Assembly (NCBI GenBank): GCA_028288485.1
Contig: JAQBNO010000124.1
Span: 1 to 64,000, forward strand
Direction: 5' to 3'
Length of the DNA: 64,000 bases
DNA from: Segetibacter sp.
Lineage (GTDB): Bacteria; Bacteroidota; Bacteroidia; Chitinophagales; Chitinophagaceae
Of the stretch, positions 1-64,000 are shown piece after piece. The notes under the pieces are model-generated. The model saw only the letters and a list, made by a program, of their open reading frames with translations. It was not told where the DNA came from and did no database searches. How positions within the stretch are numbered: position 1 is the first letter of the stretch; the number at the start of each line of letters is the position of its first letter. Position numbers and translations under genes: made by a program.

Positions 1-2339
1 GTTCCCACCACAGATAAGCGATAAGGAAACAACACCTCCCGGTTTCGCTGGAAATAAATAGAATATGCATTTTGACGGGCGTACAAATTATAGAAGGAGA
101 AATTGAGAATGCTATATCTTTTTTGCTCAGCGTAGCGCCGTGAAACATAAGAAAAACCCGCATCTAAACGATGATACAGTGGTAAACGGTCAAAATTCCT
201 TTTTGAATAATTGGTAACGATGGTTCCATTGTAGGAATAGTTGCCATCGGGATAAGTTGCGGGCCGGCCGGAAGTCAATACAAAGTTGCAATTAAAGCTC
301 CAGCCGTTTCCAATCTTCAGTTTTGTAATTACGGCAAGATTATGAGGCCGGTCTGAATTTGATGGATAATAAAAACCGTTGTTAACCTGCTCTGCCGGAA
401 ACTCATTTAGTATTTGAATTTCCGATTTTGAATAGCTGTAGTTGAACTGGCCGGTAAACTTTCCTGTATTTTTTGAAAGACTGAATTCTATGCCATGGCC
501 ACGGCCTCTTGCATTTAATAAAGCACTTTCAATATTGTTATTCAGTAATAGAGTTGCACCATCTTTATAATCCACTATGTTTTTTATGGAGCGATAATAA
601 GCTTCAACAGAAAGCTCGTACTGGTTGTTACCAAAGCTTTTTACAAACCCTGCTGAATATTGATCTCCTTTCTGTCCTTTAATATAATTGTCACTGATTT
701 TCCAGAAATCAACGGGAGATATACCTGTTGTATTTGATATAAGATGAAGAAACTGTTGTCCTCGGTTGTAGCTTAATTTAAAGGCCATGTCATCGCTTAC
801 ACCAATTTTTAAAGATACCCTTGGCTCGAAGCCTCCATAATGTTGAATACTTTTATTTTTTAGATAAACAGTGGTATCGCTGATAGTTTCTTTTGAAAGG
901 GGAACGCCGGCTTTGTAAGAATACACGTCTTTAGGCCCGAGGTAGTCATAACGAGCATATCGAATTCCGGCATGCAATGAAATTTTGTCTGTAAAACTAA
1001 CCTCGTCATTTATGAATATCGCTATTTCCCGGCCTTGTTCTTTCTGGATGGAGAGGGGATTTATACTGCTTGAAGTAGACACAGGCCTTCTTTCACCGGG
1101 TGAAATATTATACAGTATAAAATCAGTTCCGGCTTCTATCTTATTTCTATCATTAATAGTATATGACAACAACGCCTTTCCTTGTTTTTGCTGAATGGAA
1201 GAATTAAGTTTAAACTGGTAATTATCTACAAGATTGTTTATTACCGAAACAAAGGCACTGTAATTTGCATTTAGTTTAAGCGATAGCCTGGGCGTCAATA
1301 AAAAGTTTCCATTAAACGACAGTAGATCGCTGCTCCATTCGTACCTCGTTGCAGTATCGAATTTGAATTTGTCGTAGCTCTTGTAAGCGGTTACTGAAAT
1401 TTTATTATCGTTGCTAAAAGCGTATTCACTTTTTATTATGGCATCATAAAAGAAAGCGCGACTTTGGCCAAATTTCTCGGGCAGACGTGCTAATACAAGG
1501 CTGGGATAAGCAGCCCGAGCGCCTGCAGTAAATGTGAGTTTATCCTTAATAACAGGTCCGTTTGCAAAAAATCGTGCACTTACCGGGCTAATGCCTGTCG
1601 TAAACCGCATAACGTCGGAACTGCCGCTTTTTACTTTCATATTCAATAATGATGAAAGCCGCCCGCCATATTGTGCCGGCATGCTCCCTTTGTATAAGGT
1701 AACATCCTGTATTGCATCAGGACTAACGGAAGTAAAAAAGCCGAGTAAATGAGATGTGTTGAATAAAGGCGCCCCATCTACCAGCACCAGGTTTTGATCG
1801 GTATTGCCTCCACGAACATTAAAACCACCTGCGCCTTCCCCGGCTGTTGTTATTCCCGGTTGTAAAGTGAGTGCCTTAATAATATCTGCTTCGCCTAATA
1901 TTACCGGACTTCTTTTAATCAGTTCGGGGTTTATTTTGATAATGTTCATTTCGACCGTCTTTACCCTTGATATTTCCCTGGTCGTGTTCACTACTACTTC
2001 ATCCAATGTTTCGTTTGCCCGTTTTTCAAGGGTTACCGTTATGGAGTTATTATCTGTTAAAAGATCTATTAGGCGGGTGCCATTTCGATAACCTATTGAT
2101 GAAATTATTACAGAAAATTTGGGAACACGAACAGTGATGCTAAAATACCCGCTGTCGTTTGTTGCAGTTCCGGTTTTGGTTTCTTTAATAATAATGCTTG
2201 CATTTTTTATTGATTCTTTCGTGTCACGATCAATAATTTTCCCCCGGAAAGTATAAACGTTTTGGCCAACAGTATTAGTTGCATTCAGTAAGACGATAAA
2301 AAGAAGAACATTTGTTAGTTGTAAAGCTCTTTCGATCAT
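1..2339 (-). CDS. TonB-dependent outer membrane receptor, C-terminus off the window
   Basis: About 779 codons are visible from an ATG at 2339, and the reading frame stays open to the left edge, so the stop lies outside. An N-terminal hydrophobic stretch (about residues 8-23) followed by GQ suggests a signal peptide. A carboxypeptidase-regulatory-like domain follows (FRGKIIDRDTKESI, residues about 32-110), then a plug with FNVRGGNTDQNLVLVDGAPL and the AQYGGRLSS motif, then amphipathic beta strands of the barrel. This layout is that of TonB receptors of the CarboxypepD_reg-like/plug class in Bacteroidetes, which take up large or scarce ligands across the outer membrane. The substrate cannot be told. 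No SusD gene is visible; partners, if any, would lie to the left. Direct repeats sit just upstream (2407-2437). Confidence 0.9.
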   Translation of the reverse strand, partial: MIERALQLTNVLLFIVLLNATNTVGQNVYTFRGKIIDRDTKESIKNASIIIKETKTGTATNDSGYFSITVRVPKFSVIISSIGYRNGTRLIDLLTDNNSITVTLEKRANETLDEVVVNTTREISRVKTVEMNIIKINPELIKRSPVILGEADIIKALTLQPGITTAGEGAGGFNVRGGNTDQNLVLVDGAPLFNTSHLLGFFTSVSPDAIQDVTLYKGSMPAQYGGRLSSLLNMKVKSGSSDVMRFTTGISPVSARFFANGPVIKDKLTFTAGARAAYPSLVLARLPEKFGQSRAFFYDAIIKSEYAFSNDNKISVTAYKSYDKFKFDTATRYEWSSDLLSFNGNFLLTPRLSLKLNANYSAFVSVINNLVDNYQFKLNSSIQQKQGKALLSYTINDRNKIEAGTDFILYNISPGERRPVSTSSSINPLSIQKEQGREIAIFINDEVSFTDKISLHAGIRYARYDYLGPKDVYSYKAGVPLSKETISDTTVYLKNKSIQHYGGFEPRVSLKIGVSDDMAFKLSYNRGQQFLHLISNTTGISPVDFWKISDNYIKGQKGDQYSAGFVKSFGNNQYELSVEAYYRSIKNIVDYKDGATLLLNNNIESALLNARGRGHGIEFSLSKNTGKFTGQFNYSYSKSEIQILNEFPAEQVNNGFYYPSNSDRPHNLAVITKLKIGNGWSFNCNFVLTSGRPATYPDGNYSYNGTIVTNYSKRNFDRLPLYHRLDAGFSYVSRRYAEQKRYSILNFSFYNLYARQNAYSIYFQRNREVLFPYRLSVVG

Positions 2340-2361
2340 GGCGAAATTTGGGCGTAAGCAG

Positions 2362-2437
2362 TAGTTGTTGAAATGGTAACTAAAGCTACAAAAAATGCTG
2401 AAATGACTAGTTGTTCATATTTTGGCCTAGTTGTTCA
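2362..2437. promoter_or_regulatory. Direct repeats TAGTTGTT upstream of the TonB receptor
   Basis: The 11-mer CTAGTTGTTCA occurs at 2407-2417 and again at 2427-2437, a period of exactly 20 bp (two helical turns). A third shorter copy, TAGTTGTTG, lies at 2362-2370. The sites sit between the divergent TonB receptor and DUF2442 genes. Two exact repeats on one DNA face are a typical layout for a dimeric regulator such as a LytTR- or LuxR-type activator. That reading is inference; no such regulator is encoded nearby. Confidence 0.4.
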
Positions 2438-2481
2438 CGAACTCACTTTAGTTAATATTATGGCCAGTTAAAAGTGAATGT

Positions 2482-2796
2482 ATGAATGCCGTTTTAAATA
2501 AGTTGGACCCGTTCGGGCAGTTGATATTTGAGGAAGGTCTTCGAATTGAAGCTATTCACATTCACCAGGAATTGGACCGGATGCTAATTGTTCTCAACAC
2601 CAAAGCAGTATTGCGACACAGCTTATCACTATATCCAACTTTAAAATCCGCGTCACAAGATGAATTGAAGCAATTTGAATTGATCGCTGATGGAACCGGG
2701 GTTCATTGGCCTCTTTAGAATGAAGATTTAAGTTTAAAGGGGTTTTTGCAAGCTGAATGGAGAAACGTTGTAAAAAAGGATCCAATAGCAGCTTAA
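2482..2796 (+). pseudogene. DUF2442 protein interrupted by an in-frame TAG
   Basis: The open part (2482-2718, 78 aa) matches DUF2442: LDRMLIVLNTKAVLRHSL, then YPTLKSASQDELKQFELI and GTGVHWPL. DUF2442 proteins continue after HWP with a D-E-D-(L/I)-S-(L/V)-x-G-(F/L)-L tail. Here a TAG stop at 2716-2718 is followed in the same frame by NEDLSLKGFLQAEWRNVVKK, ending at a TAA at 2794-2796. The full frame is therefore a normal-length DUF2442 (about 104 residues) with one nonsense codon, explained by a single TTG or TCG to TAG change. DUF2442 is a small family of unknown function often found beside DUF4160; no DUF4160 is seen here. It could still yield a shortened protein. Confidence 0.75.
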
Positions 2797-2810
2797 CCAG
2801 TTTTATAAAT

Positions 2811-2850
2811 AAAAAAGGTGTCTCAAAAAATCGGGATACCTTTTTTATTT
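2811..2850 (+). terminator. Rho-independent terminator after DUF2442
   Basis: AAAAAGGTGTC and GGATACCTTTTTT form a stem with one G-U pair around a short A-rich loop, followed by a run of T. It lies 15 nt past the TAA of the interrupted DUF2442 frame, which supports that whole frame once being a transcribed gene. Confidence 0.6.
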
Positions 2851-2920
2851 GAATGATCTCTTATTTAAAACGTTGCCTGTATTTAAGACTTAAAGCTCCC
2901 AATCGTTTTGCCGGTAAAAT

Positions 2921-3022
2921 GATTGCGACCCTTCGGCAGGCTCGAGGTAAACTGTTGCAGATTACATCGGGACTATGAAAAACTACCAGTGAACCGTTCC
3001 GATGGATCGGAAGCAACGATGA
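2921..3022 (+). repeat. Two intergenic repeat units (CCTTCGG-type and GAACSGTTCCGAT-type)
   Basis: GATTGCGACCCTTCGGC at 2921-2937 recurs inverted at 53507-53523. GAACCGTTCCGAT followed by ATCGGAAGCAACGATGA at 2991-3022 recurs with about six changes at 20691-20722 and shares its GCAACGATG end with the larger dispersed repeat family described below. No gene is seen in 2851-3076. Confidence 0.5.
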
Positions 3023-3076
3023 AGCTATGGAAAACTAAGGCGGGTATCTAAAAAAACAACCCCGACCCGAATTGTT

Positions 3077-5200
3077 TTATCGCTTGTAACTCAGCCCCAT
3101 ATTGTATAACATAAATGCCCACTTGTCTGCCTGCTCTTCAATAATCTTTGACGTTGGTTTTCCTGCACCATGCCCGGCTTTGGTTTCAATGCGAATAAGA
3201 ACGGGATTTTTACAAGCCTGGGCTGCCTGCAAAGCTGCTGCAAACTTAAAAGAATGGGCAGGAACTACACGGTCGTCGTGATCGGCGGTAGTAACCAAAG
3301 TTGCAGGATAACAGCTTCCTTTTCTTAAAGCATGAACGGGTGAGTATTTGTACAAATACTCGAACATTTCCTTGTTGTCATCTGCTGTACCGTAATCGTA
3401 TGCCCATCCCGCTCCTGCAGTGAATTTGTGGTAGCGCAGCATATCCATCACGCCCACAGCAGGAAAGCAAACACGAAAAAGGTCGGGGCGTTGAGCCATA
3501 CAGGCACCAACGAGCAAACCGCCGTTAGAGCCGCCTGAAATAGCCAGGTAATCTTTTGAAGTAAAGTTGTCTTTTATAAGATATTCCGCTGCTGCAATGA
3601 AGTCGTCAAATACATTTTGTTTCTGCAGTTTGGTTCCGGCATTGTGCCAGGCATCGCCATACTCACCGCCACCACGCAGGTTAGCTACTGCATATACACC
3701 TCCGTTTTCCATGTATACAAGATTACTTACACTAAATGCGGGTGTAAGACTTACATTAAATCCTCCATAGGCGTACAACATCAATGGGTTTTTGCCGTTA
3801 AGCTGCATGCCTTTTTTGCAGGTTACGAGCATTGGAATTTTAGTGCCATCCTTTGATGTATAAAAGACCTGCCTGCTTTCATAATCCTCAGGGTTGAACG
3901 TTACTTGTGACTTCTTATATAAAGTAGATTTATGTGTTACGAGGTCATATTTGAAAATGGTAGAAGGATACACGTAAGATGTATAAGAATAATAGACTTC
4001 ATTTTCGTTGCGTTTGCCATCAAAACCACTCGCAGCTCCCAAGCCTGGTAAATGTATTGTGTTTATTTTTTTGCCTTCAATATCATATTCTTCTACAAGT
4101 GAAACGGCATCCTTTAAATATTGTACATAAAACCTTCCGCCGGCTGTAGCTACTTCCATTGGAAATTTTCCTTCAGCAATTAGTTCTTTCCAATGTTCAC
4201 GAGTAGGAGTAGAAGCATCGGTAACTACCAGTTTACGGTTAGGTGCATTAAGGTTAGTGCGGATATACAGCTTTCCATTCTCTGCAAAAACAACGTCATG
4301 TTCGTTATTAAAATCAGTGACCACGGGAACAATCGGGGAGTTTTTTTCAGCAAGATTTTGGATATATAGTTCATTTCCGTAAGTGGCGTTGGCGGCCGAA
4401 ATAACAAGATACTGTTGGTTTTCAGTAACATAGCCAGCGACATAACGACGGGGAGTAGCTTCTCCGCCAAAAATTAATTTGTCCTGGATTTGGGGTGTTC
4501 CAAGCTTATGGAAATACAATTTGTGTACCTGCGTTTTTCCCGATAACTGGCTGCCTTCTGTTGGCTTGTCGTAACTGCTGTAGTAAAAGCCTTCATTATC
4601 TTGCCAGGAAAGGCCGGTAAACTTTACGTCGGTTAAAGTGTCATCGAGCATTTTCTTAGTATCTGTTTGCACTACGATGACCTTACGCCAATCGGATCCG
4701 CCTTCTGATATCTGGTAAGCAGCAAGGGAGCCATCTTTGGTAAAAGAAATGCCGGAAAGTGAAGTGGTGCCGTCAGGAGAAAATTTATTGGGGTCAAGGA
4801 AAACTTCCGGTTCCTGCCCATCTTTATGGCGGTATAAAACTGACTGGTTCTGCAACCCGTTATTTTTATAAAAGTAGGTGTACTTCCCTTCTTTAAAAGG
4901 AGCCGAGAATTTTTCGTAATTCCACAGTTCAGTGAGGCGGTTTTTAATTTGTTCCCTGTAAGGAATTTTTGAAAGATATTCATGCGTAACCTTGTTCTGT
5001 CGTTGCACCCACTCTTTGGTATCGTCCGCCATATCATTTTCGAGCCACCTGTATGGGTCCTTTACGCTGGTTCCAAAAAAATCGTCTGCCTGGTCTGTCG
5101 TTTTAGTTTCCGGGTAGGTGTTGGTAAAAGCACCCGGCTGTTGCGCCATCAATGTCATGCTTATTAAAAGAGAGGTTAAACAAAATGAAAATAATTTCAT
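3077..5200 (-). CDS. Prolyl oligopeptidase family serine peptidase (S9A), secreted
   Basis: 707 aa, normal for a prolyl oligopeptidase. The N-terminus (MKLFSFCLTSLLISMTLMAQ) is a signal peptide, so the enzyme should act in the periplasm or outside. The beta-propeller N-terminal part begins with YRWLEN and the alpha/beta hydrolase C-terminal domain carries the triad: Ser558 in GGSNGG, Asp642/643 in DHDDRVVP and His677 in KAGHGAGK. It cleaves short peptides after proline. The gene stands alone, with EF-G on the opposite strand upstream. The long spacer upstream contains a copy of the dispersed repeat on the minus strand. All key residues are intact. Confidence 0.95.
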   Translation of the reverse strand: MKLFSFCLTSLLISMTLMAQQPGAFTNTYPETKTTDQADDFFGTSVKDPYRWLENDMADDTKEWVQRQNKVTHEYLSKIPYREQIKNRLTELWNYEKFSAPFKEGKYTYFYKNNGLQNQSVLYRHKDGQEPEVFLDPNKFSPDGTTSLSGISFTKDGSLAAYQISEGGSDWRKVIVVQTDTKKMLDDTLTDVKFTGLSWQDNEGFYYSSYDKPTEGSQLSGKTQVHKLYFHKLGTPQIQDKLIFGGEATPRRYVAGYVTENQQYLVISAANATYGNELYIQNLAEKNSPIVPVVTDFNNEHDVVFAENGKLYIRTNLNAPNRKLVVTDASTPTREHWKELIAEGKFPMEVATAGGRFYVQYLKDAVSLVEEYDIEGKKINTIHLPGLGAASGFDGKRNENEVYYSYTSYVYPSTIFKYDLVTHKSTLYKKSQVTFNPEDYESRQVFYTSKDGTKIPMLVTCKKGMQLNGKNPLMLYAYGGFNVSLTPAFSVSNLVYMENGGVYAVANLRGGGEYGDAWHNAGTKLQKQNVFDDFIAAAEYLIKDNFTSKDYLAISGGSNGGLLVGACMAQRPDLFRVCFPAVGVMDMLRYHKFTAGAGWAYDYGTADDNKEMFEYLYKYSPVHALRKGSCYPATLVTTADHDDRVVPAHSFKFAAALQAAQACKNPVLIRIETKAGHGAGKPTSKIIEEQADKWAFMLYNMGLSYKR

Positions 5201-5311
5201 ATCAGTTATTAAAGTGGCAAAATAGGAAAGTTAATTGACGTTGGAGCAAATTCGTCCGGGGCTTTATCAATAGCTGTTATTTTTTGGGTTCCAGCCAATG
5301 AATTTCCATTT

Positions 5312-5341
5312 AGCAGCGTTGCGTCGCACTCTTGTACTAAA
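5312..5341 (-). repeat. Dispersed intergenic repeat, GTACAAG-TGCGACGCAAC form
   Basis: Reading the minus strand gives GTACAAGAGTGCGACGCAAC, identical over 20 bases to the copies at 15004 and 46699 (plus strand). It lies in the 5' region of the prolyl oligopeptidase gene. The rest of the gene-free stretch 5201-5709 holds a second copy at 5584 and no recognisable gene. Confidence 0.75.
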
Positions 5342-5583
5342 GAATAAAAATGGTCGATAATGCCTTGAATGGTTTGAAAAGCAATTAGACTGCTCACCTT
5401 TTTATATGTACTCTAATTCAAAAATTCCAACGGTCGATCTGTGTTGAAAAAATTATCCTTTTAAAAAATCGCATTCAGTTGTTCGATTTTTCATAATTTG
5501 AGACTAATTATAATTCTTCAGCATATTTAGCAGAATGGAAGTAGCTAAATAAAAAAAATAGCCCGATAGTAGTTCAAAAAGAT

Positions 5584-5625
5584 GAACGGATTGCGACGCA
5601 ACGATGATTCCATGAAATAGCAACG
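5584..5625 (+). repeat. Dispersed intergenic repeat, GAACGGAT-TGCGACGCAAC form
   Basis: GAACGGATTGCGACGCAAC followed by GATG. The copy at 61442 starts with the same 19 bases. The trailing part (CATGAAATAGCAACGCC) is a diverged version of the tail seen in other copies. It lies about 100 bp upstream of the EF-G paralogue. Confidence 0.75.
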
Positions 5626-5709
5626 CCGGTACTCAAACCATTCAGGTAAATAAAGAGAAGACTATTTTATTCTAAGGCTATTGTATTCTTCATTTATAAA
5701 TCCATTGCT

Positions 5710-7848
5710 ATGCCCGAATTCGATACCGCTCATTTTAAAAACATTGCACTGCTCGGCCACTCCGGCAGTGGAAAAACGACACTGGCTGAATGCATGCTTT
5801 TCGAAGCCGGGATGATTCACAAGCGTGGTTCTATAGAGGAAAAGTCGACGTTGAGTGATTACACCGACCTCGAAAAAGAACGCGGAAATTCCCTCTCATC
5901 AAAACTGTTACACGCACCCTGGAAAGGTTATAAAATTAATATATTGGATACGCCGGGGTTCGATGATTTTTCAGGAGAAGTGCTTACTGCATTGCGTGTT
6001 GCAGATACAGGAGTAATGCTTTTGAATGCAAGTACAGGAGTAGAGGTGGGCACCGATATTATTTGGGAATACACAGAAAAATTTAAAACGCCTACAATTC
6101 TTGTTGTAAACCAGCTAGATCATCCCAAGGCCGATTTTAATAAAACGTTGCAGGAAGCAAGAACGCATTTTGGCAATAATGTAATTGCTGTTCAATACCC
6201 TTTAAACGTTGGTTTAGGTTTTAATGCAATAATAGACGTATTGAATATGGTAATGTACCAATATTCAGGATCAGGTGGCAAACCCCAAAAGCTGGCAATT
6301 CCTGACGCGGAGAAAGCCAAAGCAGAGACGATGCATAAGGAGCTTATTGAGGCGATAGCGTCGAACGATGAAAACCTGATGGAGCTGTATTTTGATAAGG
6401 GCGAACTGACTGAAGATGAAATGAAAGAAGGTTTGCATCTTTCAATGAGCAGGCACGATCTCTTTCCTGTATTTTGTATTTCAGCAAAACAAAACAGGGG
6501 AGTGGCAAGGCTGATGGGATATATCGATAATGTTTGTCCGCCGGCAAGCGAAATGCCTCCGCAGGTAACTAAAAACGGACATTTATTAACGTGTGATGCA
6601 AATGGCCCCACCTGTATTTTTATTTATAAAACCGTTTCGGAGCCACATATCGGCGACCTGAGCTTTTTTAAGGTGTATTCGGGAACTGTAAAAAGCGGTA
6701 TGGAACTGGTAAACGAAAACACAGGCGTTACCGAAAAGATGAACCAGTTGTTTGTGGTGGAGGGCAACAGACGTATCAATACAAACCAGCTGGTCGCCGG
6801 CGATATTGGGGCTACGCTTAAATTGCGAAATACACATACCAACAATACCCTGCACGAAAAAGGGAAGTCGATAGAGCTGCCACCCATAGTTTTTCCGGAG
6901 CCGGTTATGAGTATTGCGATTGCCAATATAAAGAGGGGAGAAGAAGAAAAGCTGGCCTCTGCATTACACCAGCTGAGAGAAGAAGATCCGACAGTACAAG
7001 TGGAAGTTTCTGCAGAGCTTGGGCAAACACTCCTGCACTGCCAGGGCGAAATGCATTTAACCATCATAAAATGGAAGCTTCAGAATATTTTTCGGCTCGA
7101 TGTCCAGTATTCGCAGACGAAAATTGCCTACCGGGAAACCATTCGCAGAGAAGCTGAGGCGATTTACCGGCATAAAAAACAGTCGGGTGGATCCGGCCAG
7201 TTTGGTGAAGTCGCTATGAGAATTGAGCCGTGGTACGAAGGCATGCCGGAGCCACATAACCTGAATGTTCGCGGCAAAGAGGAATATGAACTTACCTGGG
7301 GGGGCAAATTGGTGTACTATAATTGCATTGTGGGCGGCGTCATCGATAGCCGCTTCCTGCCCTCGATAATGAAAGGAGTAATGGAAAGAATGCAACATGG
7401 GCCAGTAACCGGCTCTTATGTAAGAGACATACGGGTGTGCGTGTTCGACGGAAAAATGCACGCTGTAGATAGCAATGATGTTTCCTTCAGGATAGCCGGA
7501 ATGATGGCTTTTAAGCAGGCTTTTCAACAAGCCGATCCACAGGTTCTTGAGCCTGTATATCATGTGGAAGTCCGTTGCCCCGACGAACTTACCGGGAATA
7601 TAATGGGCGATATACAGATGCGTCGGGGTATGGTTGAAGGCATAGATGCCGAGGGGCATTTCACGGTAGTAAAGGCGATGGTTCCGCACGCCGAAATGCA
7701 CCAGTTTGCATCATCGTTACGAAGCATAAGCCAGGGTAGGGCGAGGTTTAAAATGAAGTTCCATCATTACGCGCCTGTTTCCGCAGAGTTACAGAGAAAG
7801 CTGGCGGAAGCTTATAAGAAAGAAGCCGTGGAAATGGCGGAAGCATGA
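5710..7848 (+). CDS. Elongation factor G paralogue with altered GTPase motifs
   Basis: 712 aa, full EF-G length with GTPase domain, domain II and the C-terminal domains (PVMSIAIANIKRGEEEKL, GQFGEVAMRIEP, RRGMVEGIDAEG). The P-loop is normal (GHSGSGKT, residues 16-23). Switch II, however, reads DTPGF (80-84) where canonical EF-G has DTPGH, so the histidine that activates the hydrolytic water is Phe84. G4 is NQLD (134-137) instead of NKMD, and switch I reads ERGNS instead of ERGIT. This is therefore a second EF-G and not the main translocase. An EF-G paralogue without GTPase activity has been described in Bacteroides thetaiotaomicron; membership of the same class is inference. It is monocistronic. 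Confidence 0.88.
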   Translation: MPEFDTAHFKNIALLGHSGSGKTTLAECMLFEAGMIHKRGSIEEKSTLSDYTDLEKERGNSLSSKLLHAPWKGYKINILDTPGFDDFSGEVLTALRVADTGVMLLNASTGVEVGTDIIWEYTEKFKTPTILVVNQLDHPKADFNKTLQEARTHFGNNVIAVQYPLNVGLGFNAIIDVLNMVMYQYSGSGGKPQKLAIPDAEKAKAETMHKELIEAIASNDENLMELYFDKGELTEDEMKEGLHLSMSRHDLFPVFCISAKQNRGVARLMGYIDNVCPPASEMPPQVTKNGHLLTCDANGPTCIFIYKTVSEPHIGDLSFFKVYSGTVKSGMELVNENTGVTEKMNQLFVVEGNRRINTNQLVAGDIGATLKLRNTHTNNTLHEKGKSIELPPIVFPEPVMSIAIANIKRGEEEKLASALHQLREEDPTVQVEVSAELGQTLLHCQGEMHLTIIKWKLQNIFRLDVQYSQTKIAYRETIRREAEAIYRHKKQSGGSGQFGEVAMRIEPWYEGMPEPHNLNVRGKEEYELTWGGKLVYYNCIVGGVIDSRFLPSIMKGVMERMQHGPVTGSYVRDIRVCVFDGKMHAVDSNDVSFRIAGMMAFKQAFQQADPQVLEPVYHVEVRCPDELTGNIMGDIQMRRGMVEGIDAEGHFTVVKAMVPHAEMHQFASSLRSISQGRARFKMKFHHYAPVSAELQRKLAEAYKKEAVEMAEA

Positions 7849-7928
7849 GGCATTTTGTTCAATAAGTCGCTGAGTCAGGAAGTGAATAAGGAACACATTT
7901 TTGACTTTTTTGGTACAGGCATTTGTTC

Positions 7929-7964
7929 GCTGATTAAACATTGTTGCGTCGCATTTCGTTCGCC
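7929..7964 (-). repeat. Dispersed intergenic repeat, GAACGAAATGCGACGCAAC form
   Basis: The minus strand reads GAACGAAATGCGACGCAAC then AATGTTTAAT. The tail AATGTTTAAT is shared with the copy at 15004. It sits between the convergent EF-G paralogue and the NIPSNAP gene. Confidence 0.7.
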
Positions 7965-8042
7965 GGCAAATGTTTGTGCATCCGTTCTTGCTGTATTAAG
8001 GCTGTAAATAAAAATATTTTTGGAGGATGTTGCGTAAAAGTA

Positions 8043-8076
8043 AAAGGCATCCCTGTCGCATGTAAGGATGCCTTAA
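8043..8076 (-). terminator. Terminator hairpin after the NIPSNAP gene
   Basis: AAGGCATCC (8044-8052) and GGATGCCTT (8066-8074) form a perfect 9-bp stem with a 13-nt loop. On the minus strand it is followed by TTACTTTTAC, and it lies 22 nt past the stop of the NIPSNAP lipoprotein gene. It may also stop transcription from the EF-G side. Confidence 0.65.
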
Positions 8077-8097
8077 AGTTCTATCAGAAAGATTCCA

Positions 8098-8901
8098 TTA
8101 TTTAATCGGCGAGTAATCGGTAGGCACCATAAAGATTGATTCAACTTTACTTGTTAATGTGCCGCCACCTTTCACTTCTGAAGCAGCTTTTGCTGCAACC
8201 CAGGTTGGGTCTTCCCTGAAGCTTTTCCACGATGCGTCGCCGGTAGTTTTGTCTTTATGCGCTATTAAATAAATAAGGGTATTGGCGTTGCTTTCCGCTG
8301 CAGGAGCCACCGGCTGCCAATAAGCTACATTTGTTATACCATGTTTTTTAAACAGCTTCATTGTATGGTTACGGAAACGGTCATGTAAGTTTTGAATGTT
8401 TCCGGCAGAAGCTGTATAAGTACGCAGTTCGAAAGTGCGCGCTGGTGATTTACTTTCAATTTTCAGTGATGGTGAATAGTCGGTGGCCAGCATAAAGGTG
8501 CTGACGACTTTTGCTACCAGTCTGCCATTAGCTTCCGATGCTTTTGCTACTGCCTGCCATTCTGGATCGGATCCAAAAGCTTTCCATGAAGCGTCACGGG
8601 CTTCCTTACTCGGGTACGCGAGTACATAAACTATTTTATTTTCCGGATTATCGATAGGCAGCCAATAGCCAATATTTACCATGCCATGTTTAGCAAAAAT
8701 CCGGGTAGTATTATTACGGAAACGGGCGTTCAAATCATCAAGCTTTCCGGGTGCTGCGTAGTAGACTCTCATTTCGTAATAAGGTTTTTGTTGCAGCGTG
8801 GTAGGTTTAGAAGCGTCGGTGCCTGACGAACTTTTTTTAGACGAAGAGCAACCGGCTAATATAGCTGTGGCAAAAAGAAAAACCGCGAAGATTTTTTTCA
8901 T
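8098..8901 (-). CDS. Lipoprotein with two NIPSNAP domains
   Basis: 267 aa. The signal peptide ends at LAGC, so Cys18 would be lipidated, and a Ser/Lys-rich linker follows. Two homologous alpha-beta-barrel units of the NIPSNAP family are visible: YYEMRVYYAAPGKLDDLNARFRN to about residue 145 and FELRTYTASAGNIQNLHDRFRN to the end. Each carries R-FRN-T, KHG(M/I) and YW-P and ends in ATDYSP or PTDYSP, so the protein arose by internal duplication. NIPSNAP domains are dimeric ferredoxin-like folds of poorly known function; a periplasmic or outer-membrane location is inferred from the lipobox. No operon partner. Confidence 0.88.
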   Translation of the reverse strand: MKKIFAVFLFATAILAGCSSSKKSSSGTDASKPTTLQQKPYYEMRVYYAAPGKLDDLNARFRNNTTRIFAKHGMVNIGYWLPIDNPENKIVYVLAYPSKEARDASWKAFGSDPEWQAVAKASEANGRLVAKVVSTFMLATDYSPSLKIESKSPARTFELRTYTASAGNIQNLHDRFRNHTMKLFKKHGITNVAYWQPVAPAAESNANTLIYLIAHKDKTTGDASWKSFREDPTWVAAKAASEVKGGGTLTSKVESIFMVPTDYSPIK

Positions 8902-9092
8902 ATGGTCTTGTTTACTGGTTAGTTGTAAATCTTTATTTACAATTGAGTTGCCGCAAGGTAACGTTCATTTTAATTCTAGCCTGCATTAAAAACGAATTTT
9001 GTAGGTAATAGAAAAATTTTTTCTTTTTACGAAATAATAATAATAAAGTGCTTGATTAGGAGAGGTCGTTAAAATCGTGGGTGAAATATTAG

Positions 9093-9122
9093 TTGGGTAA
9101 ACTATAGTTGACTATAATTTCG
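9093..9122 (+). promoter_or_regulatory. Candidate Bacteroidetes-type promoter of the pentapeptide-repeat gene
   Basis: TTG at 9093-9095 is followed after 19 nt by TAATTTCG (9115-9122), one base off the TANNTTTG -7 consensus. The predicted leader is only about 10 nt. Confidence 0.3.
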
Positions 9123-9136
9123 CCAGGTAAAATTTT

Positions 9137-9724
9137 GTGATGAAAAATAGCATTGAAGAAAAGTTCTATGAAGATGAAGACTTCGATAATATGGTTTACG
9201 ACGATAAACATATTACGGGCACCGATTTTAGTGACTGCAGGTTTTATAAATCGAGTTTAAAGGGGTGTCTTTTTGAGGAGTGTAATTTTGAAAACTGTAC
9301 TTTTGAAGATTGTGATTTGTCACTTATCAAGTTTAAGCGTACTTGCTTTAGTGATGGGAACATAATTAATTGCAAAGCGATTGGAATTAACTGGTCGGAA
9401 GTCGTTAACGCCTTATCTGTTAATTTTAAGCATTCACGAATTAGTTTTTCCGGCTTTTTTGGTAAGAATCTTAAAAAGAGCCAATTCACCGATTGCGTTG
9501 CCGATGAAGTAGACTTTACCGATTGCAACCTGTCGCAGTCTGTATTTACAGGTACCGATTTATGCAATGCCAGGTTTGAGAATACAGATCTTACCAAGGC
9601 AGATTTTGCCGGTGCAAAGAATTACCTGATCAACACAAAGACTAATAAAATTAAGGGGGCAAAATTTAGCTTGCCCGAAGCACTGTCGTTATTGAAAAGC
9701 CTGGATATAGTTCTTGTTGAATAA
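9137..9724 (+). CDS. Pentapeptide repeat protein
   Basis: 195 aa made largely of A(D/N)LXX-like five-residue repeats (TDFSDCRFYKSSLKGCLFEE, DFTDCNLSQSVFTGTDLCNA, FENTDLTKADFAGA), which predict a right-handed quadrilateral beta-helix. The repeats are unusually rich in Cys at the fourth or fifth position. There is no signal peptide, so it is probably cytosolic. The closest type is the MfpA/Qnr-like and general pentapeptide family; some members mimic DNA and protect gyrase, but nothing here shows that. Start: GTG at 9137 directly precedes ATG at 9140, and ATG is equally likely. Confidence 0.88.
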   Translation: MMKNSIEEKFYEDEDFDNMVYDDKHITGTDFSDCRFYKSSLKGCLFEECNFENCTFEDCDLSLIKFKRTCFSDGNIINCKAIGINWSEVVNALSVNFKHSRISFSGFFGKNLKKSQFTDCVADEVDFTDCNLSQSVFTGTDLCNARFENTDLTKADFAGAKNYLINTKTNKIKGAKFSLPEALSLLKSLDIVLVE

Positions 9725-9746
9725 TTATTACCGTTTATATGCTATT

Positions 9747-10058
9747 TCATACCGCTTCTATTCCTTTAAAGATTAAAGACCGGTCGTTTTTATCCAGCTC
9801 TTCCTTCAATTGCAATGCTTCATCAGAAACGGTTTCATCAGCCGGTAGGGCATAATGAGTAGCTATCGGAAGGAAAGCGCGGAGAAAATCTATTGAATTG
9901 TCTTCAAGCGTCGACAGCATCGATCCCATATATTCATAATAGATTTTACCATCCTGAACTTTTTGCTTCAGCAAAACATATAATCTTCGTCCGGCTATAT
10001 CAATATCTTCTTTTAATTCATGCACGTATTGAATTCTGCCAAAAATGTCTATCATCAT
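9747..10058 (-). CDS. Hypothetical protein, 103 aa
   Basis: Not recognised. The frame can be extended upstream to an ATT at 10109, but the first ATG codons are at 10058 and 10055 and are the better starts. The protein is acidic and mostly helical (VHELKEDIDIAGRRLYVLLK, DEALQLKEELDKNDRSLIF), without signal peptide or membrane segment. It converges with the pentapeptide-repeat gene, 22 nt away. No neighbour suggests a role. Confidence 0.45.
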   Translation of the reverse strand: MMIDIFGRIQYVHELKEDIDIAGRRLYVLLKQKVQDGKIYYEYMGSMLSTLEDNSIDFLRAFLPIATHYALPADETVSDEALQLKEELDKNDRSLIFKGIEAV

Positions 10059-10164
10059 AAACGCGAGTATTTGCCTGTTTGCTTTAATAATTATAGCTAA
10101 TTCAATCAATATTTATTCCATCTTTCCGGCCTTTAAAACAGAGAATGCAGCAGTAATCAATTTA

Positions 10165-10230
10165 ATACAAGTCGGGGACGTTGGCGTCGCTGGCTATTGG
10201 GACGGGCAACAACGCTTAATAGCAGGAGTC
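10165..10230 (+). repeat. Diverged copy of the dispersed intergenic repeat
   Basis: Begins TACAAGTCGGGGACG and ends GGCAACAACGCTTAATAGCA, the end matching the GCAACRATGTTTAATAGYAG tail of better copies. About 20 extra bases lie between the two halves. Confidence 0.4.
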
Positions 10231-10330
10231 TGCAAAGTACCTAAAAATAAAAAAGGCACAAATTATAAGAACTGAATTTATATAACCAATGCGGTTAAGT
10301 CGGATATAAAAGAATGATTACTGTTGAGAG

Positions 10331-10420
10331 TTAACAATAGACTCTGGAATCTATATCAAGTATTACTCCTTCGCCACCAACCTCGTAAATTCTATTTTGT
10401 ATGCTTTGTATTATTTGCAT
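10331..10420 (-). pseudogene. Remnant of an ORF6N-domain protein
   Basis: A 29-codon frame from ATG (10420) to TAA (10331) reads MQIIQSIQNRIYEVGGEGVI then LDIDSRVYC. ORF6N proteins begin with a closely similar I-Q-x-(K/R)-I-Y-(E)-(V/I)-R-G-x-x-V-M-L-D-x-D-L-A-x-(L)-Y. The match ends at the position of the conserved LY, where the frame stops. The 250-residue remainder is missing. ORF6N (KilA-N related) genes are phage- and island-borne, so this is a scar of a lost accessory gene. The rest of 10059-10602 holds the repeat above and no other gene. Confidence 0.5.
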
Positions 10421-10602
10421 TAGTAGTAAATTTTTTAACGGTGCGGATGAACCACAAAACGTAATACCTCAATAAACTACAATATTATCTACTGCATGGC
10501 AATACTGGTTGCAATTAAACTCTTCCGTGAACCCTTAATTTAAATTCGTTCTTATATTGTCCGGCGACATCCTAATCAAAATGAGAATTGTACCTTTCGC
10601 CC

Positions 10603-11904
10603 ATGTACCGGTTATACTTAATATTGTTAATAGTTATGGGAAGTATATCAATTAACCCGCTTTCAGCACAACCAAAAACAGACCAATTGTTGCTGGATAT
10701 TTTATCTGCCAACAATCATCCTATTGTGAAACTGGTATTGAAAAATCCTAATACATATCGGTGTCAGATTATTTATACTCAGGTAAACAGGGACCAGCAT
10801 AATCGTCCCTCATTCAAAAATTATTATTATAACTACGACCGAAACCTATATTTCAATCCTGCTTCGATGGTTAAAATGCCGTTAGCATTTCTTGCATTGG
10901 AAAAGCTTAATAATTTGAAGGTAAAGGGAGTAAACAAGTATACAACGATTCAATATGATAGCAGTTATCCAGGCCAAAAGACTGCATATGCTGACACCAC
11001 TTCTGCTAGTGGGTTACCAAGTATTGCTCATTACATAAAGAGAGCTTTTCTCATCAGTGAAAATGATCCCTATAACCGGTTGTATCAATTTGTAGGGCAG
11101 CAAGGCATTAACAGGGGGCTTCACAAAAAAGGTTATACAAAGGCAAGAATAACAAGGCAGTTTATGGGATTTACAGAAGAGCAGAACCGTCACACTAATC
11201 CTATTCGTTTTTTGAAGGAGGATGGGAGCTTACTGTACCAGCAGGCTGCTGCATATAATTCTGATTCCTTTGATTTTAGTCGTGACATTAAACTTGGCAA
11301 AGCTCACCTGGATCGTAATGACAGCCTCATAAATGAACCTTTCGATTTTACCCGGCATAATAACATTCCGCTCCAGGATTTTCAACAGATGTTGCAATCT
11401 GTTTTGTTCCCTGCATCTGTACCAGTTACACAAAGATTCAACCTGTCAAAAGATGACCGCGATTTTTTGCTCCGTTACTTATCTCAATACCCTTCAGAAA
11501 CCAGTTATCCCAAATACGACACCTCCCTTTTTTACGATAGCTATGTCAAGTTCTTCTTTCGTAACAACACACATAAAATGCCGCAACATATCCGGGTCTT
11601 TAATAAGGTTGGTTGGTCATATGGTTCTTTAACCGATGTATCTTACGTTGTTGATACAAAAAACAACATAGAATTTATGCTCGCTGCTACTGTTTACGTC
11701 AACAGCGATAATATTTTAAACGATGGTAAATATGAGTACGATAGCATCGGACATCCTTTTTTATACGAGTTGGGGCAAACGTTTTATCAATATGAACTAC
11801 AGCGCCAAAGACACTACAAGCCGCAGCTTTCGAACTTCGATTTGCAATACAAACAGCGGGATAAAGATGATAAACGCCGAGAGATTAAAATTGTAGATAA
11901 TTGA
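10603..11904 (+). CDS. Class A beta-lactamase-like serine hydrolase, secreted
   Basis: 433 aa from the ATG at 10603; a TTG at 10588 in frame is less likely because the signal peptide (MYRLYLILLIVMGSISINPLSAQ) starts at the ATG. The serine-lactamase fold is supported by SMVK (Ser88-Lys91, the SxxK motif), SENDPYN (SDN-like) and KVGWSYG (KTG-like). The protein is longer than a class A beta-lactamase (about 290 aa), with extra C-terminal sequence rich in Lys/Arg/Asp. It is probably a periplasmic or extracellular hydrolase acting on a peptide or peptidoglycan-like substrate; drug resistance is not implied. Confidence 0.85.
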   Translation: MYRLYLILLIVMGSISINPLSAQPKTDQLLLDILSANNHPIVKLVLKNPNTYRCQIIYTQVNRDQHNRPSFKNYYYNYDRNLYFNPASMVKMPLAFLALEKLNNLKVKGVNKYTTIQYDSSYPGQKTAYADTTSASGLPSIAHYIKRAFLISENDPYNRLYQFVGQQGINRGLHKKGYTKARITRQFMGFTEEQNRHTNPIRFLKEDGSLLYQQAAAYNSDSFDFSRDIKLGKAHLDRNDSLINEPFDFTRHNNIPLQDFQQMLQSVLFPASVPVTQRFNLSKDDRDFLLRYLSQYPSETSYPKYDTSLFYDSYVKFFFRNNTHKMPQHIRVFNKVGWSYGSLTDVSYVVDTKNNIEFMLAATVYVNSDNILNDGKYEYDSIGHPFLYELGQTFYQYELQRQRHYKPQLSNFDLQYKQRDKDDKRREIKIVDN

Positions 11905-11966
11905 GGTTTGCTAATCGTCAACCAATCCGTCGTTCGTCGTCTGTCAACTCTCCTTATACCTCTCAC

Positions 11967-12380
11967 TCAATAAATTGCAAAACTAAGCTTGCCCCGGTGT
12001 GTTTCATGAACAAACGCCACGCCTGTTTCTGTTGATACAGTTTTAGCAAGTTTAATTAACTCGCGGTTTTGTTCGAACGAATAATAATCTTTCCCCGTTC
12101 GGCTATTAATAGAGAGAGGTTTTGCTGTTGCCAGTGAGCGAAGTCTCATTTCAAATTCCTTATAATGTGCGTCAAAGTAGGGGGTAACAGTTTCGCAGTG
12201 TCGGCGGATGGACCATATCTCTTGTTTTGCAAGTTCTGTTGTAACATCCTCTTTTTCTCTTACATCTAAAGGCAGACTCGATTCTACTCCATCGTAACCT
12301 GCATCTTTTACTTCTTGAACAAAAATATTCCATGGAATATTTTCTTGTCCCCACTGCCGGCAGAAAAACAGAATTTTCAT
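11967..12380 (-). pseudogene. C-terminally truncated sugar phosphate isomerase/epimerase
   Basis: 137 aa beginning MKILFFCRQWGQENIPWNIF, then VKDAGYDGVESSLPL, matching the start of xylose-isomerase-like TIM-barrel proteins of about 270 aa. The sequence is good up to VAFVHETHRGKLSFA, the family's HETHRG(K/R)xSFA motif near the barrel middle, then ends IY-stop. The second half, which holds the remaining metal ligands, is absent. The stretch just beyond the stop is low-complexity GTCAAC-rich DNA. It should be inactive. Neighbouring DUF1080 and PhyH genes are common partners of such isomerases in sugar catabolic islands. Confidence 0.7.
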
Positions 12381-12538
12381 GAATTGATTTTAGGTTAATA
12401 CATTTACTGTAAAGTTTTAAAATAAAGGCTGCAATTCATTCATCTAATTCCGGATAAAATAAGCCTGTTTTTATTACAAACTTTTTATGCTATTATTTCA
12501 TCATTCAATAATTTAGAAATCTCTTCAAAAAATCCATT

Positions 12539-13135
12539 ATGAAAAGTTTATTCCTCCTTTTGCTTCTTTCCTTATTTACTACGATGCTGTGGGCGCAGAA
12601 AGCGAAACTGTTTAACAAAAAGGATCTCACGGGCTGGACAATTCATGGAACAGAAAAATGGTATGTTGAAGACGGTCATTTAATTTGCGAAAGCGGGCCC
12701 GATAAACAGTATGGTTACCTGTCGACCAACAAGAAATATAAAAACTTTATTATGGAACTAAAGTTTAAGCAGGAAGCCAACGGTAACAGCGGCGTTTTTA
12801 TACGTTCGGGGATTGAAGGAACCAAGATCAGTGGCTGGCAGGTTGAGGTCGCACCTGCTAACCAACATACAGGTGGAATATATGAATCGTATGGAAGGGA
12901 GTGGCTGATAAAACCCAAACCTGAAGATGAAAAATATTTGAAACAAGGTGAATGGAATAAGTTGAAGATAAAAGCGGTCGGTGATGAAGTAACTACCTGG
13001 CTAAACGGCCACCAGATGGTGTATTTAAAAGATGAAAAAATTGGAAAGGGTGAGGGATTTATCGCATTACAGATACATAGCGGTGGTGGTATAAAAGTGC
13101 GTTGGAAAGATTTTAAAATAAAGGAATTGGAATAA
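12539..13135 (+). CDS. DUF1080 protein (3-keto-disaccharide hydrolase family), secreted
   Basis: 198 aa. Signal peptide MKSLFLLLLLSLFTTMLWAQ, then the concanavalin-like lectin/glucanase fold of DUF1080: LFNKKDLTGWTIHGTEKWYV, ELKFKQEANGNSGVFIRSG, GWQVEV, TTWLNGHQMVYL and GFIALQIHSGGGIKVRWKDF. The family hydrolyses 3-keto-glycosides made by oxidoreductases and is usually periplasmic in Bacteroidetes. The size is typical for a single-domain member. It diverges from the truncated isomerase gene, and a PhyH dioxygenase follows on the same strand. Confidence 0.9.
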   Translation: MKSLFLLLLLSLFTTMLWAQKAKLFNKKDLTGWTIHGTEKWYVEDGHLICESGPDKQYGYLSTNKKYKNFIMELKFKQEANGNSGVFIRSGIEGTKISGWQVEVAPANQHTGGIYESYGREWLIKPKPEDEKYLKQGEWNKLKIKAVGDEVTTWLNGHQMVYLKDEKIGKGEGFIALQIHSGGGIKVRWKDFKIKELE

Positions 13136-13264
13136 AATACCAGAAGGTCTTCGGCCTGAACTAAAAGAGGTAAAATTGTAAAATTTGCGTCTCTTGCTAT
13201 TAATGGTCGCGAAGCCAGCCATGGCAGATAAAAAGGTGTTTTGCTAATAAGTAAATCTAACGAT

Positions 13265-14158
13265 ATGCAATCAAAAGACTTAAGTGAATTTCATCAACAG
13301 GTTTCTGATATGTTTCCCTGGCCCAAAACCGACGAGGAGTGGGATCGATACCGCCTTTCAAAGGACCAGGTTAATTTTTTTAATGAAAACGGTTATTTGC
13401 CTGGTATCAGGATGTTAAATGAAGAACAACTCGCAATTTTGCGGGAGGAGCTTTTCCAGTTAATCGACCCGGCCCGGCACGACAATTCGCTTTTTTACGA
13501 ATACAACAGCAACGAGTCTACTGATCCGCAAACCATTCTTTTTCACGCTTTGGGGGAGTGGCGTATTACAAGAGGGCTTCATGACGTATTATGGAACCCT
13601 GCTTTTGTTATGGCCGCAAGCCAGCTATTGGACGATAAGCCGGTTCGTTTCTGGCACGATCAAATCTTTTATAAGCCGCCTAAAAAGGGTGGGGTAGTAG
13701 CGTGGCACCAGGATTATTCTTACTGGACGCGGACAAAACCGGTTGCACACATCACCTGCTGGTGCCCACTAGACGATGCAACTGCTGAAAACGGATGCCT
13801 CCAGTATATTCCTGCAAGCCATAAATGGGGACTGTTACCGAAGCCTGTTATTGCCGGTGATTTGCATGGTATCAGGGAGTTTCTAACTGCGGAGCAGCAA
13901 AAGCAATTTGATAATGCGCAGCTTGTTCCTGCAAAGGCTGGTGAAGCCATTTTTCATCATTCACTTGCGTTGCATGGTTCCGGAGAAAATAAAAGTTCGG
14001 AGCCAAGACGCGCATTTGTGATTAATGCTTTTGCCGACGGCGTAGTTTCTGATACTGATGAACCTTTGCTACAGGGGGTGCCTCCTGTGCTGAAGGGTAA
14101 TAAGATGGAGGGACAATTTTTTCCCTTATTGTTCAAAGGCAGCGGCCAGCTTCAATAA
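13265..14158 (+). CDS. Phytanoyl-CoA dioxygenase (PhyH) family protein
   Basis: 297 aa from ATG 13265; a TTG at 13241 in frame would add eight residues and is less likely. The non-haem Fe(II)/2-oxoglutarate oxygenase signature is complete: HxD in VVAWHQDYSYW, the distal His in HHSLALHGSGEN, and the 2-oxoglutarate-binding Arg in EPRRAFVI. The central CWCPLDDATAENGCLQYIPA is typical of PhyH. It hydroxylates an unactivated carbon; the substrate is unknown. It is cytosolic. It lies on the same strand as DUF1080 with a 129-nt gap. Confidence 0.88.
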   Translation: MQSKDLSEFHQQVSDMFPWPKTDEEWDRYRLSKDQVNFFNENGYLPGIRMLNEEQLAILREELFQLIDPARHDNSLFYEYNSNESTDPQTILFHALGEWRITRGLHDVLWNPAFVMAASQLLDDKPVRFWHDQIFYKPPKKGGVVAWHQDYSYWTRTKPVAHITCWCPLDDATAENGCLQYIPASHKWGLLPKPVIAGDLHGIREFLTAEQQKQFDNAQLVPAKAGEAIFHHSLALHGSGENKSSEPRRAFVINAFADGVVSDTDEPLLQGVPPVLKGNKMEGQFFPLLFKGSGQLQ

Positions 14159-14319
14159 GGGAAAGATTATTTATTCCGCTGGCTTAACTTCTCGTTTAAG
14201 GATGTTTACTGAACGATCCTTAGTTTTTCATAGCAGCTCAGTTGTTTGGTCGATCCTTTTGGTGATGTCGCTCACCTGTACAGATGTAATTAATGCAGCC
14301 CGACAAGGCTGCTATTAAT

Positions 14320-14622
14320 TTAATCATAGTGTCTTTCAGAAGTTGGAATTTTTTCCACTTGTTCAACGTTTGCGAATAGTTTATCAAGCGTTTTATATAG
14401 AGGGGCTGTATTTGTGATGGAACCAAAAAAGACATCTTCCAGTTCTTCTGCATCAAGGCTTCTGATTTCATTGATTAATTCTTTGGCTTTATTTAAATAT
14501 TCGTCTTCATCTCTACAATCACCGGCCAGTTCCGAAAACTGTAGCATGAGGTCGTGATTAAATCTTTCTGCTTCGAGTAAAATGCCATCGTTTGTTTCTT
14601 TTGATAAAGACTGTGTTTCCAT
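14320..14622 (-). CDS. Hypothetical acidic protein, 100 aa
   Basis: Not recognised. Starts at ATG 14622. The protein is strongly acidic and predicted all-helical (DEDEYLNKAKELINEIRSLD, AEELEDVFFGS, YKTLDKLFANVEQVEKI), with no signal peptide. It lies just downstream of the Uma2 remnant on the same strand, separated by 77 nt. Codon use resembles that of real genes nearby and the frame is the longest here, but other overlapping frames exist. Confidence 0.5.
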   Translation of the reverse strand: METQSLSKETNDGILLEAERFNHDLMLQFSELAGDCRDEDEYLNKAKELINEIRSLDAEELEDVFFGSITNTAPLYKTLDKLFANVEQVEKIPTSERHYD

Positions 14623-14699
14623 ATTATTGCTGGTGTGATCTTTAATATTCTGTTTAGGGTACCACGGTTAAGAAATATTGGTACTATTATCAACTAAGA

Positions 14700-14918
14700 T
14701 TATTTACCTGCGAAATCGCTAGGAAAAAAGGAACATCCTTTTCCTCTCAAGTGTTGTCCTATGGCTGAAATAATAGAAGCGACGATTTTATTATGCTCTT
14801 TCGTCGCCGCGGCTATTGCAAATATTTCTCCGCGGTAATATTCACTTTTATTTGGTGCCTGCCTTTCAACTTCAAAGTATTCACTTTCAGAAATCGTTGA
14901 TTTGGCAATTGCGGGCAT
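14700..14918 (-). pseudogene. Truncated Uma2-family (DUF820) endonuclease-like gene
   Basis: 72 aa matching the N-terminus of Uma2/DUF820 proteins: ISESEYFEVERQAPNKSEYY, RGEIFAIAAATKEHNKIVAS and QHLRGKGCSFFPSD. The full family (about 190 aa, PD-(D/E)xK-like fold) continues with a D-(L/M)-R-(V/I) strand bearing catalytic Asp and Glu/Lys residues. Here the frame ends after FPSDFAGK, so the catalytic core is missing. Uma2 genes are common in multiple copies in soil Bacteroidetes and cyanobacteria and their function is uncertain. Confidence 0.65.
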
Positions 14919-15003
14919 AAAAAGATTTTAAATAAAATTAAATCATTTTACGTAATCCAATTTTCTTAAAAATTTTTTGAATTGGAGAATAGAATTACAC
15001 AAA

Positions 15004-15096
15004 GTACAAGAGTGCGACGCAACAATGTTTAATAGTAGCAAAAACGCTTAGTACATAAAACCCTCCTAAATCCTTCTTAAAAGGAGGACTTGCTAC
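15004..15096 (+). repeat. Dispersed repeat (TGCGACGCAAC family) plus AGGAGG-type inverted repeat
   Basis: GTACAAGAGTGCGACGCAAC at 15004-15023 is followed by the family tail AATGTTTAATAGTAG. Next, CCTCC (15062-15066) and GGAGG about 16 nt later form a short hairpin of the CCTCCTAAATCC type. The gap 14919-15219 holds these, the ahcY terminator and no gene. Confidence 0.65.
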
Positions 15097-15154
15097 CGCT
15101 GTCAAAGAGGATTTCAGGCGCGAAATTCTTCGTAGGGTTAATACTAGTACAAAC

Positions 15155-15184
15155 AAAAAACCCGCCTTTTACAAAGCGGGTTCT
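15155..15184 (-). terminator. Terminator of the SAH hydrolase gene
   Basis: AACCCGC and GCGGGTT form a 7-bp GC-rich stem with a 10-nt loop. On the minus strand it is followed by TTTTTTG. It lies about 40 nt past the stop of the SAH hydrolase gene. Confidence 0.8.
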
Positions 15185-15219
15185 TATCTGTCAACGGTCA
15201 TCTTTCAACCGTCAAACTA

Positions 15220-16548
15220 CTAATATCTGTACATTTCAGGCTTAAACGGACCTGTTTTGCTTATTCCTAAGTATTCTGATTGTGCATCGGTAAGTTCATC
15301 CAGAACAACACCAATTTTGGCAAGGTGAAGACGGGCAACTTTTTCATCTAAATGCTTTGGCAGAACGTACACCTTGTTCTCGTAATTAGCGTGGTTCGTC
15401 CAAAGTTCAATTTGGGCCAGGGTTTGGTTACTGAAAGAGTTACTCATTACAAAGCTTGGGTGACCTGTTGCACAACCTAAGTTTACAAGGCGACCTTCAG
15501 CCAATAAGATGATGTCTTTGCCATCAACGTTGTAAATGTCGACCTGGGGCTTAACTGTATCTTTAGTTTGACCATAATTTTGGTTTAACCAGGCAACATC
15601 AATTTCAATATCGAAGTGACCGATGTTACAAACGATCGCTTTGTCTTTCATTAATTTGAAATGTGCTCCGGTGATCAAGTCGCGGCAGCCTGAAGCAGTA
15701 ACGATAATGTCGGCTTCTTTAACTGCATCAATCATTTTCTTTACTTCAAAACCATCCATTGCAGCTTGTAAAGCACAAATCGGGTCAATTTCGGTAACGA
15801 TAACGCGGCAACCAGCACCAGCCAATGAAGCCGCAGAACCTTTACCCACATCACCGTAACCACCTACAACGGCAACTTTACCGGCTAACATAACATCGGT
15901 AGCGCGGCGTATAGAATCTACCAGACTTTCTTTACAACCGTATTTGTTGTCGAACTTAGATTTGGTAACGCTGTCGTTTACATTAATAGCAGGAATAGGC
16001 AATGTACCTTTTTCCATTCTTTCATACAAGCGGTGAACACCTGTAGTCGTTTCTTCGCTAAGACCCTTTACGTGTTGAATAAGTTCAGGATATTTATCGA
16101 AAACGATGTTGGTAAGGTCGCCACCATCATCTAAAATCATATTTAAAGGACGCTCTTCGCTACCGAAAAACAAGGTTTGTTCAATACACCATTCAGCATC
16201 TTCATTGGTTTGGCCTTTCCACGCGTATACACCTATACCCGCAGCAGCGATAGCAGCAGCGGCATGATCCTGTGTAGAAAATATATTACAAGAGCTCCAT
16301 TTAACTTCAGCGCCTAAAGCGATCAAAGTTTCGATAAGAACGGCTGTTTGAATAGTCATGTGTAAGCAACCTGCCACACGTGCACCTTTTAGCGGTTGAG
16401 AAGGACCATACTCGGCACGGATAGACATTAGTCCGGGCATTTCTGCTTCTGCAAGACGTATTTCTTTACGGCCCCATGCAGCAAGGCTCATATCGGCTAC
16501 TTTGTACTTCAGGTTGAAATCAATCTGCGAGTTTGTTGATGTTGACAT
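15220..16548 (-). CDS. ahcY: Adenosylhomocysteinase (S-adenosylhomocysteine hydrolase)
   Basis: 442 aa, the usual length. It hydrolyses S-adenosylhomocysteine to adenosine and homocysteine, recycling the product of methyltransferases. Visible features are the N-terminal [18 protein letters not shown], the substrate region [20 protein letters not shown], the NAD+ fold [16 protein letters not shown], the loop [10 protein letters not shown] and the conserved C-terminus PFKPEMYRY with the Lys/Tyr that contact NAD+ of the neighbouring subunit. It is a cytosolic tetramer in known members. An Lrp/AsnC regulator is encoded divergently 246 nt away, a possible regulator of methyl-cycle or amino-acid genes (inference). 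Confidence 0.97.
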
Positions 16549-16696
16549 ATTTTTGGAATTTCTGATTTTGCGATTTATTGTTTGGTGATTTTTAAGCCGG
16601 GCCTTTGTTCTTTATTCGATCTTCTCTTCCCGCCACGGCGTGTCTCTTGTACTGATTATTCTCTATTCTGCTTTTTCTGTTTAGGCAGATGCTTTG

Positions 16697-16729
16697 CAAA
16701 AGTAATTCTTTAGTGGAATATTCTACCAA
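16697..16729 (-). promoter_or_regulatory. Candidate promoter of the SAH hydrolase gene
   Basis: On the minus strand a perfect -7 element TACTTTTG lies at 16704-16697, with TTGG about 21 nt upstream (16729-16726). The spacing is slightly long for a Bacteroidetes promoter. The leader to the ATG would be about 140 nt. No known riboswitch fold was recognised in it. Confidence 0.35.
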
Positions 16730-16794
16730 TATAGATAACTTCGGAAAAAAGATAACAATACCTATTCTATTACAGCATAAATGCCCATTTCATC

Positions 16795-17295
16795 ATGGTA
16801 AAGACAACTGAAAAAGAGGATTCGACTATCGGCAAAACGATCCTGGATAGTAAGGATCTTGCGATCCTACGTTTGCTACAGGAAAATGCACGTATTACGG
16901 TAAAGGAAATATCTGATAAAGTGCATTTGAGCACCACACCTGTTCATGAACGTATAAAGCGAATGGAAGAATCAGGTGTAATTAAACAATACGCTACTTT
17001 GGTCGACCATACAAAGGTGAAGAAGGGATTGATGGTAATCTGTTACGTTTCGTTACAACAACATAGCAAAAGTGCCGGGGATAAGTTCATTAAAACGATC
17101 TGGGAATTGAATGAGGTGATTGAGTGTTACAACATTTCGGGCGAGTTCGACTTCATGTTAAAAGTGGTGAGTGAAGATATGAACGCTTACTACGATTTCC
17201 ACGTAAATAAGCTAAGCCAGATTGAAAATATGGGGCACGTTCAGAGTGTCTTTGTCATGGGAATTTTGAAGCAGACACACCAGTTGGTTTATTAA
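16795..17295 (+). CDS. Lrp/AsnC family transcriptional regulator
   Basis: 166 aa. The N-terminal AsnC-type winged helix-turn-helix is clear: LDSKDLAILRLLQENARITV, VHLSTTPVHERIKRMEESGV. The C-terminal RAM (ligand-sensing, ferredoxin-like) domain has GKFIKTIWELNEV-like helix, CYNISGEFDFMLKV and VQSVFVMGILK. Such proteins form dimers and octamers and respond to amino acids. It is transcribed away from ahcY. Specific targets cannot be read from the sequence. Confidence 0.92.
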   Translation: MVKTTEKEDSTIGKTILDSKDLAILRLLQENARITVKEISDKVHLSTTPVHERIKRMEESGVIKQYATLVDHTKVKKGLMVICYVSLQQHSKSAGDKFIKTIWELNEVIECYNISGEFDFMLKVVSEDMNAYYDFHVNKLSQIENMGHVQSVFVMGILKQTHQLVY

Positions 17296-17488
17296 TCCTC
17301 ATCCTCCAACTCCTTCTACGTGCAGCAACAAGTATCGGCACTTTAGAATTATTCTACACATTTGTTCTTCCACGTCAGCATTCGCTTTTGAGCCGGACTG
17401 TGCTGCTGAAATTGTTACTACCAAAGAATAATTACAGGCTCTGGTATGGCCTCCGTCTCCTTTGCAAGGGGAGGGGACGATGGTGAGG

Positions 17489-18094
17489 TTATAAAGCCTC
17501 GGTAAGAATTTCGTGGTAGCGCCTGGCTATACTTGCAATAATATCAGCTTTGTCGCGGCCATTGATTATAGTGCGGGCATTTTCAAAATCTGATTTCTCT
17601 TCATTAATGAACTGGCTAAGTTTTCTTCCGGTAAACCAGCCGTCTTTCATTCCCTGGATAGCGATTTGGTACGCCAGTTCCGGGTCTTTTGCTTTGTCAG
17701 GATCGCTTAGCAGATCAACCCGCGTAAGTTTACCGGCTCTTTGATAGTTACTCCTTCCGGTTAACTGAACATATCCGCGTCCATGAAAACGGGCACCATC
17801 GCCGGGCTCTGTATTCCCAAGCATCTTTCCAACTGCAGTCTGAGGGCCGTACAACCTGTTAAAACGTTCGTCGGTGCCAAATTCGTCGATTGGTTTCATA
17901 GTATGTGCTGTTTCCCATTTAAAAGTTGCCATACAGTATGCAAGTTGGCGCCGACCGGTATCATCATCAGTAAACCGGCTGTCCTGCTGGATCTGGCCAA
18001 GCAGGAAGCCAAACGAATCTGCTAGTTTATTGGTTAAGGGGCCAAAGCGGGTGATATAGCCGTCTAATAATCTTGATCTGTCTACGGTAAGCAT
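17489..18094 (-). CDS. GH19-family chitinase/lysozyme-like hydrolase
   Basis: 201 aa, a compact single domain of glycoside hydrolase family 19. The catalytic general acid Glu is in FKWETAHTMKPIDEF, with a second acidic pair in the same helix and loop. GARFHGRGYVQLTGRSNY is the hallmark substrate-cleft motif and NARTIINGRDKADII matches the family's C-terminal helix. There is no signal peptide, unlike secreted chitinases; phage-like endolysins and tailocin-linked lysozymes also lack one. It may cleave chitin or peptidoglycan. It is isolated, with no phage genes around, so a prophage origin is not supported. Confidence 0.85.
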   Translation of the reverse strand: MLTVDRSRLLDGYITRFGPLTNKLADSFGFLLGQIQQDSRFTDDDTGRRQLAYCMATFKWETAHTMKPIDEFGTDERFNRLYGPQTAVGKMLGNTEPGDGARFHGRGYVQLTGRSNYQRAGKLTRVDLLSDPDKAKDPELAYQIAIQGMKDGWFTGRKLSQFINEEKSDFENARTIINGRDKADIIASIARRYHEILTEAL

Positions 18095-18228
18095 ATGGAG
18101 ATATATTTTCGGTTAAGGATAAACATGGTTTAAATTACTAATTAAACGCTAGTTATGCAAATAACTTTATATATATCCTTCTTATTGGTATAAATGGAAC
18201 AATACTTATATAACCGGTTCCAATGCCA

Positions 18229-19275
18229 TTATTCGCATCTTCCCCTGATACCATCATCAATAATAGATTTAATATCAATGTACAGGTTCCGTGGTTGATC
18301 GGCCTGCAGTTCCTTTGTGAGTATTACACAAGCATATCCCCTGCAGATGTCAATCATAGGCCATGTTCCCTGGAGAGAGGGAACGGTAACTGCTGTTGTT
18401 TTACCTTGTGAATTTGTTTCGAGGATCCATTCTCCATGCCCATAATTTAGTCCTTCAACTGTTTTAGGTGCATACTTCATTTTACTCGCTTCTGCGGTTA
18501 AAGTATGTAGCGTTTCAACTGAACTTTCGGTTAATACGGGTTTATTATTAAAAGTTCCCTTGTTCAGCAGCATTGAAAGAAAATTAGCCAAATCCGCAGC
18601 GCTGGAACGGGCGCCGATGGCAGGATTAACAGCGTCGTTATAATCTTCGCTCGAGAAGGTCGTGTTCTTCATTCCTGTCAATCTTATAATTCTGTCTTGC
18701 ATCAGCCGGTCAAACGTTCTTTTAGAAACCACTTCCATCACTCTTCCAACAATACTGAACCCGATATTGCTGTACCGAAACTCTTCCCCGGCATTGGTTT
18801 GAATATCTCTTCTCGACGCAAATTCGTTCACTTCCTCTTCAAGGGTTTTGAATTTGTTCTTTTGTAAAAGCTTCGTCACCCCTTGTTCAGACTGAATCCC
18901 CGTAAAGTGAGTTAAACAGTGCCGGATAGTGATAAAGCTTTTAAAATGTTTGGTGAAAATGGGCAGGTAAGTACTAACCTTATCGTCTAGTGATAGCTTT
19001 CCTTCCTGGATAAAGGTCATTAACAATGCGGCGGTAAGCCACTGACTACTTGCACCGATTGGTCTTTGCGTTTTAATATTAAAACTGCCCATTTCTTTTT
19101 TGTACAGCACCTTCCCGTCTTTGAACAAGACAAAAGCCACATCCTTTCCAAGCCTTTCCCTTGATTGGATCAATTTTATTGAGAGCGCAGTTGTATCAAA
19201 TTGTGCATTCGCTGAGCTAAACGTTGCTATTAACAATACCGAAATAGCCGTATTTAAAAAACTTTTCGATGCCAT
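18229..19275 (-). CDS. Class C beta-lactamase-like (S12) protein lacking the SxxK residues
   Basis: 348 aa with signal peptide (to about residue 24). The fold is that of S12 serine hydrolases: TQRPIGASSQWLTAALLMTF, EGKLSLDDKVSTYLPIF, CLTHFTGIQS, the YxN motif (Tyr168-Ser-Asn170) and YGHGEWI (278-284) in place of the KTG/HxG strand. In active members the first motif reads (A/S)SASKWLTAA with catalytic Ser and Lys. Here those positions are Ala75 and Gln78 (GASSQW), so the nucleophile and base are both lost while everything else is kept. It is probably a binding protein or regulator in the periplasm, not a hydrolase (inference). Confidence 0.82.
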   Translation of the reverse strand: MASKSFLNTAISVLLIATFSSANAQFDTTALSIKLIQSRERLGKDVAFVLFKDGKVLYKKEMGSFNIKTQRPIGASSQWLTAALLMTFIQEGKLSLDDKVSTYLPIFTKHFKSFITIRHCLTHFTGIQSEQGVTKLLQKNKFKTLEEEVNEFASRRDIQTNAGEEFRYSNIGFSIVGRVMEVVSKRTFDRLMQDRIIRLTGMKNTTFSSEDYNDAVNPAIGARSSAADLANFLSMLLNKGTFNNKPVLTESSVETLHTLTAEASKMKYAPKTVEGLNYGHGEWILETNSQGKTTAVTVPSLQGTWPMIDICRGYACVILTKELQADQPRNLYIDIKSIIDDGIRGRCE

Positions 19276-19444
19276 AAATCCTGTTTGATCTTCAATTTAT
19301 TTTATTAGTGCAATATGTACTGATAAATATAGCGAAATAAACCGCGGGAGCTTACCGGGCTAAATTTTACTTCACATAATTAATGATAACTAAAGAAGGT
19401 GAATGGTTGGCTATGCCATGAATAGTTTCATCACTTAGAACGAT

Positions 19445-20485
19445 CTAAAAATGAATAAAGTTAAAAACGAGCTTCCCTTTAGAATTGTACTCGATAGAAG
19501 GCGCAGGAAACTTAAACGCATTTAAGAAGCCGAATGCGATCTTTACAAGCTTGCTTTTGGTTTTGATCTTGCTAAAATCGATATCGGGAGAAATGTAGAA
19601 TTGCCGGTATCGTTGAATGTCTCTCCTGTCGAAAGTTATATTTCCGAGATCATCTTTTCCTACATTGCTTTCGCCGCCAAACATCCCGTCAGCGCCATAT
19701 CCAACTGCGACTCCAAGCCAGGAAGGCAGGTTGCTGTTTGGAAGGAAAGATTTGAGATTTGCGCTTAGCCAATAGGTTTGGCCATTGTAGTCTTTGATCA
19801 TTCTTTCACCAAGGCTTTTGCCGTACAAATCGTTGGCACGCCTGTTTAAATCAGTCGCACCATAATTCTTTTTATGAAACGAAAACTTAAACCGCACCCT
19901 TTGATCGTTCCACGCCAGTTCCTGGCCTACTAGTAAACCGCTCCCAAATACATTTGCTCCGAAGTCTCCCCAACTCCAGCCCCAACCGACACTAAATGCA
20001 TCGAGTGTTTCAATAATGGTTTGGTAAGCAACTCCACTTAAACCGCCAATCAAAATCCGTTTATTTCGGCTTACTCCAGCCCAGCGCCACATTTCCATGC
20101 TGGCGTAACTTTCAATGTAGGCACTGTATGCATGTCCAACTTTATCAACCTGTTTCCATTCGTAGTTGTCGTCGAAAAAATGAAAATGAGTTTGCGGGTA
20201 ATGGCTGTACCATGCAGCATACAACCCAACCATGGCCCCGCCATAACCCATAATGTTCCCGGTCGCAACCATCTTGACTCTGGTTTTATTCGACCAATTT
20301 TGTGTCTTTTCTACTCCGTTGATTCCCGGTGAATCAATTCTTAAAGTCGCAATGCTGTTTTTCGAAGCAAACGATACTTTATTTAAAAGCACCGAATCCT
20401 GGGGAAATGCATAAAAGGGAAGGATTGAAACTACGAAAAAACAAAGTCCTGATTGCCATCCTTTTACTACAAACCTGTCCTTCAT
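19445..20485 (-). CDS. DUF2279 family outer-envelope protein
   Basis: 346 aa with an N-terminal hydrophobic segment (LCFFVVSILPFYAFPQ) acting as a signal peptide. The core matches DUF2279: GYGGAMVGLYAAWYSHYPQT, HFFDDNYEWKQVDKVGHAYS, WGWSWGDFGANVFGSGLLVG and a C-terminal LGVAVGYGADGMFGG with predicted beta strands. Family members are predicted membrane or periplasmic proteins of unknown function, widespread in Bacteroidetes. The conserved KVGHA and GD(F/M)xAN motifs lie on amphipathic segments. It is a single gene with no informative neighbours. Confidence 0.8.
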   Translation of the reverse strand: MKDRFVVKGWQSGLCFFVVSILPFYAFPQDSVLLNKVSFASKNSIATLRIDSPGINGVEKTQNWSNKTRVKMVATGNIMGYGGAMVGLYAAWYSHYPQTHFHFFDDNYEWKQVDKVGHAYSAYIESYASMEMWRWAGVSRNKRILIGGLSGVAYQTIIETLDAFSVGWGWSWGDFGANVFGSGLLVGQELAWNDQRVRFKFSFHKKNYGATDLNRRANDLYGKSLGERMIKDYNGQTYWLSANLKSFLPNSNLPSWLGVAVGYGADGMFGGESNVGKDDLGNITFDRRDIQRYRQFYISPDIDFSKIKTKSKLVKIAFGFLNAFKFPAPSIEYNSKGKLVFNFIHF

Positions 20486-20690
20486 TTGTCAAACGTACGG
20501 GATAAAAATATATAAGGTTGTATTTTTGAACGCTTTAATCATTAAATATTCTTAAACTTGCCTCGCAATTTGATGACAGACCACTGATAACAGGCCATAA
20601 ACGAAAACAGGAATGCTGGTAACAAGTAACAGGTAACTGGCAACGCTGTAAGCAGCAACCTGTAACTTCCTCCATCACTGTGTTGCCCTT

Positions 20691-20722
20691 GAACGGTTCC
20701 GATAACTTCGAAGCAACGACGA
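20691..20722 (+). repeat. Second copy of the GAACSGTTCCGAT repeat
   Basis: GAACGGTTCCGAT then AACTTCGAAGCAACGACGA, aligned to 2991-3022. It lies in the leader of the phosphohexomutase gene. The adjoining DNA (20605-20672) is rich in GGTAAC/GTTACC-like short inverted words. No gene is seen in 20486-20784. Confidence 0.45.
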
Positions 20723-20784
20723 TCAAATGGGGTTTCGAATGTTGGTATCATAATTATGTATTTCAAACTAAAAGCTTAAAACAT

Positions 20785-22512
20785 ATGGATGCTGCAATTT
20801 TAGAAAAAGTAAATGTATGGTTGAATGGAAATTATGACCAGGCAACCAAAGATGAAATCAAACGTTTGCAGGAATCGTCAGCAGATGATGTTGCCGAGGC
20901 CTTTTACCGTAGTCTTGAATTTGGTACAGGTGGATTAAGAGGTATCATGGGGGTTGGAACCAACCGCATCAATAAATATACAATCGGTATGGCAACGCAG
21001 GGCTTTGCCAACTACTTGAAAAAGGTATATGGAAACGCTGAAATTAAAGTAGCTATTGCGCACGATTGCCGCAATAACAGTCGCTTCTTTGCCGAAACTA
21101 CCGCAAACGTTTTTGCAGCAAACGGAATAAAAGTTTACCTCTTCGAAGACCTGCGGCCTACTCCTGAGCTGTCTTTTACCATACGTCGTTTAGGTTGCCA
21201 GGCCGGTGTTGTTCTTACTGCCTCACACAACCCGAAAGAATATAATGGATACAAAGCGTATTGGAACGACGGTGGACAGTTAGTACCGCCGCACGATAAC
21301 AATGTAATTATAGAAGTAGACGCCATCAAAAGCGTTGATGAGGTGCTTTGGAGCGGGGGAGAAGAAAATATTTCAATCCTGGGTAAGGGAATGGATGAAG
21401 CTTTTATTGATATGGTGAAAGGTCTCAGCATCTATCCCGAGGTAATCGAAAAGCAAAAAGATCTGAAGATCGTTTATACTTCTATTCACGGTACCGGCAT
21501 TACCCTGGTTCCACAGGTATTGGAGCGCTTTGGTTTTACCAATGTTTCAGTTGTAGAAGAACAGGCAGTTGTAGATGGAAATTTCCCTACTGTTGTCTAT
21601 CCAAACCCTGAGGAGAGTGAAGCGATGAGCATGGGCGTTCAAAAAGCAAAAGAACTCGACGCCGATATTTTGCTTGGAACTGACCCTGATGCCGACCGTG
21701 TAGGTATCGCCATAAAAAACCCGAAAGGGGAGTGGGTGTTAATGAATGGTAACCAAACCGCTGTTCTTGCTTTCAACTATATGATTGAAGCCCGCAAGGC
21801 GAAGGGTATTGCAAAGCCGACCGATATGGTTATTAAAACGATTGTTACCACCAATCTTATAGATGATATAGCTGCAGCAAATGGCGTTACCTGTTACAAC
21901 GTGCTGACAGGCTTTAAATGGATTGCCGAGCTTATCACCGAAAAGCTGGGTAAAGAAGATTATATTATTGGTGGTGAAGAAAGCTACGGTTTAAGTATTG
22001 GTGATAAACTTCGCGACAAAGACGCTGTATCCGCCGTTGCTATTCTCAGCGAAATGGCAGCCTACGAAAAGAACCAGGGCCGCAGTTTATTCGAAAAACT
22101 GGTAGACCTGTATGTGCAGTACGGTTATTACAAAGAGTCACTTATTTCTATTACTAAAAAAGGTATGCGTGGAGCAGAGGAAATTGCTGAAATGATGCAA
22201 GGTTTTCGCGACAATCCGCCAACTACTATCGCAGGAACGCCTGTTACTCAATTGCTCGACTACCAGTTGCAGGTTGGTAAAAACCTGCAGTCGGGAAACG
22301 TTTGGGATATACAATTGCCAAAAAGCAATGTGTTGCAGTTTGTGCTTGAAGACGGTTCAAAGATTTCTGCAAGGCCTAGTGGAACTGAACCTAAGATTAA
22401 GTTCTATTTCAGTGTAAAAACGCCGATGGAAAGTGTCGGGAAATTTGAAGAGACAGAAAAGAAAATGGATGAAAAGATACAAGCTATCATCAGCGATTTG
22501 AAACTTAAGTAA
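20785..22512 (+). CDS. Phospho-sugar mutase (phosphoglucomutase/phosphomannomutase)
   Basis: 575 aa from ATG 20785. An in-frame start 105 nt upstream (20680) exists but would add a non-homologous tail encoded by repeat DNA. All four alpha-D-phosphohexomutase motifs are present: active-site Ser in VLTASHNPKEYNGYKAYW, metal loop DPDADRVG, sugar-specificity loop GGEESYGLSIGD and phosphate-binding RPSGTEPKIKFY. It interconverts hexose-1- and 6-phosphates, supplying nucleotide sugars for envelope glycans, and may therefore feed the polysaccharide locus. It is cytosolic. A terminator follows. Confidence 0.95.
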   Translation: MDAAILEKVNVWLNGNYDQATKDEIKRLQESSADDVAEAFYRSLEFGTGGLRGIMGVGTNRINKYTIGMATQGFANYLKKVYGNAEIKVAIAHDCRNNSRFFAETTANVFAANGIKVYLFEDLRPTPELSFTIRRLGCQAGVVLTASHNPKEYNGYKAYWNDGGQLVPPHDNNVIIEVDAIKSVDEVLWSGGEENISILGKGMDEAFIDMVKGLSIYPEVIEKQKDLKIVYTSIHGTGITLVPQVLERFGFTNVSVVEEQAVVDGNFPTVVYPNPEESEAMSMGVQKAKELDADILLGTDPDADRVGIAIKNPKGEWVLMNGNQTAVLAFNYMIEARKAKGIAKPTDMVIKTIVTTNLIDDIAAANGVTCYNVLTGFKWIAELITEKLGKEDYIIGGEESYGLSIGDKLRDKDAVSAVAILSEMAAYEKNQGRSLFEKLVDLYVQYGYYKESLISITKKGMRGAEEIAEMMQGFRDNPPTTIAGTPVTQLLDYQLQVGKNLQSGNVWDIQLPKSNVLQFVLEDGSKISARPSGTEPKIKFYFSVKTPMESVGKFEETEKKMDEKIQAIISDLKLK

Positions 22513-22532
22513 TTATCGTAGTTGATAAAAGA

Positions 22533-22562
22533 GAGGCTGCTTATAAAAGGCAGCCTTTTTCA
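22533..22562 (+). terminator. Terminator of the phosphohexomutase gene
   Basis: AGGCTGC and GCAGCCT form a 7-bp stem around a loop TTATAAAAG, followed by TTTTTC. It lies about 20 nt past the stop. Confidence 0.8.
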
Positions 22563-22604
22563 TTACTGTTGGTTGTAGTTTTTGTTACAGCCTTTAGAAT
22601 AAAC

Positions 22605-22775
22605 ATGCTACATCGTTGTGTCACTCCCTTGTACGGCAAGTATTTACTGCGCTTTTTTTACAGCCAATGTTATAACGCAAAGGGCGCAAAGAAAGACACG
22701 CGAAGTTTCGCAAAGGAAACGCCTCTTCTTTGCGTCTTCTTGGCGGTACTTTGCGTTCTTGCGTTTGAAAAACCA
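22605..22775. repeat. Dispersed repeat (minus) and GCGCAAAG-type inverted repeat
   Basis: The minus strand of 22605-22636 reads GTACAAGGGAGTGACACAAC then GATGTAG, the GTGACACAACGATG form of the dispersed family. At 22675-22775 ACGCAAAGGGCGCAAAG faces a diverged inverted copy, CTTTGCG...TACTTTGCGTTCTTGCG, forming a long imperfect palindrome. These account for most of the gap 22513-22933. The open frame that runs through them is composed of repeat DNA. Confidence 0.6.
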
Positions 22776-22933
22776 GCAATAGTTAGTTCTAAAGAGGTTG
22801 AACCGGCATTGTTACCAATTCATTTATTGTTCATGTTTATTAATTTAATCCGCCATCTTTATTGTACACACCCGAGCTCATTCTCAATTGAAAGTAGCTG
22901 CTCTCATTCTGATTAAGTAATTTTACAGCCGGA

Positions 22934-23593
22934 ATGAAAAACTACGTAGACACATACCAGTACAAAGGATTAAGAAAACGGCTCGTTGACCTGCTAAGGA
23001 CCAAGGGCATTACTGATGAGAATGTGCTTACTGCCATTAACAATATTCCACGACATTTCTTTCTTGATTCCGCTTTTGACAAAATTGCTTACGAAGACCG
23101 CGCCTTTCCAATTGCCGAAGGGCAAACCATTTCTCAACCTTATACCGTTGCGTACCAAACCCAGTTGTTAGAAATAAAACCTTACGACAAAGTTTTGGAG
23201 ATTGGAACAGGAAGCGTTTACCAGGCGTCAGTTTTAGCCGAAATGGGAGCAAAGGTGTTCACGATCGAAAGGCAAAAGAAGTTATACGAGCTGAATAAGG
23301 GCTTCATTTTTAAAGCAAAGTACCCCAACATCAAATTCTTCTACGGCGACGGTTTCGAGGGCCTGCCCACCTATGCACCATTTGATAAGGTAATTATCAC
23401 GGCAGCCGCCCCATATGTTCCCCCGAAACTGGTAGCGCAACTAAAAACAGGCGGACTCATGGTAATACCGGTCGATCTTGGACCTTTCCAGCAAATGCTG
23501 CGACTAACTAAACTGGCAGACGGGAGTTACAGTGAAGAAAGGTTCGATAATTTTTCCTTCGTTCCTATGCTCGAAGGCAAGAGTGGAAATTAG
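22934..23593 (+). CDS. pcm: Protein-L-isoaspartate O-methyltransferase
   Basis: 219 aa, the normal length. It methylates L-isoaspartyl residues in damaged proteins using S-adenosylmethionine. Family features are AINNIPRHFFLDSAF, YEDRAFPIAEGQTISQPY (the substrate-binding loop) and SAM motif I VLEIGTGSVYQASVLAEMGA. Motif I normally reads GTGSGYQ; here Val95 replaces the second glycine. Post-I acidic TIERQ and motif II FDKVIITAAAPYVP are intact. The protein lacks a signal peptide, so it acts in the cytosol. The gene converges with map. Confidence 0.93.
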   Translation: MKNYVDTYQYKGLRKRLVDLLRTKGITDENVLTAINNIPRHFFLDSAFDKIAYEDRAFPIAEGQTISQPYTVAYQTQLLEIKPYDKVLEIGTGSVYQASVLAEMGAKVFTIERQKKLYELNKGFIFKAKYPNIKFFYGDGFEGLPTYAPFDKVIITAAAPYVPPKLVAQLKTGGLMVIPVDLGPFQQMLRLTKLADGSYSEERFDNFSFVPMLEGKSGN

Positions 23594-23656
23594 GAAGAGT
23601 ATAGAAAGCCCGTATTTTAAACAGCATTTGATCTTACAGTTAATCGAACCAAACTT

Positions 23657-24421
23657 TTAGTTCCAGATTTGATTTGCCTCTGTCAAAATAATCGGTTCAG
23701 AATCTGTTACCATAATTGTATGTTCGTGCTGTGCTACAAATCCACCATTTTGGCCTGCTAAAGTCCAGCCGTCGCTTATTTCTATTGCATTAGTCGATTT
23801 TGTAGAAATAAAAGTTTCTACTGCAACGATTGAATTTTTTCGAAAACGTTTTACGTTTGATTTGTCGTAGTAACAAGCTATGTCGTATGGCTCTTCGTGC
23901 AGGCTTCTTCCTACACCGTGCCCGGTTAAATTCCTGATAACCCGGTACCCTGATTTTTTGGCTTCCATTTCAATAAACCGGCCGATGTCTGCAATTTTTA
24001 CTCCGCCTTTTATTTGCCTAATGGCGTTAAATAAGATGCTTTTTGAAGCCTTAACTAAGACGTTGTGGTTATTTATGTCTTCGCCTAATACAAATGATCC
24101 TCCATTGTCTGACCAGAAGCCTTCCAGTTCTGCTGAAACATCTATGTTTACCAGGTCACCTTCTTGTAGAATTTTATTTTCAGAAGGAATACCGTGCGCT
24201 ACTTCGTTATTAGTGCTTATACAGGTCCAGCCCGGGAAGTTATAGCTAAGTTTTGGCGCAGAGTTAGCACCAAAATTCTTCAGAATACTTCCGCCAAAAT
24301 CGTCTAATGCTTTTGCAGTCATACCGGGTCTCGCATATTCCCGCATTTCTTTTAGTGTTATTGCAACCGCTTCACTTATTTTTTTTATCCCGGCAAGTTC
24401 TGCATGTGTTGTGATTGGCAT
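23657..24421 (-). CDS. map: Methionine aminopeptidase, type I
   Basis: 254 aa, the standard single-domain type I length. It removes the initiator methionine from new proteins. The five metal ligands are visible: Asp in NIDVSAELEGF and WSDNGGSF, His in LTGHGVGRSLHEEP, Glu in VAVETF and Glu in QHEHTIMV. TNNEVAHGIP is the usual substrate-pocket motif. Bacteroidetes also carry a map gene near the ribosomal-protein operon, so this stand-alone copy is probably a second one (inference). It is oriented away from the second TonB receptor terminator. Confidence 0.93.
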   Translation of the reverse strand: MPITTHAELAGIKKISEAVAITLKEMREYARPGMTAKALDDFGGSILKNFGANSAPKLSYNFPGWTCISTNNEVAHGIPSENKILQEGDLVNIDVSAELEGFWSDNGGSFVLGEDINNHNVLVKASKSILFNAIRQIKGGVKIADIGRFIEMEAKKSGYRVIRNLTGHGVGRSLHEEPYDIACYYDKSNVKRFRKNSIVAVETFISTKSTNAIEISDGWTLAGQNGGFVAQHEHTIMVTDSEPIILTEANQIWN

Positions 24422-24552
24422 TCTTCGTTGTTTAAAAATTAGCAGGATGCGTAAACCCTTCTAAAGTAAAATAATTAAATTATTTGAACAGTTATAAAGA
24501 AACTGTTCGGTGACATGTTGCAGGCAGACAAGACGATGAATAAATGTGTGGG

Positions 24553-24590
24553 GTACAAGTAGCCGCACGGCCGCTGGGGACGATGTTTAC
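24553..24590 (+). repeat. Very diverged dispersed repeat
   Basis: GTACAAGTAGCCGCACGG, then GGGGACGATGTTTA. It retains only the ends of the family (GTACAAG and ACGATGTTTA). It lies between map and the TonB receptor terminator. Confidence 0.3.
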
Positions 24591-24648
24591 AAAAGGGTGA
24601 ATGTTTGTCGAACATTAAAAAAACTAAAATTAATATGAGCCGAAATGT

Positions 24649-24683
24649 AAAAAGGCCGCTTGTTAGAATAAGCGACCTTTTCC
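24649..24683 (-). terminator. Terminator of the second TonB receptor
   Basis: AAAAGGCCGCTT and AAGCGACCTTTT form a stem with one mismatch around a loop GTTAGAAT. On the minus strand it is followed by TTTTACATTT. It lies 25 nt past the stop of the receptor gene. Confidence 0.65.
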
Positions 24684-24707
24684 ATATCGAAATATGCTTT
24701 TTGATAG

Positions 24708-27401
24708 TTATTGTGGTATCATATCGTTTCCACCGCCCTGGTCAGCTTTGTTATTTTTTCTTTTCAACAGGTTGAGGTCAAACTTGCCAAAACGGTAGGC
24801 AAAGTTAACTCTCAAAACCTGCGGGTCTCTTCTGCGCACTGACGTTTGCACCAAAAAAGGTGACTCGGAATAAGTGCTGTATAATTGGGTTCTTAAGAAG
24901 TCGTTCATGCTTAACGTAAGGGCTGCGCTGTTTCCACCTTTCCAGGTCCAGTCTTTACGGATTGCGATATCAAATGAATAACGTGGGTTGATGTATCCTT
25001 GTGCGGTAGCTACCGGGCCGCCGCCAAATCCGCCGCCACCGCCTCCGCCGCCACGTCCACCGCCGCCACCGCCTGCCTGTGGTAATACGGTTCTTGCGTA
25101 ATAGTCTCCCGACAATTGCAAAGCAAGGGTTTTCATAATCTTTACACTGTTATTCATTTTTACAAACCAGCTTGTTCTTTTATTAGAGATATTCTCAAGC
25201 TTAGGATCATTTACGTTTATTCTCGAGTTGAACAGGTTGAAGTTTAAAGTCATATCCCACCATTTGGTTACGGGCATCCTGTTGGTTAGTTCAATCCCAA
25301 AAGTGAAACTATTGTTTGCATTGATGAAAGTGTTGTACAAAACGCTGTCGCTGCTAGAGTAGTGATGGGCGGTATCAGGATTAACATCGTAATATTGATA
25401 CCTGGTTATGAGGTTTGTATTATGCTTAAAAAAAGTGCTTGCCAAAAAGTTCGCGCCCCTTTTATAGTTATTATTATAGGAAATTTCAAAAGAGTTTGTA
25501 AACTCAGGCTTTAAAGCCGGGTTACCAACGCTCAGGTTATACGGATCGGAGTAATCGGGGAACGGAATTAACTGGAAGAAATTTGGGCGGTTAATTCTGC
25601 GGGAATAGTTCAACTGAAGATCTTCTTTGTCGGACAATTTATACGTAACAAAAGCACTTGGGAAGAGTGACAGCGGGAAGTTTACGTTAAAAGAGGCAAG
25701 AGAATCGTCGCCGTTTTCATTTTTTCCAATAGTAGATCCGTTATAGTTTGAACTTTCTGTTCTTAAACCAAGCTGGTAATTCCATTTCTCTAATTTTAAG
25801 CTATATGTTCCATAGGCAGCATACACTTTGTCTGAAAACCTGTAACTGCTGCTTATACCTTGTGAAAGCTCGTATTTTCTGCTTGAATCGCTAAAAAAGA
25901 ACTGATTATTAACGCTTTCGTTATTGCGGATGGTAGCCCTAACTCCCAATTCGAGCTTCTGGTTTTCTGCTATTGGATTTTCGTAATCGGATTGAATGGT
26001 CCAGTTCTTTGTTTTTCCCTCACCAAGAGATTGTTGTAATACAGGCGACCGTTTGAATATATAAGGAGGCAGATATGTTTGGGTGTTTATGAAGTTTAGG
26101 TTTTCGTTTTTGCTATAGTTGTAATTGGCGTCAGCAGTAAGTTCATGGCCGGTTTTTGCAAAATTGTGCTTGAAGCTAAATTGCGAACCTAAATTCTTGA
26201 AGTTTCCTTCGCTGTTCTGCCGAACGAGGTTATAACTTGGATCCTGAATTAGAAAAGAGTCGACCCGTTGAAAGTCCTGGTTTTTGAAATTACCACGGTT
26301 GTAGTTTCCGCTTAAAGTAACTGTGTTTCTATTGTCGATCAGGTAGTCAAAACCTCCGCGTATGAAAGCAAAATAACCGTCATTAATCGGGTTCCCGGTT
26401 TGGTAAACCCGGCTGGCTGCTACACCCTTATCAAGATTAGTACGGTCGTTTGTCGAGTTAGATTTGGATTTACGTTGGTTGTAAACCCCGCTTGCAAAAA
26501 AGTTGATCTTATTGGCCCTTAAATTTAAGTCCCCTCCAATATTCACTTTCCCGCGAGAATCGATACCTGTACGAATTCCTCCATTGTAACCGGTTCTTTT
26601 GTTTTTCTTGAGAACGATATTCAAAATACCGGCGTTGCCGCCAGAAGCGTCAAACTTTGCTGAAGGGTTGGTGATCAATTCTACACGGTCGATTATGTCA
26701 GCCGGTATTTGATCCATAGTCATGGTAGTAGGACGGCCATCTATAAATAGTTGCGGTGTTGCATTTCTCATGGTAACATTACCGTCGATATCAACACTTA
26801 AGGAAGGAATGCTTTTCATTACTTCTGTAGCCGTTTGTCCCGAACTGGTTAAGTTTTTGTCAACATTAAATATCTTCCTGTCAACCCCCATTTCAAACAT
26901 TGCCCTTGTTGAAGTAACGGTAACATTTCCCAGGTTTGCAGCGTCCTGTTCCATTTTGATGTTGCCAAGATCCTTGTCGATCATGTTCATCATTTGATTA
27001 CCGCCACCGTCACCCTGGCCGCCACCCATCTTTATTCCGAAAGAAACTTTTTGTTCAATTGCTTTATAACCAATAGCGGAAAGTCTTAGGGTGAAGTTTC
27101 CCATTACCGGTAAATTGTCAAGGCTAAATTCTCCCTTGGCAGTGGTAATAGCGGCTTTTAAAGTAACAGGTCCTTGTTTGGCTGACGAGTCGGGCCTGCC
27201 CGGCCTGTTTCCAAGTAATTGGACTGAGACTCCATCTACTCCCTTCCCCGTTTTGTTGTCAACCACTTTTCCGTACAAGTGGCCCATATTCATATTTTGC
27301 CCGGCAGCCCCTGCAGGACGTCGGGCACCTGCTCCACCAGGTGCCTGACCAAATACACCAACGGAAATAAAGAGTAGTGATGTAAGTAATAATTTATTCA
27401 T
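24708..27401 (-). CDS. TonB-dependent receptor, outer-membrane beta-barrel (OMP_b-brl_3) type
   Basis: 897 aa. Signal peptide MNKLLLTSLLFISVGVFGQ, then a carboxypeptidase-regulatory domain (GHLYGKVVDNKTGKGVDGVS, to about residue 125), a plug with MKSIPSLSVDIDGNVTMRNA and LFIDGRPTTMTMDQIPADII, and a large barrel (NYSRRINRPNFFQLIPFPDY, SVGNPALKPEFTNSFEISYN). There is no SusD partner. This subclass is common in Bacteroidetes and its ligands are mostly unknown. Unusually Gly-rich runs occur at the N-terminus (GGAGARRPAGAAGQ), after the regulatory domain (GGGQGDGGGN), in a barrel loop encoded at 25018-25077, and near the C-terminus. Confidence 0.9.
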   Translation of the reverse strand: MNKLLLTSLLFISVGVFGQAPGGAGARRPAGAAGQNMNMGHLYGKVVDNKTGKGVDGVSVQLLGNRPGRPDSSAKQGPVTLKAAITTAKGEFSLDNLPVMGNFTLRLSAIGYKAIEQKVSFGIKMGGGQGDGGGNQMMNMIDKDLGNIKMEQDAANLGNVTVTSTRAMFEMGVDRKIFNVDKNLTSSGQTATEVMKSIPSLSVDIDGNVTMRNATPQLFIDGRPTTMTMDQIPADIIDRVELITNPSAKFDASGGNAGILNIVLKKNKRTGYNGGIRTGIDSRGKVNIGGDLNLRANKINFFASGVYNQRKSKSNSTNDRTNLDKGVAASRVYQTGNPINDGYFAFIRGGFDYLIDNRNTVTLSGNYNRGNFKNQDFQRVDSFLIQDPSYNLVRQNSEGNFKNLGSQFSFKHNFAKTGHELTADANYNYSKNENLNFINTQTYLPPYIFKRSPVLQQSLGEGKTKNWTIQSDYENPIAENQKLELGVRATIRNNESVNNQFFFSDSSRKYELSQGISSSYRFSDKVYAAYGTYSLKLEKWNYQLGLRTESSNYNGSTIGKNENGDDSLASFNVNFPLSLFPSAFVTYKLSDKEDLQLNYSRRINRPNFFQLIPFPDYSDPYNLSVGNPALKPEFTNSFEISYNNNYKRGANFLASTFFKHNTNLITRYQYYDVNPDTAHHYSSSDSVLYNTFINANNSFTFGIELTNRMPVTKWWDMTLNFNLFNSRINVNDPKLENISNKRTSWFVKMNNSVKIMKTLALQLSGDYYARTVLPQAGGGGGGRGGGGGGGGFGGGPVATAQGYINPRYSFDIAIRKDWTWKGGNSAALTLSMNDFLRTQLYSTYSESPFLVQTSVRRRDPQVLRVNFAYRFGKFDLNLLKRKNNKADQGGGNDMIPQ

Positions 27402-27522
27402 AATAATGCATTTTCACCGTTAAAGATCCTTCTCATAATTTCAGGAAAGGTTAAAAAATAGTAATAAACGGTAAAAACGTGGTTAAAATAGGTTAATCAA
27501 AATAAATGTGGCGGGCTGCTGA

Positions 27523-28128
27523 CTACATAGTAGCTATAGTAATGAGAACTTGTACTAAGCCAATGATAAAGCCGAGGACGGCTCCAATAATTTCCACGAA
27601 TCTAAACTCGGTAGACATAATTTGGTTCAGTATATCTTCCAATTTATCCGACGAAAAGTTGCCTACTTTTTCAATAACAATTTTTTCAAGATCCAGTTCA
27701 CTTTCAAGCGTTATCATATACTGTTTCATCAAAACAGGAAACAGTTCTTCCAGCTCTTTAATAAAAACACCCTTCACCTGTGAAATTGTCTTTTCTCCGA
27801 TCAGCATACCTAGCATAGGAATTTGCACGGGTAGTTTTTCCTTTAGAAATGTTTCAATATGCACTTCAAGCACAGGCATTAGTTTTTCAACATTGGCAGG
27901 ATCAGATATCTTTTGTTCAAGGTCAGAAAAAGACAAGAGTTCTTTACTTACCAGTTTACCTAATTTCATTGCAAACTGTTTTTGTCTTTTCGGAAAAATT
28001 CCCTGGAAGGTAATACCAAATATTTTTTTAGGTTCGCGGGGGTGAAATAGCATTTTGATTGCTATCCAGTTTGTAAACCAACCAATAAATGCAGAAATAA
28101 GAGGAATTAAAACAAACATCCAATTCAT
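27523..28128 (-). CDS. DUF445 family membrane protein
   Basis: 201 aa. An N-terminal transmembrane segment contains the DUF445 signature FIGWFTNWIAIKMLFHPREP with PKRQ following, then a helical middle domain (residues about 55-170) and a C-terminal transmembrane segment (IIGAVLGFIIGLVQVLITIA). DUF445 proteins (YheB/YjiN-like) are inner-membrane proteins of unknown function. The size is that of the short, two-membrane-helix class. It lies downstream of the tRNA-His terminator and is likely transcribed independently. Confidence 0.88.
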   Translation of the reverse strand: MNWMFVLIPLISAFIGWFTNWIAIKMLFHPREPKKIFGITFQGIFPKRQKQFAMKLGKLVSKELLSFSDLEQKISDPANVEKLMPVLEVHIETFLKEKLPVQIPMLGMLIGEKTISQVKGVFIKELEELFPVLMKQYMITLESELDLEKIVIEKVGNFSSDKLEDILNQIMSTEFRFVEIIGAVLGFIIGLVQVLITIATM

Positions 28129-28150
28129 TGAGTTCTAGTTTGATTACATA

Positions 28151-28184
28151 AAAAAGCCTTGTTGCTTGTTGCAACAAGGCTTAG
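28151..28184 (-). terminator. Terminator of the tRNA-His gene
   Basis: AAGCCTTGTTGC and GCAACAAGGCTT form a perfect 12-bp stem with a 5-nt loop. On the minus strand it ends in TTTTTT. It begins 9 nt past the tRNA 3' end. Confidence 0.9.
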
Positions 28185-28190
28185 TTTAAG

Positions 28191-28265
28191 GGAGACCGAT
28201 GGGTTTCGAACCCACGGCCTTCAGTGCCACAAACTGACGCTCTAACCAACTGAGCTACGATCTCC
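28191..28265 (-). tRNA. tRNA-His (GTG)
   Basis: The minus strand folds as a complete cloverleaf. The anticodon stem TCAGT/ACTGA holds loop TTGTGGC with anticodon GTG, and the T arm reads GTGGG TTCGAAC CCCAT. U8-A9 falls correctly only if the first G is position -1, which then pairs with C73, the identity element of bacterial tRNA-His. So the G-1 is genome-encoded. The 3' CCA is not encoded (the DNA continues CTTAAAC). Minor anticipated ambiguity is limited to the ends. Confidence 0.95.
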
Positions 28266-28281
28266 GTTTTAATTTGGTTTG

Positions 28282-28315
28282 CAAAAATAGAAAGAAAACT
28301 AGTTCAAAAAGCAAA
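28282..28315 (-). promoter_or_regulatory. Promoter of the tRNA-His gene
   Basis: On the minus strand a perfect -7 element TATTTTTG (28289-28282) ends 16 nt before the tRNA 5' end. TTTG lies upstream at 28315-28312 (spacer 22) or 28308-28305 (spacer 15). Neither spacer is ideal, but the -7 match and position fit. Confidence 0.45.
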
Positions 28316-28927
28316 TTATCTAACTTCTTTTAAAGTAAATGTCCATCCAGCATCCATTTTTATTATCAAAGGATTTCTTTCGTCTGTCAAAACCGCCATT
28401 TCTTTTTTAAATTTTCCCGCTTTGTTCACAACATTATAAACAGTTATTATTTTTTCCCTGCCTTTGTAATTAATTTTTATAGTGCTTGTGTTTTTCCTTA
28501 CAAAATCTTCCTCACCGTTACCGGTGTCGAGCGTGCTCGCCAAGTCTTCAACTAGCTCAACATAGTTTTTTTTGCTTAACCAAAACATACTCCCCCTTGG
28601 TAAACTCTTCACGCTGCTATCAAACGGACTTCCATATCTAATTCCTTCATTTACTGCCTGGGCTTCTATGTTAATATTGCCGGTAGAAAATTTATCGGGC
28701 CTATTAAAATCAAAATTAATCTCGCTACCAAATTTCTTAACTGTTAGTATCAGGTTGAAAAGCTGGCTGTCTTTGCTCACCGAGTAAAGGAGAATATCAC
28801 CAGGTTTTATCGGAAAGGTGGAGTATTTGTTATTATAGAAGCGACTCCTGCTTATAGGCGGGTTGTATTGGGTAAAACATTCGTAAAAAGTTAAAATAAA
28901 CAGGAAGGAAAGTAAAGGCTTCTTCAT
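28316..28927 (-). CDS. Secreted hypothetical protein, 203 aa
   Basis: Signal peptide MKKPLLSFLFILTFYECFTQ. The rest is predicted mostly beta (PGDILLYSVSKDSQLFNLIL, STIKINYKGREKIITVYNVV, RNPLIIKMDAGWTFTLKEVR). The alternation and the closing ...NPLIIKMD.GWTFTL strand recall DUF3108-like periplasmic proteins, but the resemblance is weak and I do not assign it. It is oriented away from the prc gene, from which a 238-nt spacer separates it. Confidence 0.7.
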   Translation of the reverse strand: MKKPLLSFLFILTFYECFTQYNPPISRSRFYNNKYSTFPIKPGDILLYSVSKDSQLFNLILTVKKFGSEINFDFNRPDKFSTGNINIEAQAVNEGIRYGSPFDSSVKSLPRGSMFWLSKKNYVELVEDLASTLDTGNGEEDFVRKNTSTIKINYKGREKIITVYNVVNKAGKFKKEMAVLTDERNPLIIKMDAGWTFTLKEVR

Positions 28928-29165
28928 AAATTCTCATAAGTTAGGAGTTAAAATACTTCTTTTTTTACGCTTTGTCAATAAGCCTTTGTGTTAATTTTAC
29001 CGTTTGGCATGCCGTTTTCATCTTTTTATAGAATTTAGTATTCTAAGACAACAAAAGCTCTTCTTCGTTAGTTAGTATTATAATAATACCAGTGCGGGTA
29101 AAACCTTTTGTTAAGATAAAATTTGAAACTTTATTAAAAGTGTTTTTACTCTATTTTTGATACGA

Positions 29166-31313
29166 ATGAAAAAAATATTTCAATTTATGCTAAAACGCAA
29201 AGTACTGCCAGTAGTGCTCGTTGTTTTGTTTGCCGGTATTTTTTGGGCTTTTCAGTCGCAGGGAGGGAACGGTAATACCTTGCCTTCGCAACAAAAAATC
29301 TTAACAACTTTAGGAACTATTATTGAACAAAATCATTACAATCCTAAAACGATTAATGACAACTTTTCCCAGCAGATCTTTAAGAAATTCTTAGCTTCTG
29401 TTGATCCGGATAAAAATATTTTCCTCCTGTCTGATATTAATTCACTTAAAAAGTATGAGAATACTATTGACGACGAAATTCATGGTTCTGCGATGCAGTT
29501 TGTGCCGGGAGTTAATGAAGTATATACCAGGCGAATGCAGGAGGTAGTGGCAATTTATAAAGAGCTTCTTGTTAAACCTTTCGATTTTTCTGTCAATGAA
29601 GAAATTGTAGTGGATGGAAGTAAATTAAGTTTTCCAGCTACCGAACAGCAAAGAAAAGAAATGTGGAGGAAGAAGCTTAAATTTTTAACACTCGAAAGGT
29701 ACAATGACCTTCTGGACCAACGTGAGAAAAATAAGGATAAAAAAGATTTTGTCGTAAAAACAAATGCTGAGCTTGAAAAAGAGGCAAGAGAGAAAGTGGG
29801 TAAAATAATGGACAAGAATTTCGACCGGTTGAAGTTGAAATTTACTGACGACGACCGGTTTAACTTGTTCATCAATACCATCACTTCTTACATGGATCCT
29901 CACTCTGATTACTTTCCGCCAATTGAAAAAAGATCATTTGATGAACAAATGAGCGGCAAGTTTTATGGAATTGGTGCCTCGCTTAAAGAGGAAGATGGAA
30001 ATATCAAGGTAGCAAGTCTTCTTACCGGAAGCCCTGCATGGAAAAGTGGACAGGTACAGGTAGGAGATATCGTGGCTAAGGTTGGCCAGGGCAAAGATGA
30101 ACCGGTAGAGTTAACAGGGCTTGCTGTAGAGGATGCTGTAAAGATAATAAGAGGAAATAAGGGTACTGAAGTAAGGTTGAGTTTAAAAAAACAAGATGGA
30201 ACACTCCAGGTCGTTTCAATCATTCGTGATGAAATCGTACAGGACGAGGTGTATGTAAGAAGTGCGATCATTAAAGGAAAAGAAAAAATCGGCTACATAT
30301 ATTTACCCGATTTTTACGCCGATTACGAAAAGCCCGATGGTCACCGTTGCGCCCTGGACGTTGCAAGGGAAATTGAAAAGCTGAAAGCTGAAGGGGTAGA
30401 TGGAATAGTAATGGACTTAAGAAACAATGGTGGTGGCTATTTACCGGAAGTTGTCGAAATGGTAGGTTTGTTTATCCCCGACGGTCCCATTGTTCAGGTA
30501 AAAGACAGGCAGGGACGCCCAACAGTTTTGAAAGATAATGATAAAACAGTTTTATATACTGGCCCGCTTACCGTTTTGGTGAATGAATTTAGTGCTTCAG
30601 CCTCCGAAATTTTTGCCGCAGCCATACAGGACTATGGTCGTGGGGTAATCATCGGAAGTTCTTCATCTTATGGAAAAGGAACGGTACAGCGCAATATTCC
30701 ATTCGGCCGGCCCTTAGATCTTTTTACAGGCAGAACAGAGTTTGGTGCTATTAAACTTACCCTCCAAAAGTTTTACCGGATCAACGGTGGTTCTACACAG
30801 TTAAAAGGAGTGACCCCTGATATTGTTTTACCCGACGAATATGAATACCTTAAATTCAGGGAGAAAGACAACGAAAATGCAATGCCGTGGGATGAAATTG
30901 AGAAAACCAATTACACAAAATGGACCGGCAATTACGATGTTTCAGCCTTAAAAGCTAAAAGCAGCGAAAGAGTAAAAAATAACGTAAACTTTAACCTGAT
31001 TAATAACAATGCTATCTGGCTTGCCAAGCAAAACGACAAAACTTACAGTTTAAACCTTGCAAAATATAAGGAAGAGCAAAAGGCAATAAAGGCTACGGTT
31101 AAGCAAAATGACAGTCTTGCGAAATTAACCATAGAGATGCCATTCGAAGGTCTGAAATCAGATGAAGCCAAATACAATAACGTTGACAAAGACAAAGGTG
31201 AACGATATAAAAACTGGTTGAAAAACCTTAAATCCGACATTTACATTAATGAAGCTTCTAATGTAATAAAAGATATGATTGTAAGACCTGAGGGCCTTGC
31301 TACTCACAACTAG
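29166..31313 (+). CDS. prc: Carboxy-terminal processing (tail-specific) protease, S41
   Basis: 715 aa from ATG 29166; a TTG at 29157 in frame is less likely. A membrane anchor or signal at residues about 10-27, an N-terminal helical domain (DPDKNIFLLSDI, TSYMDPHSDYFPP), a PDZ domain (GIGASLKEEDGNIKVASLLT, to about 330), the S41 core (YIYLPDFYADY, MDLRNNGGGYLPE) and a C-terminal DUF3340-like part match the long Prc/Tsp class. The catalytic Ser lies in SASASEIFAAA (about 476-480) and Lys504 is in SYGKGTVQ. In other bacteria Prc degrades or trims envelope proteins from their C-termini in the periplasm. It is a single gene. Confidence 0.95.
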   Translation: MKKIFQFMLKRKVLPVVLVVLFAGIFWAFQSQGGNGNTLPSQQKILTTLGTIIEQNHYNPKTINDNFSQQIFKKFLASVDPDKNIFLLSDINSLKKYENTIDDEIHGSAMQFVPGVNEVYTRRMQEVVAIYKELLVKPFDFSVNEEIVVDGSKLSFPATEQQRKEMWRKKLKFLTLERYNDLLDQREKNKDKKDFVVKTNAELEKEAREKVGKIMDKNFDRLKLKFTDDDRFNLFINTITSYMDPHSDYFPPIEKRSFDEQMSGKFYGIGASLKEEDGNIKVASLLTGSPAWKSGQVQVGDIVAKVGQGKDEPVELTGLAVEDAVKIIRGNKGTEVRLSLKKQDGTLQVVSIIRDEIVQDEVYVRSAIIKGKEKIGYIYLPDFYADYEKPDGHRCALDVAREIEKLKAEGVDGIVMDLRNNGGGYLPEVVEMVGLFIPDGPIVQVKDRQGRPTVLKDNDKTVLYTGPLTVLVNEFSASASEIFAAAIQDYGRGVIIGSSSSYGKGTVQRNIPFGRPLDLFTGRTEFGAIKLTLQKFYRINGGSTQLKGVTPDIVLPDEYEYLKFREKDNENAMPWDEIEKTNYTKWTGNYDVSALKAKSSERVKNNVNFNLINNNAIWLAKQNDKTYSLNLAKYKEEQKAIKATVKQNDSLAKLTIEMPFEGLKSDEAKYNNVDKDKGERYKNWLKNLKSDIYINEASNVIKDMIVRPEGLATHN

Positions 31314-31363
31314 CAGGAATAATGTTGTTTTGATACAAACTAATAACTCCGTGGGAGCTTTTG

Positions 31364-31384
31364 TTGCGACGCATTTCGTTCATC
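31364..31384 (-). repeat. Dispersed repeat, GAACGAAATGCG form with one change
   Basis: The minus strand reads GAACGAAATGCGTCGCAAC, one base different from the copy at 7929. It lies in the 342-nt gap 31314-31655 after prc, which also holds the terminator and promoter below and no gene. Confidence 0.6.
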
Positions 31385-31490
31385 ATTTTGCTCTTTGTGG
31401 CACTTTTCTTTAGCGTTCTGTTTATTCAGTTTAAGCTGGCATTGAAAAGATCTCGTTGTATTGAAATTAAATTATACGTAATTAATTTAT

Positions 31491-31518
31491 AAAGGATGTC
31501 TAAAAAGGCATCCTTTTT
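31491..31518 (+). terminator. Terminator upstream of the polysaccharide locus
   Basis: AAAGGATG and CATCCTTT form an 8-bp stem followed by TTTTATTTT. It isolates the polysaccharide promoter from prc transcription. Confidence 0.75.
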
Positions 31519-31526
31519 TATTTTCC

Positions 31527-31558
31527 TTTGCTAATTCGTATTCAAAAATTTACTTTTG
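31527..31558 (+). promoter_or_regulatory. Promoter of the polysaccharide locus
   Basis: TTTG at 31527-31530, a 20-nt spacer and a perfect -7 TACTTTTG at 31551-31558 fit the Bacteroidetes promoter consensus. It sits just after a terminator and about 90 nt upstream of the wza-like start codon. This is the best promoter match in the window. Confidence 0.65.
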
Positions 31559-31655
31559 AATTTTGTTTGGGGGTTATTTCAGGCTTTTCACAATGTTTGC
31601 TACAGTCTGACGTTCTTTCAACAACCAGTATTTCATCAAAATTATCCGGTACTTT

Positions 31656-32468
31656 ATGTTTAAAAAGTTAGAAGAAAACCTGTTTACTATTAAAAAAATT
31701 TACAAAGACAATGTCGCGGGTTTATTGGGTAGTGTTGTTTTCCTCTGCTTTTTTGGTTCCTGTATTCCTGCAAAAAACCTGAAGTATTTTAGTAATTTAC
31801 CTGATTCATCTGTAGTTCATCTTCCTGAAATAGAAAAGCCGCAGGCTGTAATTATGCCCGATGATATCTTAGAAATAAAAATAGCCGGTGCTAATGAAAC
31901 TACTACAGCTTTGTTAAATACTTATTCTACTACACCTAATTCTGCAACTTCCTCGTCTGGTGGTAGTGGCTATCTTGTCGATAATAATGGTGACGTTGAA
32001 TTCCCGATAATCGGAAAAGTAAGGGCTGCTGGTCTTACAAAAGAAGAATTTAAGGATAGGTTAAAGGAAAAAGTCGCGAAATATTTAAAAGATCCTTTAG
32101 TTTCAGTAAGATTTACAAATTTCAGGTTTACTGTTTTGGGAGAGGTTAAGGTACCAGGTAGTTTCTTAGTTCCAAATGAAAAGGTCACGGTGTTAGAAGC
32201 ATTAGGACACAGCGGCGATATGACTAACTATAGCCGTCGTACTAACGTGCGGGTAATCAGGGACAGTAGTGGCGTTCGGGAAATAGGAACTTTAGACTTT
32301 ACCAATAAGAACGTTTTTACTTCCAGGTATTACTATTTGGAAAGAAATGATGTGGTTTATGTTGAGGCTGAAAAGTCAAAAAGCCAGTTTGAAGATTTTT
32401 CCCGTATTTCAACCATCCTGGCAACTGTTGCCAGTTTGATTGCGATTACTATAACAATTTTAAAATAA
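31656..32468 (+). CDS. Polysaccharide export outer-membrane lipoprotein (Wza-like)
   Basis: 270 aa. The N-terminal segment GLLGSVVFLCFFGSC ends at a probable lipidated Cys36. The Poly_export domain (MPDDILEIKIAGANETTTAL, DNNGDVEFPIIGKVRAAGLT) is followed by one SLBB-like unit (FTVLGEVKVPGSFLVPNEKV, VTVLEALGHSGDMTN) and a C-terminal hydrophobic helix (ILATVASLIAITITILK) that would cross the outer membrane. It is shorter than E. coli Wza (about 380 aa) and typical of the BexD/CtrA-type proteins in Bacteroidetes. First gene of the locus; the Wzc-like kinase follows after 39 nt and would dock onto it to form the export channel. Confidence 0.92.
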   Translation: MFKKLEENLFTIKKIYKDNVAGLLGSVVFLCFFGSCIPAKNLKYFSNLPDSSVVHLPEIEKPQAVIMPDDILEIKIAGANETTTALLNTYSTTPNSATSSSGGSGYLVDNNGDVEFPIIGKVRAAGLTKEEFKDRLKEKVAKYLKDPLVSVRFTNFRFTVLGEVKVPGSFLVPNEKVTVLEALGHSGDMTNYSRRTNVRVIRDSSGVREIGTLDFTNKNVFTSRYYYLERNDVVYVEAEKSKSQFEDFSRISTILATVASLIAITITILK

Positions 32469-32507
32469 GTTTGCGTAAGGAAACTTTCAACTTCTTAATT
32501 TAATAAA

Positions 32508-34910
32508 ATGAGTTACCCGGTAAATGCCTCAGAAAATGAATTTTCAACCCCGGCAAACACCCAGTTTGACATAAAAAAATTCATATACAAGATCATCGGG
32601 GTATTGCCATGGTTCATAGTCAGCATTCTTCTTTGTATTATAGCATCTAAAATTTACCTAAGGTATACAATGCCGGTGAGTAAAATTTCGGCTTTCCTAC
32701 TCATAAAGAGCACCGACGATGGGGGGAACTCCGATTACAAGACTCTAAAGGAGATGGGCGTTTTAACGCAGAATAGTGATGTCGAGAATGAAATGGATAT
32801 TATCAGGTCTTATTCTTTGATGAGAAGGGTGGTTGACTCGCTGCATCTGAATGTAAATATATATAAAGAGGGAAGGGTTACAGCTTCACCAATTTATGGA
32901 GATAAATCACCTGTTTATATAAAGGTGGTTGAAGAAGACCCGGATGCAAAACCGAGCGGTTTTAAAATTAATATATCAGAAAAAAACTTTACTATCAATA
33001 ACGGTGGCTCGGCCAATACTTTCGAATTTGACCAGGTTATTAAGACTGAATTTGGAAAGTTGGTGATTACCAGGAATCCCAACGTAAAAATTGATCCCAA
33101 TGGTTATAGAATATTTTTTACCGATAAAGAACAGGAAACAAAAAAATATAAAGGAGCGGTAGATGTAAGGCTAACACACGACATGGGTGGTATAATTGAA
33201 ATATCAATGCTCGATGAGATACCGGAACGTGCTATAATGATTGTGAACAAGCTGATTGATGTTTACAACGGTGCTGGCCTTGATGATAAAAACATCGCGA
33301 GCATTCGAACTATTAGCTTTTTGAATGGAAGAATTGACACCGTAGCCCGCGAGTTAAATCGAGTTGAGTTGAATGCGCAGCAGTTTAAAACTACCAATAA
33401 AATAAATTCAATTTCGCAGGAAGCGAACTCATATTTGGGCCAGGCTGTAATTGTAGATAATAAGAAGGCAGAACAGGTGGCACAAATAAAGGTTTTAGAA
33501 TCTTTGGAGAACTATCTTACTGCTACTAAAGGCTCAGAAACTGAAGCTATACCGTCTGGTTTAGGCATTTCCGAGCCTACTTTACTTTCTTTAATTACAA
33601 CCCACAACACCTTAATCCAGGAAAAGCAAAGAATGGCTTTAAGAAGTACAGCCGCTGATCCTATTGTTGCCAATCTCACTGACCAGATAAAGGATATACG
33701 GGAAAATATGGTGCGAAACCTTCGCGTTCTTAAAAGCGGGTTCAATACCAATTTAAACCAGGTGCAAAGCACCTATGGAGATATAGAAAATAAGATTGCA
33801 GGATTACCAGGTAAGGAAAGGGAGTTGGTGAATATTTCAAGGGAAATGAATTTAAAAGAAACGCTGTATTTATACCTGTTACAAAAAAGGGAAGAATCGC
33901 AGCTTTCACTTGCCTCAAATATTAATAATACCCGTATCGTGGATAGTGCATTTAATACAGGAGTGGTTAGACCGGTAGGGGCGCAAATACAATTATTTGC
34001 CATTCTTATCGGATTAGCTATACCTACCCTGATACTAGTATTGAGAGATTTTTTCAATAATAAATTAAACGATCGTAAGGAAATAGAAGAGGGCACAACT
34101 GTTCCAATCTTAGGGGAACTTGCTCATGAAAAAAACAAAAAGAATATCGTAATCGACAATAAGAGTCGTACGCCTATATCAGAACAGTTCCGACTTATCC
34201 GTACTAACATCCAGTACATGGGGGCTGAAAAGTCGGTCAAGACAATTCTTGTCTCTTCCTTCATGAGTGGTGAGGGTAAAAGTTTCGTTTCGTTAAACCT
34301 GGCAAGTAGTATGGGAATTACGGGTGCCAAGACGGTGATTTTGGAGTTCGACCTTCGTAAACCGAAGTTGAGTAAATACCTTAATGTTCCGGGCGAGTAC
34401 GGAATTTCCAATTATATTATTAAAGACATTCCCGTTGAGAACATTATTCAAAAGGTTCCGGGCCATGAACACATTCACGTAATCAGTTCTGGTCCAATTC
34501 CTCCAAATCCTGCAGAGTTATTGTTAAGCTCGAAAACCGCCAGTTTAATGGAATACCTGCGTAACAATTTCGACGTAATCATTATTGATACTGCGCCTAT
34601 TGGGCTGGTAACTGATGCATTATTGTTAGAGAAGTATGCAGATCTTACCATGTTTATTGTTCGTCATAAATACTCTTCAAAAGCGGTAATTCCTTTTGTT
34701 GAAAAACTAAACAAAGAGAAGAAAATTAAAAGTCTTGCCCTGGTGGTGAACGGTATTAAGAATGATACTTCGTTCGGATACGGCTACGGCGGCTACGGCT
34801 ACGGTTATGGCTACGGATATGGCTATGGCTACGGTTATGGTTATTACATTCAGGAGAAAAAGAAAGGTTTCTTAGGAAACCTGTTGGGAGGATTTGGGAA
34901 GAAGGATTAA
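32508..34910 (+). CDS. Polysaccharide co-polymerase and BY-kinase (Wzc-like) with Gly-Tyr tail
   Basis: 800 aa. A Wzz-type N-terminal domain with membrane segments (IIGVLPWFIVSILLCIIASK and IQLFAILIGLAIPTLILVL) flanks a coiled-coil periplasmic part. The cytosolic BY-kinase domain has Walker A SGEGKS (587-592), Walker A' ILEFDLRKPK and Walker B VIIIDTAPIG. The C-terminal tyrosine cluster, autophosphorylated in known Wzc proteins to control chain length, is here a regular (GY)n tract with 12 tyrosines (DNA 34776-34847), followed by IQEKKKGFLGNLLGGFGKKD. It should set polymer length and energise export together with the Wza-like protein. UpxY follows after 95 nt. Confidence 0.95.
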   Translation: MSYPVNASENEFSTPANTQFDIKKFIYKIIGVLPWFIVSILLCIIASKIYLRYTMPVSKISAFLLIKSTDDGGNSDYKTLKEMGVLTQNSDVENEMDIIRSYSLMRRVVDSLHLNVNIYKEGRVTASPIYGDKSPVYIKVVEEDPDAKPSGFKINISEKNFTINNGGSANTFEFDQVIKTEFGKLVITRNPNVKIDPNGYRIFFTDKEQETKKYKGAVDVRLTHDMGGIIEISMLDEIPERAIMIVNKLIDVYNGAGLDDKNIASIRTISFLNGRIDTVARELNRVELNAQQFKTTNKINSISQEANSYLGQAVIVDNKKAEQVAQIKVLESLENYLTATKGSETEAIPSGLGISEPTLLSLITTHNTLIQEKQRMALRSTAADPIVANLTDQIKDIRENMVRNLRVLKSGFNTNLNQVQSTYGDIENKIAGLPGKERELVNISREMNLKETLYLYLLQKREESQLSLASNINNTRIVDSAFNTGVVRPVGAQIQLFAILIGLAIPTLILVLRDFFNNKLNDRKEIEEGTTVPILGELAHEKNKKNIVIDNKSRTPISEQFRLIRTNIQYMGAEKSVKTILVSSFMSGEGKSFVSLNLASSMGITGAKTVILEFDLRKPKLSKYLNVPGEYGISNYIIKDIPVENIIQKVPGHEHIHVISSGPIPPNPAELLLSSKTASLMEYLRNNFDVIIIDTAPIGLVTDALLLEKYADLTMFIVRHKYSSKAVIPFVEKLNKEKKIKSLALVVNGIKNDTSFGYGYGGYGYGYGYGYGYGYGYGYYIQEKKKGFLGNLLGGFGKKD
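34776..34847 (+). repeat. (GGNTAY)n hexanucleotide repeat encoding the Gly-Tyr tail of Wzc
   Basis: 24 codons, nearly all alternating Gly and Tyr (12 Tyr), with third-base variation among GGC/GGT/GGA and TAC/TAT. It is a coding microsatellite that could expand or contract in steps of two residues without a frameshift. Confidence 0.9.
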
Positions 34911-35005
34911 TTAACGTTTTACCACATATTTTTACAATTTGGTTATTCCTGCCTTATACATGGGAGTGAGGTGGCGAAGCTATAAGAATGATTGAATAGT
35001 TAACT

Positions 35006-35512
35006 ATGGAAAATGGTAAGAAATGGTTTGCCGCTTATACCAAACCAAGATGGGAAAAAAAAGTAAGCAGGGTATTAGAACAAAAGGGAGTTGAATGCTG
35101 GTGCCCGCTTAGAAAAATAGAAAAACAATGGAGCGATCGTAAAAAGATAATTGAGGAACCTTTATTTACCTCCTATGTGTTTGTTCGGGTAAATGATAGC
35201 GAAAGAACACAGGTTTTAATGACTGATGGAATATTGAATTTTGTATATTATGTTGGGAAGCCGGCTATAATAAGAGATGAGGAAATTGACATCATTAAAA
35301 AGTACCTTTCCGAGAAGGAAGCCTCCATATCAGTTCAATCATTAAACTCTTTAGACGAGAATACAAGAATTAAAGTTAACCACGGTGTTTTTATGGATAC
35401 TACGGGCACCGTACTAAAAGGCGGCAAGAAAAAAGTATTTGTTAAGTTAGAGAGCCTCGACCAGGTCATGATAGTCGAGTTCCCGGTTGAATATCTTTCA
35501 CCGCTTATTTAA
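35006..35512 (+). CDS. UpxY-type NusG-like transcription antiterminator
   Basis: 168 aa. The NGN domain is clear (KKWFAAYTKPRWEKKVSRVL, GVECWCPLRKIEKQWSDRKK, EPLFTSYVFVRV), followed by a KOW-like C-terminal domain (VNHGVFMDTTGTVLKGGKKK). In Bacteroides, UpxY proteins bind the polymerase at the leader of their own capsule operon and prevent early termination in long transcripts; here the target is inferred to be this locus. It is the third gene, after wza and wzc, not the first as in Bacteroides capsule operons. No UpxZ-like partner is seen. Confidence 0.9.
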   Translation: MENGKKWFAAYTKPRWEKKVSRVLEQKGVECWCPLRKIEKQWSDRKKIIEEPLFTSYVFVRVNDSERTQVLMTDGILNFVYYVGKPAIIRDEEIDIIKKYLSEKEASISVQSLNSLDENTRIKVNHGVFMDTTGTVLKGGKKKVFVKLESLDQVMIVEFPVEYLSPLI

Positions 35513-35533
35513 TTTTTGCATTAATCCATTTCT

Positions 35534-36532
35534 TTGAAAATTATTCTTATTGGCCTTGGTTCCATAGGGCTGAGGCATTTACGTAATATTCTTAGTTTAG
35601 GTTACAACCAGGTTTCGATAGTCAGTCGTTCCGGTAATTTACCTGAAGAATTTTCTTTCCTGCCCGTATTTTCTTCCCTGCATTCTGCATTATCCTCCTC
35701 CCGTTTTGATGCTGCAATTGTTTGCACGCCAACTTCGTTACATATTTCTCCTGTCAAAGCCTTGCTTGAGGCTCGAATTCCTAACATTTACATCGAAAAG
35801 CCTGTCAGTCATTCCTTAGTTGGAATTGACGAAATATTGTTATTGTCAAAATCTTATTCCAATACAGTGGTTGTTGGATACGATTTGCATTTTGATCCAG
35901 GCTTACAAAAAGTAAAGCAGTTACTTGACGAAGATGTAATAGGTAAAATTGTATCAGTTAATGCGGTCGTAGGCCAATATTTGCCGGATTGGCGACCTCA
36001 CCAGGATTACCGCGCTGGCATGAGTGCAAAGAAAGAAACAGGAGGTGGAGTTATGCTCGACCTTGTGCATGAATTTGATTATTTATTGTGGCTGGTTGGT
36101 AAAGTAAGCAATATAGCTTGCCAGTACAGCCACTCAGGAGCATTGGAGATCGAAACTGAAGACGTGTCGGATGTACTTCTCCGTTTTAATAATGGCGCAA
36201 CCGGAACCATTCATTTAGACTACCTGCAGCAGAAACTGGTGAGGAATTGCATGATAACCGGCTATAATGGAACCCTTTTCTGGAACCTTGCTGAAAGCAA
36301 TGTCAGGTGGATTAACAAAGAAAAAACGGAAGAAACCTTTACTTATTCCGGATACGAACGAAACAGCAGGTTTATAGAAATTATGCGGTCTTTTTTAGAA
36401 AACAGAACCGATCCTCGTTTAACCGGGCTAAACGAAGGAATTGAAAGCCTTAAACTTGTTCTTGCTGCGAAGTATTCGGCAGAAAATTCGGTTTTTGTGA
36501 ACCTTGATTCATTTCAACCCCTACTTAATTAA
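35534..36532 (+). CDS. Gfo/Idh/MocA family oxidoreductase
   Basis: 332 aa starting at a TTG (35534); the Rossmann motif GLGSIGLRHLRNIL begins at residue 7, so no later start is possible. Other family features are AAIVCTPTSLH, the catalytic EKP motif (YIEKPVSHSL) and the GGGVMLDLVHEFDYLLWL substrate-domain segment with a conserved Asp/His. It would oxidise or reduce a sugar hydroxyl with NAD(P). It heads the CMP-nonulosonate genes, 21 nt after upxY and 2 nt before the cytidylyltransferase, so it probably modifies a nonulosonate precursor or a linked amino sugar. Exact substrate unknown. Confidence 0.9.
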   Translation: MKIILIGLGSIGLRHLRNILSLGYNQVSIVSRSGNLPEEFSFLPVFSSLHSALSSSRFDAAIVCTPTSLHISPVKALLEARIPNIYIEKPVSHSLVGIDEILLLSKSYSNTVVVGYDLHFDPGLQKVKQLLDEDVIGKIVSVNAVVGQYLPDWRPHQDYRAGMSAKKETGGGVMLDLVHEFDYLLWLVGKVSNIACQYSHSGALEIETEDVSDVLLRFNNGATGTIHLDYLQQKLVRNCMITGYNGTLFWNLAESNVRWINKEKTEETFTYSGYERNSRFIEIMRSFLENRTDPRLTGLNEGIESLKLVLAAKYSAENSVFVNLDSFQPLLN

Positions 36533-36534
36533 AA

Positions 36535-37227
36535 ATGATATTAGCAACCATTTGTTGCCGCGGCGGGTCAAAAGGTGTACCTGGAAAAAATATTAAAAAT
36601 TTAAAAGGCAAACCATTAATTGCATACACCATTGAATCTGCAAAGGGTTCTGCACTAATCAAAGACTTAATAATATCTACAGACGATTATACGATAGCGG
36701 AAGTTGCCAAACAATTTGGTGCTTCCGTTCCGTTCATGCGCCCTGTTGATCTCGCAAGTGATACAGCTTCAAAATGGCCTGTGTTTATTCATGCTGTGGA
36801 AGAGTATGAAAAACTTACAGGCAACGCTGTTGATTATCTGGTCGATCTTGATGTTACAGTGCCATTAAAAACATCTGCAGATATAGATGGAGCCATACAA
36901 ATGGCACTCAATGATCCCGGAACCGATGTGGTTATCACTGGTTACGAGCCCGAGCGTAATCCTTACTTCAATATGATGGAAGTTAAGGAAAACGGGTTTG
37001 CCGAAATTGTAAAAAAAGGAGAGCGGCCAATTGTACGACGTCAGGATGCTCCGGCGGTGTACAGTTTAACACCCGCCGCTTATGTAGTCAAAAAAAGTGC
37101 GTTATACGAGTTCGAACACTGGAGTAAAGCGAAATGCAAAATCTTTCCGATTCCGCGTGAAAGGGCGGTGGATATAGATACGGATATAGACTTTAAGATT
37201 GTTGAATTTTTAATGGATAACAAATGA
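36535..37227 (+). CDS. Acylneuraminate (CMP-nonulosonate) cytidylyltransferase
   Basis: 230 aa. The nucleotide-binding start CCRGGSKGVPGKNIKNLKGK, the IISTDDYTIAEVAKQFGA and VDLDVTVPLKTSADID segments and the C-terminal RAVDIDTDIDFKIVEFL (metal-binding Asp pair) match NeuA/LegF/PtmB. It transfers CMP from CTP to a nine-carbon 2-keto acid to give the donor sugar. Neighbours NeuB and NeuC types confirm the pathway. Which acid (N-acetylneuraminic, legionaminic or other) is not decided by sequence alone. The 3' end overlaps the SDR start by ATGA. Confidence 0.93.
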   Translation: MILATICCRGGSKGVPGKNIKNLKGKPLIAYTIESAKGSALIKDLIISTDDYTIAEVAKQFGASVPFMRPVDLASDTASKWPVFIHAVEEYEKLTGNAVDYLVDLDVTVPLKTSADIDGAIQMALNDPGTDVVITGYEPERNPYFNMMEVKENGFAEIVKKGERPIVRRQDAPAVYSLTPAAYVVKKSALYEFEHWSKAKCKIFPIPRERAVDIDTDIDFKIVEFLMDNK

Positions 37228-38024
37228 GCGAATTGAACTTATTCGATCTGACTGGAAAGGTAGCAATTGTAACAGGCGGCGGCGGCTTATTGGCGTCAGA
37301 ACACGCCATTGCGTTACACGCTCATGGAGCAAAGATTGTGCTTGCCGATTTCAACGTTGAAAAATGCGGGGCTGCAGTAGACGCATTGGTTAAAGAAGGT
37401 GTAAGCGTGACCGCCGGGTTTTGTGATGTAACAAAGAAAGAAAGCTGGGAAACATTATTAAACGAAGTAGTAAGTGAATTTGGAAGAGTAGATATTTTGG
37501 TTAATAATGCCGGTTTTACCAACCAGAGCAAATCTGCCAACTTCGACGCTTCGTTCGAGAATTTTCCTCTTGAAGACTGGAATGCCATTATGAATGTGAA
37601 CCTTACCGGGGCTTTTTTAGGATGCCAGGTAGTGGGCAAGCATATGCTTCAAAACGGCAAGGGTTCCATAATAAACATCGCTTCTCTTTATGGCGTTGTT
37701 AGCCCAAATCATAAAATTTATCCAGGTACAGGTATTTCTCAACCCGTTGCTTATAGTGTTAGCAAGCATGGAGTTGTCGCCCTCACAAAATACCTTGCAA
37801 CCTTATGGGCCGAAAAAGGCGTCAGGGTAAATGCTTTAACGCCCGGTGGTATTTTTAATGGTCACCAGGGCTTGTTCCTTGAGCGGTTTCAGCAGTTGAA
37901 TCCTATTGGAAGAATGAGCGATAAAACCGAGTTGCGAGGCGGAATTGTTTTCCTTGCCAGCGATGCAAGCAGTCATGTGGTTGGCCACAACCTGGTCATC
38001 GATGGCGGGTGGACGGCGTGGTAG
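37224..38024 (+). CDS. Short-chain dehydrogenase/reductase, PtmA-like
   Basis: 266 aa, classical SDR. NAD(P)-binding VTGGGGLLASEHAIALHAHG (a variant TGxxxGxG), DILVNNAGFTNQ, catalytic Ser in SIINIASLYG, then Tyr and Lys in YSVSKHGVVAL. The long insert VSPNHKIYPGTGISQPVAYS before the Tyr resembles PtmA-type proteins that sit in nonulosonate clusters. Start ATG overlaps the preceding stop (ATGA), so the two are translationally coupled. It probably acts with the Gfo/Idh enzyme on the same intermediate (inference). Confidence 0.9.
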   Translation: MSELNLFDLTGKVAIVTGGGGLLASEHAIALHAHGAKIVLADFNVEKCGAAVDALVKEGVSVTAGFCDVTKKESWETLLNEVVSEFGRVDILVNNAGFTNQSKSANFDASFENFPLEDWNAIMNVNLTGAFLGCQVVGKHMLQNGKGSIINIASLYGVVSPNHKIYPGTGISQPVAYSVSKHGVVALTKYLATLWAEKGVRVNALTPGGIFNGHQGLFLERFQQLNPIGRMSDKTELRGGIVFLASDASSHVVGHNLVIDGGWTAW

Positions 38025-38116
38025 GAAGTTGCTGTTACCAGTTCAAAGTTGCCGATTTCTAGTTGGTGATACAATCCAGTTTAGATCTTTTATAGCGGGA
38101 CGAACAGTATCATTTC

Positions 38117-38302
38117 TTCAACATCGTTGTGTCACTCACTGCAACTGTTTGTTCTCTTATCAACCAAGATTTGATATAATATAACCCCAGGGTAAAAGTT
38201 GCTACACGAAATTCAGTACAAGAGTGCCAGCCTTCCACAACCTCGGGGTAAACTGGAACGTTGAATAATGTGTTGCAGTACAAGCGAGCGTGGCAACGGA
38301 TG
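38117..38302. repeat. Dispersed repeats in the gap before the NeuB gene
   Basis: The minus strand of 38117-38145 reads GTTGCAGTGAGTGACACAAC then GATGTTGAA. Two diverged plus-strand copies follow: GTACAAGAGTGCC at 38216 and GTACAAGCGAGCGTGGCAAC then GGATG at 38278-38302. The gap 38025-38365 (341 nt) holds nothing else and interrupts the otherwise tightly packed nonulosonate genes. Confidence 0.55.
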
Positions 38303-38365
38303 ACCAGGTGAAAAACAAGAGCTGGTAACAAAAAAAAGAAAACTAAATAGCAGGAATTAGAAAAT

Positions 38366-39412
38366 ATGTCACACCCTTACTTCGAGATTGCGGGTAGAAA
38401 AATTGGTTACGAATACGAGCCATTGGTAATTGCTGAAATTGGTATTAATCATGAAGGATCTTTAGCTGTTGCAAAAGAAATGGCAGATGCTGCAAAAGCT
38501 GCCGGCATAGAAGTGGTAAAACACCAGACGCATATTGTAGAAGATGAAATGAGCAGTGCCGCAAAAAATACAATTCCTGGTAATGCAGACGTGAGCATAT
38601 ATGAGATCATGCGTCGTTGTTCGCTGAACGAGGAGGACGAACTGGAACTAAAAAATTATGTTGAAAGCCTGGGGATGATTTTCATTAGTACACCATTTAG
38701 CCGCGCTGCTGCCGATCGTTTACATAAATGGGATGTTCCGGCATATAAGATAGGATCGGGAGAATGTAATAATTACCCGCTGCTAAATCATATCGCTTCT
38801 TTTGGCAAGCCTGTCATTCTTAGCACCGGCATGAATACTATTGAAAGTATTGCCAAGGCGGTTGCAGTTTTTAATAAACACAATGTGCCGTTTGCCTTGT
38901 TGCATACGACCAATTTATATCCTACACCCAACCATCTCGTAAGGTTAGGCGCACTCACTGAAATTCAACATTCTTTTCCGGATGCTGTAGTTGGCTTAAG
39001 TGATCATACACTTTCGAACCACGCCTGTTTTGGAGCTGTTGCTTTAGGTGCTTCTGTCTTAGAAAGACATTTTACAGATAAAATGGACCGCCCGGGACCG
39101 GATATTATTTGTTCTATGGATTTGAAAGCAGCCAGTGAATTAATTGAAGGTTCAAAAATAATTGCGCTGCAGCGCGGGGGGCACAAGGGACCTGCAAACG
39201 AAGAGCAGGTAACAATTGATTTCGCATTTGCAACCATTTGCACCATTAAACCCATCAGGAAGGGAGATGTTTTTACAAAGGAAAATATTTGGGTAAAGCG
39301 ACCTGGAAAGGGTGGAATACTTGCTGAAGAATATGAAAATGTTTTAGGCAAAACAGCCGCGAAAGACATTGAGGTTGATTTGCAGGTAAATTATGAAGAC
39401 ATCGATCGTTAA
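38366..39412 (+). CDS. N-acetylneuraminate synthase family protein (NeuB/LegI-like)
   Basis: 348 aa. The NeuB TIM barrel shows [33 protein letters not shown] (catalytic Lys and phosphate contact region), [42 protein letters not shown] and [15 protein letters not shown]. The C-terminal SAF (antifreeze-like) domain starts near residue 285 ([20 protein letters not shown]). It condenses phosphoenolpyruvate with a C6 amino sugar to give a nonulosonic acid. Paired with a NeuC-type epimerase two genes later, the natural substrate would be ManNAc or a 2,4-diamino analogue. No dehydratase or aminotransferase for legionaminate is present. Confidence 0.93.
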
Positions 39413-39423
39413 AGCAGGCAATA

Positions 39424-40377
39424 ATGGTGATTTCTAAAATTTCGATGGGACTAGGTAACCAGATGTTTCAATATGCAGCAGGAAAGTCGCTTGCATTGCA
39501 TAAAAACGTTCCTTTTAAAGTAGAGGTTCATAGTTATAAAAGATATAAGGAACGGAAGTATGAATTAGACACTTTTTTTGCAATAGAGACAGAAAAAGCA
39601 ACTGAAGAGGAAATTAGAAAGTACCAGTTAAAACAACCTGTAAAGATTTTATGGAACAGCATATTTAGCAGAAATAAAATTCCCCTTTATAGTTTAGCCT
39701 ATGAGCAAGACCAATTGAAACGAATGGTTTTAAAGCTTTCTGAAGTAATAACTCCTTCTGCAAAGAAAAAAGTGTATCTCGAACCGGAGTACCATTTTAA
39801 TGATAGCTTTTTCAAAACCCCTGACGAGGTATTTCTGATAGGCTATTTCATGAGCTGGAAGTACTTTGAAAAGTTTGAGAAAGAAATCCGGCGGGATTTT
39901 ACAGTCAGGCCCGAACTGGTTTCCCATTTACACCAGATCGAAAGTGAACTTAGGCAAAACAATAGTGTAAGCATTCACATAAGAAGAGGCGACTTTACCA
40001 GCAAGAAAAATATAGAGATCCACGGTATTATATCCATGGAGTTTTATCGGAATGCAATTGCTGAAATAAGCAGCAGGAGTCCGTCTCCTCATTTATATGT
40101 TTTTTCGGATGATATAGCGTGGGTAAAAGAAAACCTGCAAACACAGTTTCCAATAACATTCGTAAGTAACGAAGTAACAAAAACAGCCGTAGAAGATTTT
40201 TATTTAATGAGCGTTTGTAAGCATAATATTATTGCGAACAGCACTTTTAGCTGGTGGGCTGCCTATTTAAATAACAACCCCGGCAAAATCGTGGTCGCGC
40301 CCAAAAAGTGGTATAATAGCTCAACATACAATTATAAAGATGTTTATCCCAGGCGTTGGATAGTTTTGGACAGTTAA
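39424..40377 (+). CDS. Alpha-1,2-fucosyltransferase family (GT11) glycosyltransferase
   Basis: 317 aa. GT11 motifs are all seen: SMGLGNQMFQYAAGKSLAL, GYFMSWKYFEKFEKEIRRDF, the GDP-fucose site VSIHIRRGDF and IIANSTFSWWAAYLNNNPGK. It should transfer L-fucose (or a related 6-deoxyhexose) from GDP-sugar in alpha-1,2 linkage. It lies inside the nonulosonate module, 11 nt after the neuB-like gene and 76 nt before neuC-like. GDP-fucose synthesis genes are not in the window and must lie elsewhere. Confidence 0.92.
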   Translation: MVISKISMGLGNQMFQYAAGKSLALHKNVPFKVEVHSYKRYKERKYELDTFFAIETEKATEEEIRKYQLKQPVKILWNSIFSRNKIPLYSLAYEQDQLKRMVLKLSEVITPSAKKKVYLEPEYHFNDSFFKTPDEVFLIGYFMSWKYFEKFEKEIRRDFTVRPELVSHLHQIESELRQNNSVSIHIRRGDFTSKKNIEIHGIISMEFYRNAIAEISSRSPSPHLYVFSDDIAWVKENLQTQFPITFVSNEVTKTAVEDFYLMSVCKHNIIANSTFSWWAAYLNNNPGKIVVAPKKWYNSSTYNYKDVYPRRWIVLDS

Positions 40378-40453
40378 GGGCAAGATGATTTGAAGGCAGG
40401 ACTTTATTACTGTATCACTTACAGGAACACCGTTAGGACAGGTTAATAGTAAA

Positions 40454-41599
40454 ATGACTTTAGCGAACAACATGCGAAAAATATCTTTTCTTACAGGAAC
40501 ACGTGCAGATTTTGGTAAACTGAAATCGCTGATTGAAGTACTTCGTTTAAATCCGTTGTTCGAGGTTCACATTTTTGCGACCGGTATGCATATGGATAAA
40601 AAATATGGATATACGGTGCATGAAATTGAGAAGTGTGGATACGAAAACGTGTTTAAATACATTAACCACCAGAGTTTATCTTCAATGTCGCTGGTGCTGG
40701 CGAGAACCATAGAAGGTTATTCAAATTATGTAGACGTTATTCAGCCAGATCTGATAGTTGTTCACGGCGACCGGGTTGAGGCATTAGCCGGCGCAACAGT
40801 TGGAGCTTTAAACAATACTCTGGTTGCCCATATTGAAGGTGGTGAACTTTCAGGCACTGTTGATGAATTGATCCGGCATGCAGTTTCCAAACTCAGTCAC
40901 ACCCATTTTGTAGCGAACGAAGAAGCAAAGAAAAGGCTTCAGCAAATGGGTGAAAAAAGTGAAAGTATTTTCGTCATTGGATCTCCTGACATGGATGCCA
41001 TGAAAAGCGATACACTACCGTCGTTAGAGGAAGTGAAAAAGTATTACGAAATTCCTTTTAAGAATTACGCGATCTCATTGTTTCACCCGGTAACTACCGA
41101 GTTCGATGAAATGGACGATTATGCTGAGCAGTATGTAAAAGCACTCGAAGAATCGGGATGCAATTACATCGTTATCTATCCGAATAACGACAACGGATCT
41201 GATTTTATACTGTCTAAGATCATGAGGTTAAAACACAAAAAGCGCTTCAGGGTTTTTCCTTCTGTGCGTTTTGAATCGTTTTTATCGATGATGGAAAATG
41301 CGCAATTCGTTGTTGGAAACTCAAGTGCAGGAATTCGTGAAGCTCCGTTTTATGGAGTGCCGACAGTTAATGTAGGCAGCCGGCAAAACGGAAGAACCCA
41401 AAACGGCGATATTATTCATACAGGTTACGAAAAAGAGGAGATTTTAGAAGGAATAGAAAAAGCCCTGCAACTAAAAGTGGCGCCGAGGAGTTTGTTTGGC
41501 GATGGCAATAGTGACGAATTATTTAATGACATTATTTCGGACGATAATTTTTGGAACACAGCCAAGCAGAAAACTTTTTCTGATGTTCTTGTCTTTTAA
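40454..41599 (+). CDS. UDP-N-acetylglucosamine 2-epimerase, hydrolysing (NeuC/LegG-like)
   Basis: 381 aa. The start could be ATG 40454 or ATG 40472 (MRKISFLTGTRADFGKL, which fits the family start better). NeuC-type features are TGTRADFGKLKSLIEVL, VVHGDRVEALAGA, AHIEGGELSGTVDELIRHAV (the hydrolysing-type EGGE/DE pair), VIGSPDMDAM and VGNSSAGIREAPFYGVPTVN. It converts UDP-GlcNAc, or a UDP-diNAc-bacillosamine, to the free 2-epimer used by NeuB. With NeuB and NeuA types it completes a minimal CMP-nonulosonate route. Confidence 0.93.
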   Translation: MTLANNMRKISFLTGTRADFGKLKSLIEVLRLNPLFEVHIFATGMHMDKKYGYTVHEIEKCGYENVFKYINHQSLSSMSLVLARTIEGYSNYVDVIQPDLIVVHGDRVEALAGATVGALNNTLVAHIEGGELSGTVDELIRHAVSKLSHTHFVANEEAKKRLQQMGEKSESIFVIGSPDMDAMKSDTLPSLEEVKKYYEIPFKNYAISLFHPVTTEFDEMDDYAEQYVKALEESGCNYIVIYPNNDNGSDFILSKIMRLKHKKRFRVFPSVRFESFLSMMENAQFVVGNSSAGIREAPFYGVPTVNVGSRQNGRTQNGDIIHTGYEKEEILEGIEKALQLKVAPRSLFGDGNSDELFNDIISDDNFWNTAKQKTFSDVLVF

Positions 41600-41712
41600 G
41601 CAATATGCTGTAGTCTGTCCCGTTTTTGTAAACGAACGTTGATGTAAGAAATAAAGTCAGTACTCTTTCTTTGCAATCTGTTCATACCGAAAAAGTGAAT
41701 TTAAAATAGATA

Positions 41713-43500
41713 ATGAAGTTTAAAAATAGTTTTTGGGGTTATTTTCAGTTTTACTACAGTATAACGGGGAGAAGACTGGTATTCAGCTTTTCTATAGGAA
41801 TCCTGGTGAGTGTGTTAGATGGTATTAGCTTAGCTATGTTTATGCCTTTGCTTGAGGCGACCGGTGATGCCGCCGGCAATAACAGTCAACAGTCGTTGGG
41901 TCATCTTCATTATGTAACTGATTTTATCCAGGCACTTGGTTTTTCATTAACTACGGGTACGGTGCTGGGCATCATCGTTATAATTTTCATTGTTAAGGGT
42001 TTTTTTAAATTTATCCAGCTAAGCTACCAGGTGAATACCCGCCATTTATTTATGAAGCGGGTGCGAAACATGTTACTGAACAAACTCGAGGCCTTAAGCT
42101 ATAAGGGGTTTTTAAAGTTGGATTCGGGAAGAATACATAACACGTTAACGGGTGAGGTATCACGCCTCTTTTCAAGCATGAACTATTATTTTGACGCCGC
42201 CCAGGCGGCTGTAATGCTTGGTACCTATATCGTTCTTGCTTTCCTCGCAAATTTTCAGTTTGCTATACTCGTTGCAGTTGGTGCAGGCCTCTCCAATTTT
42301 CTATACCGGAAAATCTATACAACCTGCAAAAGAATTGCGATGGAAATTTCTCAGCAAGGCAACAGCTTCAACAGCTTTTTGGTTCAGGCGATTTATAACT
42401 ACAAGTACCTTAAAAGCACCAATTATTTAAGCAATTTCTCTAAAAAAATCAGGAAGGTAATCAGCGAAACAGAAATGCTGAACAGGAAGGTAGGCATTTA
42501 TAACGCTATAACAGCAAGTGTAAAAGAGCCGATAATCATGTTGATAGTTGTACTGGTTATCCAGGTGCAATTGCATTATTCAGGCGCTAATTTGACTTCA
42601 ATATTATTAAGCCTCTTATTGTTCTATAGATCGCTTAATTACCTCATGACCGTGCAAAGTTACTGGCAGTCATTCATCCAGGCTTCATCGGGTATAACCA
42701 CCGTTACTTCTATCATTAACGAAATGGAAATGAATAAAGAAGTAACTGCTTCTAATCCGTTTCATACTTTCCGCGATAAAATATCTATAAAAAATTTAGT
42801 CTTTTCATATGGTTCGAACAGGGTTTTAAACAATGTAAGTTTAGACATCCCCAAAAACAAAACGATCGCTTTTGTTGGCGAAAGCGGCTCGGGGAAAACA
42901 ACAATAGCAAACATTGTTTCAGGTCTGATACAACCTAATGAGGGTGAAATTTTAGTGGACAACTATCCCTTAAAAGATTACGACCTAAACAGCTACAGGA
43001 GTAAGATCGGTTATATTTCGCAGGAGCCGGTGATTTTCAACGACAACATTTTCAACAATATCACATTTTGGGACGAGCCGACTCCTGAAAATTTGAAGAA
43101 GTTCTGGGAGATCGTTGAACTGGCTTCGCTTACACAATTTATAAATGGTCTCGAAGACAAGGAATTAACTGCATTGGGAGACAATGGAACCTTGATCTCC
43201 GGAGGCCAGAAACAAAGGATTTCCATTGCCCGCGAATTGTATAAGAACGTTGAGATCCTTATATTAGATGAAGCTACATCTGCTTTAGATTCTGAAACCG
43301 AAAAGGTAATCCAGGACAACATCGATAAGTTGCATGGTACATATACCATCCTCATCATTGCTCACCGCCTGTCTACAATTAAAAAAGCCGATACCATTTA
43401 TTTATTAGATAAAGGGAACGTTCTCGAATACGGTGATTTTGAACAAATGCTGCAAACATCTAAAAGGTTTAAAAGAATGGTTGCTTTACAGGAAATGTAG
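41713..43500 (+). CDS. ABC transporter with fused membrane and ATPase domains (flippase-like)
   Basis: 595 aa. Transmembrane part about residues 20-310 with several helices (VFSFSIGILVSVLDGISLAM, IVVLVIQVQLHYSGANLTSI), then the ATPase: Walker A GESGSGKTTIA, Q-loop ISQEPVIFND, signature LISGGQKQRISIARE, Walker B ILILDEATSALD and H-loop IIAHRLST. The MsbA/PglK-type half transporter works as a homodimer. In a glycan locus with no Wzx it is the likely flippase for the lipid-linked repeat unit (inference). The motifs are intact. Confidence 0.92.
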   Translation: MKFKNSFWGYFQFYYSITGRRLVFSFSIGILVSVLDGISLAMFMPLLEATGDAAGNNSQQSLGHLHYVTDFIQALGFSLTTGTVLGIIVIIFIVKGFFKFIQLSYQVNTRHLFMKRVRNMLLNKLEALSYKGFLKLDSGRIHNTLTGEVSRLFSSMNYYFDAAQAAVMLGTYIVLAFLANFQFAILVAVGAGLSNFLYRKIYTTCKRIAMEISQQGNSFNSFLVQAIYNYKYLKSTNYLSNFSKKIRKVISETEMLNRKVGIYNAITASVKEPIIMLIVVLVIQVQLHYSGANLTSILLSLLLFYRSLNYLMTVQSYWQSFIQASSGITTVTSIINEMEMNKEVTASNPFHTFRDKISIKNLVFSYGSNRVLNNVSLDIPKNKTIAFVGESGSGKTTIANIVSGLIQPNEGEILVDNYPLKDYDLNSYRSKIGYISQEPVIFNDNIFNNITFWDEPTPENLKKFWEIVELASLTQFINGLEDKELTALGDNGTLISGGQKQRISIARELYKNVEILILDEATSALDSETEKVIQDNIDKLHGTYTILIIAHRLSTIKKADTIYLLDKGNVLEYGDFEQMLQTSKRFKRMVALQEM

Positions 43501-43597
43501 AGAGCGAATGCATGCGTATAAACCGGTTGCAACGTACACAGGCACTGCATACGTGTGTACCTGAATGCAGGATGTGAATTAACACGTCAATATCAAA

Positions 43598-45010
43598 ATG
43601 AAAAATCTAAAAGAAAGAATATTAATACCTATTGTGGGCCAGGGTTCCATCACGCACATTATTCGTACGGGTATGCTGGATCAGTTACGGGAATTCTGCA
43701 AGCCCGTTGTTGCGCTTTTATGGAAACAGGAAGATCTTATTGAAGAGCTTCGAGAAAAAGGATATGAAGTAGTTATTTTACCACCTTATACTGTCTCTAA
43801 TGAGTATGCACATCTGCGGTTGAAAATAAATTTGTGGTATACCAATTTCAAGCTGAAAACACCTAGTGTAAATATTCAGAAAAAATACCTTGAACAATTC
43901 AGAAACCTCGGAACTACTGTAAAGTTCAAAAGGTTATTAAAGGAAGAGTATTACAAGTTGCAGTTCAGGCTACAGCCATCTTTCATCGAAAAATTGCTGC
44001 AGCAGGAAGAAGTGTTAATGCACCAGGAAGAGGTATACACCCGCTTCAAAGACTGGCTGAAGCTGATGAATGTAGCGGGACTTTTTACGGTTACCCCATT
44101 CTTACCCGAGGTAGATTTAATAGCACGGATTTTAAAAGAGCAAAAAATTAAGGTAATTGCCTCGATTCATAGTTTTGATAACGTAACGAAACGCGGTTGG
44201 CAATCAATTATTTTTGACCATTATATTGTTTGGAATAAATACAATAAAGCAGAGCTACAACGTATTCATGCGGCATTAAGGAACGACGAACTAATAACCA
44301 TTGCCGGAGCTCCGCAATTCGATTTCCATTATAAAGAAGAGTTTTCCTGGAACCGCGAAGAGTGGCTGAACCGTCTTGGACTTCCTTCCGATAAAAAGAT
44401 CATTTTGTACAGCGGCGGACCTGTTTCTTTATTACCGGATGAGCCTCAATATTTAAAGGCGTTAAAGGAAGCATTTGACCAGGGTAAAATTTCGAAAGAT
44501 TATGTGCTGCTATTTCGATGCCACCCATTAGACAAGGTGGAAAGATGGAAAAAATATGTAGGAGAGTCTCCTGATATTATCTACGATAGCGCTCCAAATG
44601 GTACCGTTAAGCTCGACCAGGTTAATGTGTTGGTAGACGACATCATGAAATTAACGTCTACCTTAAAACATACGGAAATTCACATCAATGTTGTATCTAC
44701 AATGACTGTTGACGGAAGTGCATTCAACAAACCGCAGGTTGGACCTTACTACGATGACGTAAATCCTTCAACACAGCATTTATTCAGGGAAATGTATTTC
44801 CAGGAACATTATCGTCCTATCATGAATAGTAAAGTTGTTAACCTTGCTCATTCAAAAGCAGAATATATCGACCTGGTCAACAAGATGCTTGAACACCCTT
44901 GTAAGTATATTAGTAATTGCGATAAATGTATAGAAGAAATCATTACTTTTTCTGACGGCCGGTCGACTGACAGAGCTGTGACTGCTATAAAAAACTTTTA
45001 TCAACGATGA
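43598..45010 (+). CDS. Unrecognised 470-aa protein of the glycan locus, GT-B-like
   Basis: Not assigned. The N-terminus ERILIPIVGQGSITHIIRTG and the later ILYSGGPVSLLPDEP, YVLLFRCHPLDK and HINVVSTMTVDGSAFNKPQV are spaced as in a GT-B fold (two Rossmann halves, with a phosphate-contact loop H-I-N-V-V-S-T). The overall shape resembles CDP-glycerol glycerophosphotransferase-like and capsule transfer proteins. A CX2CX2C-like run (CKYISNCDKCIEEI) lies near the end. No signal peptide or membrane helix. It lies 97 nt after the flippase and overlaps the next GT4 gene by ATGA, so it belongs to the glycan assembly set. Confidence 0.7.
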   Translation: MKNLKERILIPIVGQGSITHIIRTGMLDQLREFCKPVVALLWKQEDLIEELREKGYEVVILPPYTVSNEYAHLRLKINLWYTNFKLKTPSVNIQKKYLEQFRNLGTTVKFKRLLKEEYYKLQFRLQPSFIEKLLQQEEVLMHQEEVYTRFKDWLKLMNVAGLFTVTPFLPEVDLIARILKEQKIKVIASIHSFDNVTKRGWQSIIFDHYIVWNKYNKAELQRIHAALRNDELITIAGAPQFDFHYKEEFSWNREEWLNRLGLPSDKKIILYSGGPVSLLPDEPQYLKALKEAFDQGKISKDYVLLFRCHPLDKVERWKKYVGESPDIIYDSAPNGTVKLDQVNVLVDDIMKLTSTLKHTEIHINVVSTMTVDGSAFNKPQVGPYYDDVNPSTQHLFREMYFQEHYRPIMNSKVVNLAHSKAEYIDLVNKMLEHPCKYISNCDKCIEEIITFSDGRSTDRAVTAIKNFYQR

Positions 45011-46266
45011 GAATTCTTCATGTTTGTCACAATTATTTTCCCTCGAAAGGGGGCCCGCAGTATACCATGAAGCATATCTCGGAAAAGCTCGTTTCTTACT
45101 ACGGCGATACTGTGCAGGTCGCTACAACAAATTCTCTATACGGACCGGAAAGTAAATTGTTTAAAAAAATTGAACCTGCAGTCGAGTGCCTTGGAGATGT
45201 GGAGGTTAACAGGCTTCCATACAATCGCTGGCATTACCCGTTAATTAAATTTACAGGTAAAGTATATGGAAAATTAACGGGCCGGTATCTGCCTCGTTCC
45301 ATAACCCGTTTACGCGATTTAGATAGCCCTGCTATTGATAAAATGATGGCAGAAACCGATACCGATGTTATAATGGCTACCACCATTATTTACAATTTTG
45401 CTGACTATCCGTTATGGCGTTTTAAGACTAAAAATCCGAAGCCTTTTATAATGTACGGGGCAATTCATTTACATAAAGAGCTTCCTGCCAATTCTCCTTT
45501 AATTGAAAGGGCTAAGGCGTGCGATTGTTATTTGGCAAATACCGATTTTGAAAAATATGAATTAGTACGTTATGGCGTTCCTGAACATAAGATTGCAACC
45601 GTTGGTACAGGCATCGAGCTGAACGATTTTATTGTTGATAAAGAAGAAGTAAATGCCTTCAGGAAAGATAATGGCATCAGGGAAACTGACGTGGTTATTG
45701 GCTTCATTGGAAGACTGGTTAAAGGAAAAGGCGTTGCCATTTTAATAGATGTTTTCAGGAAAATGCATTCCGGAAATAAAAACGTTAAACTGTTACTCGC
45801 AGGTGGAACCACCGAATACGTTCCTGAAATAAGAAGAGTGATAGACGAAGAGAAACTGCCCATCATTCTTGTCGAGAATTTTGAAGACAACCGGAAGGCC
45901 GTTTTATATCATGCGCTTGATATTTTTGTTCTTGCCTCGCAAAGCGAATCGTTTGGCGTTGTTTTTCTCGAGGCGTGGGCGTGTAAAAAGCCGGTGATTG
46001 GTTCAAAAATGGGTGCCATTGAATCTCTGCTTAGTGAAGGGGTCGACAGTCTTCTTTTTAAACCGCACGATGCCGATAGCCTGGAAAAGACACTCGATAT
46101 TTTGGTGGAAGATGCGGCAGCCAGAGATACTTTAGGAAACAATGGTTACCAAAAAGTAGTAGACCATTTTACCTGGCCAAAAATAGTGGCAAAGTACAGA
46201 GCAGCTTATCAGTTGGGTATTAAGAATTTTGAAAATGAATTTAAGGGGACTTTGGTAAAAGTATAA
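45007..46266 (+). CDS. GT4 family glycosyltransferase, paralogue A
   Basis: 419 aa. Starts MRILHVCHNYFPSKGGPQYT with the GT4 N-terminal Rossmann motif, and the donor-binding half has IGFIGRLVKGKGVAILIDVF, KLLLAGG and the E-x7-E motif SQSESFGVVFLEAWACKKPV. The start overlaps the upstream stop (ATGA). It is strongly similar along its whole length to the next GT4 (46831-48069), sharing TTNSxYGPE, KKIE, RWH, YG(A/S)IHL, YLANT(D/S)FE and SESFG(V/L)VFLEAW(A/S)CKKPVIG. It forms a glycosidic bond in the cytosol; sugar unknown. Confidence 0.92.
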   Translation: MRILHVCHNYFPSKGGPQYTMKHISEKLVSYYGDTVQVATTNSLYGPESKLFKKIEPAVECLGDVEVNRLPYNRWHYPLIKFTGKVYGKLTGRYLPRSITRLRDLDSPAIDKMMAETDTDVIMATTIIYNFADYPLWRFKTKNPKPFIMYGAIHLHKELPANSPLIERAKACDCYLANTDFEKYELVRYGVPEHKIATVGTGIELNDFIVDKEEVNAFRKDNGIRETDVVIGFIGRLVKGKGVAILIDVFRKMHSGNKNVKLLLAGGTTEYVPEIRRVIDEEKLPIILVENFEDNRKAVLYHALDIFVLASQSESFGVVFLEAWACKKPVIGSKMGAIESLLSEGVDSLLFKPHDADSLEKTLDILVEDAAARDTLGNNGYQKVVDHFTWPKIVAKYRAAYQLGIKNFENEFKGTLVKV

Positions 46267-46324
46267 TCACGGGTGTCCTGGTAATGTTTTTTGAAAGACA
46301 ATTTGTCGACAAGCAGTAGATTTT

Positions 46325-46356
46325 TTTCAACATTGTTGTGTCACTCACTTGTACTG
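46325..46356 (-). repeat. Dispersed repeat, GTGACACAAC form
   Basis: The minus strand reads GTACAAGTGAGTGACACAAC then AATGTTGAA. Head-to-head with the plus-strand copy at 46699, it brackets the gap between the two paralogous GT4 genes. Confidence 0.75.
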
Positions 46357-46453
46357 AAAAAAATAGTGCGGCTTTTTCTAAACAGCGAATTAATCATAAG
46401 TACACGATATAAAAATAATTGTCAGACAAACGACGTTTAGGAGAATAAACGCA

Positions 46454-46573
46454 ATGGATTTTATATGGTTAGCGGTAGGGCGACAACCTTCCCGAATTTT
46501 TAATTATTGTGATGTGTGTGCTGAGTGTGATGCAGATGCTATGAAAATTGTACAATTGTTTTATATCAGATAG
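46454..46573 (+). CDS. Possible 39-aa Cys-rich small protein
   Basis: ATG at 46454 is preceded by AGGAG at 46439-46443, an unusually good ribosome-binding site for this genome. The frame reads MDFIWLAVGRQPSRIFNYCD then VCAECDADAMKIVQLFYIR. The CxxCxxC spacing is striking for so short a frame. No homologue is recognised and it could be chance; the rest of the 564-nt gap 46267-46830 holds the two flanking repeats and AT-rich DNA. Confidence 0.2.
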   Translation: MDFIWLAVGRQPSRIFNYCDVCAECDADAMKIVQLFYIR

Positions 46574-46698
46574 AATTGTTCTGCTATTGTCAAATGACTT
46601 GCTTTTCATAGGACAAAATTCATAGATTTTAACTAACAGAATTCTTTCGATGATGGTTTAAAAATGTAGGGGTTCCTGTTGGCCGAATAACGATAAAC

Positions 46699-46740
46699 GG
46701 TACAAGAGTGCGACGCAACGGAGGTTCAATAGCAGTATTC
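46699..46740 (+). repeat. Dispersed repeat, TGCGACGCAAC form
   Basis: GTACAAGAGTGCGACGCAAC then GGAGGTTCAATAGCAG. It carries the full family tail (TTCAATAGCAG). It lies about 90 nt upstream of paralogue B. Confidence 0.75.
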
Positions 46741-46830
46741 AGACTGGCTCAAAAAAATTATTAATAAAAACAACAACATAAAGTTTTAGATGGTTGGGGA
46801 AGTATCCCGGCAGGAAAGCTTATTTTCTAC

Positions 46831-48069
46831 ATGAAAATTGTTCATATTAGTCACCTTTATTATCCTTCCTCGGGAGGTGTGCAGTTTTTCTTTAAAAACG
46901 TTTCTGAACGCCTCGTAAAGGATTATGGTGACGAGGTAACAGTGGTTACTACCAATTCCTATTATGGTCCCGAGCGGCAGCAGTTTAAAAAAATTGAAAC
47001 GCGGGAAGAAGTAATAAACGGAGTAAAAGTTGTACGTTTTCAGTATAGAAGATGGCATATAGGATTGTATTCTTTTCTCTTCAAACTGTTTGCAAAACTG
47101 GGCGTTCGAAAGCCGGAGTGGATGGGATTGCAGGCAAGCGGGCCCTATTCGCCGGAAATGAAAAAGTATTTAATGAATGTGGAAGCAGATGCTTTCTGCG
47201 GTTCTTCAACTAATTACTGGTTCATGCAGTTGCCCTTGTGGAGGAAATGTAATTTTTTCTATTACGGAAGCATTCATCTTGACGAGGAGGAAAGTAAGTC
47301 GGCTTTATATAAAGTCCAGGTAGATTCCATGAATGCTTCCACGCTTTACCTGGCCAATACTTCCTTCGAAATTGAAAGACTGGTAAAGCTGGGAGTACGG
47401 CGCGAAAAGATAATGGTGCTAGGTGCAGGCGTAGATATGGAACCATTTCTTAATGTAGACTCTGAAAGTGTACAACAATACAGAAAGGAGCTGGGAATAC
47501 CTGGTGATGGATTACTGATTGGTTATATAGGTCGAATCGAGTTTACCAAAAATGTTCTTCTTGTTATTAAAGCATTTGAAAAGATTTCGACTAAGTTTCA
47601 AAATACTTATCTTTTAATAGCAGGTTCAGGAAACGGCTACGTAAGCGTGATCAAAGAATACTGTAGCCGACTTCCTCAAACAGTTCAAAGCCGGATTAAG
47701 TGGCGGGTAAGCTTCGCTGTGGAGGAAAAACCGTTAATTTTTCATAGTCTTGACATCCTCGTACTACCCAGCCACAATGAATCTTTTGGTTTGGTTTTCC
47801 TGGAGGCCTGGAGCTGTAAAAAACCCGTTATTGGTGTTGATATCGGTTCTGTGCGACATGTGATAACTGATGGAAAAGATGGGTTACTGATGAATATTGA
47901 CGATGAAGAAAGCCTTTCAGAAAAATTAGGTGAATTAATAAAGGATGATGCTTTAAGGACAACAATGGGTAAAAACGGCTTTGAAAAAGTAAAAGAAAAA
48001 TACACCTGGAGTAAAATTGTTGCGCGTTTACGAAGGTTTTATGAGGAAGGAGCTTTAAAAAATGATTAA
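46831..48069 (+). CDS. GT4 family glycosyltransferase, paralogue B
   Basis: 412 aa. Starts MKIVHISHLYYPSSGGVQFF and has the GT4 donor-half features IGYIGRIEFTKNVLLVIKAF, YLLIAGSG and E-x7-E in SHNESFGLVFLEAWSCKKPV. It is the duplicate of the preceding GT4 gene, diverged to roughly one third to two fifths identity by eye. Its separation from paralogue A by a repeat-bordered 564-nt spacer suggests duplication or insertion of a module. The methyltransferase gene follows after 24 nt. Confidence 0.92.
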   Translation: MKIVHISHLYYPSSGGVQFFFKNVSERLVKDYGDEVTVVTTNSYYGPERQQFKKIETREEVINGVKVVRFQYRRWHIGLYSFLFKLFAKLGVRKPEWMGLQASGPYSPEMKKYLMNVEADAFCGSSTNYWFMQLPLWRKCNFFYYGSIHLDEEESKSALYKVQVDSMNASTLYLANTSFEIERLVKLGVRREKIMVLGAGVDMEPFLNVDSESVQQYRKELGIPGDGLLIGYIGRIEFTKNVLLVIKAFEKISTKFQNTYLLIAGSGNGYVSVIKEYCSRLPQTVQSRIKWRVSFAVEEKPLIFHSLDILVLPSHNESFGLVFLEAWSCKKPVIGVDIGSVRHVITDGKDGLLMNIDDEESLSEKLGELIKDDALRTTMGKNGFEKVKEKYTWSKIVARLRRFYEEGALKND

Positions 48070-48093
48070 ACAAATCAGTTAAGGATTAATAAC

Positions 48094-48714
48094 ATGTTTA
48101 GAGAAGAATCGCTTTGGATTAAAAATGCATTGCAGAAATTAAAGCCTGCGAATGAACAAAATGAAGTGGCAAATATTGGCTCTTCAACCGACCATTTTAG
48201 AAAAGTAATTCAGCCTCATATTCACCAGAATATTATTGATACACTTCTTTCAACCGGTTGGAAGGTCTTTAATGTGGACATGAAGAAAGAACCCGGGGTT
48301 GATTTGGTGGCTGATGTTACCAAGGCTGATTTTGCAGAGCCATTCCGGAACAGGTTTGCCTTAACTATTTGTACTAATTTACTCGAACATGTTGAAGACA
48401 TAAAGCTTGTTACAAAAAACCTCGTGGATATTACGCAATCGGGAGGACATCTTCTTATAACGGTACCTTATAAATACAAGATACATTTAGATCCGATTGA
48501 TAACGGCTTCAGACCGACACCGCAACAGATAGTCGATCTGTTTAAAGATGTAGCAGAATACATAGTCGACTCGAAAATTATTGCCATCAGTGATAAGGAC
48601 CAGTACCGTATCAGAAAATCAAGGTTTCCGGTTTGGGGCTACCGTGAAAGACTTGCGTATTATTTTGGTAAGCGGCACAAGACTTCGGGCATTTTGTTTT
48701 CTATTAAAAAATAA
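48094..48714 (+). CDS. SAM-dependent methyltransferase, class I
   Basis: 206 aa. Motif I is modified (NEVANIGSSTDHFRKVI), followed by a canonical acidic region (GWKVFNVDMKKEPGVDLVAD) and ALTICTNLLEHVEDIKLVTK with the motif-II/III strand GGHLLITVPYKYKIHLDP, as in Methyltransf_11. The polar loop before the Rossmann core is short. It lies 24 nt after GT4 paralogue B and would O- or N-methylate the glycan or its precursor (inference). Confidence 0.83.
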   Translation: MFREESLWIKNALQKLKPANEQNEVANIGSSTDHFRKVIQPHIHQNIIDTLLSTGWKVFNVDMKKEPGVDLVADVTKADFAEPFRNRFALTICTNLLEHVEDIKLVTKNLVDITQSGGHLLITVPYKYKIHLDPIDNGFRPTPQQIVDLFKDVAEYIVDSKIIAISDKDQYRIRKSRFPVWGYRERLAYYFGKRHKTSGILFSIKK

Positions 48715-48726
48715 CTGGTCGGTATT

Positions 48727-48800
48727 TTTTGAACCACCAGGCCACAAACGAAAAGAAGTTGCACTAAGTCTTAGTGCTTCTTAGCTCACTGGTCGTCGTG
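48727..48800. repeat. Intergenic inverted repeat with GCACTAAG-T-CTTAGTGC core
   Basis: The perfect 8-bp palindrome GCACTAAGTCTTAGTGC is flanked by GAACCACCAGGCCAC and its diverged inverse GTCGTCGTGGTTC. It resembles the ACGCAAAG/CTTTGCG element at 22675. It fills most of the gap between the methyltransferase and asnB. Confidence 0.5.
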
Positions 48801-48873
48801 GTTCAAGTTTGGTGAACAATAACCAACAATACAAAAGACGATTTCAAAATCCAAAAGAAAAATCATAAAATAA

Positions 48874-50724
48874 GTGTGTGGTATTGTAGGCATATTTAAT
48901 TACAGGGACAATGTGGAAAGCCAAAGAACTTTCATTGATTGGTCCTTGCAATCGATGCATCATCGCGGGCCGGATTCTAACGGAGTTTGGACAAACGACC
49001 GCAACTATATTGCCGGCTTTGTTCGGTTGTCTATTCTTGATTTAAGTGAGAATGGTAACCAACCTATGCTGTCATCATGCGGAAACTATGCTATTTCTTT
49101 TAACGGCGAAATGTATCATACTTCAGCCTTTAAATGCCGTCTGCAGAAAGAAGGAGTAACTTTTAAATCAACGACCGATACGGAAGTTCTTTTATATGCT
49201 TTGATACAATGGGGTGAAGAATATGTTTTGGAAAACTTCGACGGACTATTTGCTTTTGCATTTTACAATCTCAATACTAATTCTTTAATACTTGCACGCG
49301 ACCGAAGCGGTATAAAGCCTTTATACATTGGTCACTCGCGGCAGGGAATTGTTTATAGTTCGCAGTACGACCATATTATCAAACATCCGTACATACAATC
49401 AAATCCTTTACATACGGGTGCAGTAGGTGCGTATCTTTCTTTGGGTTATGTTCCAGAAAATACCGGTATTGTTTCCTCCACATTTTTGTTGCCGCACGGG
49501 TATTTTTTACGAGTAAATAATACCGGTTTTACCAAACACCGGTTCTTTAATTATTCGCTTCAGCCCCGGGGAATTGCGTCAAAATCATTAGAGCAGATCA
49601 TTGATGAAAATGTAAAGGCTCAACTTGTAAGCGATGTACCTGTAGGAACTTTTATGTCGGGAGGAGTAGACAGTCCGCTGGTCGCTTATTTTGCAAAAAA
49701 ACATACAAACCTTCAATCATTTACTATTGGTGTTGATGATGAAAAAATGGATGAAAGTGAAGCGGCGGCAGCTTATGCAGGCATATTTAATACCGAGCAT
49801 TTATGCCAGCATATTACTGAAAAAGATTTGCTGGAAACCATACAAGATAATATAAAAGCCTTTTCTGAACCATTTGCCGACTTCTCGTCCATTCCCACTT
49901 TAGTGCTTTCAAAATTTGCACGGAGAAAAGTTACGGTTGCACTGAGCGGCGATGGCGGAGATGAGCTTTTTTGGGGATATCCAAGAAACCTGCGGATGAA
50001 GCAGGAGGGAATGGTTTTCAAACAAAATAAACTGGTAAGGCTGCTGAACTTCGGCAAGGAAAAATTGAGCGGCGCGAAAAGAACAACACTTAAGCGACAT
50101 TTGAAAGTAAACGATTTCCCTGCCTATTATTACAAGTCGTTATTCATTCACGGCGCCGAACGTTGGTTACCCGAATTGTATAACGACGAGGTTGAGGAGG
50201 CATTCTTCTTAAAAGAGTTATATAAAGAACCTGGTGTTGCAGATGTAACCGAGCAGCAGGTAATGAATACGCTAAGAAAGCTTGAATTTGATATACACCT
50301 TCAACGTATCCTGATAAAAGTCGATCGTGCAAGTATGTATCATAGCCTGGAGGTCAGAGTGCCGCTTTTAAGCAATGAAATGATAGACTACAGTTCTACT
50401 TTACAGTTCCAGGACTGTATAAAAAACGGGCATGGTAAATATAACCTGAAAGAATTGCTGATTAAGAAAACGAACGAAAAGCTGGTATTGCAACCAAAAA
50501 AAGGTTTTGTAATTCCGATCGGGAACTGGCTGAGAAAAGAACTTCGGAAAGACGTGGAAGACAAGGTGATGAATATGCCGTCAGAATTACATCCCTTATT
50601 CAAAAGAAAAGAACTGACTGAAGTTTTTAAACAGCACATGAGCGGTACGCACGACTGGGGCTGGCTTCTTTGGTCGTTATATTCATTGGTTAACTGGCAC
50701 GGCGAACATAGAAATGCAAAATAA
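48874..50724 (+). CDS. Asparagine synthase (glutamine-hydrolysing)-like amidotransferase
   Basis: 616 aa with a GTG start (48874) chosen because Cys2, the glutaminase nucleophile, must follow the initiator Met (MCGIVGIFNYRDN). The class II amidotransferase part has HHRGPDSNG and SFNGEMYHTS. The synthetase part has the PP-loop MSGGVDSPLVAYFAK and VALSGDGGDELFWGYPR. In glycan loci such proteins amidate uronic-acid-type carboxyl groups (as WbpS/VioN-like enzymes do), so the target is probably a sugar acid, conceivably the nonulosonate, not free Asp. The 3' end overlaps the next GT4 gene by 11 nt. Confidence 0.9.
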   Translation: MCGIVGIFNYRDNVESQRTFIDWSLQSMHHRGPDSNGVWTNDRNYIAGFVRLSILDLSENGNQPMLSSCGNYAISFNGEMYHTSAFKCRLQKEGVTFKSTTDTEVLLYALIQWGEEYVLENFDGLFAFAFYNLNTNSLILARDRSGIKPLYIGHSRQGIVYSSQYDHIIKHPYIQSNPLHTGAVGAYLSLGYVPENTGIVSSTFLLPHGYFLRVNNTGFTKHRFFNYSLQPRGIASKSLEQIIDENVKAQLVSDVPVGTFMSGGVDSPLVAYFAKKHTNLQSFTIGVDDEKMDESEAAAAYAGIFNTEHLCQHITEKDLLETIQDNIKAFSEPFADFSSIPTLVLSKFARRKVTVALSGDGGDELFWGYPRNLRMKQEGMVFKQNKLVRLLNFGKEKLSGAKRTTLKRHLKVNDFPAYYYKSLFIHGAERWLPELYNDEVEEAFFLKELYKEPGVADVTEQQVMNTLRKLEFDIHLQRILIKVDRASMYHSLEVRVPLLSNEMIDYSSTLQFQDCIKNGHGKYNLKELLIKKTNEKLVLQPKKGFVIPIGNWLRKELRKDVEDKVMNMPSELHPLFKRKELTEVFKQHMSGTHDWGWLLWSLYSLVNWHGEHRNAK

Positions 50725-51970
50725 GAAACTACATATCTGCATCATTACCGGGGAATTTCCGGCGCTTACTGAAACCTTTATTACCACAAAGGTTTTGGAA
50801 TTGCATAAGCGCGGACACAGAATAACCGTAATAAAGAACCAGCATTCCGGTGCGGTTAATGCTTCTCATTTATCGCTGGTGAAAGATGCAGGCATAGAGG
50901 TCTTGTCGTTTATTGATATTTCTTCTGCTTCAAATCTTCTGGAGGCTGCAATAAAAAATCCCGGACTTTTAATAAAAACCTTACTGGTAAATGCCAGGAA
51001 ATTCAGGAAGAGTTATAAGGCCAACAGGCAGGGTGAATTATTACAAAAGCATCCCTACGATATTGTTCATTTTGAATTTTCAGGATTGGGCGTTTTATAT
51101 AAAGATGCTATTAGTAAGATAAAAAGTAAAACGGTGGTAAGCTGCCGGGGAACTGCAGAAAAGGTAAAACCAATCTCAGAACCAGACAGGGTTGAAAAGC
51201 TGAAAAGACTTTTTGAAGTTGTAGATGGCATCCATTGTGTTTCTGATGACATGGCGGCAACTATACGTCCTTATTGCAATAATCTTCAAAAAATCTTTGT
51301 TAACCGGCCGTCAATAGATCCTGCAGTATTTAAGAGGACAAAAGATTATACTCGTAAAAGTGCGAAAGTTACCATTTTAACGATCGGCCGTTTTACTTTT
51401 CAAAAAGGATATTTGATTGGGTTAATGGCAATGAAACAACTGAAAGCTGAAGGGGTTGATTTTCTTTGGAAGATAGTAGGAGATGGGCCGCAAAAAGAAG
51501 AACTTCTCTTTCATATTCATACGTTGCAGTTACACGATCATGTGGAACTGCTCGGAAAGAAGAACAGGGATGAGATCCTGGACTTATATAACAACGTTGA
51601 CCTTTTCCTGTTACCAAGTGTTTATGAAGGGATTGCCAACGTTTGTCTTGAAGCGATGAGTATGCAATTACCGGTAGTATCAACAAAGAGCGGTGGAATG
51701 GAAGAAGTAATCGTTCATAAACAGAATGGTCTTCTATGCGAAGTATATGATGCAGCCTCTATAGCGGCAAACGTAAAGGTAGTTGCAGAAGATACGGAGG
51801 TCTCAAAAACGCTAGGGATCAGTGCACGTAAAACAATTCTCGAAAGATTTACCATACAGCAACAGGCAGATGTTTTTGAAGAACAATATGCTAAAATTGT
51901 AAGAGGTTCAACAACAAATGAAGAAGTGTTGACGTATAAAGCAGTAAACAAATTAAGTACGACACTTTAA
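50714..51970 (+). CDS. GT4 family glycosyltransferase (WcaL/colanic-type)
   Basis: 418 aa. N-terminal KKLHICIITGEFPALTETFI with the ETFI motif typical of colanic-acid-type GT4 enzymes, then VVSCRGTAEKVKPISEPDRV and the donor half ILTIGRFTFQKGYLIGLMAM, WKIVGDGPQKEEL and SVYEGIANVCLEAMSMQLPV. Start ATG 50714 lies within the asnB 3' end (11-nt overlap), indicating coupled translation. It is cytosolic or peripheral; donor and acceptor unknown. Confidence 0.92.
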   Translation: MQNKKLHICIITGEFPALTETFITTKVLELHKRGHRITVIKNQHSGAVNASHLSLVKDAGIEVLSFIDISSASNLLEAAIKNPGLLIKTLLVNARKFRKSYKANRQGELLQKHPYDIVHFEFSGLGVLYKDAISKIKSKTVVSCRGTAEKVKPISEPDRVEKLKRLFEVVDGIHCVSDDMAATIRPYCNNLQKIFVNRPSIDPAVFKRTKDYTRKSAKVTILTIGRFTFQKGYLIGLMAMKQLKAEGVDFLWKIVGDGPQKEELLFHIHTLQLHDHVELLGKKNRDEILDLYNNVDLFLLPSVYEGIANVCLEAMSMQLPVVSTKSGGMEEVIVHKQNGLLCEVYDAASIAANVKVVAEDTEVSKTLGISARKTILERFTIQQQADVFEEQYAKIVRGSTTNEEVLTYKAVNKLSTTL

Positions 51971-51993
51971 ACGACCATCACTTTATACACCGC

Positions 51994-53265
51994 ATGCGCT
52001 TTCAAATACGACCTCTTCATTGTTACCTGGTTATTATTGCTGCTTTAATATTATACCCCATTTTTTACGGCACTCACGTAGCATCTTCAGGCGACACACC
52101 CGGTTACCAGGAGGCAGCTAATACAATACTTAACGGTTATCACCAGATTAACTTCAGGGTTCCTGTTTATCCATTGCTTCTAATTGCAACGGGGTCGGTA
52201 AAAGAGATTAATACTTCATTATTTTTCGTACAGTTCCTGTTGTATTTTTTGAGTGTTTGGCTGCTGGTTACCGCAATGCTGAAATCCGGAATCAGTAAGG
52301 CGGTCGTACTTGTAATTACACTGATTCTGGTATCGCCCCTATTAGTGAAAATAGTTTACCTGGCGTTAACGGAAGCTGTTACATTTTCGCTGGTCAATAT
52401 TCTGTTTGCGCTTTTCGTGTTGCTTAAAGGCAATTATAAATTTTTATTACTTGGATTACTTGCAGCAATACTAACGCTTACACGTCCATCGTTCCAATTG
52501 ACGGGCTTATTGCTGACGGTGTTATTCTTTTTCTACGAAAGAAATAAATGGAGAGCAATAATGTTTTTAGTTGCTTTTGCGACTCCCATTGTTCTCTTTT
52601 CCTCGTTTAATAAGGCACGTTTTAATTTTTCGGGTATTACGCCTGCTACCGGTTGGCATTTAACAACCAAAACCGCGTTGTTTATCGAGGACTGGCCCGA
52701 TGTTTCCATGCGCCCTTTAATGATCAGGCAACGCAACGATAACCTCATCAATAAATCTTCGCATACCGGCAGTATGTTCGTGTGGACCTTACCCGGAAAG
52801 CTCCAGGATAGTTTACACCAAAACTATGTTGAAGTGTCTAAGTACATGATGAAGAACAACCTGGCGCTTATTAAAGCACAGCCGCTTAGTTATGTTGAAG
52901 CAGTAGGTCGAAGTCTTTTTCAATACACATTGCCTAATGGGCCGTCAGCTAAAGACCCGGGAATAGTAAAAGCATTATATACGCTTGTTCAGTTTGCCTA
53001 TGTATATCTTGCGTTAACATTAACTGCGGTAGTATTGGTTTGCGTGTGGCTTTTTAGAAAGAGAATTAATGCTGTTTGGTTATATCCTTTTTTAGTAACG
53101 GCGATTATTATTTATAGTAATTATTTTGTTTCAATCGCCGCCGAAGTTGGCGATGCAAGACACCGGGCACCAACTGAAGCGCTGATTTTAATTTGCATTG
53201 CTTACGCTTTACCTATTGTATCATTCTGCAGAAGAGCTGTTAAAAGTCTTCCAGCAACTATTTGA
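51994..53265 (+). CDS. GT-C superfamily polytopic membrane protein (GT39/ArnT-like)
   Basis: 423 aa with about ten predicted transmembrane segments (YLVIIAALILYPIFY, FLSVWLLVTAML, AVVLVITLILVSPLLV, FLLLGLLAAILTLTRPS, YLALTLTAVVLVCVWL). The first periplasmic loop carries the GT-C-type acidic motif SSGDTPGYQEAANTILN (Asp-x3-Tyr) and RVPVYPLLLIA. Known relatives use polyprenyl-phosphate sugars to glycosylate lipids or proteins at the outer face of the inner membrane. It is in the same transcription unit as the preceding GT4 gene (23-nt gap). A Wzy role cannot be excluded. Confidence 0.75.
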   Translation: MRFQIRPLHCYLVIIAALILYPIFYGTHVASSGDTPGYQEAANTILNGYHQINFRVPVYPLLLIATGSVKEINTSLFFVQFLLYFLSVWLLVTAMLKSGISKAVVLVITLILVSPLLVKIVYLALTEAVTFSLVNILFALFVLLKGNYKFLLLGLLAAILTLTRPSFQLTGLLLTVLFFFYERNKWRAIMFLVAFATPIVLFSSFNKARFNFSGITPATGWHLTTKTALFIEDWPDVSMRPLMIRQRNDNLINKSSHTGSMFVWTLPGKLQDSLHQNYVEVSKYMMKNNLALIKAQPLSYVEAVGRSLFQYTLPNGPSAKDPGIVKALYTLVQFAYVYLALTLTAVVLVCVWLFRKRINAVWLYPFLVTAIIIYSNYFVSIAAEVGDARHRAPTEALILICIAYALPIVSFCRRAVKSLPATI

Positions 53266-53470
53266 TCTTGCACAGATAGAACATTAGAGAGTAGAACTTT
53301 TTTGGTGCCAACATTTGTTTTCATCGTATCATCCTACTAATGAACTCGTTTTTACTGTCTTGATTTTTAATATTTTTTGGATACCGGCTTTTTGTACTAT
53401 AAGAATCATCGTTGCTACGCTCAGTTCAACTTTTAATTCTTTGATAGAACGTAGCCTGGCAGTTTTTTTA

Positions 53471-53523
53471 CCCTGAACTTGCCGAAGGGTAGGTACCCTG
53501 AGCGAAGCCGAAGGGTCGCAATC
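53471..53523 (+). repeat. CCTTCGG-type inverted repeat pair
   Basis: CCCTGAACTTGCCGAAGGGT (53471-53490) is followed by ACCCTGAGCGAAGCCGAAGGG (from 53495) and TCGCAATC. It shares 17 bases with the copy at 2921 (inverted). Such CTGAGC-GAAGCCGAAGGG words are widespread short intergenic repeats. Confidence 0.5.
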
Positions 53524-53629
53524 TTTTCGTCGGCATTGCTGCTGGCAACAAAAGAGTAAGATTGTTGCTGTTTTTATCGGTTGGTGTTATAATTATTCGC
53601 TTCTGACAACAGTTATTGAATAAGGCACA

Positions 53630-53740
53630 TCGGCCGGTTGGGTGCCAAGGGCGTAGGCGGAGGCATTCTGAAACCAGCGAAGCGGTTTCAGAAACAAGCG
53701 GGAGAGTCCGGTCGCAGTTACGAAGTCACCCGGCTTGAGC
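53630..53740 (+). other. Nested-palindrome element, possible structured RNA
   Basis: A perfect 10-bp inverted repeat, TTCTGAAACC (53666-53675) and GGTTTCAGAA (53684-53693), is closed by an 8-nt GCGAAGC-containing loop. Outside it, GGGTG (53640-53644) pairs with CACCC (53727-53731), and GCC (53633-53635) with GGC (53732-53734). The GC content is well above that of the surrounding intergenic DNA. The remainder of 53266-54105 holds repeats and no supportable gene. Confidence 0.45.
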
Positions 53741-53796
53741 TATAAATGATTGCAGTAAAAGTTCATTTTGTGTGGTTTGGGGGCCGCCCCTAAGGT

Positions 53797-53820
53797 TTCT
53801 TGCGTCGCACGCTTGTACTG
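53797..53820 (-). repeat. Dispersed repeat, TGCGACGCAAG variant
   Basis: The minus strand reads GTACAAGCGTGCGACGCAAG then AAACC. It is the head of the family without the tail. Confidence 0.6.
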
Positions 53821-53953
53821 TCGGGAAATAGATTAGGCAATTATGCAAATAGCGCCATTGTTCATCCGCATAGCAGGGAGCATCAATGATAGAGAATTAA
53901 TTATCAACTTAACTTGTTTTACAGTCCGCTTAATTGCCCATTAAACTTATAGC

Positions 53954-53985
53954 GTACAAGTGAGTGACACAACGATGTTGATAAA
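53954..53985 (+). repeat. Dispersed repeat, GTGACACAACGATG form
   Basis: GTACAAGTGAGTGACACAAC then GATGTTGATAA. The first 20 bases match the minus-strand copy at 46325 exactly. Opposite in orientation to the copy 134 nt to its left. Confidence 0.75.
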
Positions 53986-54105
53986 AGTACCTCCGCCCGG
54001 TCGCAAATTCTTTTCTTGTAAAAGGCCGTGAAATACTAACTCAAAAGAAACGTTTAAGATAAAAAAGCGACAAGTAGTACTTGTTCCTGAACCTAATAAA
54101 TAATA

Positions 54106-55458
54106 GTGCAGTTCTCTTTTATAAAATATACGCAACCAGGATGGCAGTTTAATTTACAACCAAAAAAGCCGGAGTATTCCTCCTGTCTTTACCATCCCGA
54201 ACTCTTACCGGTTTCGGGAATTTCATTAGAAGCTGACCCTGCTTTTGAAACGGTTGCCGCACAATACGCAGATATCGGATACCGGGCGTGGAATAAGGGA
54301 GTGCTTACCTGGACAGACCGTGAGACTGAATACAGGATAAGATCTTTACAACCACCTTCTTTGCAAGACGAATACACATTCGTTTTCAAATATTGGGGTA
54401 AGCCGTGGGCTACTTTTGCTTTGTTGCAGAGATTGCTTTCATTTCGTAATCCTTTAAAAGAAACGTCGGCTTATGTAAAAGCCTCCGGGAAAAAACGAAT
54501 AAACCCGTTTACCGAACCTGTTGAAAGAAACGAGTATTTTGGTTTTACATCCACATTGTTAGAATCCCAACCTCTTGTTGCCGTAATTATCCCAACCCTT
54601 AATCGCTACATTTACCTCAAGGATGTATTGGAGGACCTTGAAAAGCAGGATTACCAAAACTTCGAGGTGATTGTAGTTGACCAGTCAACTCCGTTTAACC
54701 AGGATTTCTATAAGGCTTTTGATTTGAAATTAAATGTGATTCATCAAAAGGAAAGGCTGTTGTGGACGGCCAGGAATAATGCGGTGAAGGCAACCAAAGC
54801 CGAATACCTGCTATTTTTTGATGACGATTCACGGGTTGAGGTCGATTGGATCAGCCAACATCTAAAATGCCTGGATTATTTTAATTGCGACATTTCTGCC
54901 GGAGTGTCACTGGCAAAAGTGGGCACGAAAATACCGCAGAGTTATAGTTACTTCCGCTGGGCCGACCAGTTCGACAGTGGAAACGCAATGGTAAAAAGAA
55001 ACGTTTTTACTACTATAGGTCTTTTTGATGAACAATATAACAAACAACGGATGGGAGACGGCGAGTTTGGAGCAAGGGCATACTTGAACGGTTACCGGTC
55101 TGTTTCAAACCCGTATGCCGCGAGGGTTCATTTAAAAGTTTCGGATGGTGGATTAAGAGAAATGGGAAGCTGGGACGGGTTCCGGCCAAAAAAATGGTTT
55201 GCTCCAAAGCCCATACCAAGCGTGGTTTTTTTGTATAAAAAATATTATCCGACCAACCTTTACCGCGGAGTAATGCTGTTAGGCATGATGCTATCAAACG
55301 TACATTACAGGAACAAAGGAAGCAACAAAATGCTGGCTGTAAGTATAGCCTTAACCGTTGTAAAATCGCCACTATTATTAATCCAGTTCTTGAGGGCGAG
55401 GAGCATTGCCAACAAGATGCTGCAAAGGGATAATGGGATAAAATTGCTGGAGAAATAG
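54106..55458 (+). CDS. GT2 family glycosyltransferase with N-terminal extension
   Basis: 450 aa from GTG 54106, the only plausible start near the upstream end. Residues 1-155 form an extra domain of unknown type (PEYSSCLYHPELLPVSGISL, YRAWNKGVLTWTDRETEYRI). The GT-A domain begins LVAVIIPTLNRYIYLKDVLE, VIVVDQST, with the DXD region LLFFDDDSRVEVDWISQHL and a C-terminal GDGEFGARAYLNGYRS acceptor-site stretch. A hydrophobic tail (LLGMMLSNVHYRNKGS) may give membrane contact. It ends one base into the start of the next gene. Confidence 0.88.
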   Translation: MQFSFIKYTQPGWQFNLQPKKPEYSSCLYHPELLPVSGISLEADPAFETVAAQYADIGYRAWNKGVLTWTDRETEYRIRSLQPPSLQDEYTFVFKYWGKPWATFALLQRLLSFRNPLKETSAYVKASGKKRINPFTEPVERNEYFGFTSTLLESQPLVAVIIPTLNRYIYLKDVLEDLEKQDYQNFEVIVVDQSTPFNQDFYKAFDLKLNVIHQKERLLWTARNNAVKATKAEYLLFFDDDSRVEVDWISQHLKCLDYFNCDISAGVSLAKVGTKIPQSYSYFRWADQFDSGNAMVKRNVFTTIGLFDEQYNKQRMGDGEFGARAYLNGYRSVSNPYAARVHLKVSDGGLREMGSWDGFRPKKWFAPKPIPSVVFLYKKYYPTNLYRGVMLLGMMLSNVHYRNKGSNKMLAVSIALTVVKSPLLLIQFLRARSIANKMLQRDNGIKLLEK

Positions 55459-56570
55459 TGGTGGCTACAGGCGGGAAAATATTGATCATCAGTTCAGAGT
55501 TTCCTCCTAATGTAGGCGGAATTGGAAACCATGCCTACAACCTTGCCACAGCTTTAAGTAATGAAGGTTTCGCTGTAACAGTAATGGCAGATATTATTGA
55601 TGTTCCGGAAAATGACTTAGACGAGTTTGAAACTAAACAGAATTTTAAGATTAGCTGGATTAAAAGGAAGGACTTCTTACCGAAAACCTATTTGAACCGC
55701 ATTTTTCAAGCGATTCAATTATCTCTAAAAGCAGAGAAGGTCATCTGCTCCGGAAAATTTCCGCTGTGGTTGGCGATTTTGATTAGGATATTTAACGCAA
55801 GAAAGGATTTAATAGCAGTAGTTCATGGCTCTGAACTCGATATCAAGTCTGCTATTCCTAAAAAACTTACTTCTTATTCACTTTCTAAGTTTAATAAGAT
55901 TGTTTCAGTTTCAACATTCACACAGCAATTTCTTCCCAAATCACTACCCCGGCAAATACAACAATTTGTTATTCATAATGGGATTAACTGCAGTGAATTT
56001 CAAATAAATCGAGGATCAGCTCTTGCTGGCACTCCGGCATTAGTAACCGTAGGCAGTGTTACCGAAAGAAAAGGGCAGGAGAATGTGGTGAGCGCTTTGC
56101 CATCGATTTTAGCCATTTTCCCTTCAACTAAATATCATGTTATTGGCAAACCGGTGATAAAAGAGAAACTGGAAAAAAAAGCGAGGGAATTACAGGTTGA
56201 TAATTGTGTAAAGTTTTATGGAGCGGTAAACAGGGATCAATTACTGCAAAAGCTAAGCGGTGCTACCATTAAACTCATGCTTAGTAATCACACAAAAGAC
56301 GGCGACTTTGAAGGATTTGGTATAGCTGTACTCGAAGCCAATACCTTTGGGGTACCAGTAGTAGGAAGTAAAAACAGCGGAATTGCAGACGCAATTGTCG
56401 ATTATAGAACCGGGATACTAGTCAATCAGCACGAGCCTTTGGAGGTCACTAACGCGATAAAGATGATTGTGAAAGACTATTCTTTTTTTTCCGCTAACGC
56501 AAAAGAATGGGCTTTACAACATGACTGGAAGATTATCGTTAAAGAATATGTTGCAGTACTTAAAGCATAA
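55458..56570 (+). CDS. GT4 family glycosyltransferase
   Basis: 370 aa. The start is GTG 55458 (or GTG 55461), overlapping the previous stop by one base. The N-terminal half has ILIISSEFPPNVGGIGNHAY, and the C-terminal half ALVTVGSVTERKGQENVVSA, YHVIGKPVIKEKLEKKAREL and E-x7-E in DFEGFGIAVLEANTFGVPVV. PHGSEL-like HGSELDIK lies in the acceptor half. It is cytosolic. The order GT2-GT4-GT4 without gaps implies one transcript. Confidence 0.92.
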   Translation: MVATGGKILIISSEFPPNVGGIGNHAYNLATALSNEGFAVTVMADIIDVPENDLDEFETKQNFKISWIKRKDFLPKTYLNRIFQAIQLSLKAEKVICSGKFPLWLAILIRIFNARKDLIAVVHGSELDIKSAIPKKLTSYSLSKFNKIVSVSTFTQQFLPKSLPRQIQQFVIHNGINCSEFQINRGSALAGTPALVTVGSVTERKGQENVVSALPSILAIFPSTKYHVIGKPVIKEKLEKKARELQVDNCVKFYGAVNRDQLLQKLSGATIKLMLSNHTKDGDFEGFGIAVLEANTFGVPVVGSKNSGIADAIVDYRTGILVNQHEPLEVTNAIKMIVKDYSFFSANAKEWALQHDWKIIVKEYVAVLKA

Positions 56571-56576
56571 CATTAC

Positions 56577-57725
56577 ATGAACCTCGGAATTATTTCGGAT
56601 TGTATTCATTACAAAACCCCAGACGGAAGGATAGGCACAGAAAATCACATCCTGCTCAGGCAATTAGAAACGTTATGTTCGTTTTATACCGAAACACTCA
56701 TTTGTTGTCCTTTCGAACCATATGATGCTTCAAAAGTGATCTCTGTTTACACTAATGAAAAGATCCATTTTACTGCAGTTCCAAACGTAGGAGGTAATAC
56801 TTTTAAGGCCAAGCTAAAAATATTAACCGCATTTCCGAAATGGTTAAACGCTTTTAAGAAGATAGACCGCTTTAGCAATATTGTTTACCAGCGTTTTCCT
56901 AACAACTTAAATATTCCGGGGTTTTTCTTTTTCTGGCTGAAGAAAAAGAAGGTTTTTGCCACTTATACCGGAACCTGGAATAATACTAATCCTATAACTT
57001 ATGATCTTCAAAAGTGGCTGCTAAAGAAATACTTTAAAGGACCAGTGTGGGTTTATTCAAATGAACCTATAAAAAGCGAAAGAATATTTCCCGGGATTAG
57101 TCCTTCTTACAGTATTAACGTTTGGAATGAAGAAGAACTGCAGGTACAAAGGCGAATAGAGCGGATTGAAAAAGAAGGATTACCGGTTTTCAGGTTAATA
57201 ACGGTCGGCTCATTAATACATTATAAAAATCAGACAGGAATTGTAAAGTCTTGTTTAATTTTAAAAAATCAGAACTTTGCTTTTTCGTTAACCATTGTTG
57301 GCGACGGGCCTATGCGCGAAGAACTGGAAACGCTGATAGAAGAATGTGGATTACAGCAGGAAGTAAAAATGGTGGGTAAAAAGAACTTTACAGAATTAAG
57401 GGAGCTTTACCGGAACCATGATTTTGTAGTACAGGCACCCTTCCTGGAAGGATTTGGAAAAGTGCCGGTAGAAGGCTTTTTTCATGGAGTAATTCCTGTT
57501 ATCAACAATATTACTATGGCAGGTTATATGACCGGCGATGAGGAGAGGGGATTTTTATTCGATGCAACCGATGAAAACAATCTTGCGGAAACACTGCAGC
57601 GAATAAAAAAAAGCATCCATCAATTGCCGTGCATGATTATCAACGGTAGACAGTTTGCCAAAAAGCAAACACTGGAAGAGTGGGCACAGGATTATTATCA
57701 AACCGTAACGAATTATTTTGGCTAG
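56577..57725 (+). CDS. GT4-type glycosyltransferase
   Basis: 382 aa. N-terminus NLGIISDCIHYKTPDGRIGT, middle VFATYTGTWNNTNPITYDLQ, and donor half FRLITVGSLIHYKNQTGIVK, LTIVGDGPMREELETLIEE, then the E-x7-E-like FLEGFGKVPVEGFFHGVIPV. The C-terminal helix is normal. It starts 7 nt after the preceding gene and overlaps the next (57718) by 8 nt, so all three are translationally linked. Sugar unknown. Confidence 0.88.
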   Translation: MNLGIISDCIHYKTPDGRIGTENHILLRQLETLCSFYTETLICCPFEPYDASKVISVYTNEKIHFTAVPNVGGNTFKAKLKILTAFPKWLNAFKKIDRFSNIVYQRFPNNLNIPGFFFFWLKKKKVFATYTGTWNNTNPITYDLQKWLLKKYFKGPVWVYSNEPIKSERIFPGISPSYSINVWNEEELQVQRRIERIEKEGLPVFRLITVGSLIHYKNQTGIVKSCLILKNQNFAFSLTIVGDGPMREELETLIEECGLQQEVKMVGKKNFTELRELYRNHDFVVQAPFLEGFGKVPVEGFFHGVIPVINNITMAGYMTGDEERGFLFDATDENNLAETLQRIKKSIHQLPCMIINGRQFAKKQTLEEWAQDYYQTVTNYFG

Positions 57726-59061
57726 TACTACCATTTTTTTTAATATTGAGAAGCTGCACACAAGGTATATCCTGGCTTTCTTTATAGGATCTCTTGTGGG
57801 TTATAAGCTTATTCCAGTTCCCGTTGTAGCTATCGGTTACATCATTCTCGTTATAACCTGCATTTTCAAATGCGCAAAAGGCGATGTTGACGGATTTTTT
57901 TCTATAGTTCCCTATATAGTTTATACCGAAATCTTTATGAGGGCGTTTGCCCGCTGGATTCCTTACCTCGGCATAGCGTATTTGTTTATTACTTGTTTTA
58001 GCATCCTTCTGTTTACTACCCGGCGATTGAAAAGGCCGCATACCAATGCAGTGATCTTTTTGATCATGTATACCTTTCTTGAAATTGTTAATAATATATA
58101 TCCGGCTAAGCCGGCAATTACACGACCAATAATAATTCAGTCACTTGGTTTATTGATGCCGGTAGTGTGGGCATCTTACAATGCATTGAAACCGGTAACT
58201 ATAAACAGGCTGCTTAACAATGTTAAGGTCGCTTCCGTTTACCTGGCAGGGATCGTTTTCGTTGCCCATATGACCGGTAAAATAAATTACGGGATGTTTT
58301 CCAATTCTGATTCCAGCAATGGGTTAGCACCGGTTCAATTAAGCGGGTACCTCGGTTTTGGCTGTATATTATTTTTTCTTTCTATCATGAACCCCGAGGA
58401 GTTGGCAAAAAGGGTATTGAATATTACTGTTTTATCTGTTACAGCAACCGTTATGTTGCTTACTTTTTCTCGCGGAGGATTGTATTTTTTGGGTGCTGAA
58501 GTGGCTATTTTCCTGCTCTTTAACAGGGCCAAGTTAGGCAACTATGCAAAGTTGTTGGTTCTTGTTCCGATTGGACTTGGCATTTATGGATATGTGGTAA
58601 CTCAAACGGGTGGAAAAATTGTAGAGCGATATGAACAGAAAGGAACCAGTAACCGCGACGTTTTGGTAAATATTGGCTTTAGGATTTTCGAAAAACACAT
58701 GCTTTTTGGGGTAGGAACAGGCAATTATAATACAACGATTGTTAAGGAGAAATTATTTAAAGAAGAATCCGGAGCACATAACGAATATGTAAGGGCGGCT
58801 GCCGAGCACGGTATTTTTGGAATATTCTTTTACTGGGGTTTTCATGTCTTTCTTTTCATGGAAATCTGGGCGAGGCGAGAGCCGCAGAGGCAATACGCAA
58901 TTTACTTTCTATTGTTGTTTTTCCTAATCATCGTGCACAATGGTTTGAAAATTGGTATTCAGCCGTTACTTATTATGTTGGCAGTAGGAACTCCTTCATT
59001 ACTTTACAAGATCCCTAAAAATGCTTACGATAAAGAACTCCAGGAAACAAGAGTTGCCTGA
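57718..59061 (+). CDS. O-antigen ligase/polymerase family membrane protein (Wzy_C)
   Basis: 447 aa. TTG start at 57718, overlapping the preceding gene by 8 nt. About ten transmembrane helices are seen (LAFFIGSLVGYKLIPVPVVA, VVAIGYIILVITCIFK, YLGFGCILFFLSI, LLVLVPIGLGIYGYVV, YAIYFLLLFFLIIVHNGL). The Wzy_C signature is TFSRGGLYFLGAEVAIFLLF with the large periplasmic loop ending in ESGAHNEYVRAAAEHGIFG. It would polymerise lipid-linked repeat units, or ligate them, in the periplasm. The adjoining Wza, Wzc and flippase genes favour polymerase. Confidence 0.88.
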   Translation: MASTTIFFNIEKLHTRYILAFFIGSLVGYKLIPVPVVAIGYIILVITCIFKCAKGDVDGFFSIVPYIVYTEIFMRAFARWIPYLGIAYLFITCFSILLFTTRRLKRPHTNAVIFLIMYTFLEIVNNIYPAKPAITRPIIIQSLGLLMPVVWASYNALKPVTINRLLNNVKVASVYLAGIVFVAHMTGKINYGMFSNSDSSNGLAPVQLSGYLGFGCILFFLSIMNPEELAKRVLNITVLSVTATVMLLTFSRGGLYFLGAEVAIFLLFNRAKLGNYAKLLVLVPIGLGIYGYVVTQTGGKIVERYEQKGTSNRDVLVNIGFRIFEKHMLFGVGTGNYNTTIVKEKLFKEESGAHNEYVRAAAEHGIFGIFFYWGFHVFLFMEIWARREPQRQYAIYFLLLFFLIIVHNGLKIGIQPLLIMLAVGTPSLLYKIPKNAYDKELQETRVA

Positions 59062-59680
59062 CATATCTGTTTGTCATATGGCTTGTTTTCCCTCGTCGCT
59101 TGCAACAAGATTAGGGAAGAGTTATGTGCAGAAGTCGATGGAGTGGTTTCTTGTTAACCCAAACCGTTTTTTATTTCATATAATTCGCGATGGCAGGGTA
59201 GCAGGTTATTGTGGTGGGTTTAAACCGGTAAAGCCAGGTGATGGAAGTAGCAGCGGTATGTTGCAACACGCTTTCAGCAAGGCCATTAAGGGAATTATCT
59301 TTAAACCGTGGTTACTACTCCACCCCGAAGTTAGAAGTCACTACCCGTTTCTTTGGCTAAATATAAAACGAAAGATCACCGGGAAAGCAAAGCCAATTAA
59401 GCCGGTTTCTACAGAAAAGCCGTATAAACAATTCGTTGGATTGGTCGTCATCGGCGTACATCCCGATTTTCGCGGAAGTGGTATTGCCCAGGCGTTGATG
59501 GCAGAGTTTGAAAAAAGGGTGCTTGAACTGGAGCAGAATGAATTGGTGCTTTCTGTAAAAAAAGACAATGCCCGCGCCATCAAAGCTTACACAAATTTTG
59601 GTTGGAAAATTAAGGAAGAACAAGACAAAACCTATGTGATGAATAAGTTTCTTGTGAAAGAGCCGGAAAATGCGCGGTAA
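59021..59680 (+). CDS. GNAT family acetyltransferase
   Basis: 219 aa. The start lies 41 nt inside the upstream gene's 3' end. The GNAT fold has its acetyl-CoA-binding motif A in VVIGVHPDFRGSGIAQALMA (about residues 145-165), and the C-terminal KDNARAIKAYTNFGWKI motif B is typical. The N-terminal part (residues 1-130) is longer than in small GNATs. In this locus it most likely acylates an amino sugar, perhaps the nonulosonate or its precursor (inference). Confidence 0.85.
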   Translation: MLTIKNSRKQELPDISVCHMACFPSSLATRLGKSYVQKSMEWFLVNPNRFLFHIIRDGRVAGYCGGFKPVKPGDGSSSGMLQHAFSKAIKGIIFKPWLLLHPEVRSHYPFLWLNIKRKITGKAKPIKPVSTEKPYKQFVGLVVIGVHPDFRGSGIAQALMAEFEKRVLELEQNELVLSVKKDNARAIKAYTNFGWKIKEEQDKTYVMNKFLVKEPENAR

Positions 59681-59734
59681 GAATATGAAATGAAAAGATG
59701 GTTGGACCATCCTTATTCCTTCTTTCTACATTGT

Positions 59735-59750
59735 CCCCGCCGTGGCGGGG
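59735..59750. repeat. Short perfect palindrome CCCCGCC-GT-GGCGGGG
   Basis: 7-bp perfect inverted arms around GT with no following T-run on either strand, so it is probably a REP-like unit and not a terminator. A related CCCGCCACGGCG lies at 16629. Confidence 0.45.
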
Positions 59751-59809
59751 CTTACTTCTACGCTTAGTTTTCTATTCAGCTTTTTTCGCGTTTGCAGTAG
59801 AGCTTGCAG

Positions 59810-61231
59810 ATGCTGAAATTACTCCAATATTATAAAATGTTCCAACAACATATCTATCCTCATCTGCCCGTTTTTTTGCAAAATGTTGCCGTGTCAGCAT
59901 ACGGCTTGATGTGGAACCGTCGAAGATTTGGAGGAATATTTAATAAAACGTATAATGAATTTGTAGAACGGGAAGTTTTATCTCCTGGTCAATGGCAGGC
60001 TTACCAAACACAACAGCTAAGAAACCTGCTGTTACATTCTTATAATTCTGTTCCCTACTACACATCTCTTTTACAAAGGGCGGGTTTTACACCAGGTAAA
60101 CTTAAAAGATTCGAAACAGACGATGTACCCCAAATTCCTGCATTAGAAAAAGATACCTTACGTCAATTAGGTAAAAGTGAGCTTTTATCTTTTAAAAGAG
60201 AACCGGGAGGATCTTTTTATTCGAGCAGCGGAAGTACCGGAACACCTACCAGTATATTATACTCTTATCAAATGCACCAGAGACTGGCTGCATTATACGA
60301 AGCACGAATTCGTAAATGGGCAGGAGTGTCGAGGTTTGATTCGAGAGGCATGATTGGGGGCAGAAGAGTTCTTCCTGATGGAATGGCCAGACCTCCTTAT
60401 TTTCGTTATAATATCGTAGAAAAGCAAGTATACTTTTCTGCTTATCACATAAGTCCTGCTACCGTTAAGAACTATTTGTATGGTATGCAGAAATATAAGA
60501 TCGACTACATGGTGGGATATGCCATGTCGAATTACATTTTAGCAAGGTTTATAAAAGAAGCAGGACTTGAAGCCCCGGCTATGAAAGCAGTGCTGACGAG
60601 CAGCGAGAAGCTGACACCTCACATGCGTGAACTTATAAGCGAGGTTTACCAATGTAAGACTTATGATGGATGGAGCGGCGTGGAATGGTGCGGATTGATT
60701 TCAGAAAACGAATTCGGGCAACTATTATTAAGTCCGGACTCGGCCTATGTGGAGATATTGAAACCGGATGGAACACCAGCCAAACCGGGAGAAGAAGGCG
60801 AATTGGTTTGCACCGGCTTTCTGAACTACGACCAGCCTTTAATAAGATACCGCATTGGAGATGTAGTTAGGTTGGCTGCTGACCAGACAACAAGATGCGG
60901 ACGGTCGTTCCCGGTAATTGAAGAAATTATTGGCAGAACCGAAGACGTTGTTGTAGGAAAGGATGGTCGCGAAATGGTTCGCTTTCACGGGATATTTGTT
61001 AATCTTGAAAATGTAGTGAAGGGGCAAATTGTGCAGGAAGACCTGGACAGGTTCGTAGTAAATGTTCAAACAAATGGACTAACTGAGGAAGAAAAATCGC
61101 TTATTGCAAAACGGATGCAAACGCAGTTGGGCAGTATCAGTTTAAGTATAAACGAAATGAGTAATATCCCCGTGGGGAATAATGGAAAGTTCAAAGCCGT
61201 TATTTCAAAAGTGCACAGGAAAACCGCTTAA
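59810..61231 (+). CDS. Phenylacetate-CoA-ligase-like (CapK-type) adenylating enzyme
   Basis: 473 aa from ATG 59810; TTG 59804 two codons earlier is less likely. The AMP-binding P-loop is SFYSSSGSTGTPTSILYSYQ, and other features are YDGWSGVEWCGLIS (A5-like), GEEGELVCTGFLNYDQPLIR and YRIGDVVRLA. These match PaaK/CapK proteins found in capsule loci, where they activate a carboxylate or acyl group for attachment to sugars. The substrate is unknown. There is no separate carrier domain. It may act with the GNAT or asnB-type proteins on acyl modification. Confidence 0.88.
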   Translation: MLKLLQYYKMFQQHIYPHLPVFLQNVAVSAYGLMWNRRRFGGIFNKTYNEFVEREVLSPGQWQAYQTQQLRNLLLHSYNSVPYYTSLLQRAGFTPGKLKRFETDDVPQIPALEKDTLRQLGKSELLSFKREPGGSFYSSSGSTGTPTSILYSYQMHQRLAALYEARIRKWAGVSRFDSRGMIGGRRVLPDGMARPPYFRYNIVEKQVYFSAYHISPATVKNYLYGMQKYKIDYMVGYAMSNYILARFIKEAGLEAPAMKAVLTSSEKLTPHMRELISEVYQCKTYDGWSGVEWCGLISENEFGQLLLSPDSAYVEILKPDGTPAKPGEEGELVCTGFLNYDQPLIRYRIGDVVRLAADQTTRCGRSFPVIEEIIGRTEDVVVGKDGREMVRFHGIFVNLENVVKGQIVQEDLDRFVVNVQTNGLTEEEKSLIAKRMQTQLGSISLSINEMSNIPVGNNGKFKAVISKVHRKTA

Positions 61232-61441
61232 TTGTTTGTATCAATATTGTATTCCCCGGGGTGAAACGAGAAAAGCTGGTTCCTGCTTAAGCGATTTCAC
61301 ATTTGTGATTGCACGCCCGACCTTTGACGTTAAAAATTTAATGTTCGACCTGTAACGACTGACCTTCGACGTTTCACCTAACGGCAACTCCCAATACCTT
61401 TCGGTTATCTCGGTACACGTTGTTGCAAAAAGATTTGCCGA

Positions 61442-61481
61442 CGAACGGATTGCGACGCAACTATGACCCTACGAAAATCAT
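61442..61481 (+). repeat. Dispersed repeat, GAACGGAT-TGCGACGCAAC form
   Basis: GAACGGATTGCGACGCAAC then TATGACCC. The first 19 bases are identical to the copy at 5584. The gap 61232-61567 also holds GACCTTTGACGTT/GTAACGACTGACC words (similar GTTGAC words flank 11940 and 15190) and no gene. Confidence 0.7.
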
Positions 61482-61567
61482 CTGTTGGTATTAAAAATTA
61501 GAAAATAATGCATTAATCCAATAACGCTAAAATCAGTAATCAGAATCTACTTCTAAACAACAAGCCT

Positions 61568-62614
61568 TTGAAACTTTTACCGGAAAAAATTTTAATTGTC
61601 GGGCTATTCCTTTCACGTAAGAATGAAGGTAAGATTATGAGAACCGCTGCGGATCAGCTTGCAGAACTACTGGTAAATAATGGCTTCTCGATAATTACTG
61701 TTTCAAATATCGTTAACCAGGCAACAAGATTGTTAGATACAATTTTTACCGTTCTTCTCAGGAGTTTTTCTTACCGTATTGCCATTGTTCCTCTTTATGG
61801 CAGTTTCAAAAGCTTTATTTGGGAGAGCATCACTACCCGGATTTTAAAAGTACTTCGAAAAAAGATCGTGATTATTGTCCACGGCGGCAGTATTCCCGAC
61901 AAAATGAAGCGAAATCCGCGCAAGTATATGCGTACACTAAAAATGGCGGACATGGTGGTTTGCCCTTCCAGTTTTTTTGTTACAACCCTCCAGGAATATG
62001 GCATTAAATCGGTATTAATTGAAAATGTTGTCGGCTTGAAGAATTACGATTTCCAGGATAAACCGTCGTTTCGACCCTCGATATTCTGGATGCGAACACT
62101 GGAAGATATTTACAACCCGGAAATGGCCATAAGGGTTGGAGCAATTCTTGCAAAAAAGTACCCGGACTTTAAAATGGTAATGGCAGGGTATGACCGCGGT
62201 TCTCTTTCTATGGTTAAGGCGTTAGCGACCGACCTTAACGTATTAGATAAGATCGAGTTCCCGGGCTACATAACTAATGAGCAGAAAAATAAATACGCCG
62301 TTGACTTCGACATCTATATTTGTACAAACCGGATAGATAACGCACCGGTTTCTTTCATCGAGATGATGGCGATGGGACTGCCGATCGTGTCTGTAAACAT
62401 TGGAGGGATACCTCATCTTATCAGGAACAATGAGAATGGACTATTAGTAGACCTGGATGATGACGAGAGTATGGCAAATTGTATTATTTCAATTGTTGAG
62501 CAACCTTTATTAGGAAAGCGACTGGTAGAAAACGGTTTGCAGTTTTCAAAGGAATTTGATGAACAACCGGTTTTGCAAAAATGGAAAAGAGTATTTAACG
62601 TTCTTAGTAGCTAG
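61568..62614 (+). CDS. GT4 family glycosyltransferase
   Basis: 348 aa. A TTG start (61568) is preferred since the strand-helix KILIVGLFLSRKNEGKIMRT begins at once; the next ATG (residue 23) would remove it. The donor half has KMVMAGYDRGSLSMVKALAT, ICTNRIDNAPVSFIEMMAMG and LPIVSVNIGGIPHLI, with the E of SFIEMM in the E-x7-E position. It lies between two repeat-bearing gaps and just upstream of the second asnB-type gene (20-nt gap). Sugar unknown. Confidence 0.88.
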   Translation: MKLLPEKILIVGLFLSRKNEGKIMRTAADQLAELLVNNGFSIITVSNIVNQATRLLDTIFTVLLRSFSYRIAIVPLYGSFKSFIWESITTRILKVLRKKIVIIVHGGSIPDKMKRNPRKYMRTLKMADMVVCPSSFFVTTLQEYGIKSVLIENVVGLKNYDFQDKPSFRPSIFWMRTLEDIYNPEMAIRVGAILAKKYPDFKMVMAGYDRGSLSMVKALATDLNVLDKIEFPGYITNEQKNKYAVDFDIYICTNRIDNAPVSFIEMMAMGLPIVSVNIGGIPHLIRNNENGLLVDLDDDESMANCIISIVEQPLLGKRLVENGLQFSKEFDEQPVLQKWKRVFNVLSS

Positions 62615-62634
62615 CTATAAAAAATATAAGATAG

Positions 62635-64000
62635 ATGTGCGGAATTTCGGGGGTGTTATATTTTGACAGGGATCGGGTAGTGGACCCGGAAAGGCTAAGA
62701 CGAATGCGTGACCGGTTAATTCATCGTGGTCCTGATTTTGGGAATTCTTATATAGATGGAAATATTGGTTTGGGTCACCGGAGGCTATCAATTATTGATT
62801 TATCTGCACAGGGTAACCAGCCGATGTACTCTGCCGACAAAAGATATATCATAGTCTACAACGGCGAAATTTATAACTTCCGGGAACTAAAAGTAGAACT
62901 GTTAAACCACGGCTACTCCTTTCACTCTTCCTGCGATACCGAAATACTGGTAAACCTTTACATTACCTACGGAAGCAGTATGCTCGACAAACTGAACGGC
63001 ATGTTTTCGTTTGCCATTTGGGATACCAAAGAAAGAGTTTTATTTGCGGCAAGGGATAGGGTGGGTATCAAACCTTTCTTTTACCTCCTGGATAACGAAC
63101 AGTTCCTTTTTTCTTCTGAACCGAAAGCAATATTCTCTTACGGTTATCCGTTGGCTTTAGAGTATGATAACCTGAACGAATTATTATTATACCGCTTTAC
63201 TGCAGGAGAAAATACAGTTTTTAAAGATATAAAAAGGTTACTGCCGGGTCATTCTATTACGGTTGAATCTTCAGGAAAGACAAAGATCAACAGGTGGTGG
63301 AAATTGGCGGATAAAATTGCAGGTCATGAGAAAATCAAGGATCCGTTGGGATGGTTTAAGGCAACCTTAGACAGTAGTATAAAAAACCATTTGATCAGCG
63401 ACGTACCGGTAGGCGTTTTGCTTAGCGGTGGTTTAGACTCAAGTTCAATTTGCGCATCTCTTTTTAAGCAGCAGATTAACGGGATCCAAACGTTTAATGT
63501 TGGATTTTCTAATGTTGAAGATGATGAATCGGCATTGGCAAGGCAAGTATCAAAAAGCTACGATTTCCCTTTCCACAGTATTAATGTGGAGGATGAGGAC
63601 CTTGAAGAAAACCTGGAACTCTCAAATTTCATTAATGATGAACCACCCGTTCATCAAAATGAAGCGCAGATAGTAGCAATATCGAGGTATGCAAAAAAGT
63701 ATATTACGGTAATCTTATCAGGAGAGGGGGCAGATGAGTTTTTAGGAGGCTATGTAAGATATAAGCCGATTAAATACCTGTCATATTCAAAGGGTGTAAA
63801 AAGGTTTTTAAAATTTTTACCCGACGGCCTGAAGACAAACCGGGTGATAAAATTAGAACGGTATTTTTCACTTCCTACTACTGACCTGATGTTAATGATG
63901 AATTCGGTGAATAATTTCCCGGAGGAGTTTGACCAAATCGGGATGCATTTAGGTGAGATCCATAATGATTACCGGAAAAAGATTTTGCAGGAGGCCAGGG
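62635..64000 (+). CDS. Second asparagine-synthase-like amidotransferase, 3' end off the window
   Basis: 455 codons from ATG 62635 are visible, open to the right edge. Cys2 is present (MCGISGVLYFDRDRVVDP), with HRGPDFGN, YNGEIYNFRELK, CDTEILVNLY and ARDRVGIKPFFY in the glutaminase half, and LLSGGLDSSSICA, VILSGEGADEFLGGYVRY in the synthetase half. It is a separate paralogue of the first copy (48874), more like the standard AsnB of surface-polysaccharide loci. The presence of two copies suggests more than one amidated residue, or that one acts elsewhere. Confidence 0.9.
   Translation, partial: MCGISGVLYFDRDRVVDPERLRRMRDRLIHRGPDFGNSYIDGNIGLGHRRLSIIDLSAQGNQPMYSADKRYIIVYNGEIYNFRELKVELLNHGYSFHSSCDTEILVNLYITYGSSMLDKLNGMFSFAIWDTKERVLFAARDRVGIKPFFYLLDNEQFLFSSEPKAIFSYGYPLALEYDNLNELLLYRFTAGENTVFKDIKRLLPGHSITVESSGKTKINRWWKLADKIAGHEKIKDPLGWFKATLDSSIKNHLISDVPVGVLLSGGLDSSSICASLFKQQINGIQTFNVGFSNVEDDESALARQVSKSYDFPFHSINVEDEDLEENLELSNFINDEPPVHQNEAQIVAISRYAKKYITVILSGEGADEFLGGYVRYKPIKYLSYSKGVKRFLKFLPDGLKTNRVIKLERYFSLPTTDLMLMMNSVNNFPEEFDQIGMHLGEIHNDYRKKILQEAR

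Follow-up and report, generated by a model that had tools for sequence, protein, structure and literature searches.

A Neu5Ac-type gene module with a Gfo/Idh-CMP synthetase-SDR cassette in a Segetibacter capsule locus, and its possible 8-epimeric product

A 64,000-nt stretch of DNA from a Segetibacter species (the window) contains, at positions 35534-41599, a module of ORFs in the order Gfo/Idh oxidoreductase, CMP-nonulosonate synthetase, SDR oxidoreductase, NeuB, GT11-family glycosyltransferase and NeuC. From its gene content, gene order, phylogeny and co-segregation, all directly observed, we read the module as a Neu5Ac-type pathway in which the last stage has been substituted. The Gfo-CMP-SDR genes are a portable three-gene cassette that stands in for the ordinary CMP synthetase. 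The predicted product is CMP-8-epi-Neu5Ac, a prediction that we give close to an even chance of being correct. A wider proposal should be regarded as more tentative, namely that environmental Bacteroidota and a tailed phage with a five-gene unit make CMP-8-epi-Neu5Ac (the L-glycero isomer of sialic acid) by means of an epimer-specialised synthetase, and that the cassette is a portable C-8 epimerising plug-in for Neu, Leg and 9-deoxy cores.

The module lies within a capsule or exopolysaccharide locus that extends approximately 9.7 kb beyond the right edge of the window, on a contig that reaches position 102593. It is preceded on the same (forward) strand by genes for a Wza-type polysaccharide export protein (31656..32468; no NCBIfam match at 1e-20, and named from its sequence and its position before Wzc), a Wzc-type chain-length tyrosine kinase (32508..34910; GNVR domain PF13807, the remainder from reading of the sequence) and an UpxY-family transcription antiterminator (35006..35512; NF033644, 141.9 bits against a cut-off of 100). 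Further along the forward strand are an ABC transporter that is a candidate MsbA/PglK-like flippase (41713..43500; PF00664 and PF00005), a BFO_1060/CDP-glycerol-transferase-like glycosyltransferase (43598..45010; PF04464, with NF046086 at 46.6 bits, below its cut-off of 200) and a Wzy/O-antigen-ligase-type polymerase (57718..59061; PF04932). A homologue of the 43598..45010 glycosyltransferase is found in 70 of 80 named NeuB loci, and we consider this protein a candidate nonulosonate transferase.

A previous sequence-only reading of this DNA had grouped NeuA-, NeuB- and NeuC-type genes with the Gfo/Idh, SDR and GT11 genes, and the ORFs and profile matches in the module bear this out. It had also taken GT11, CapK and two amidotransferases as pointers to an unusual acid, which we find uninformative; the GT11 gene (39424..40377, forward strand; PF01531, 131.8 bits) adjoins NeuB in some relatives only. 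One amidotransferase, of the asparagine-synthase type (48874-50724), is confirmed, and the second, which starts at 62635 and runs past the end of the window, is named from reading of the sequence only. There is an ORF at 59804-61231 for the proposed CapK, for which the name rests on AMP-dependent CoA-ligase (PaaK-like) NCBIfam matches that are all below cut-off, with no Pfam match at 1e-6.

We regard the core of the module as sialic-type, and not Leg or Pse, because NeuB (38366..39412, forward strand) is 63% identical to meningococcal SiaC (1xuu), a Neu5Ac synthase, versus 30-37% to three E. coli Leg-type synthases, and because it falls inside the SiaC clade (SH-aLRT 100), where LegC is nearby in none of 27 rows. 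For this tree, NeuB proteins came from 21 of the 80 loci, with most of those from Flavobacterium omitted, and from 40 stretches where they were of usable length. The match of NeuB to the PseI model (206.9 bits) is below the cut-off of 340.25. NeuC (40454..41599, forward strand) scores 419 bits with TIGR03568 (cut-off 235.9), and it is by this sequence model alone that we class it as a putative hydrolysing UDP-GlcNAc 2-epimerase. Among PDB entries it matches a diNAcBac epimerase best, K1 NeuC lies outside its clade, and none of the 21 rows of that clade has LegB or LegC. A search of E. coli genomes with the window neuB DNA gave no match, and the source genome holds two further NeuB-family genes (C209 and C95).

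Searches of the whole genome for LegC and PseC gave best scores of 210.7 and 277.5 bits, under the curated cut-offs of 420 and 423.5, respectively, and the best match to LegB is only 31% identical (94.9 bits). Likewise, a LegC-class gene is present in the stretch examined for none of the 80 named NeuB relatives. A legionaminate or pseudaminate reading was rejected on these searches together with the NeuB and NeuC clades. The sialic-type reading thus survives the two findings that had been named as able to displace it, which were LegB/LegC-type genes elsewhere in the genome and a NeuB that groups with Leg or Pse synthases.

The CMP-nonulosonate synthetase (36535..37227, forward strand; PF02348) was called NeuA-type in the sequence-only reading. 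It is indeed a cytidylyltransferase, but not a NeuA-type CMP-Neu5Ac synthetase, as it is LegF-like and falls in a clade (100/99) that takes in E. coli O61 LegF and leaves out both the cassette-free E. coli O161 and K1 NeuA, the latter on a long branch. It groups with neither K1 NeuA nor the Flavobacterium synthetases, and its PseF score of 147 bits is below the cut-off of 205.7. Gfo and SDR genes are adjacent in 28 of the 30 members of this clade versus two of 42 outside it, and the cassette state changes five times on the tree, compared with a mean of 23.1 and a minimum of 16 in shuffles. The data reject a single clade of all 30 synthetases that come with a cassette (p-AU 9e-6): at two loci (L174 and L176) the cassette is paired with other synthetases, and a third (L145) has a CMP-NeuB-NeuC gene set with a related synthetase but neither Gfo nor SDR. 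The tree was built from 20 of the 80 named loci (again omitting most Flavobacterium) and the usable-length CMP proteins from 40 stretches, with trimming of proteins longer than 300 aa to the first 235 residues and of K1 NeuA to 230 residues. For the named anchors the cassette state was assigned manually from the annotation, and E. coli ECZP248 was scored as having the cassette despite its split SDR. Three of 44 phylum-level match genomes (G226, G252 and G141) were left out. LegC matches were present in 22 E. coli genomes, four of which were opened.

The PtmF-like Gfo/Idh/MocA protein encoded by the first cassette gene (35534..36532, forward strand; PF01408/PF22725) is 33% identical to the E. 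coli O61 Gfo and 29% to that of Rhizobium WL3, and retains the EKP and GGGVxxDLxHExDY motifs. The PtmA-like SDR encoded by the third (37224..38024, forward strand; PF13561) retains the YxxxK (YSVSK) and S-[IL]-Y-G (IASLYG) motifs. In trees of the two proteins the outgroups are distant and on long branches, and the deep forks joining the window and O61 groups are unresolved. PDB searches with both returned distant kin only, and no match listed bears the name of a nonulosonate enzyme.

The Gfo-CMP-SDR-NeuB order occurs in 13 of the 80 named NeuB loci and therefore is not due to chance; in 11 of the 13, the stretch examined also includes NeuC. Neither oxidoreductase is present in 66 of the 80, which are mostly Flavobacterium. 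Segetibacter aerophilus (L029) has the cassette, whereas Flavobacterium saliperosum (L041) has CMP-NeuB-NeuC only. Among 18 same-family genomes that have the cassette synthetase, Gfo and SDR flank it in 15 (the source genome included). The pair also comes with synthetases of this clade in other phyla, and in a phage. The cassette is found on three cores (Leg, LegB-without-LegC and Neu), and several of 11 fetched phylum-level stretches with Gfo and SDR also have LegC. The oxidoreductases had earlier been described as accessory and their combination with the module as odd, which does not hold for a cassette that recurs in place of the CMP synthetase. The companion suggestion, that two dehydrogenases act on the acid to make it unusual, is also favoured.

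In its SiaC-clade NeuB, NeuC-type hydrolysing epimerase and CMP activation, the module resembles the Neu5Ac systems represented by SiaC and the E. coli K1 neu locus, but its synthetase stands apart from K1 NeuA and is flanked by two oxidoreductases. With the E. coli O61 8-epi-legionaminic acid cluster it shares Gfo, cytidylyltransferase and SDR genes in identical order and synthetases of one clade. However, O61 alone has a UDP-GlcNAc 4,6-dehydratase, LegC, an acetyltransferase, a PtmE-like nucleotidyltransferase and a Leg-clade synthase where the window has a SiaC-type NeuB. In the E. coli O161 cluster, which we take to specify Leg, the set of Leg genes is comparable but Gfo and SDR are missing. 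The cassette is not its only difference from O61, as it has a FemA/B-type protein in place of the O61 acetyltransferase. The literature searched yielded no tie between O161 and legionaminic acid, and the available part of the paper reporting 8-epi-legionaminic acid in the O61 O antigen (PMC3628348) does not mention O161.

The same three-gene block is seen as PtmF-LegF-PtmA in Rhizobium WL3, Azospirillum thermophilum, a Sphingomonadaceae plasmid and, from an excerpt of PMC4481668, Plesiomonas. The window synthetase and SDR are 42-46% identical to their Rhizobium and Azospirillum counterparts, but the three plasmid loci of this type also have LegB, LegC, an acetyltransferase and a nucleotidyltransferase. 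Comparable arrangements are described in A. baumannii, as far as the accessible portions of the sources indicate: lgaABCDEFG predicts Leg and lgaABCDEF/elaABC predicts 8-epiLeg (PMC9676051), the LAC-4 8-epiLeg locus has two extra oxidoreductases (PMC4345345), and epaAB, a cytidylyltransferase-reductase and an SDR, converts Pse to 8-epiPse as judged by NMR, with no significant identity of EpaA to the Ela enzymes reported (PMC12053666). Compared by description only, these sets likewise replace or supplement a plain CMP synthetase (lgaG is unlisted beside elaABC), although EpaA has an aldo-keto reductase where the window has Gfo/Idh.

In the proposed pathway, the family and clade of each enzyme suggest that NeuC would convert UDP-GlcNAc to ManNAc by hydrolysis, and that NeuB would join ManNAc and phosphoenolpyruvate to give Neu5Ac. 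The cassette would then take the place of ordinary NeuA, its two oxidoreductases presumably oxidising a side-chain hydroxyl and reducing the product from the opposite face, before or during CMP activation. The cassette synthetase would activate the altered acid for transfer into the capsule or exopolysaccharide. The position attacked, the order of steps, the division into oxidising and reducing enzyme and the product are all predictions. C-8 is the most likely position by analogy with the 8-epi-legionaminic acid clusters. The only hydroxyls common to all three cassette cores are those at C-4 and C-8. Counting against the proposed pathway, the window SDR is nearer to the PtmA-type SDRs of Rhizobium and Azospirillum (45-46%; 45% for Rhizobium WL3) than to the O61 SDR (31%). 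The rejection of a single clade of cassette synthetases, the L145 synthetase and the dissimilarity reported for EpaA and the Ela enzymes weigh on the same side.

The same cassette might act on a Neu5Ac core with another outcome, such as a C-4 epimer, a C-7 epimer formed through an 8-ketone, or a keto sugar, and we judge this unlikely though deserving of attention. Gfo/Idh and SDR enzymes in pairs serve generic redox purposes; both 4-epi-Leg and acinetaminic acid are known, and in the latter system exchange of a single SDR, aciB to aciE, yields the C-8 epimer (excerpts of PMC5595891). C-7 epimerisation through an 8-ketone could be the origin of acinetaminic acid. However, the homologous O61 cassette accompanies the 8-epimer, and the same excerpts describe 4-epiLeg isolates that lack the Leg genes. 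Slightly less likely again is that the synthetase yields plain CMP-Neu5Ac, for which NeuB, NeuC and a CMP synthetase are enough, and that Gfo and SDR serve another capsule sugar. The locus with only CMP-NeuB-NeuC and the 66 named loci without the pair are in keeping with such a pathway. Speaking against it are the fixed place of Gfo and SDR on either side of this synthetase (in 15 of the 18 family genomes), their company with its clade in other phyla and in a phage, and the intactness of the catalytic motifs checked.

A legionaminic-type acid made with genes beyond the window appears improbable. Within the window, the dehydratase, aminotransferase and acetyltransferase are absent, as the sequence-only reading stated, but at 64542-72961 on the same strand (0.5-9 kb past the edge) are a second Gfo/Idh, a hexapeptide acyltransferase, two DegT aminotransferases, an initiating sugar transferase and a 655-aa CapD/PglF-type dehydratase. 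The dehydratase and aminotransferases thus seemed missing in part because the window edge cuts the locus. This gene set, and the LegC genes in several of the phylum-level cassette stretches, lend the idea some weight. Nevertheless, both aminotransferases are well under the LegC and PseC cut-offs, the NeuB and NeuC clades are free of LegC-bearing loci, and the downstream set probably suits an initiating sugar (PglC/PglF/PglE-like) better. A shade more improbable is an upstream role for Gfo and SDR, in which they would provide glucosamine or GDP-GlcNAc as a precursor, as described for Campylobacter PtmF/PtmA. We take C. jejuni, which has PtmF/PtmA homologues placed in precursor supply, to make ordinary Leg, and this counts against the 8-epimer reading as well. 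The window proteins are homologous to PtmF and PtmA, 11 loci have Gfo and SDR together with PtmE, and the part of PMC4481668 available places PtmA in the first, GDP-GlcNAc stage. Against this, the genome has no full-length PtmE (matches lie within residues 106-343, or 9-113, of 349), and the Gfo and SDR genes adjoin the CMP synthetase. Because PtmE occurs without Gfo in 17 loci, and Gfo and SDR without PtmE in 14 (the window included), the pair is suggested to act at the CMP end, and an upstream function for the PtmF/PtmA-like enzymes here is unlikely.

If the CMP-8-epi-Neu5Ac prediction is true, the module would make a sialic acid stereoisomer in nature that is apparently undescribed so far; 8-epi-Neu5Ac, 8-epi-KDN and their synonyms did not occur in the open-access literature searched, a scope that leaves out most subscription papers. 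The three-gene cassette could then be used to predict and produce 8-epimers on several nonulosonate cores, and an action of the pair at the CMP end could be tested against the upstream role given to PtmF/PtmA. A search of a phage collection with the SDR gave 137 records, and the 30 matches listed are mostly generic-looking SDRs or bacterial contigs. The CMP enzyme gave one record, from Moritella. On a tailed-phage contig that also carries head and tail genes, a diverged module of the window type, a complete five-gene unit, adjoins the portal gene. This copy suggests that phages can carry modules for sialic-type sugars, as prophages carry epaAB for Pse.

The window, positions 1-64000 of contig C133 in a genome of 6.4 Mb (220 contigs), includes most of a capsule/EPS locus that begins at 31656 with Wza-type, Wzc-type and UpxY antiterminator genes and ends outside the window at ~73.7 kb of the contig. 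UpxY is followed by Gfo/Idh (35534-36532), CMP-nonulosonate synthetase (36535-37227) and SDR (37224-38024) genes, here termed the cassette, and then by NeuB, GT11, NeuC, an ABC transporter and a BFO_1060-like glycosyltransferase. The sequence-only reading considered the dehydratase and aminotransferase absent. This is accurate inside the window, but farther along the same locus are a second Gfo/Idh, a hexapeptide acyltransferase, two DegT aminotransferases, an initiating sugar transferase and a 655-aa CapD/PglF-type dehydratase, and therefore the claim is limited by the window edge.

The sialic-type assignment of the core made in that reading has good support. The window NeuB scores 480.6 bits against the meningococcal Neu5Ac synthase SiaC, 149.8 against SpsE and 125.2 against a pseudaminate synthase. 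Its identity to SiaC is 63%, while values for K1 NeuB and for the synthases of three Escherichia coli legionaminic-type (Leg) clusters are 36% and 37%, 31% and 30%, respectively. In quick trees where SH-aLRT was the only support measure, NeuB falls in a SiaC clade (SH-aLRT 100; 27 rows of a 69-row tree) with no member from a LegC-bearing locus, and NeuC falls in a clade (SH-aLRT 100; 21 rows) free of LegB or LegC loci. Genome-wide, no aminotransferase reaches the LegC or PseC cut-off, the best LegB match has 31% identity, and no full-length PtmE was found. K1 NeuC sits on a long branch outside the window NeuC clade, the best PDB match of the window protein is a diNAcBac epimerase, and the functional anchor for the NeuC assignment is therefore weak.

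Among the best 80 of 336 NeuB relatives in a contig scan, the order Gfo-CMP-SDR-NeuB was observed at 13 loci, 12 of which have no PtmE, LegB or LegC in the stretch (the other, L042, has PtmE and LegB). Neither Gfo nor SDR is present at 66 loci, where another CMP synthetase occurs in the stretch in 62 and none in four; the stretch of one more (L106) begins at the CMP gene, placing the Gfo position outside the view. The CMP gene is carried, at E <= 1e-60, by 18 of 294 same-family genomes (own genome included); in 15 of them both Gfo and SDR flank it, and in L207 only Gfo lies within 1.5 kb. The pair is missing from the two genomes whose synthetases are most diverged (52-54%); in L213, one of the two, a partial Gfo-like ORF (27%) lies downstream. 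A same-family relative (L145, genome G126) with UpxY-CMP-NeuB-NeuC and no Gfo/SDR represents a natural minus-cassette comparison. Across the phylum, where 44 of 395 genomes have a CMP homologue at 1e-30, Gfo and SDR were present in 11 of the 40 stretches examined, including Leg loci (e.g. L147, L161, L163 and L166), LegB-without-LegC loci and others; many Leg loci are without them. The three-gene block is also found at named Leg loci from Rhizobium WL3 and Azospirillum, whose synthetase and SDR are 42-46% identical to those of the window. In E. coli ECZP248 (L190:15220-15983), the cassette SDR is annotated as two short overlapping ORFs, and therefore this gene is probably broken.

The phylogeny of the synthetase tracks the cassette rather than the core. 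A tree of 72 rows, 30 of which have Gfo and SDR nearby, contains a cassette clade (support 100/99) of 30 rows, 28 of them with both genes; its exceptions are L106, at a contig end, and L145. Outside this clade, only two of 42 rows (L174 and L176) have the cassette. The E. coli O61 synthetase lies inside, and the O161 synthetase and K1 NeuA outside. Cassette presence requires 5 changes on this tree, versus a mean of 23.1 and a minimum of 16 in shuffles that ignore relatedness. When 61 paired loci are compared, cassette presence takes 5 changes on the CMP tree versus 10 on the NeuB tree, whereas core type takes one on the NeuB tree versus 5 on the CMP tree. Thus, the cassette genes are mostly inherited as a set and have moved from core to core. 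The hypothesis that all 30 cassette synthetases form one clade was rejected (p-AU 9e-6).

Viral contig IMGVR_UViG_3300000032_000113 (37,865 bases; L222/L258) is a tailed-phage contig with the complete module directly before the portal gene. Its order is Gfo (38% identity to the window protein), CMP (45%), SDR (55%) and NeuB (44%), then two small ORFs, and finally NeuC (51%). The gene after NeuC encodes a portal protein (phrog_156, 5e-32), and head and tail genes lie farther on. Each of the five proteins matches its window counterpart better than other panel members. The phage synthetase clusters with those of the window type (SH-aLRT 98, 18 rows), its NeuB joins the SiaC clade (support 100, 28 rows; nearest L155), and the 12.8 kb examined showed no LegB, LegC or PtmE. 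This copy supports the view that the five genes form one functional unit. A cassette-type SDR also lies near CMP and NeuB genes on putative viral contigs L225, L226, L227, L229, L230, L240, L244, L251/L255 and L253, with best-match orders of NeuB-NeuC-PtmE-Gfo-CMP-SDR in L253 and Gfo-CMP-SDR-NeuC-LegC-PseB-NeuB in L251.

We consider it likely that the cassette alters the product of a sialic-type core. Epimerisation at C-8 is the leading position of change, albeit a tentative one given slightly less than an even chance, with product and step order predicted only. The E. coli O61 cluster carries the Gfo-CMP-SDR block, and a passage of PMC3628348 places 8-epi-Leg5Ac7Ac in the O61 O antigen. In the O161 cluster, a dehydratase, LegC, NeuB and NeuC are accompanied by a PtmE-like nucleotidyltransferase and a synthetase, but both Gfo and SDR are missing, and a FemA/B-type protein occupies the position of the O61 acetyltransferase. 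O161 presumably contains ordinary Leg, for which our search of the open-access literature found no statement. For Acinetobacter baumannii, part of PMC9676051 predicts Leg from lgaABCDEFG and 8-epiLeg from lgaABCDEF/elaABC, and a section of PMC4345345 notes two oxidoreductases in the LAC-4 8-epiLeg locus without homologues in 20 other genomes. Conversion of Pse (pseudaminic acid) to 8-epiPse by epaAB was shown by NMR, according to an excerpt of PMC12053666.

Against C-8, we count that the SDR of the window shares only 31% identity with that of O61 and has no firm tree placement. Also counted against it is Campylobacter jejuni, which has PtmF and PtmA yet makes Leg. Outside the anomeric centre, the hydroxyls common to the substrates of all three cores (Leg, sialic and LegB-without-LegC) are those at C-4 and C-8, and so C-4 is a possible position too. 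Alternatively, the PtmA-type enzyme could act upstream and not at the CMP end, as part of PMC4481668 describes for PtmA. This explanation fits only in part: 11 classed loci hold Gfo, SDR and PtmE together, but 17 have PtmE without Gfo, and 14, window included, have Gfo and SDR without PtmE.

Four LegB-without-LegC loci (L042:7477-15110, L144, L155 and L174) combine a SiaC-clade NeuB and a NeuC from another clade with PtmE, LegB, an NAD-dependent epimerase-family protein and the cassette, with no LegC in the stretch. Their gene content predicts a 9-deoxy, 7-hydroxy nonulosonate, which we take to be fusaminic-acid-like. The glycosyltransferase at 43598-45010 (BFO_1060/CDP-glycerol-transferase-like) is a candidate nonulosonate transferase; among the best 80 of 336 NeuB loci, 70 contain a homologue. 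Two further NeuB-family genes reside in the Segetibacter genome. On contig C209, a compact NeuB-NeuC-CMP set (L006:8324-11185) belongs to another NeuB clade and has no adjoining Gfo or Leg genes, although an unrelated SDR lies upstream. On C95 (L008:13694-19762), the third NeuB-family gene adjoins HAD-like, ThDP-enzyme-like and RfbH/DegT-like ORFs, in what these sequence-based roles suggest is an unusual sugar cluster.
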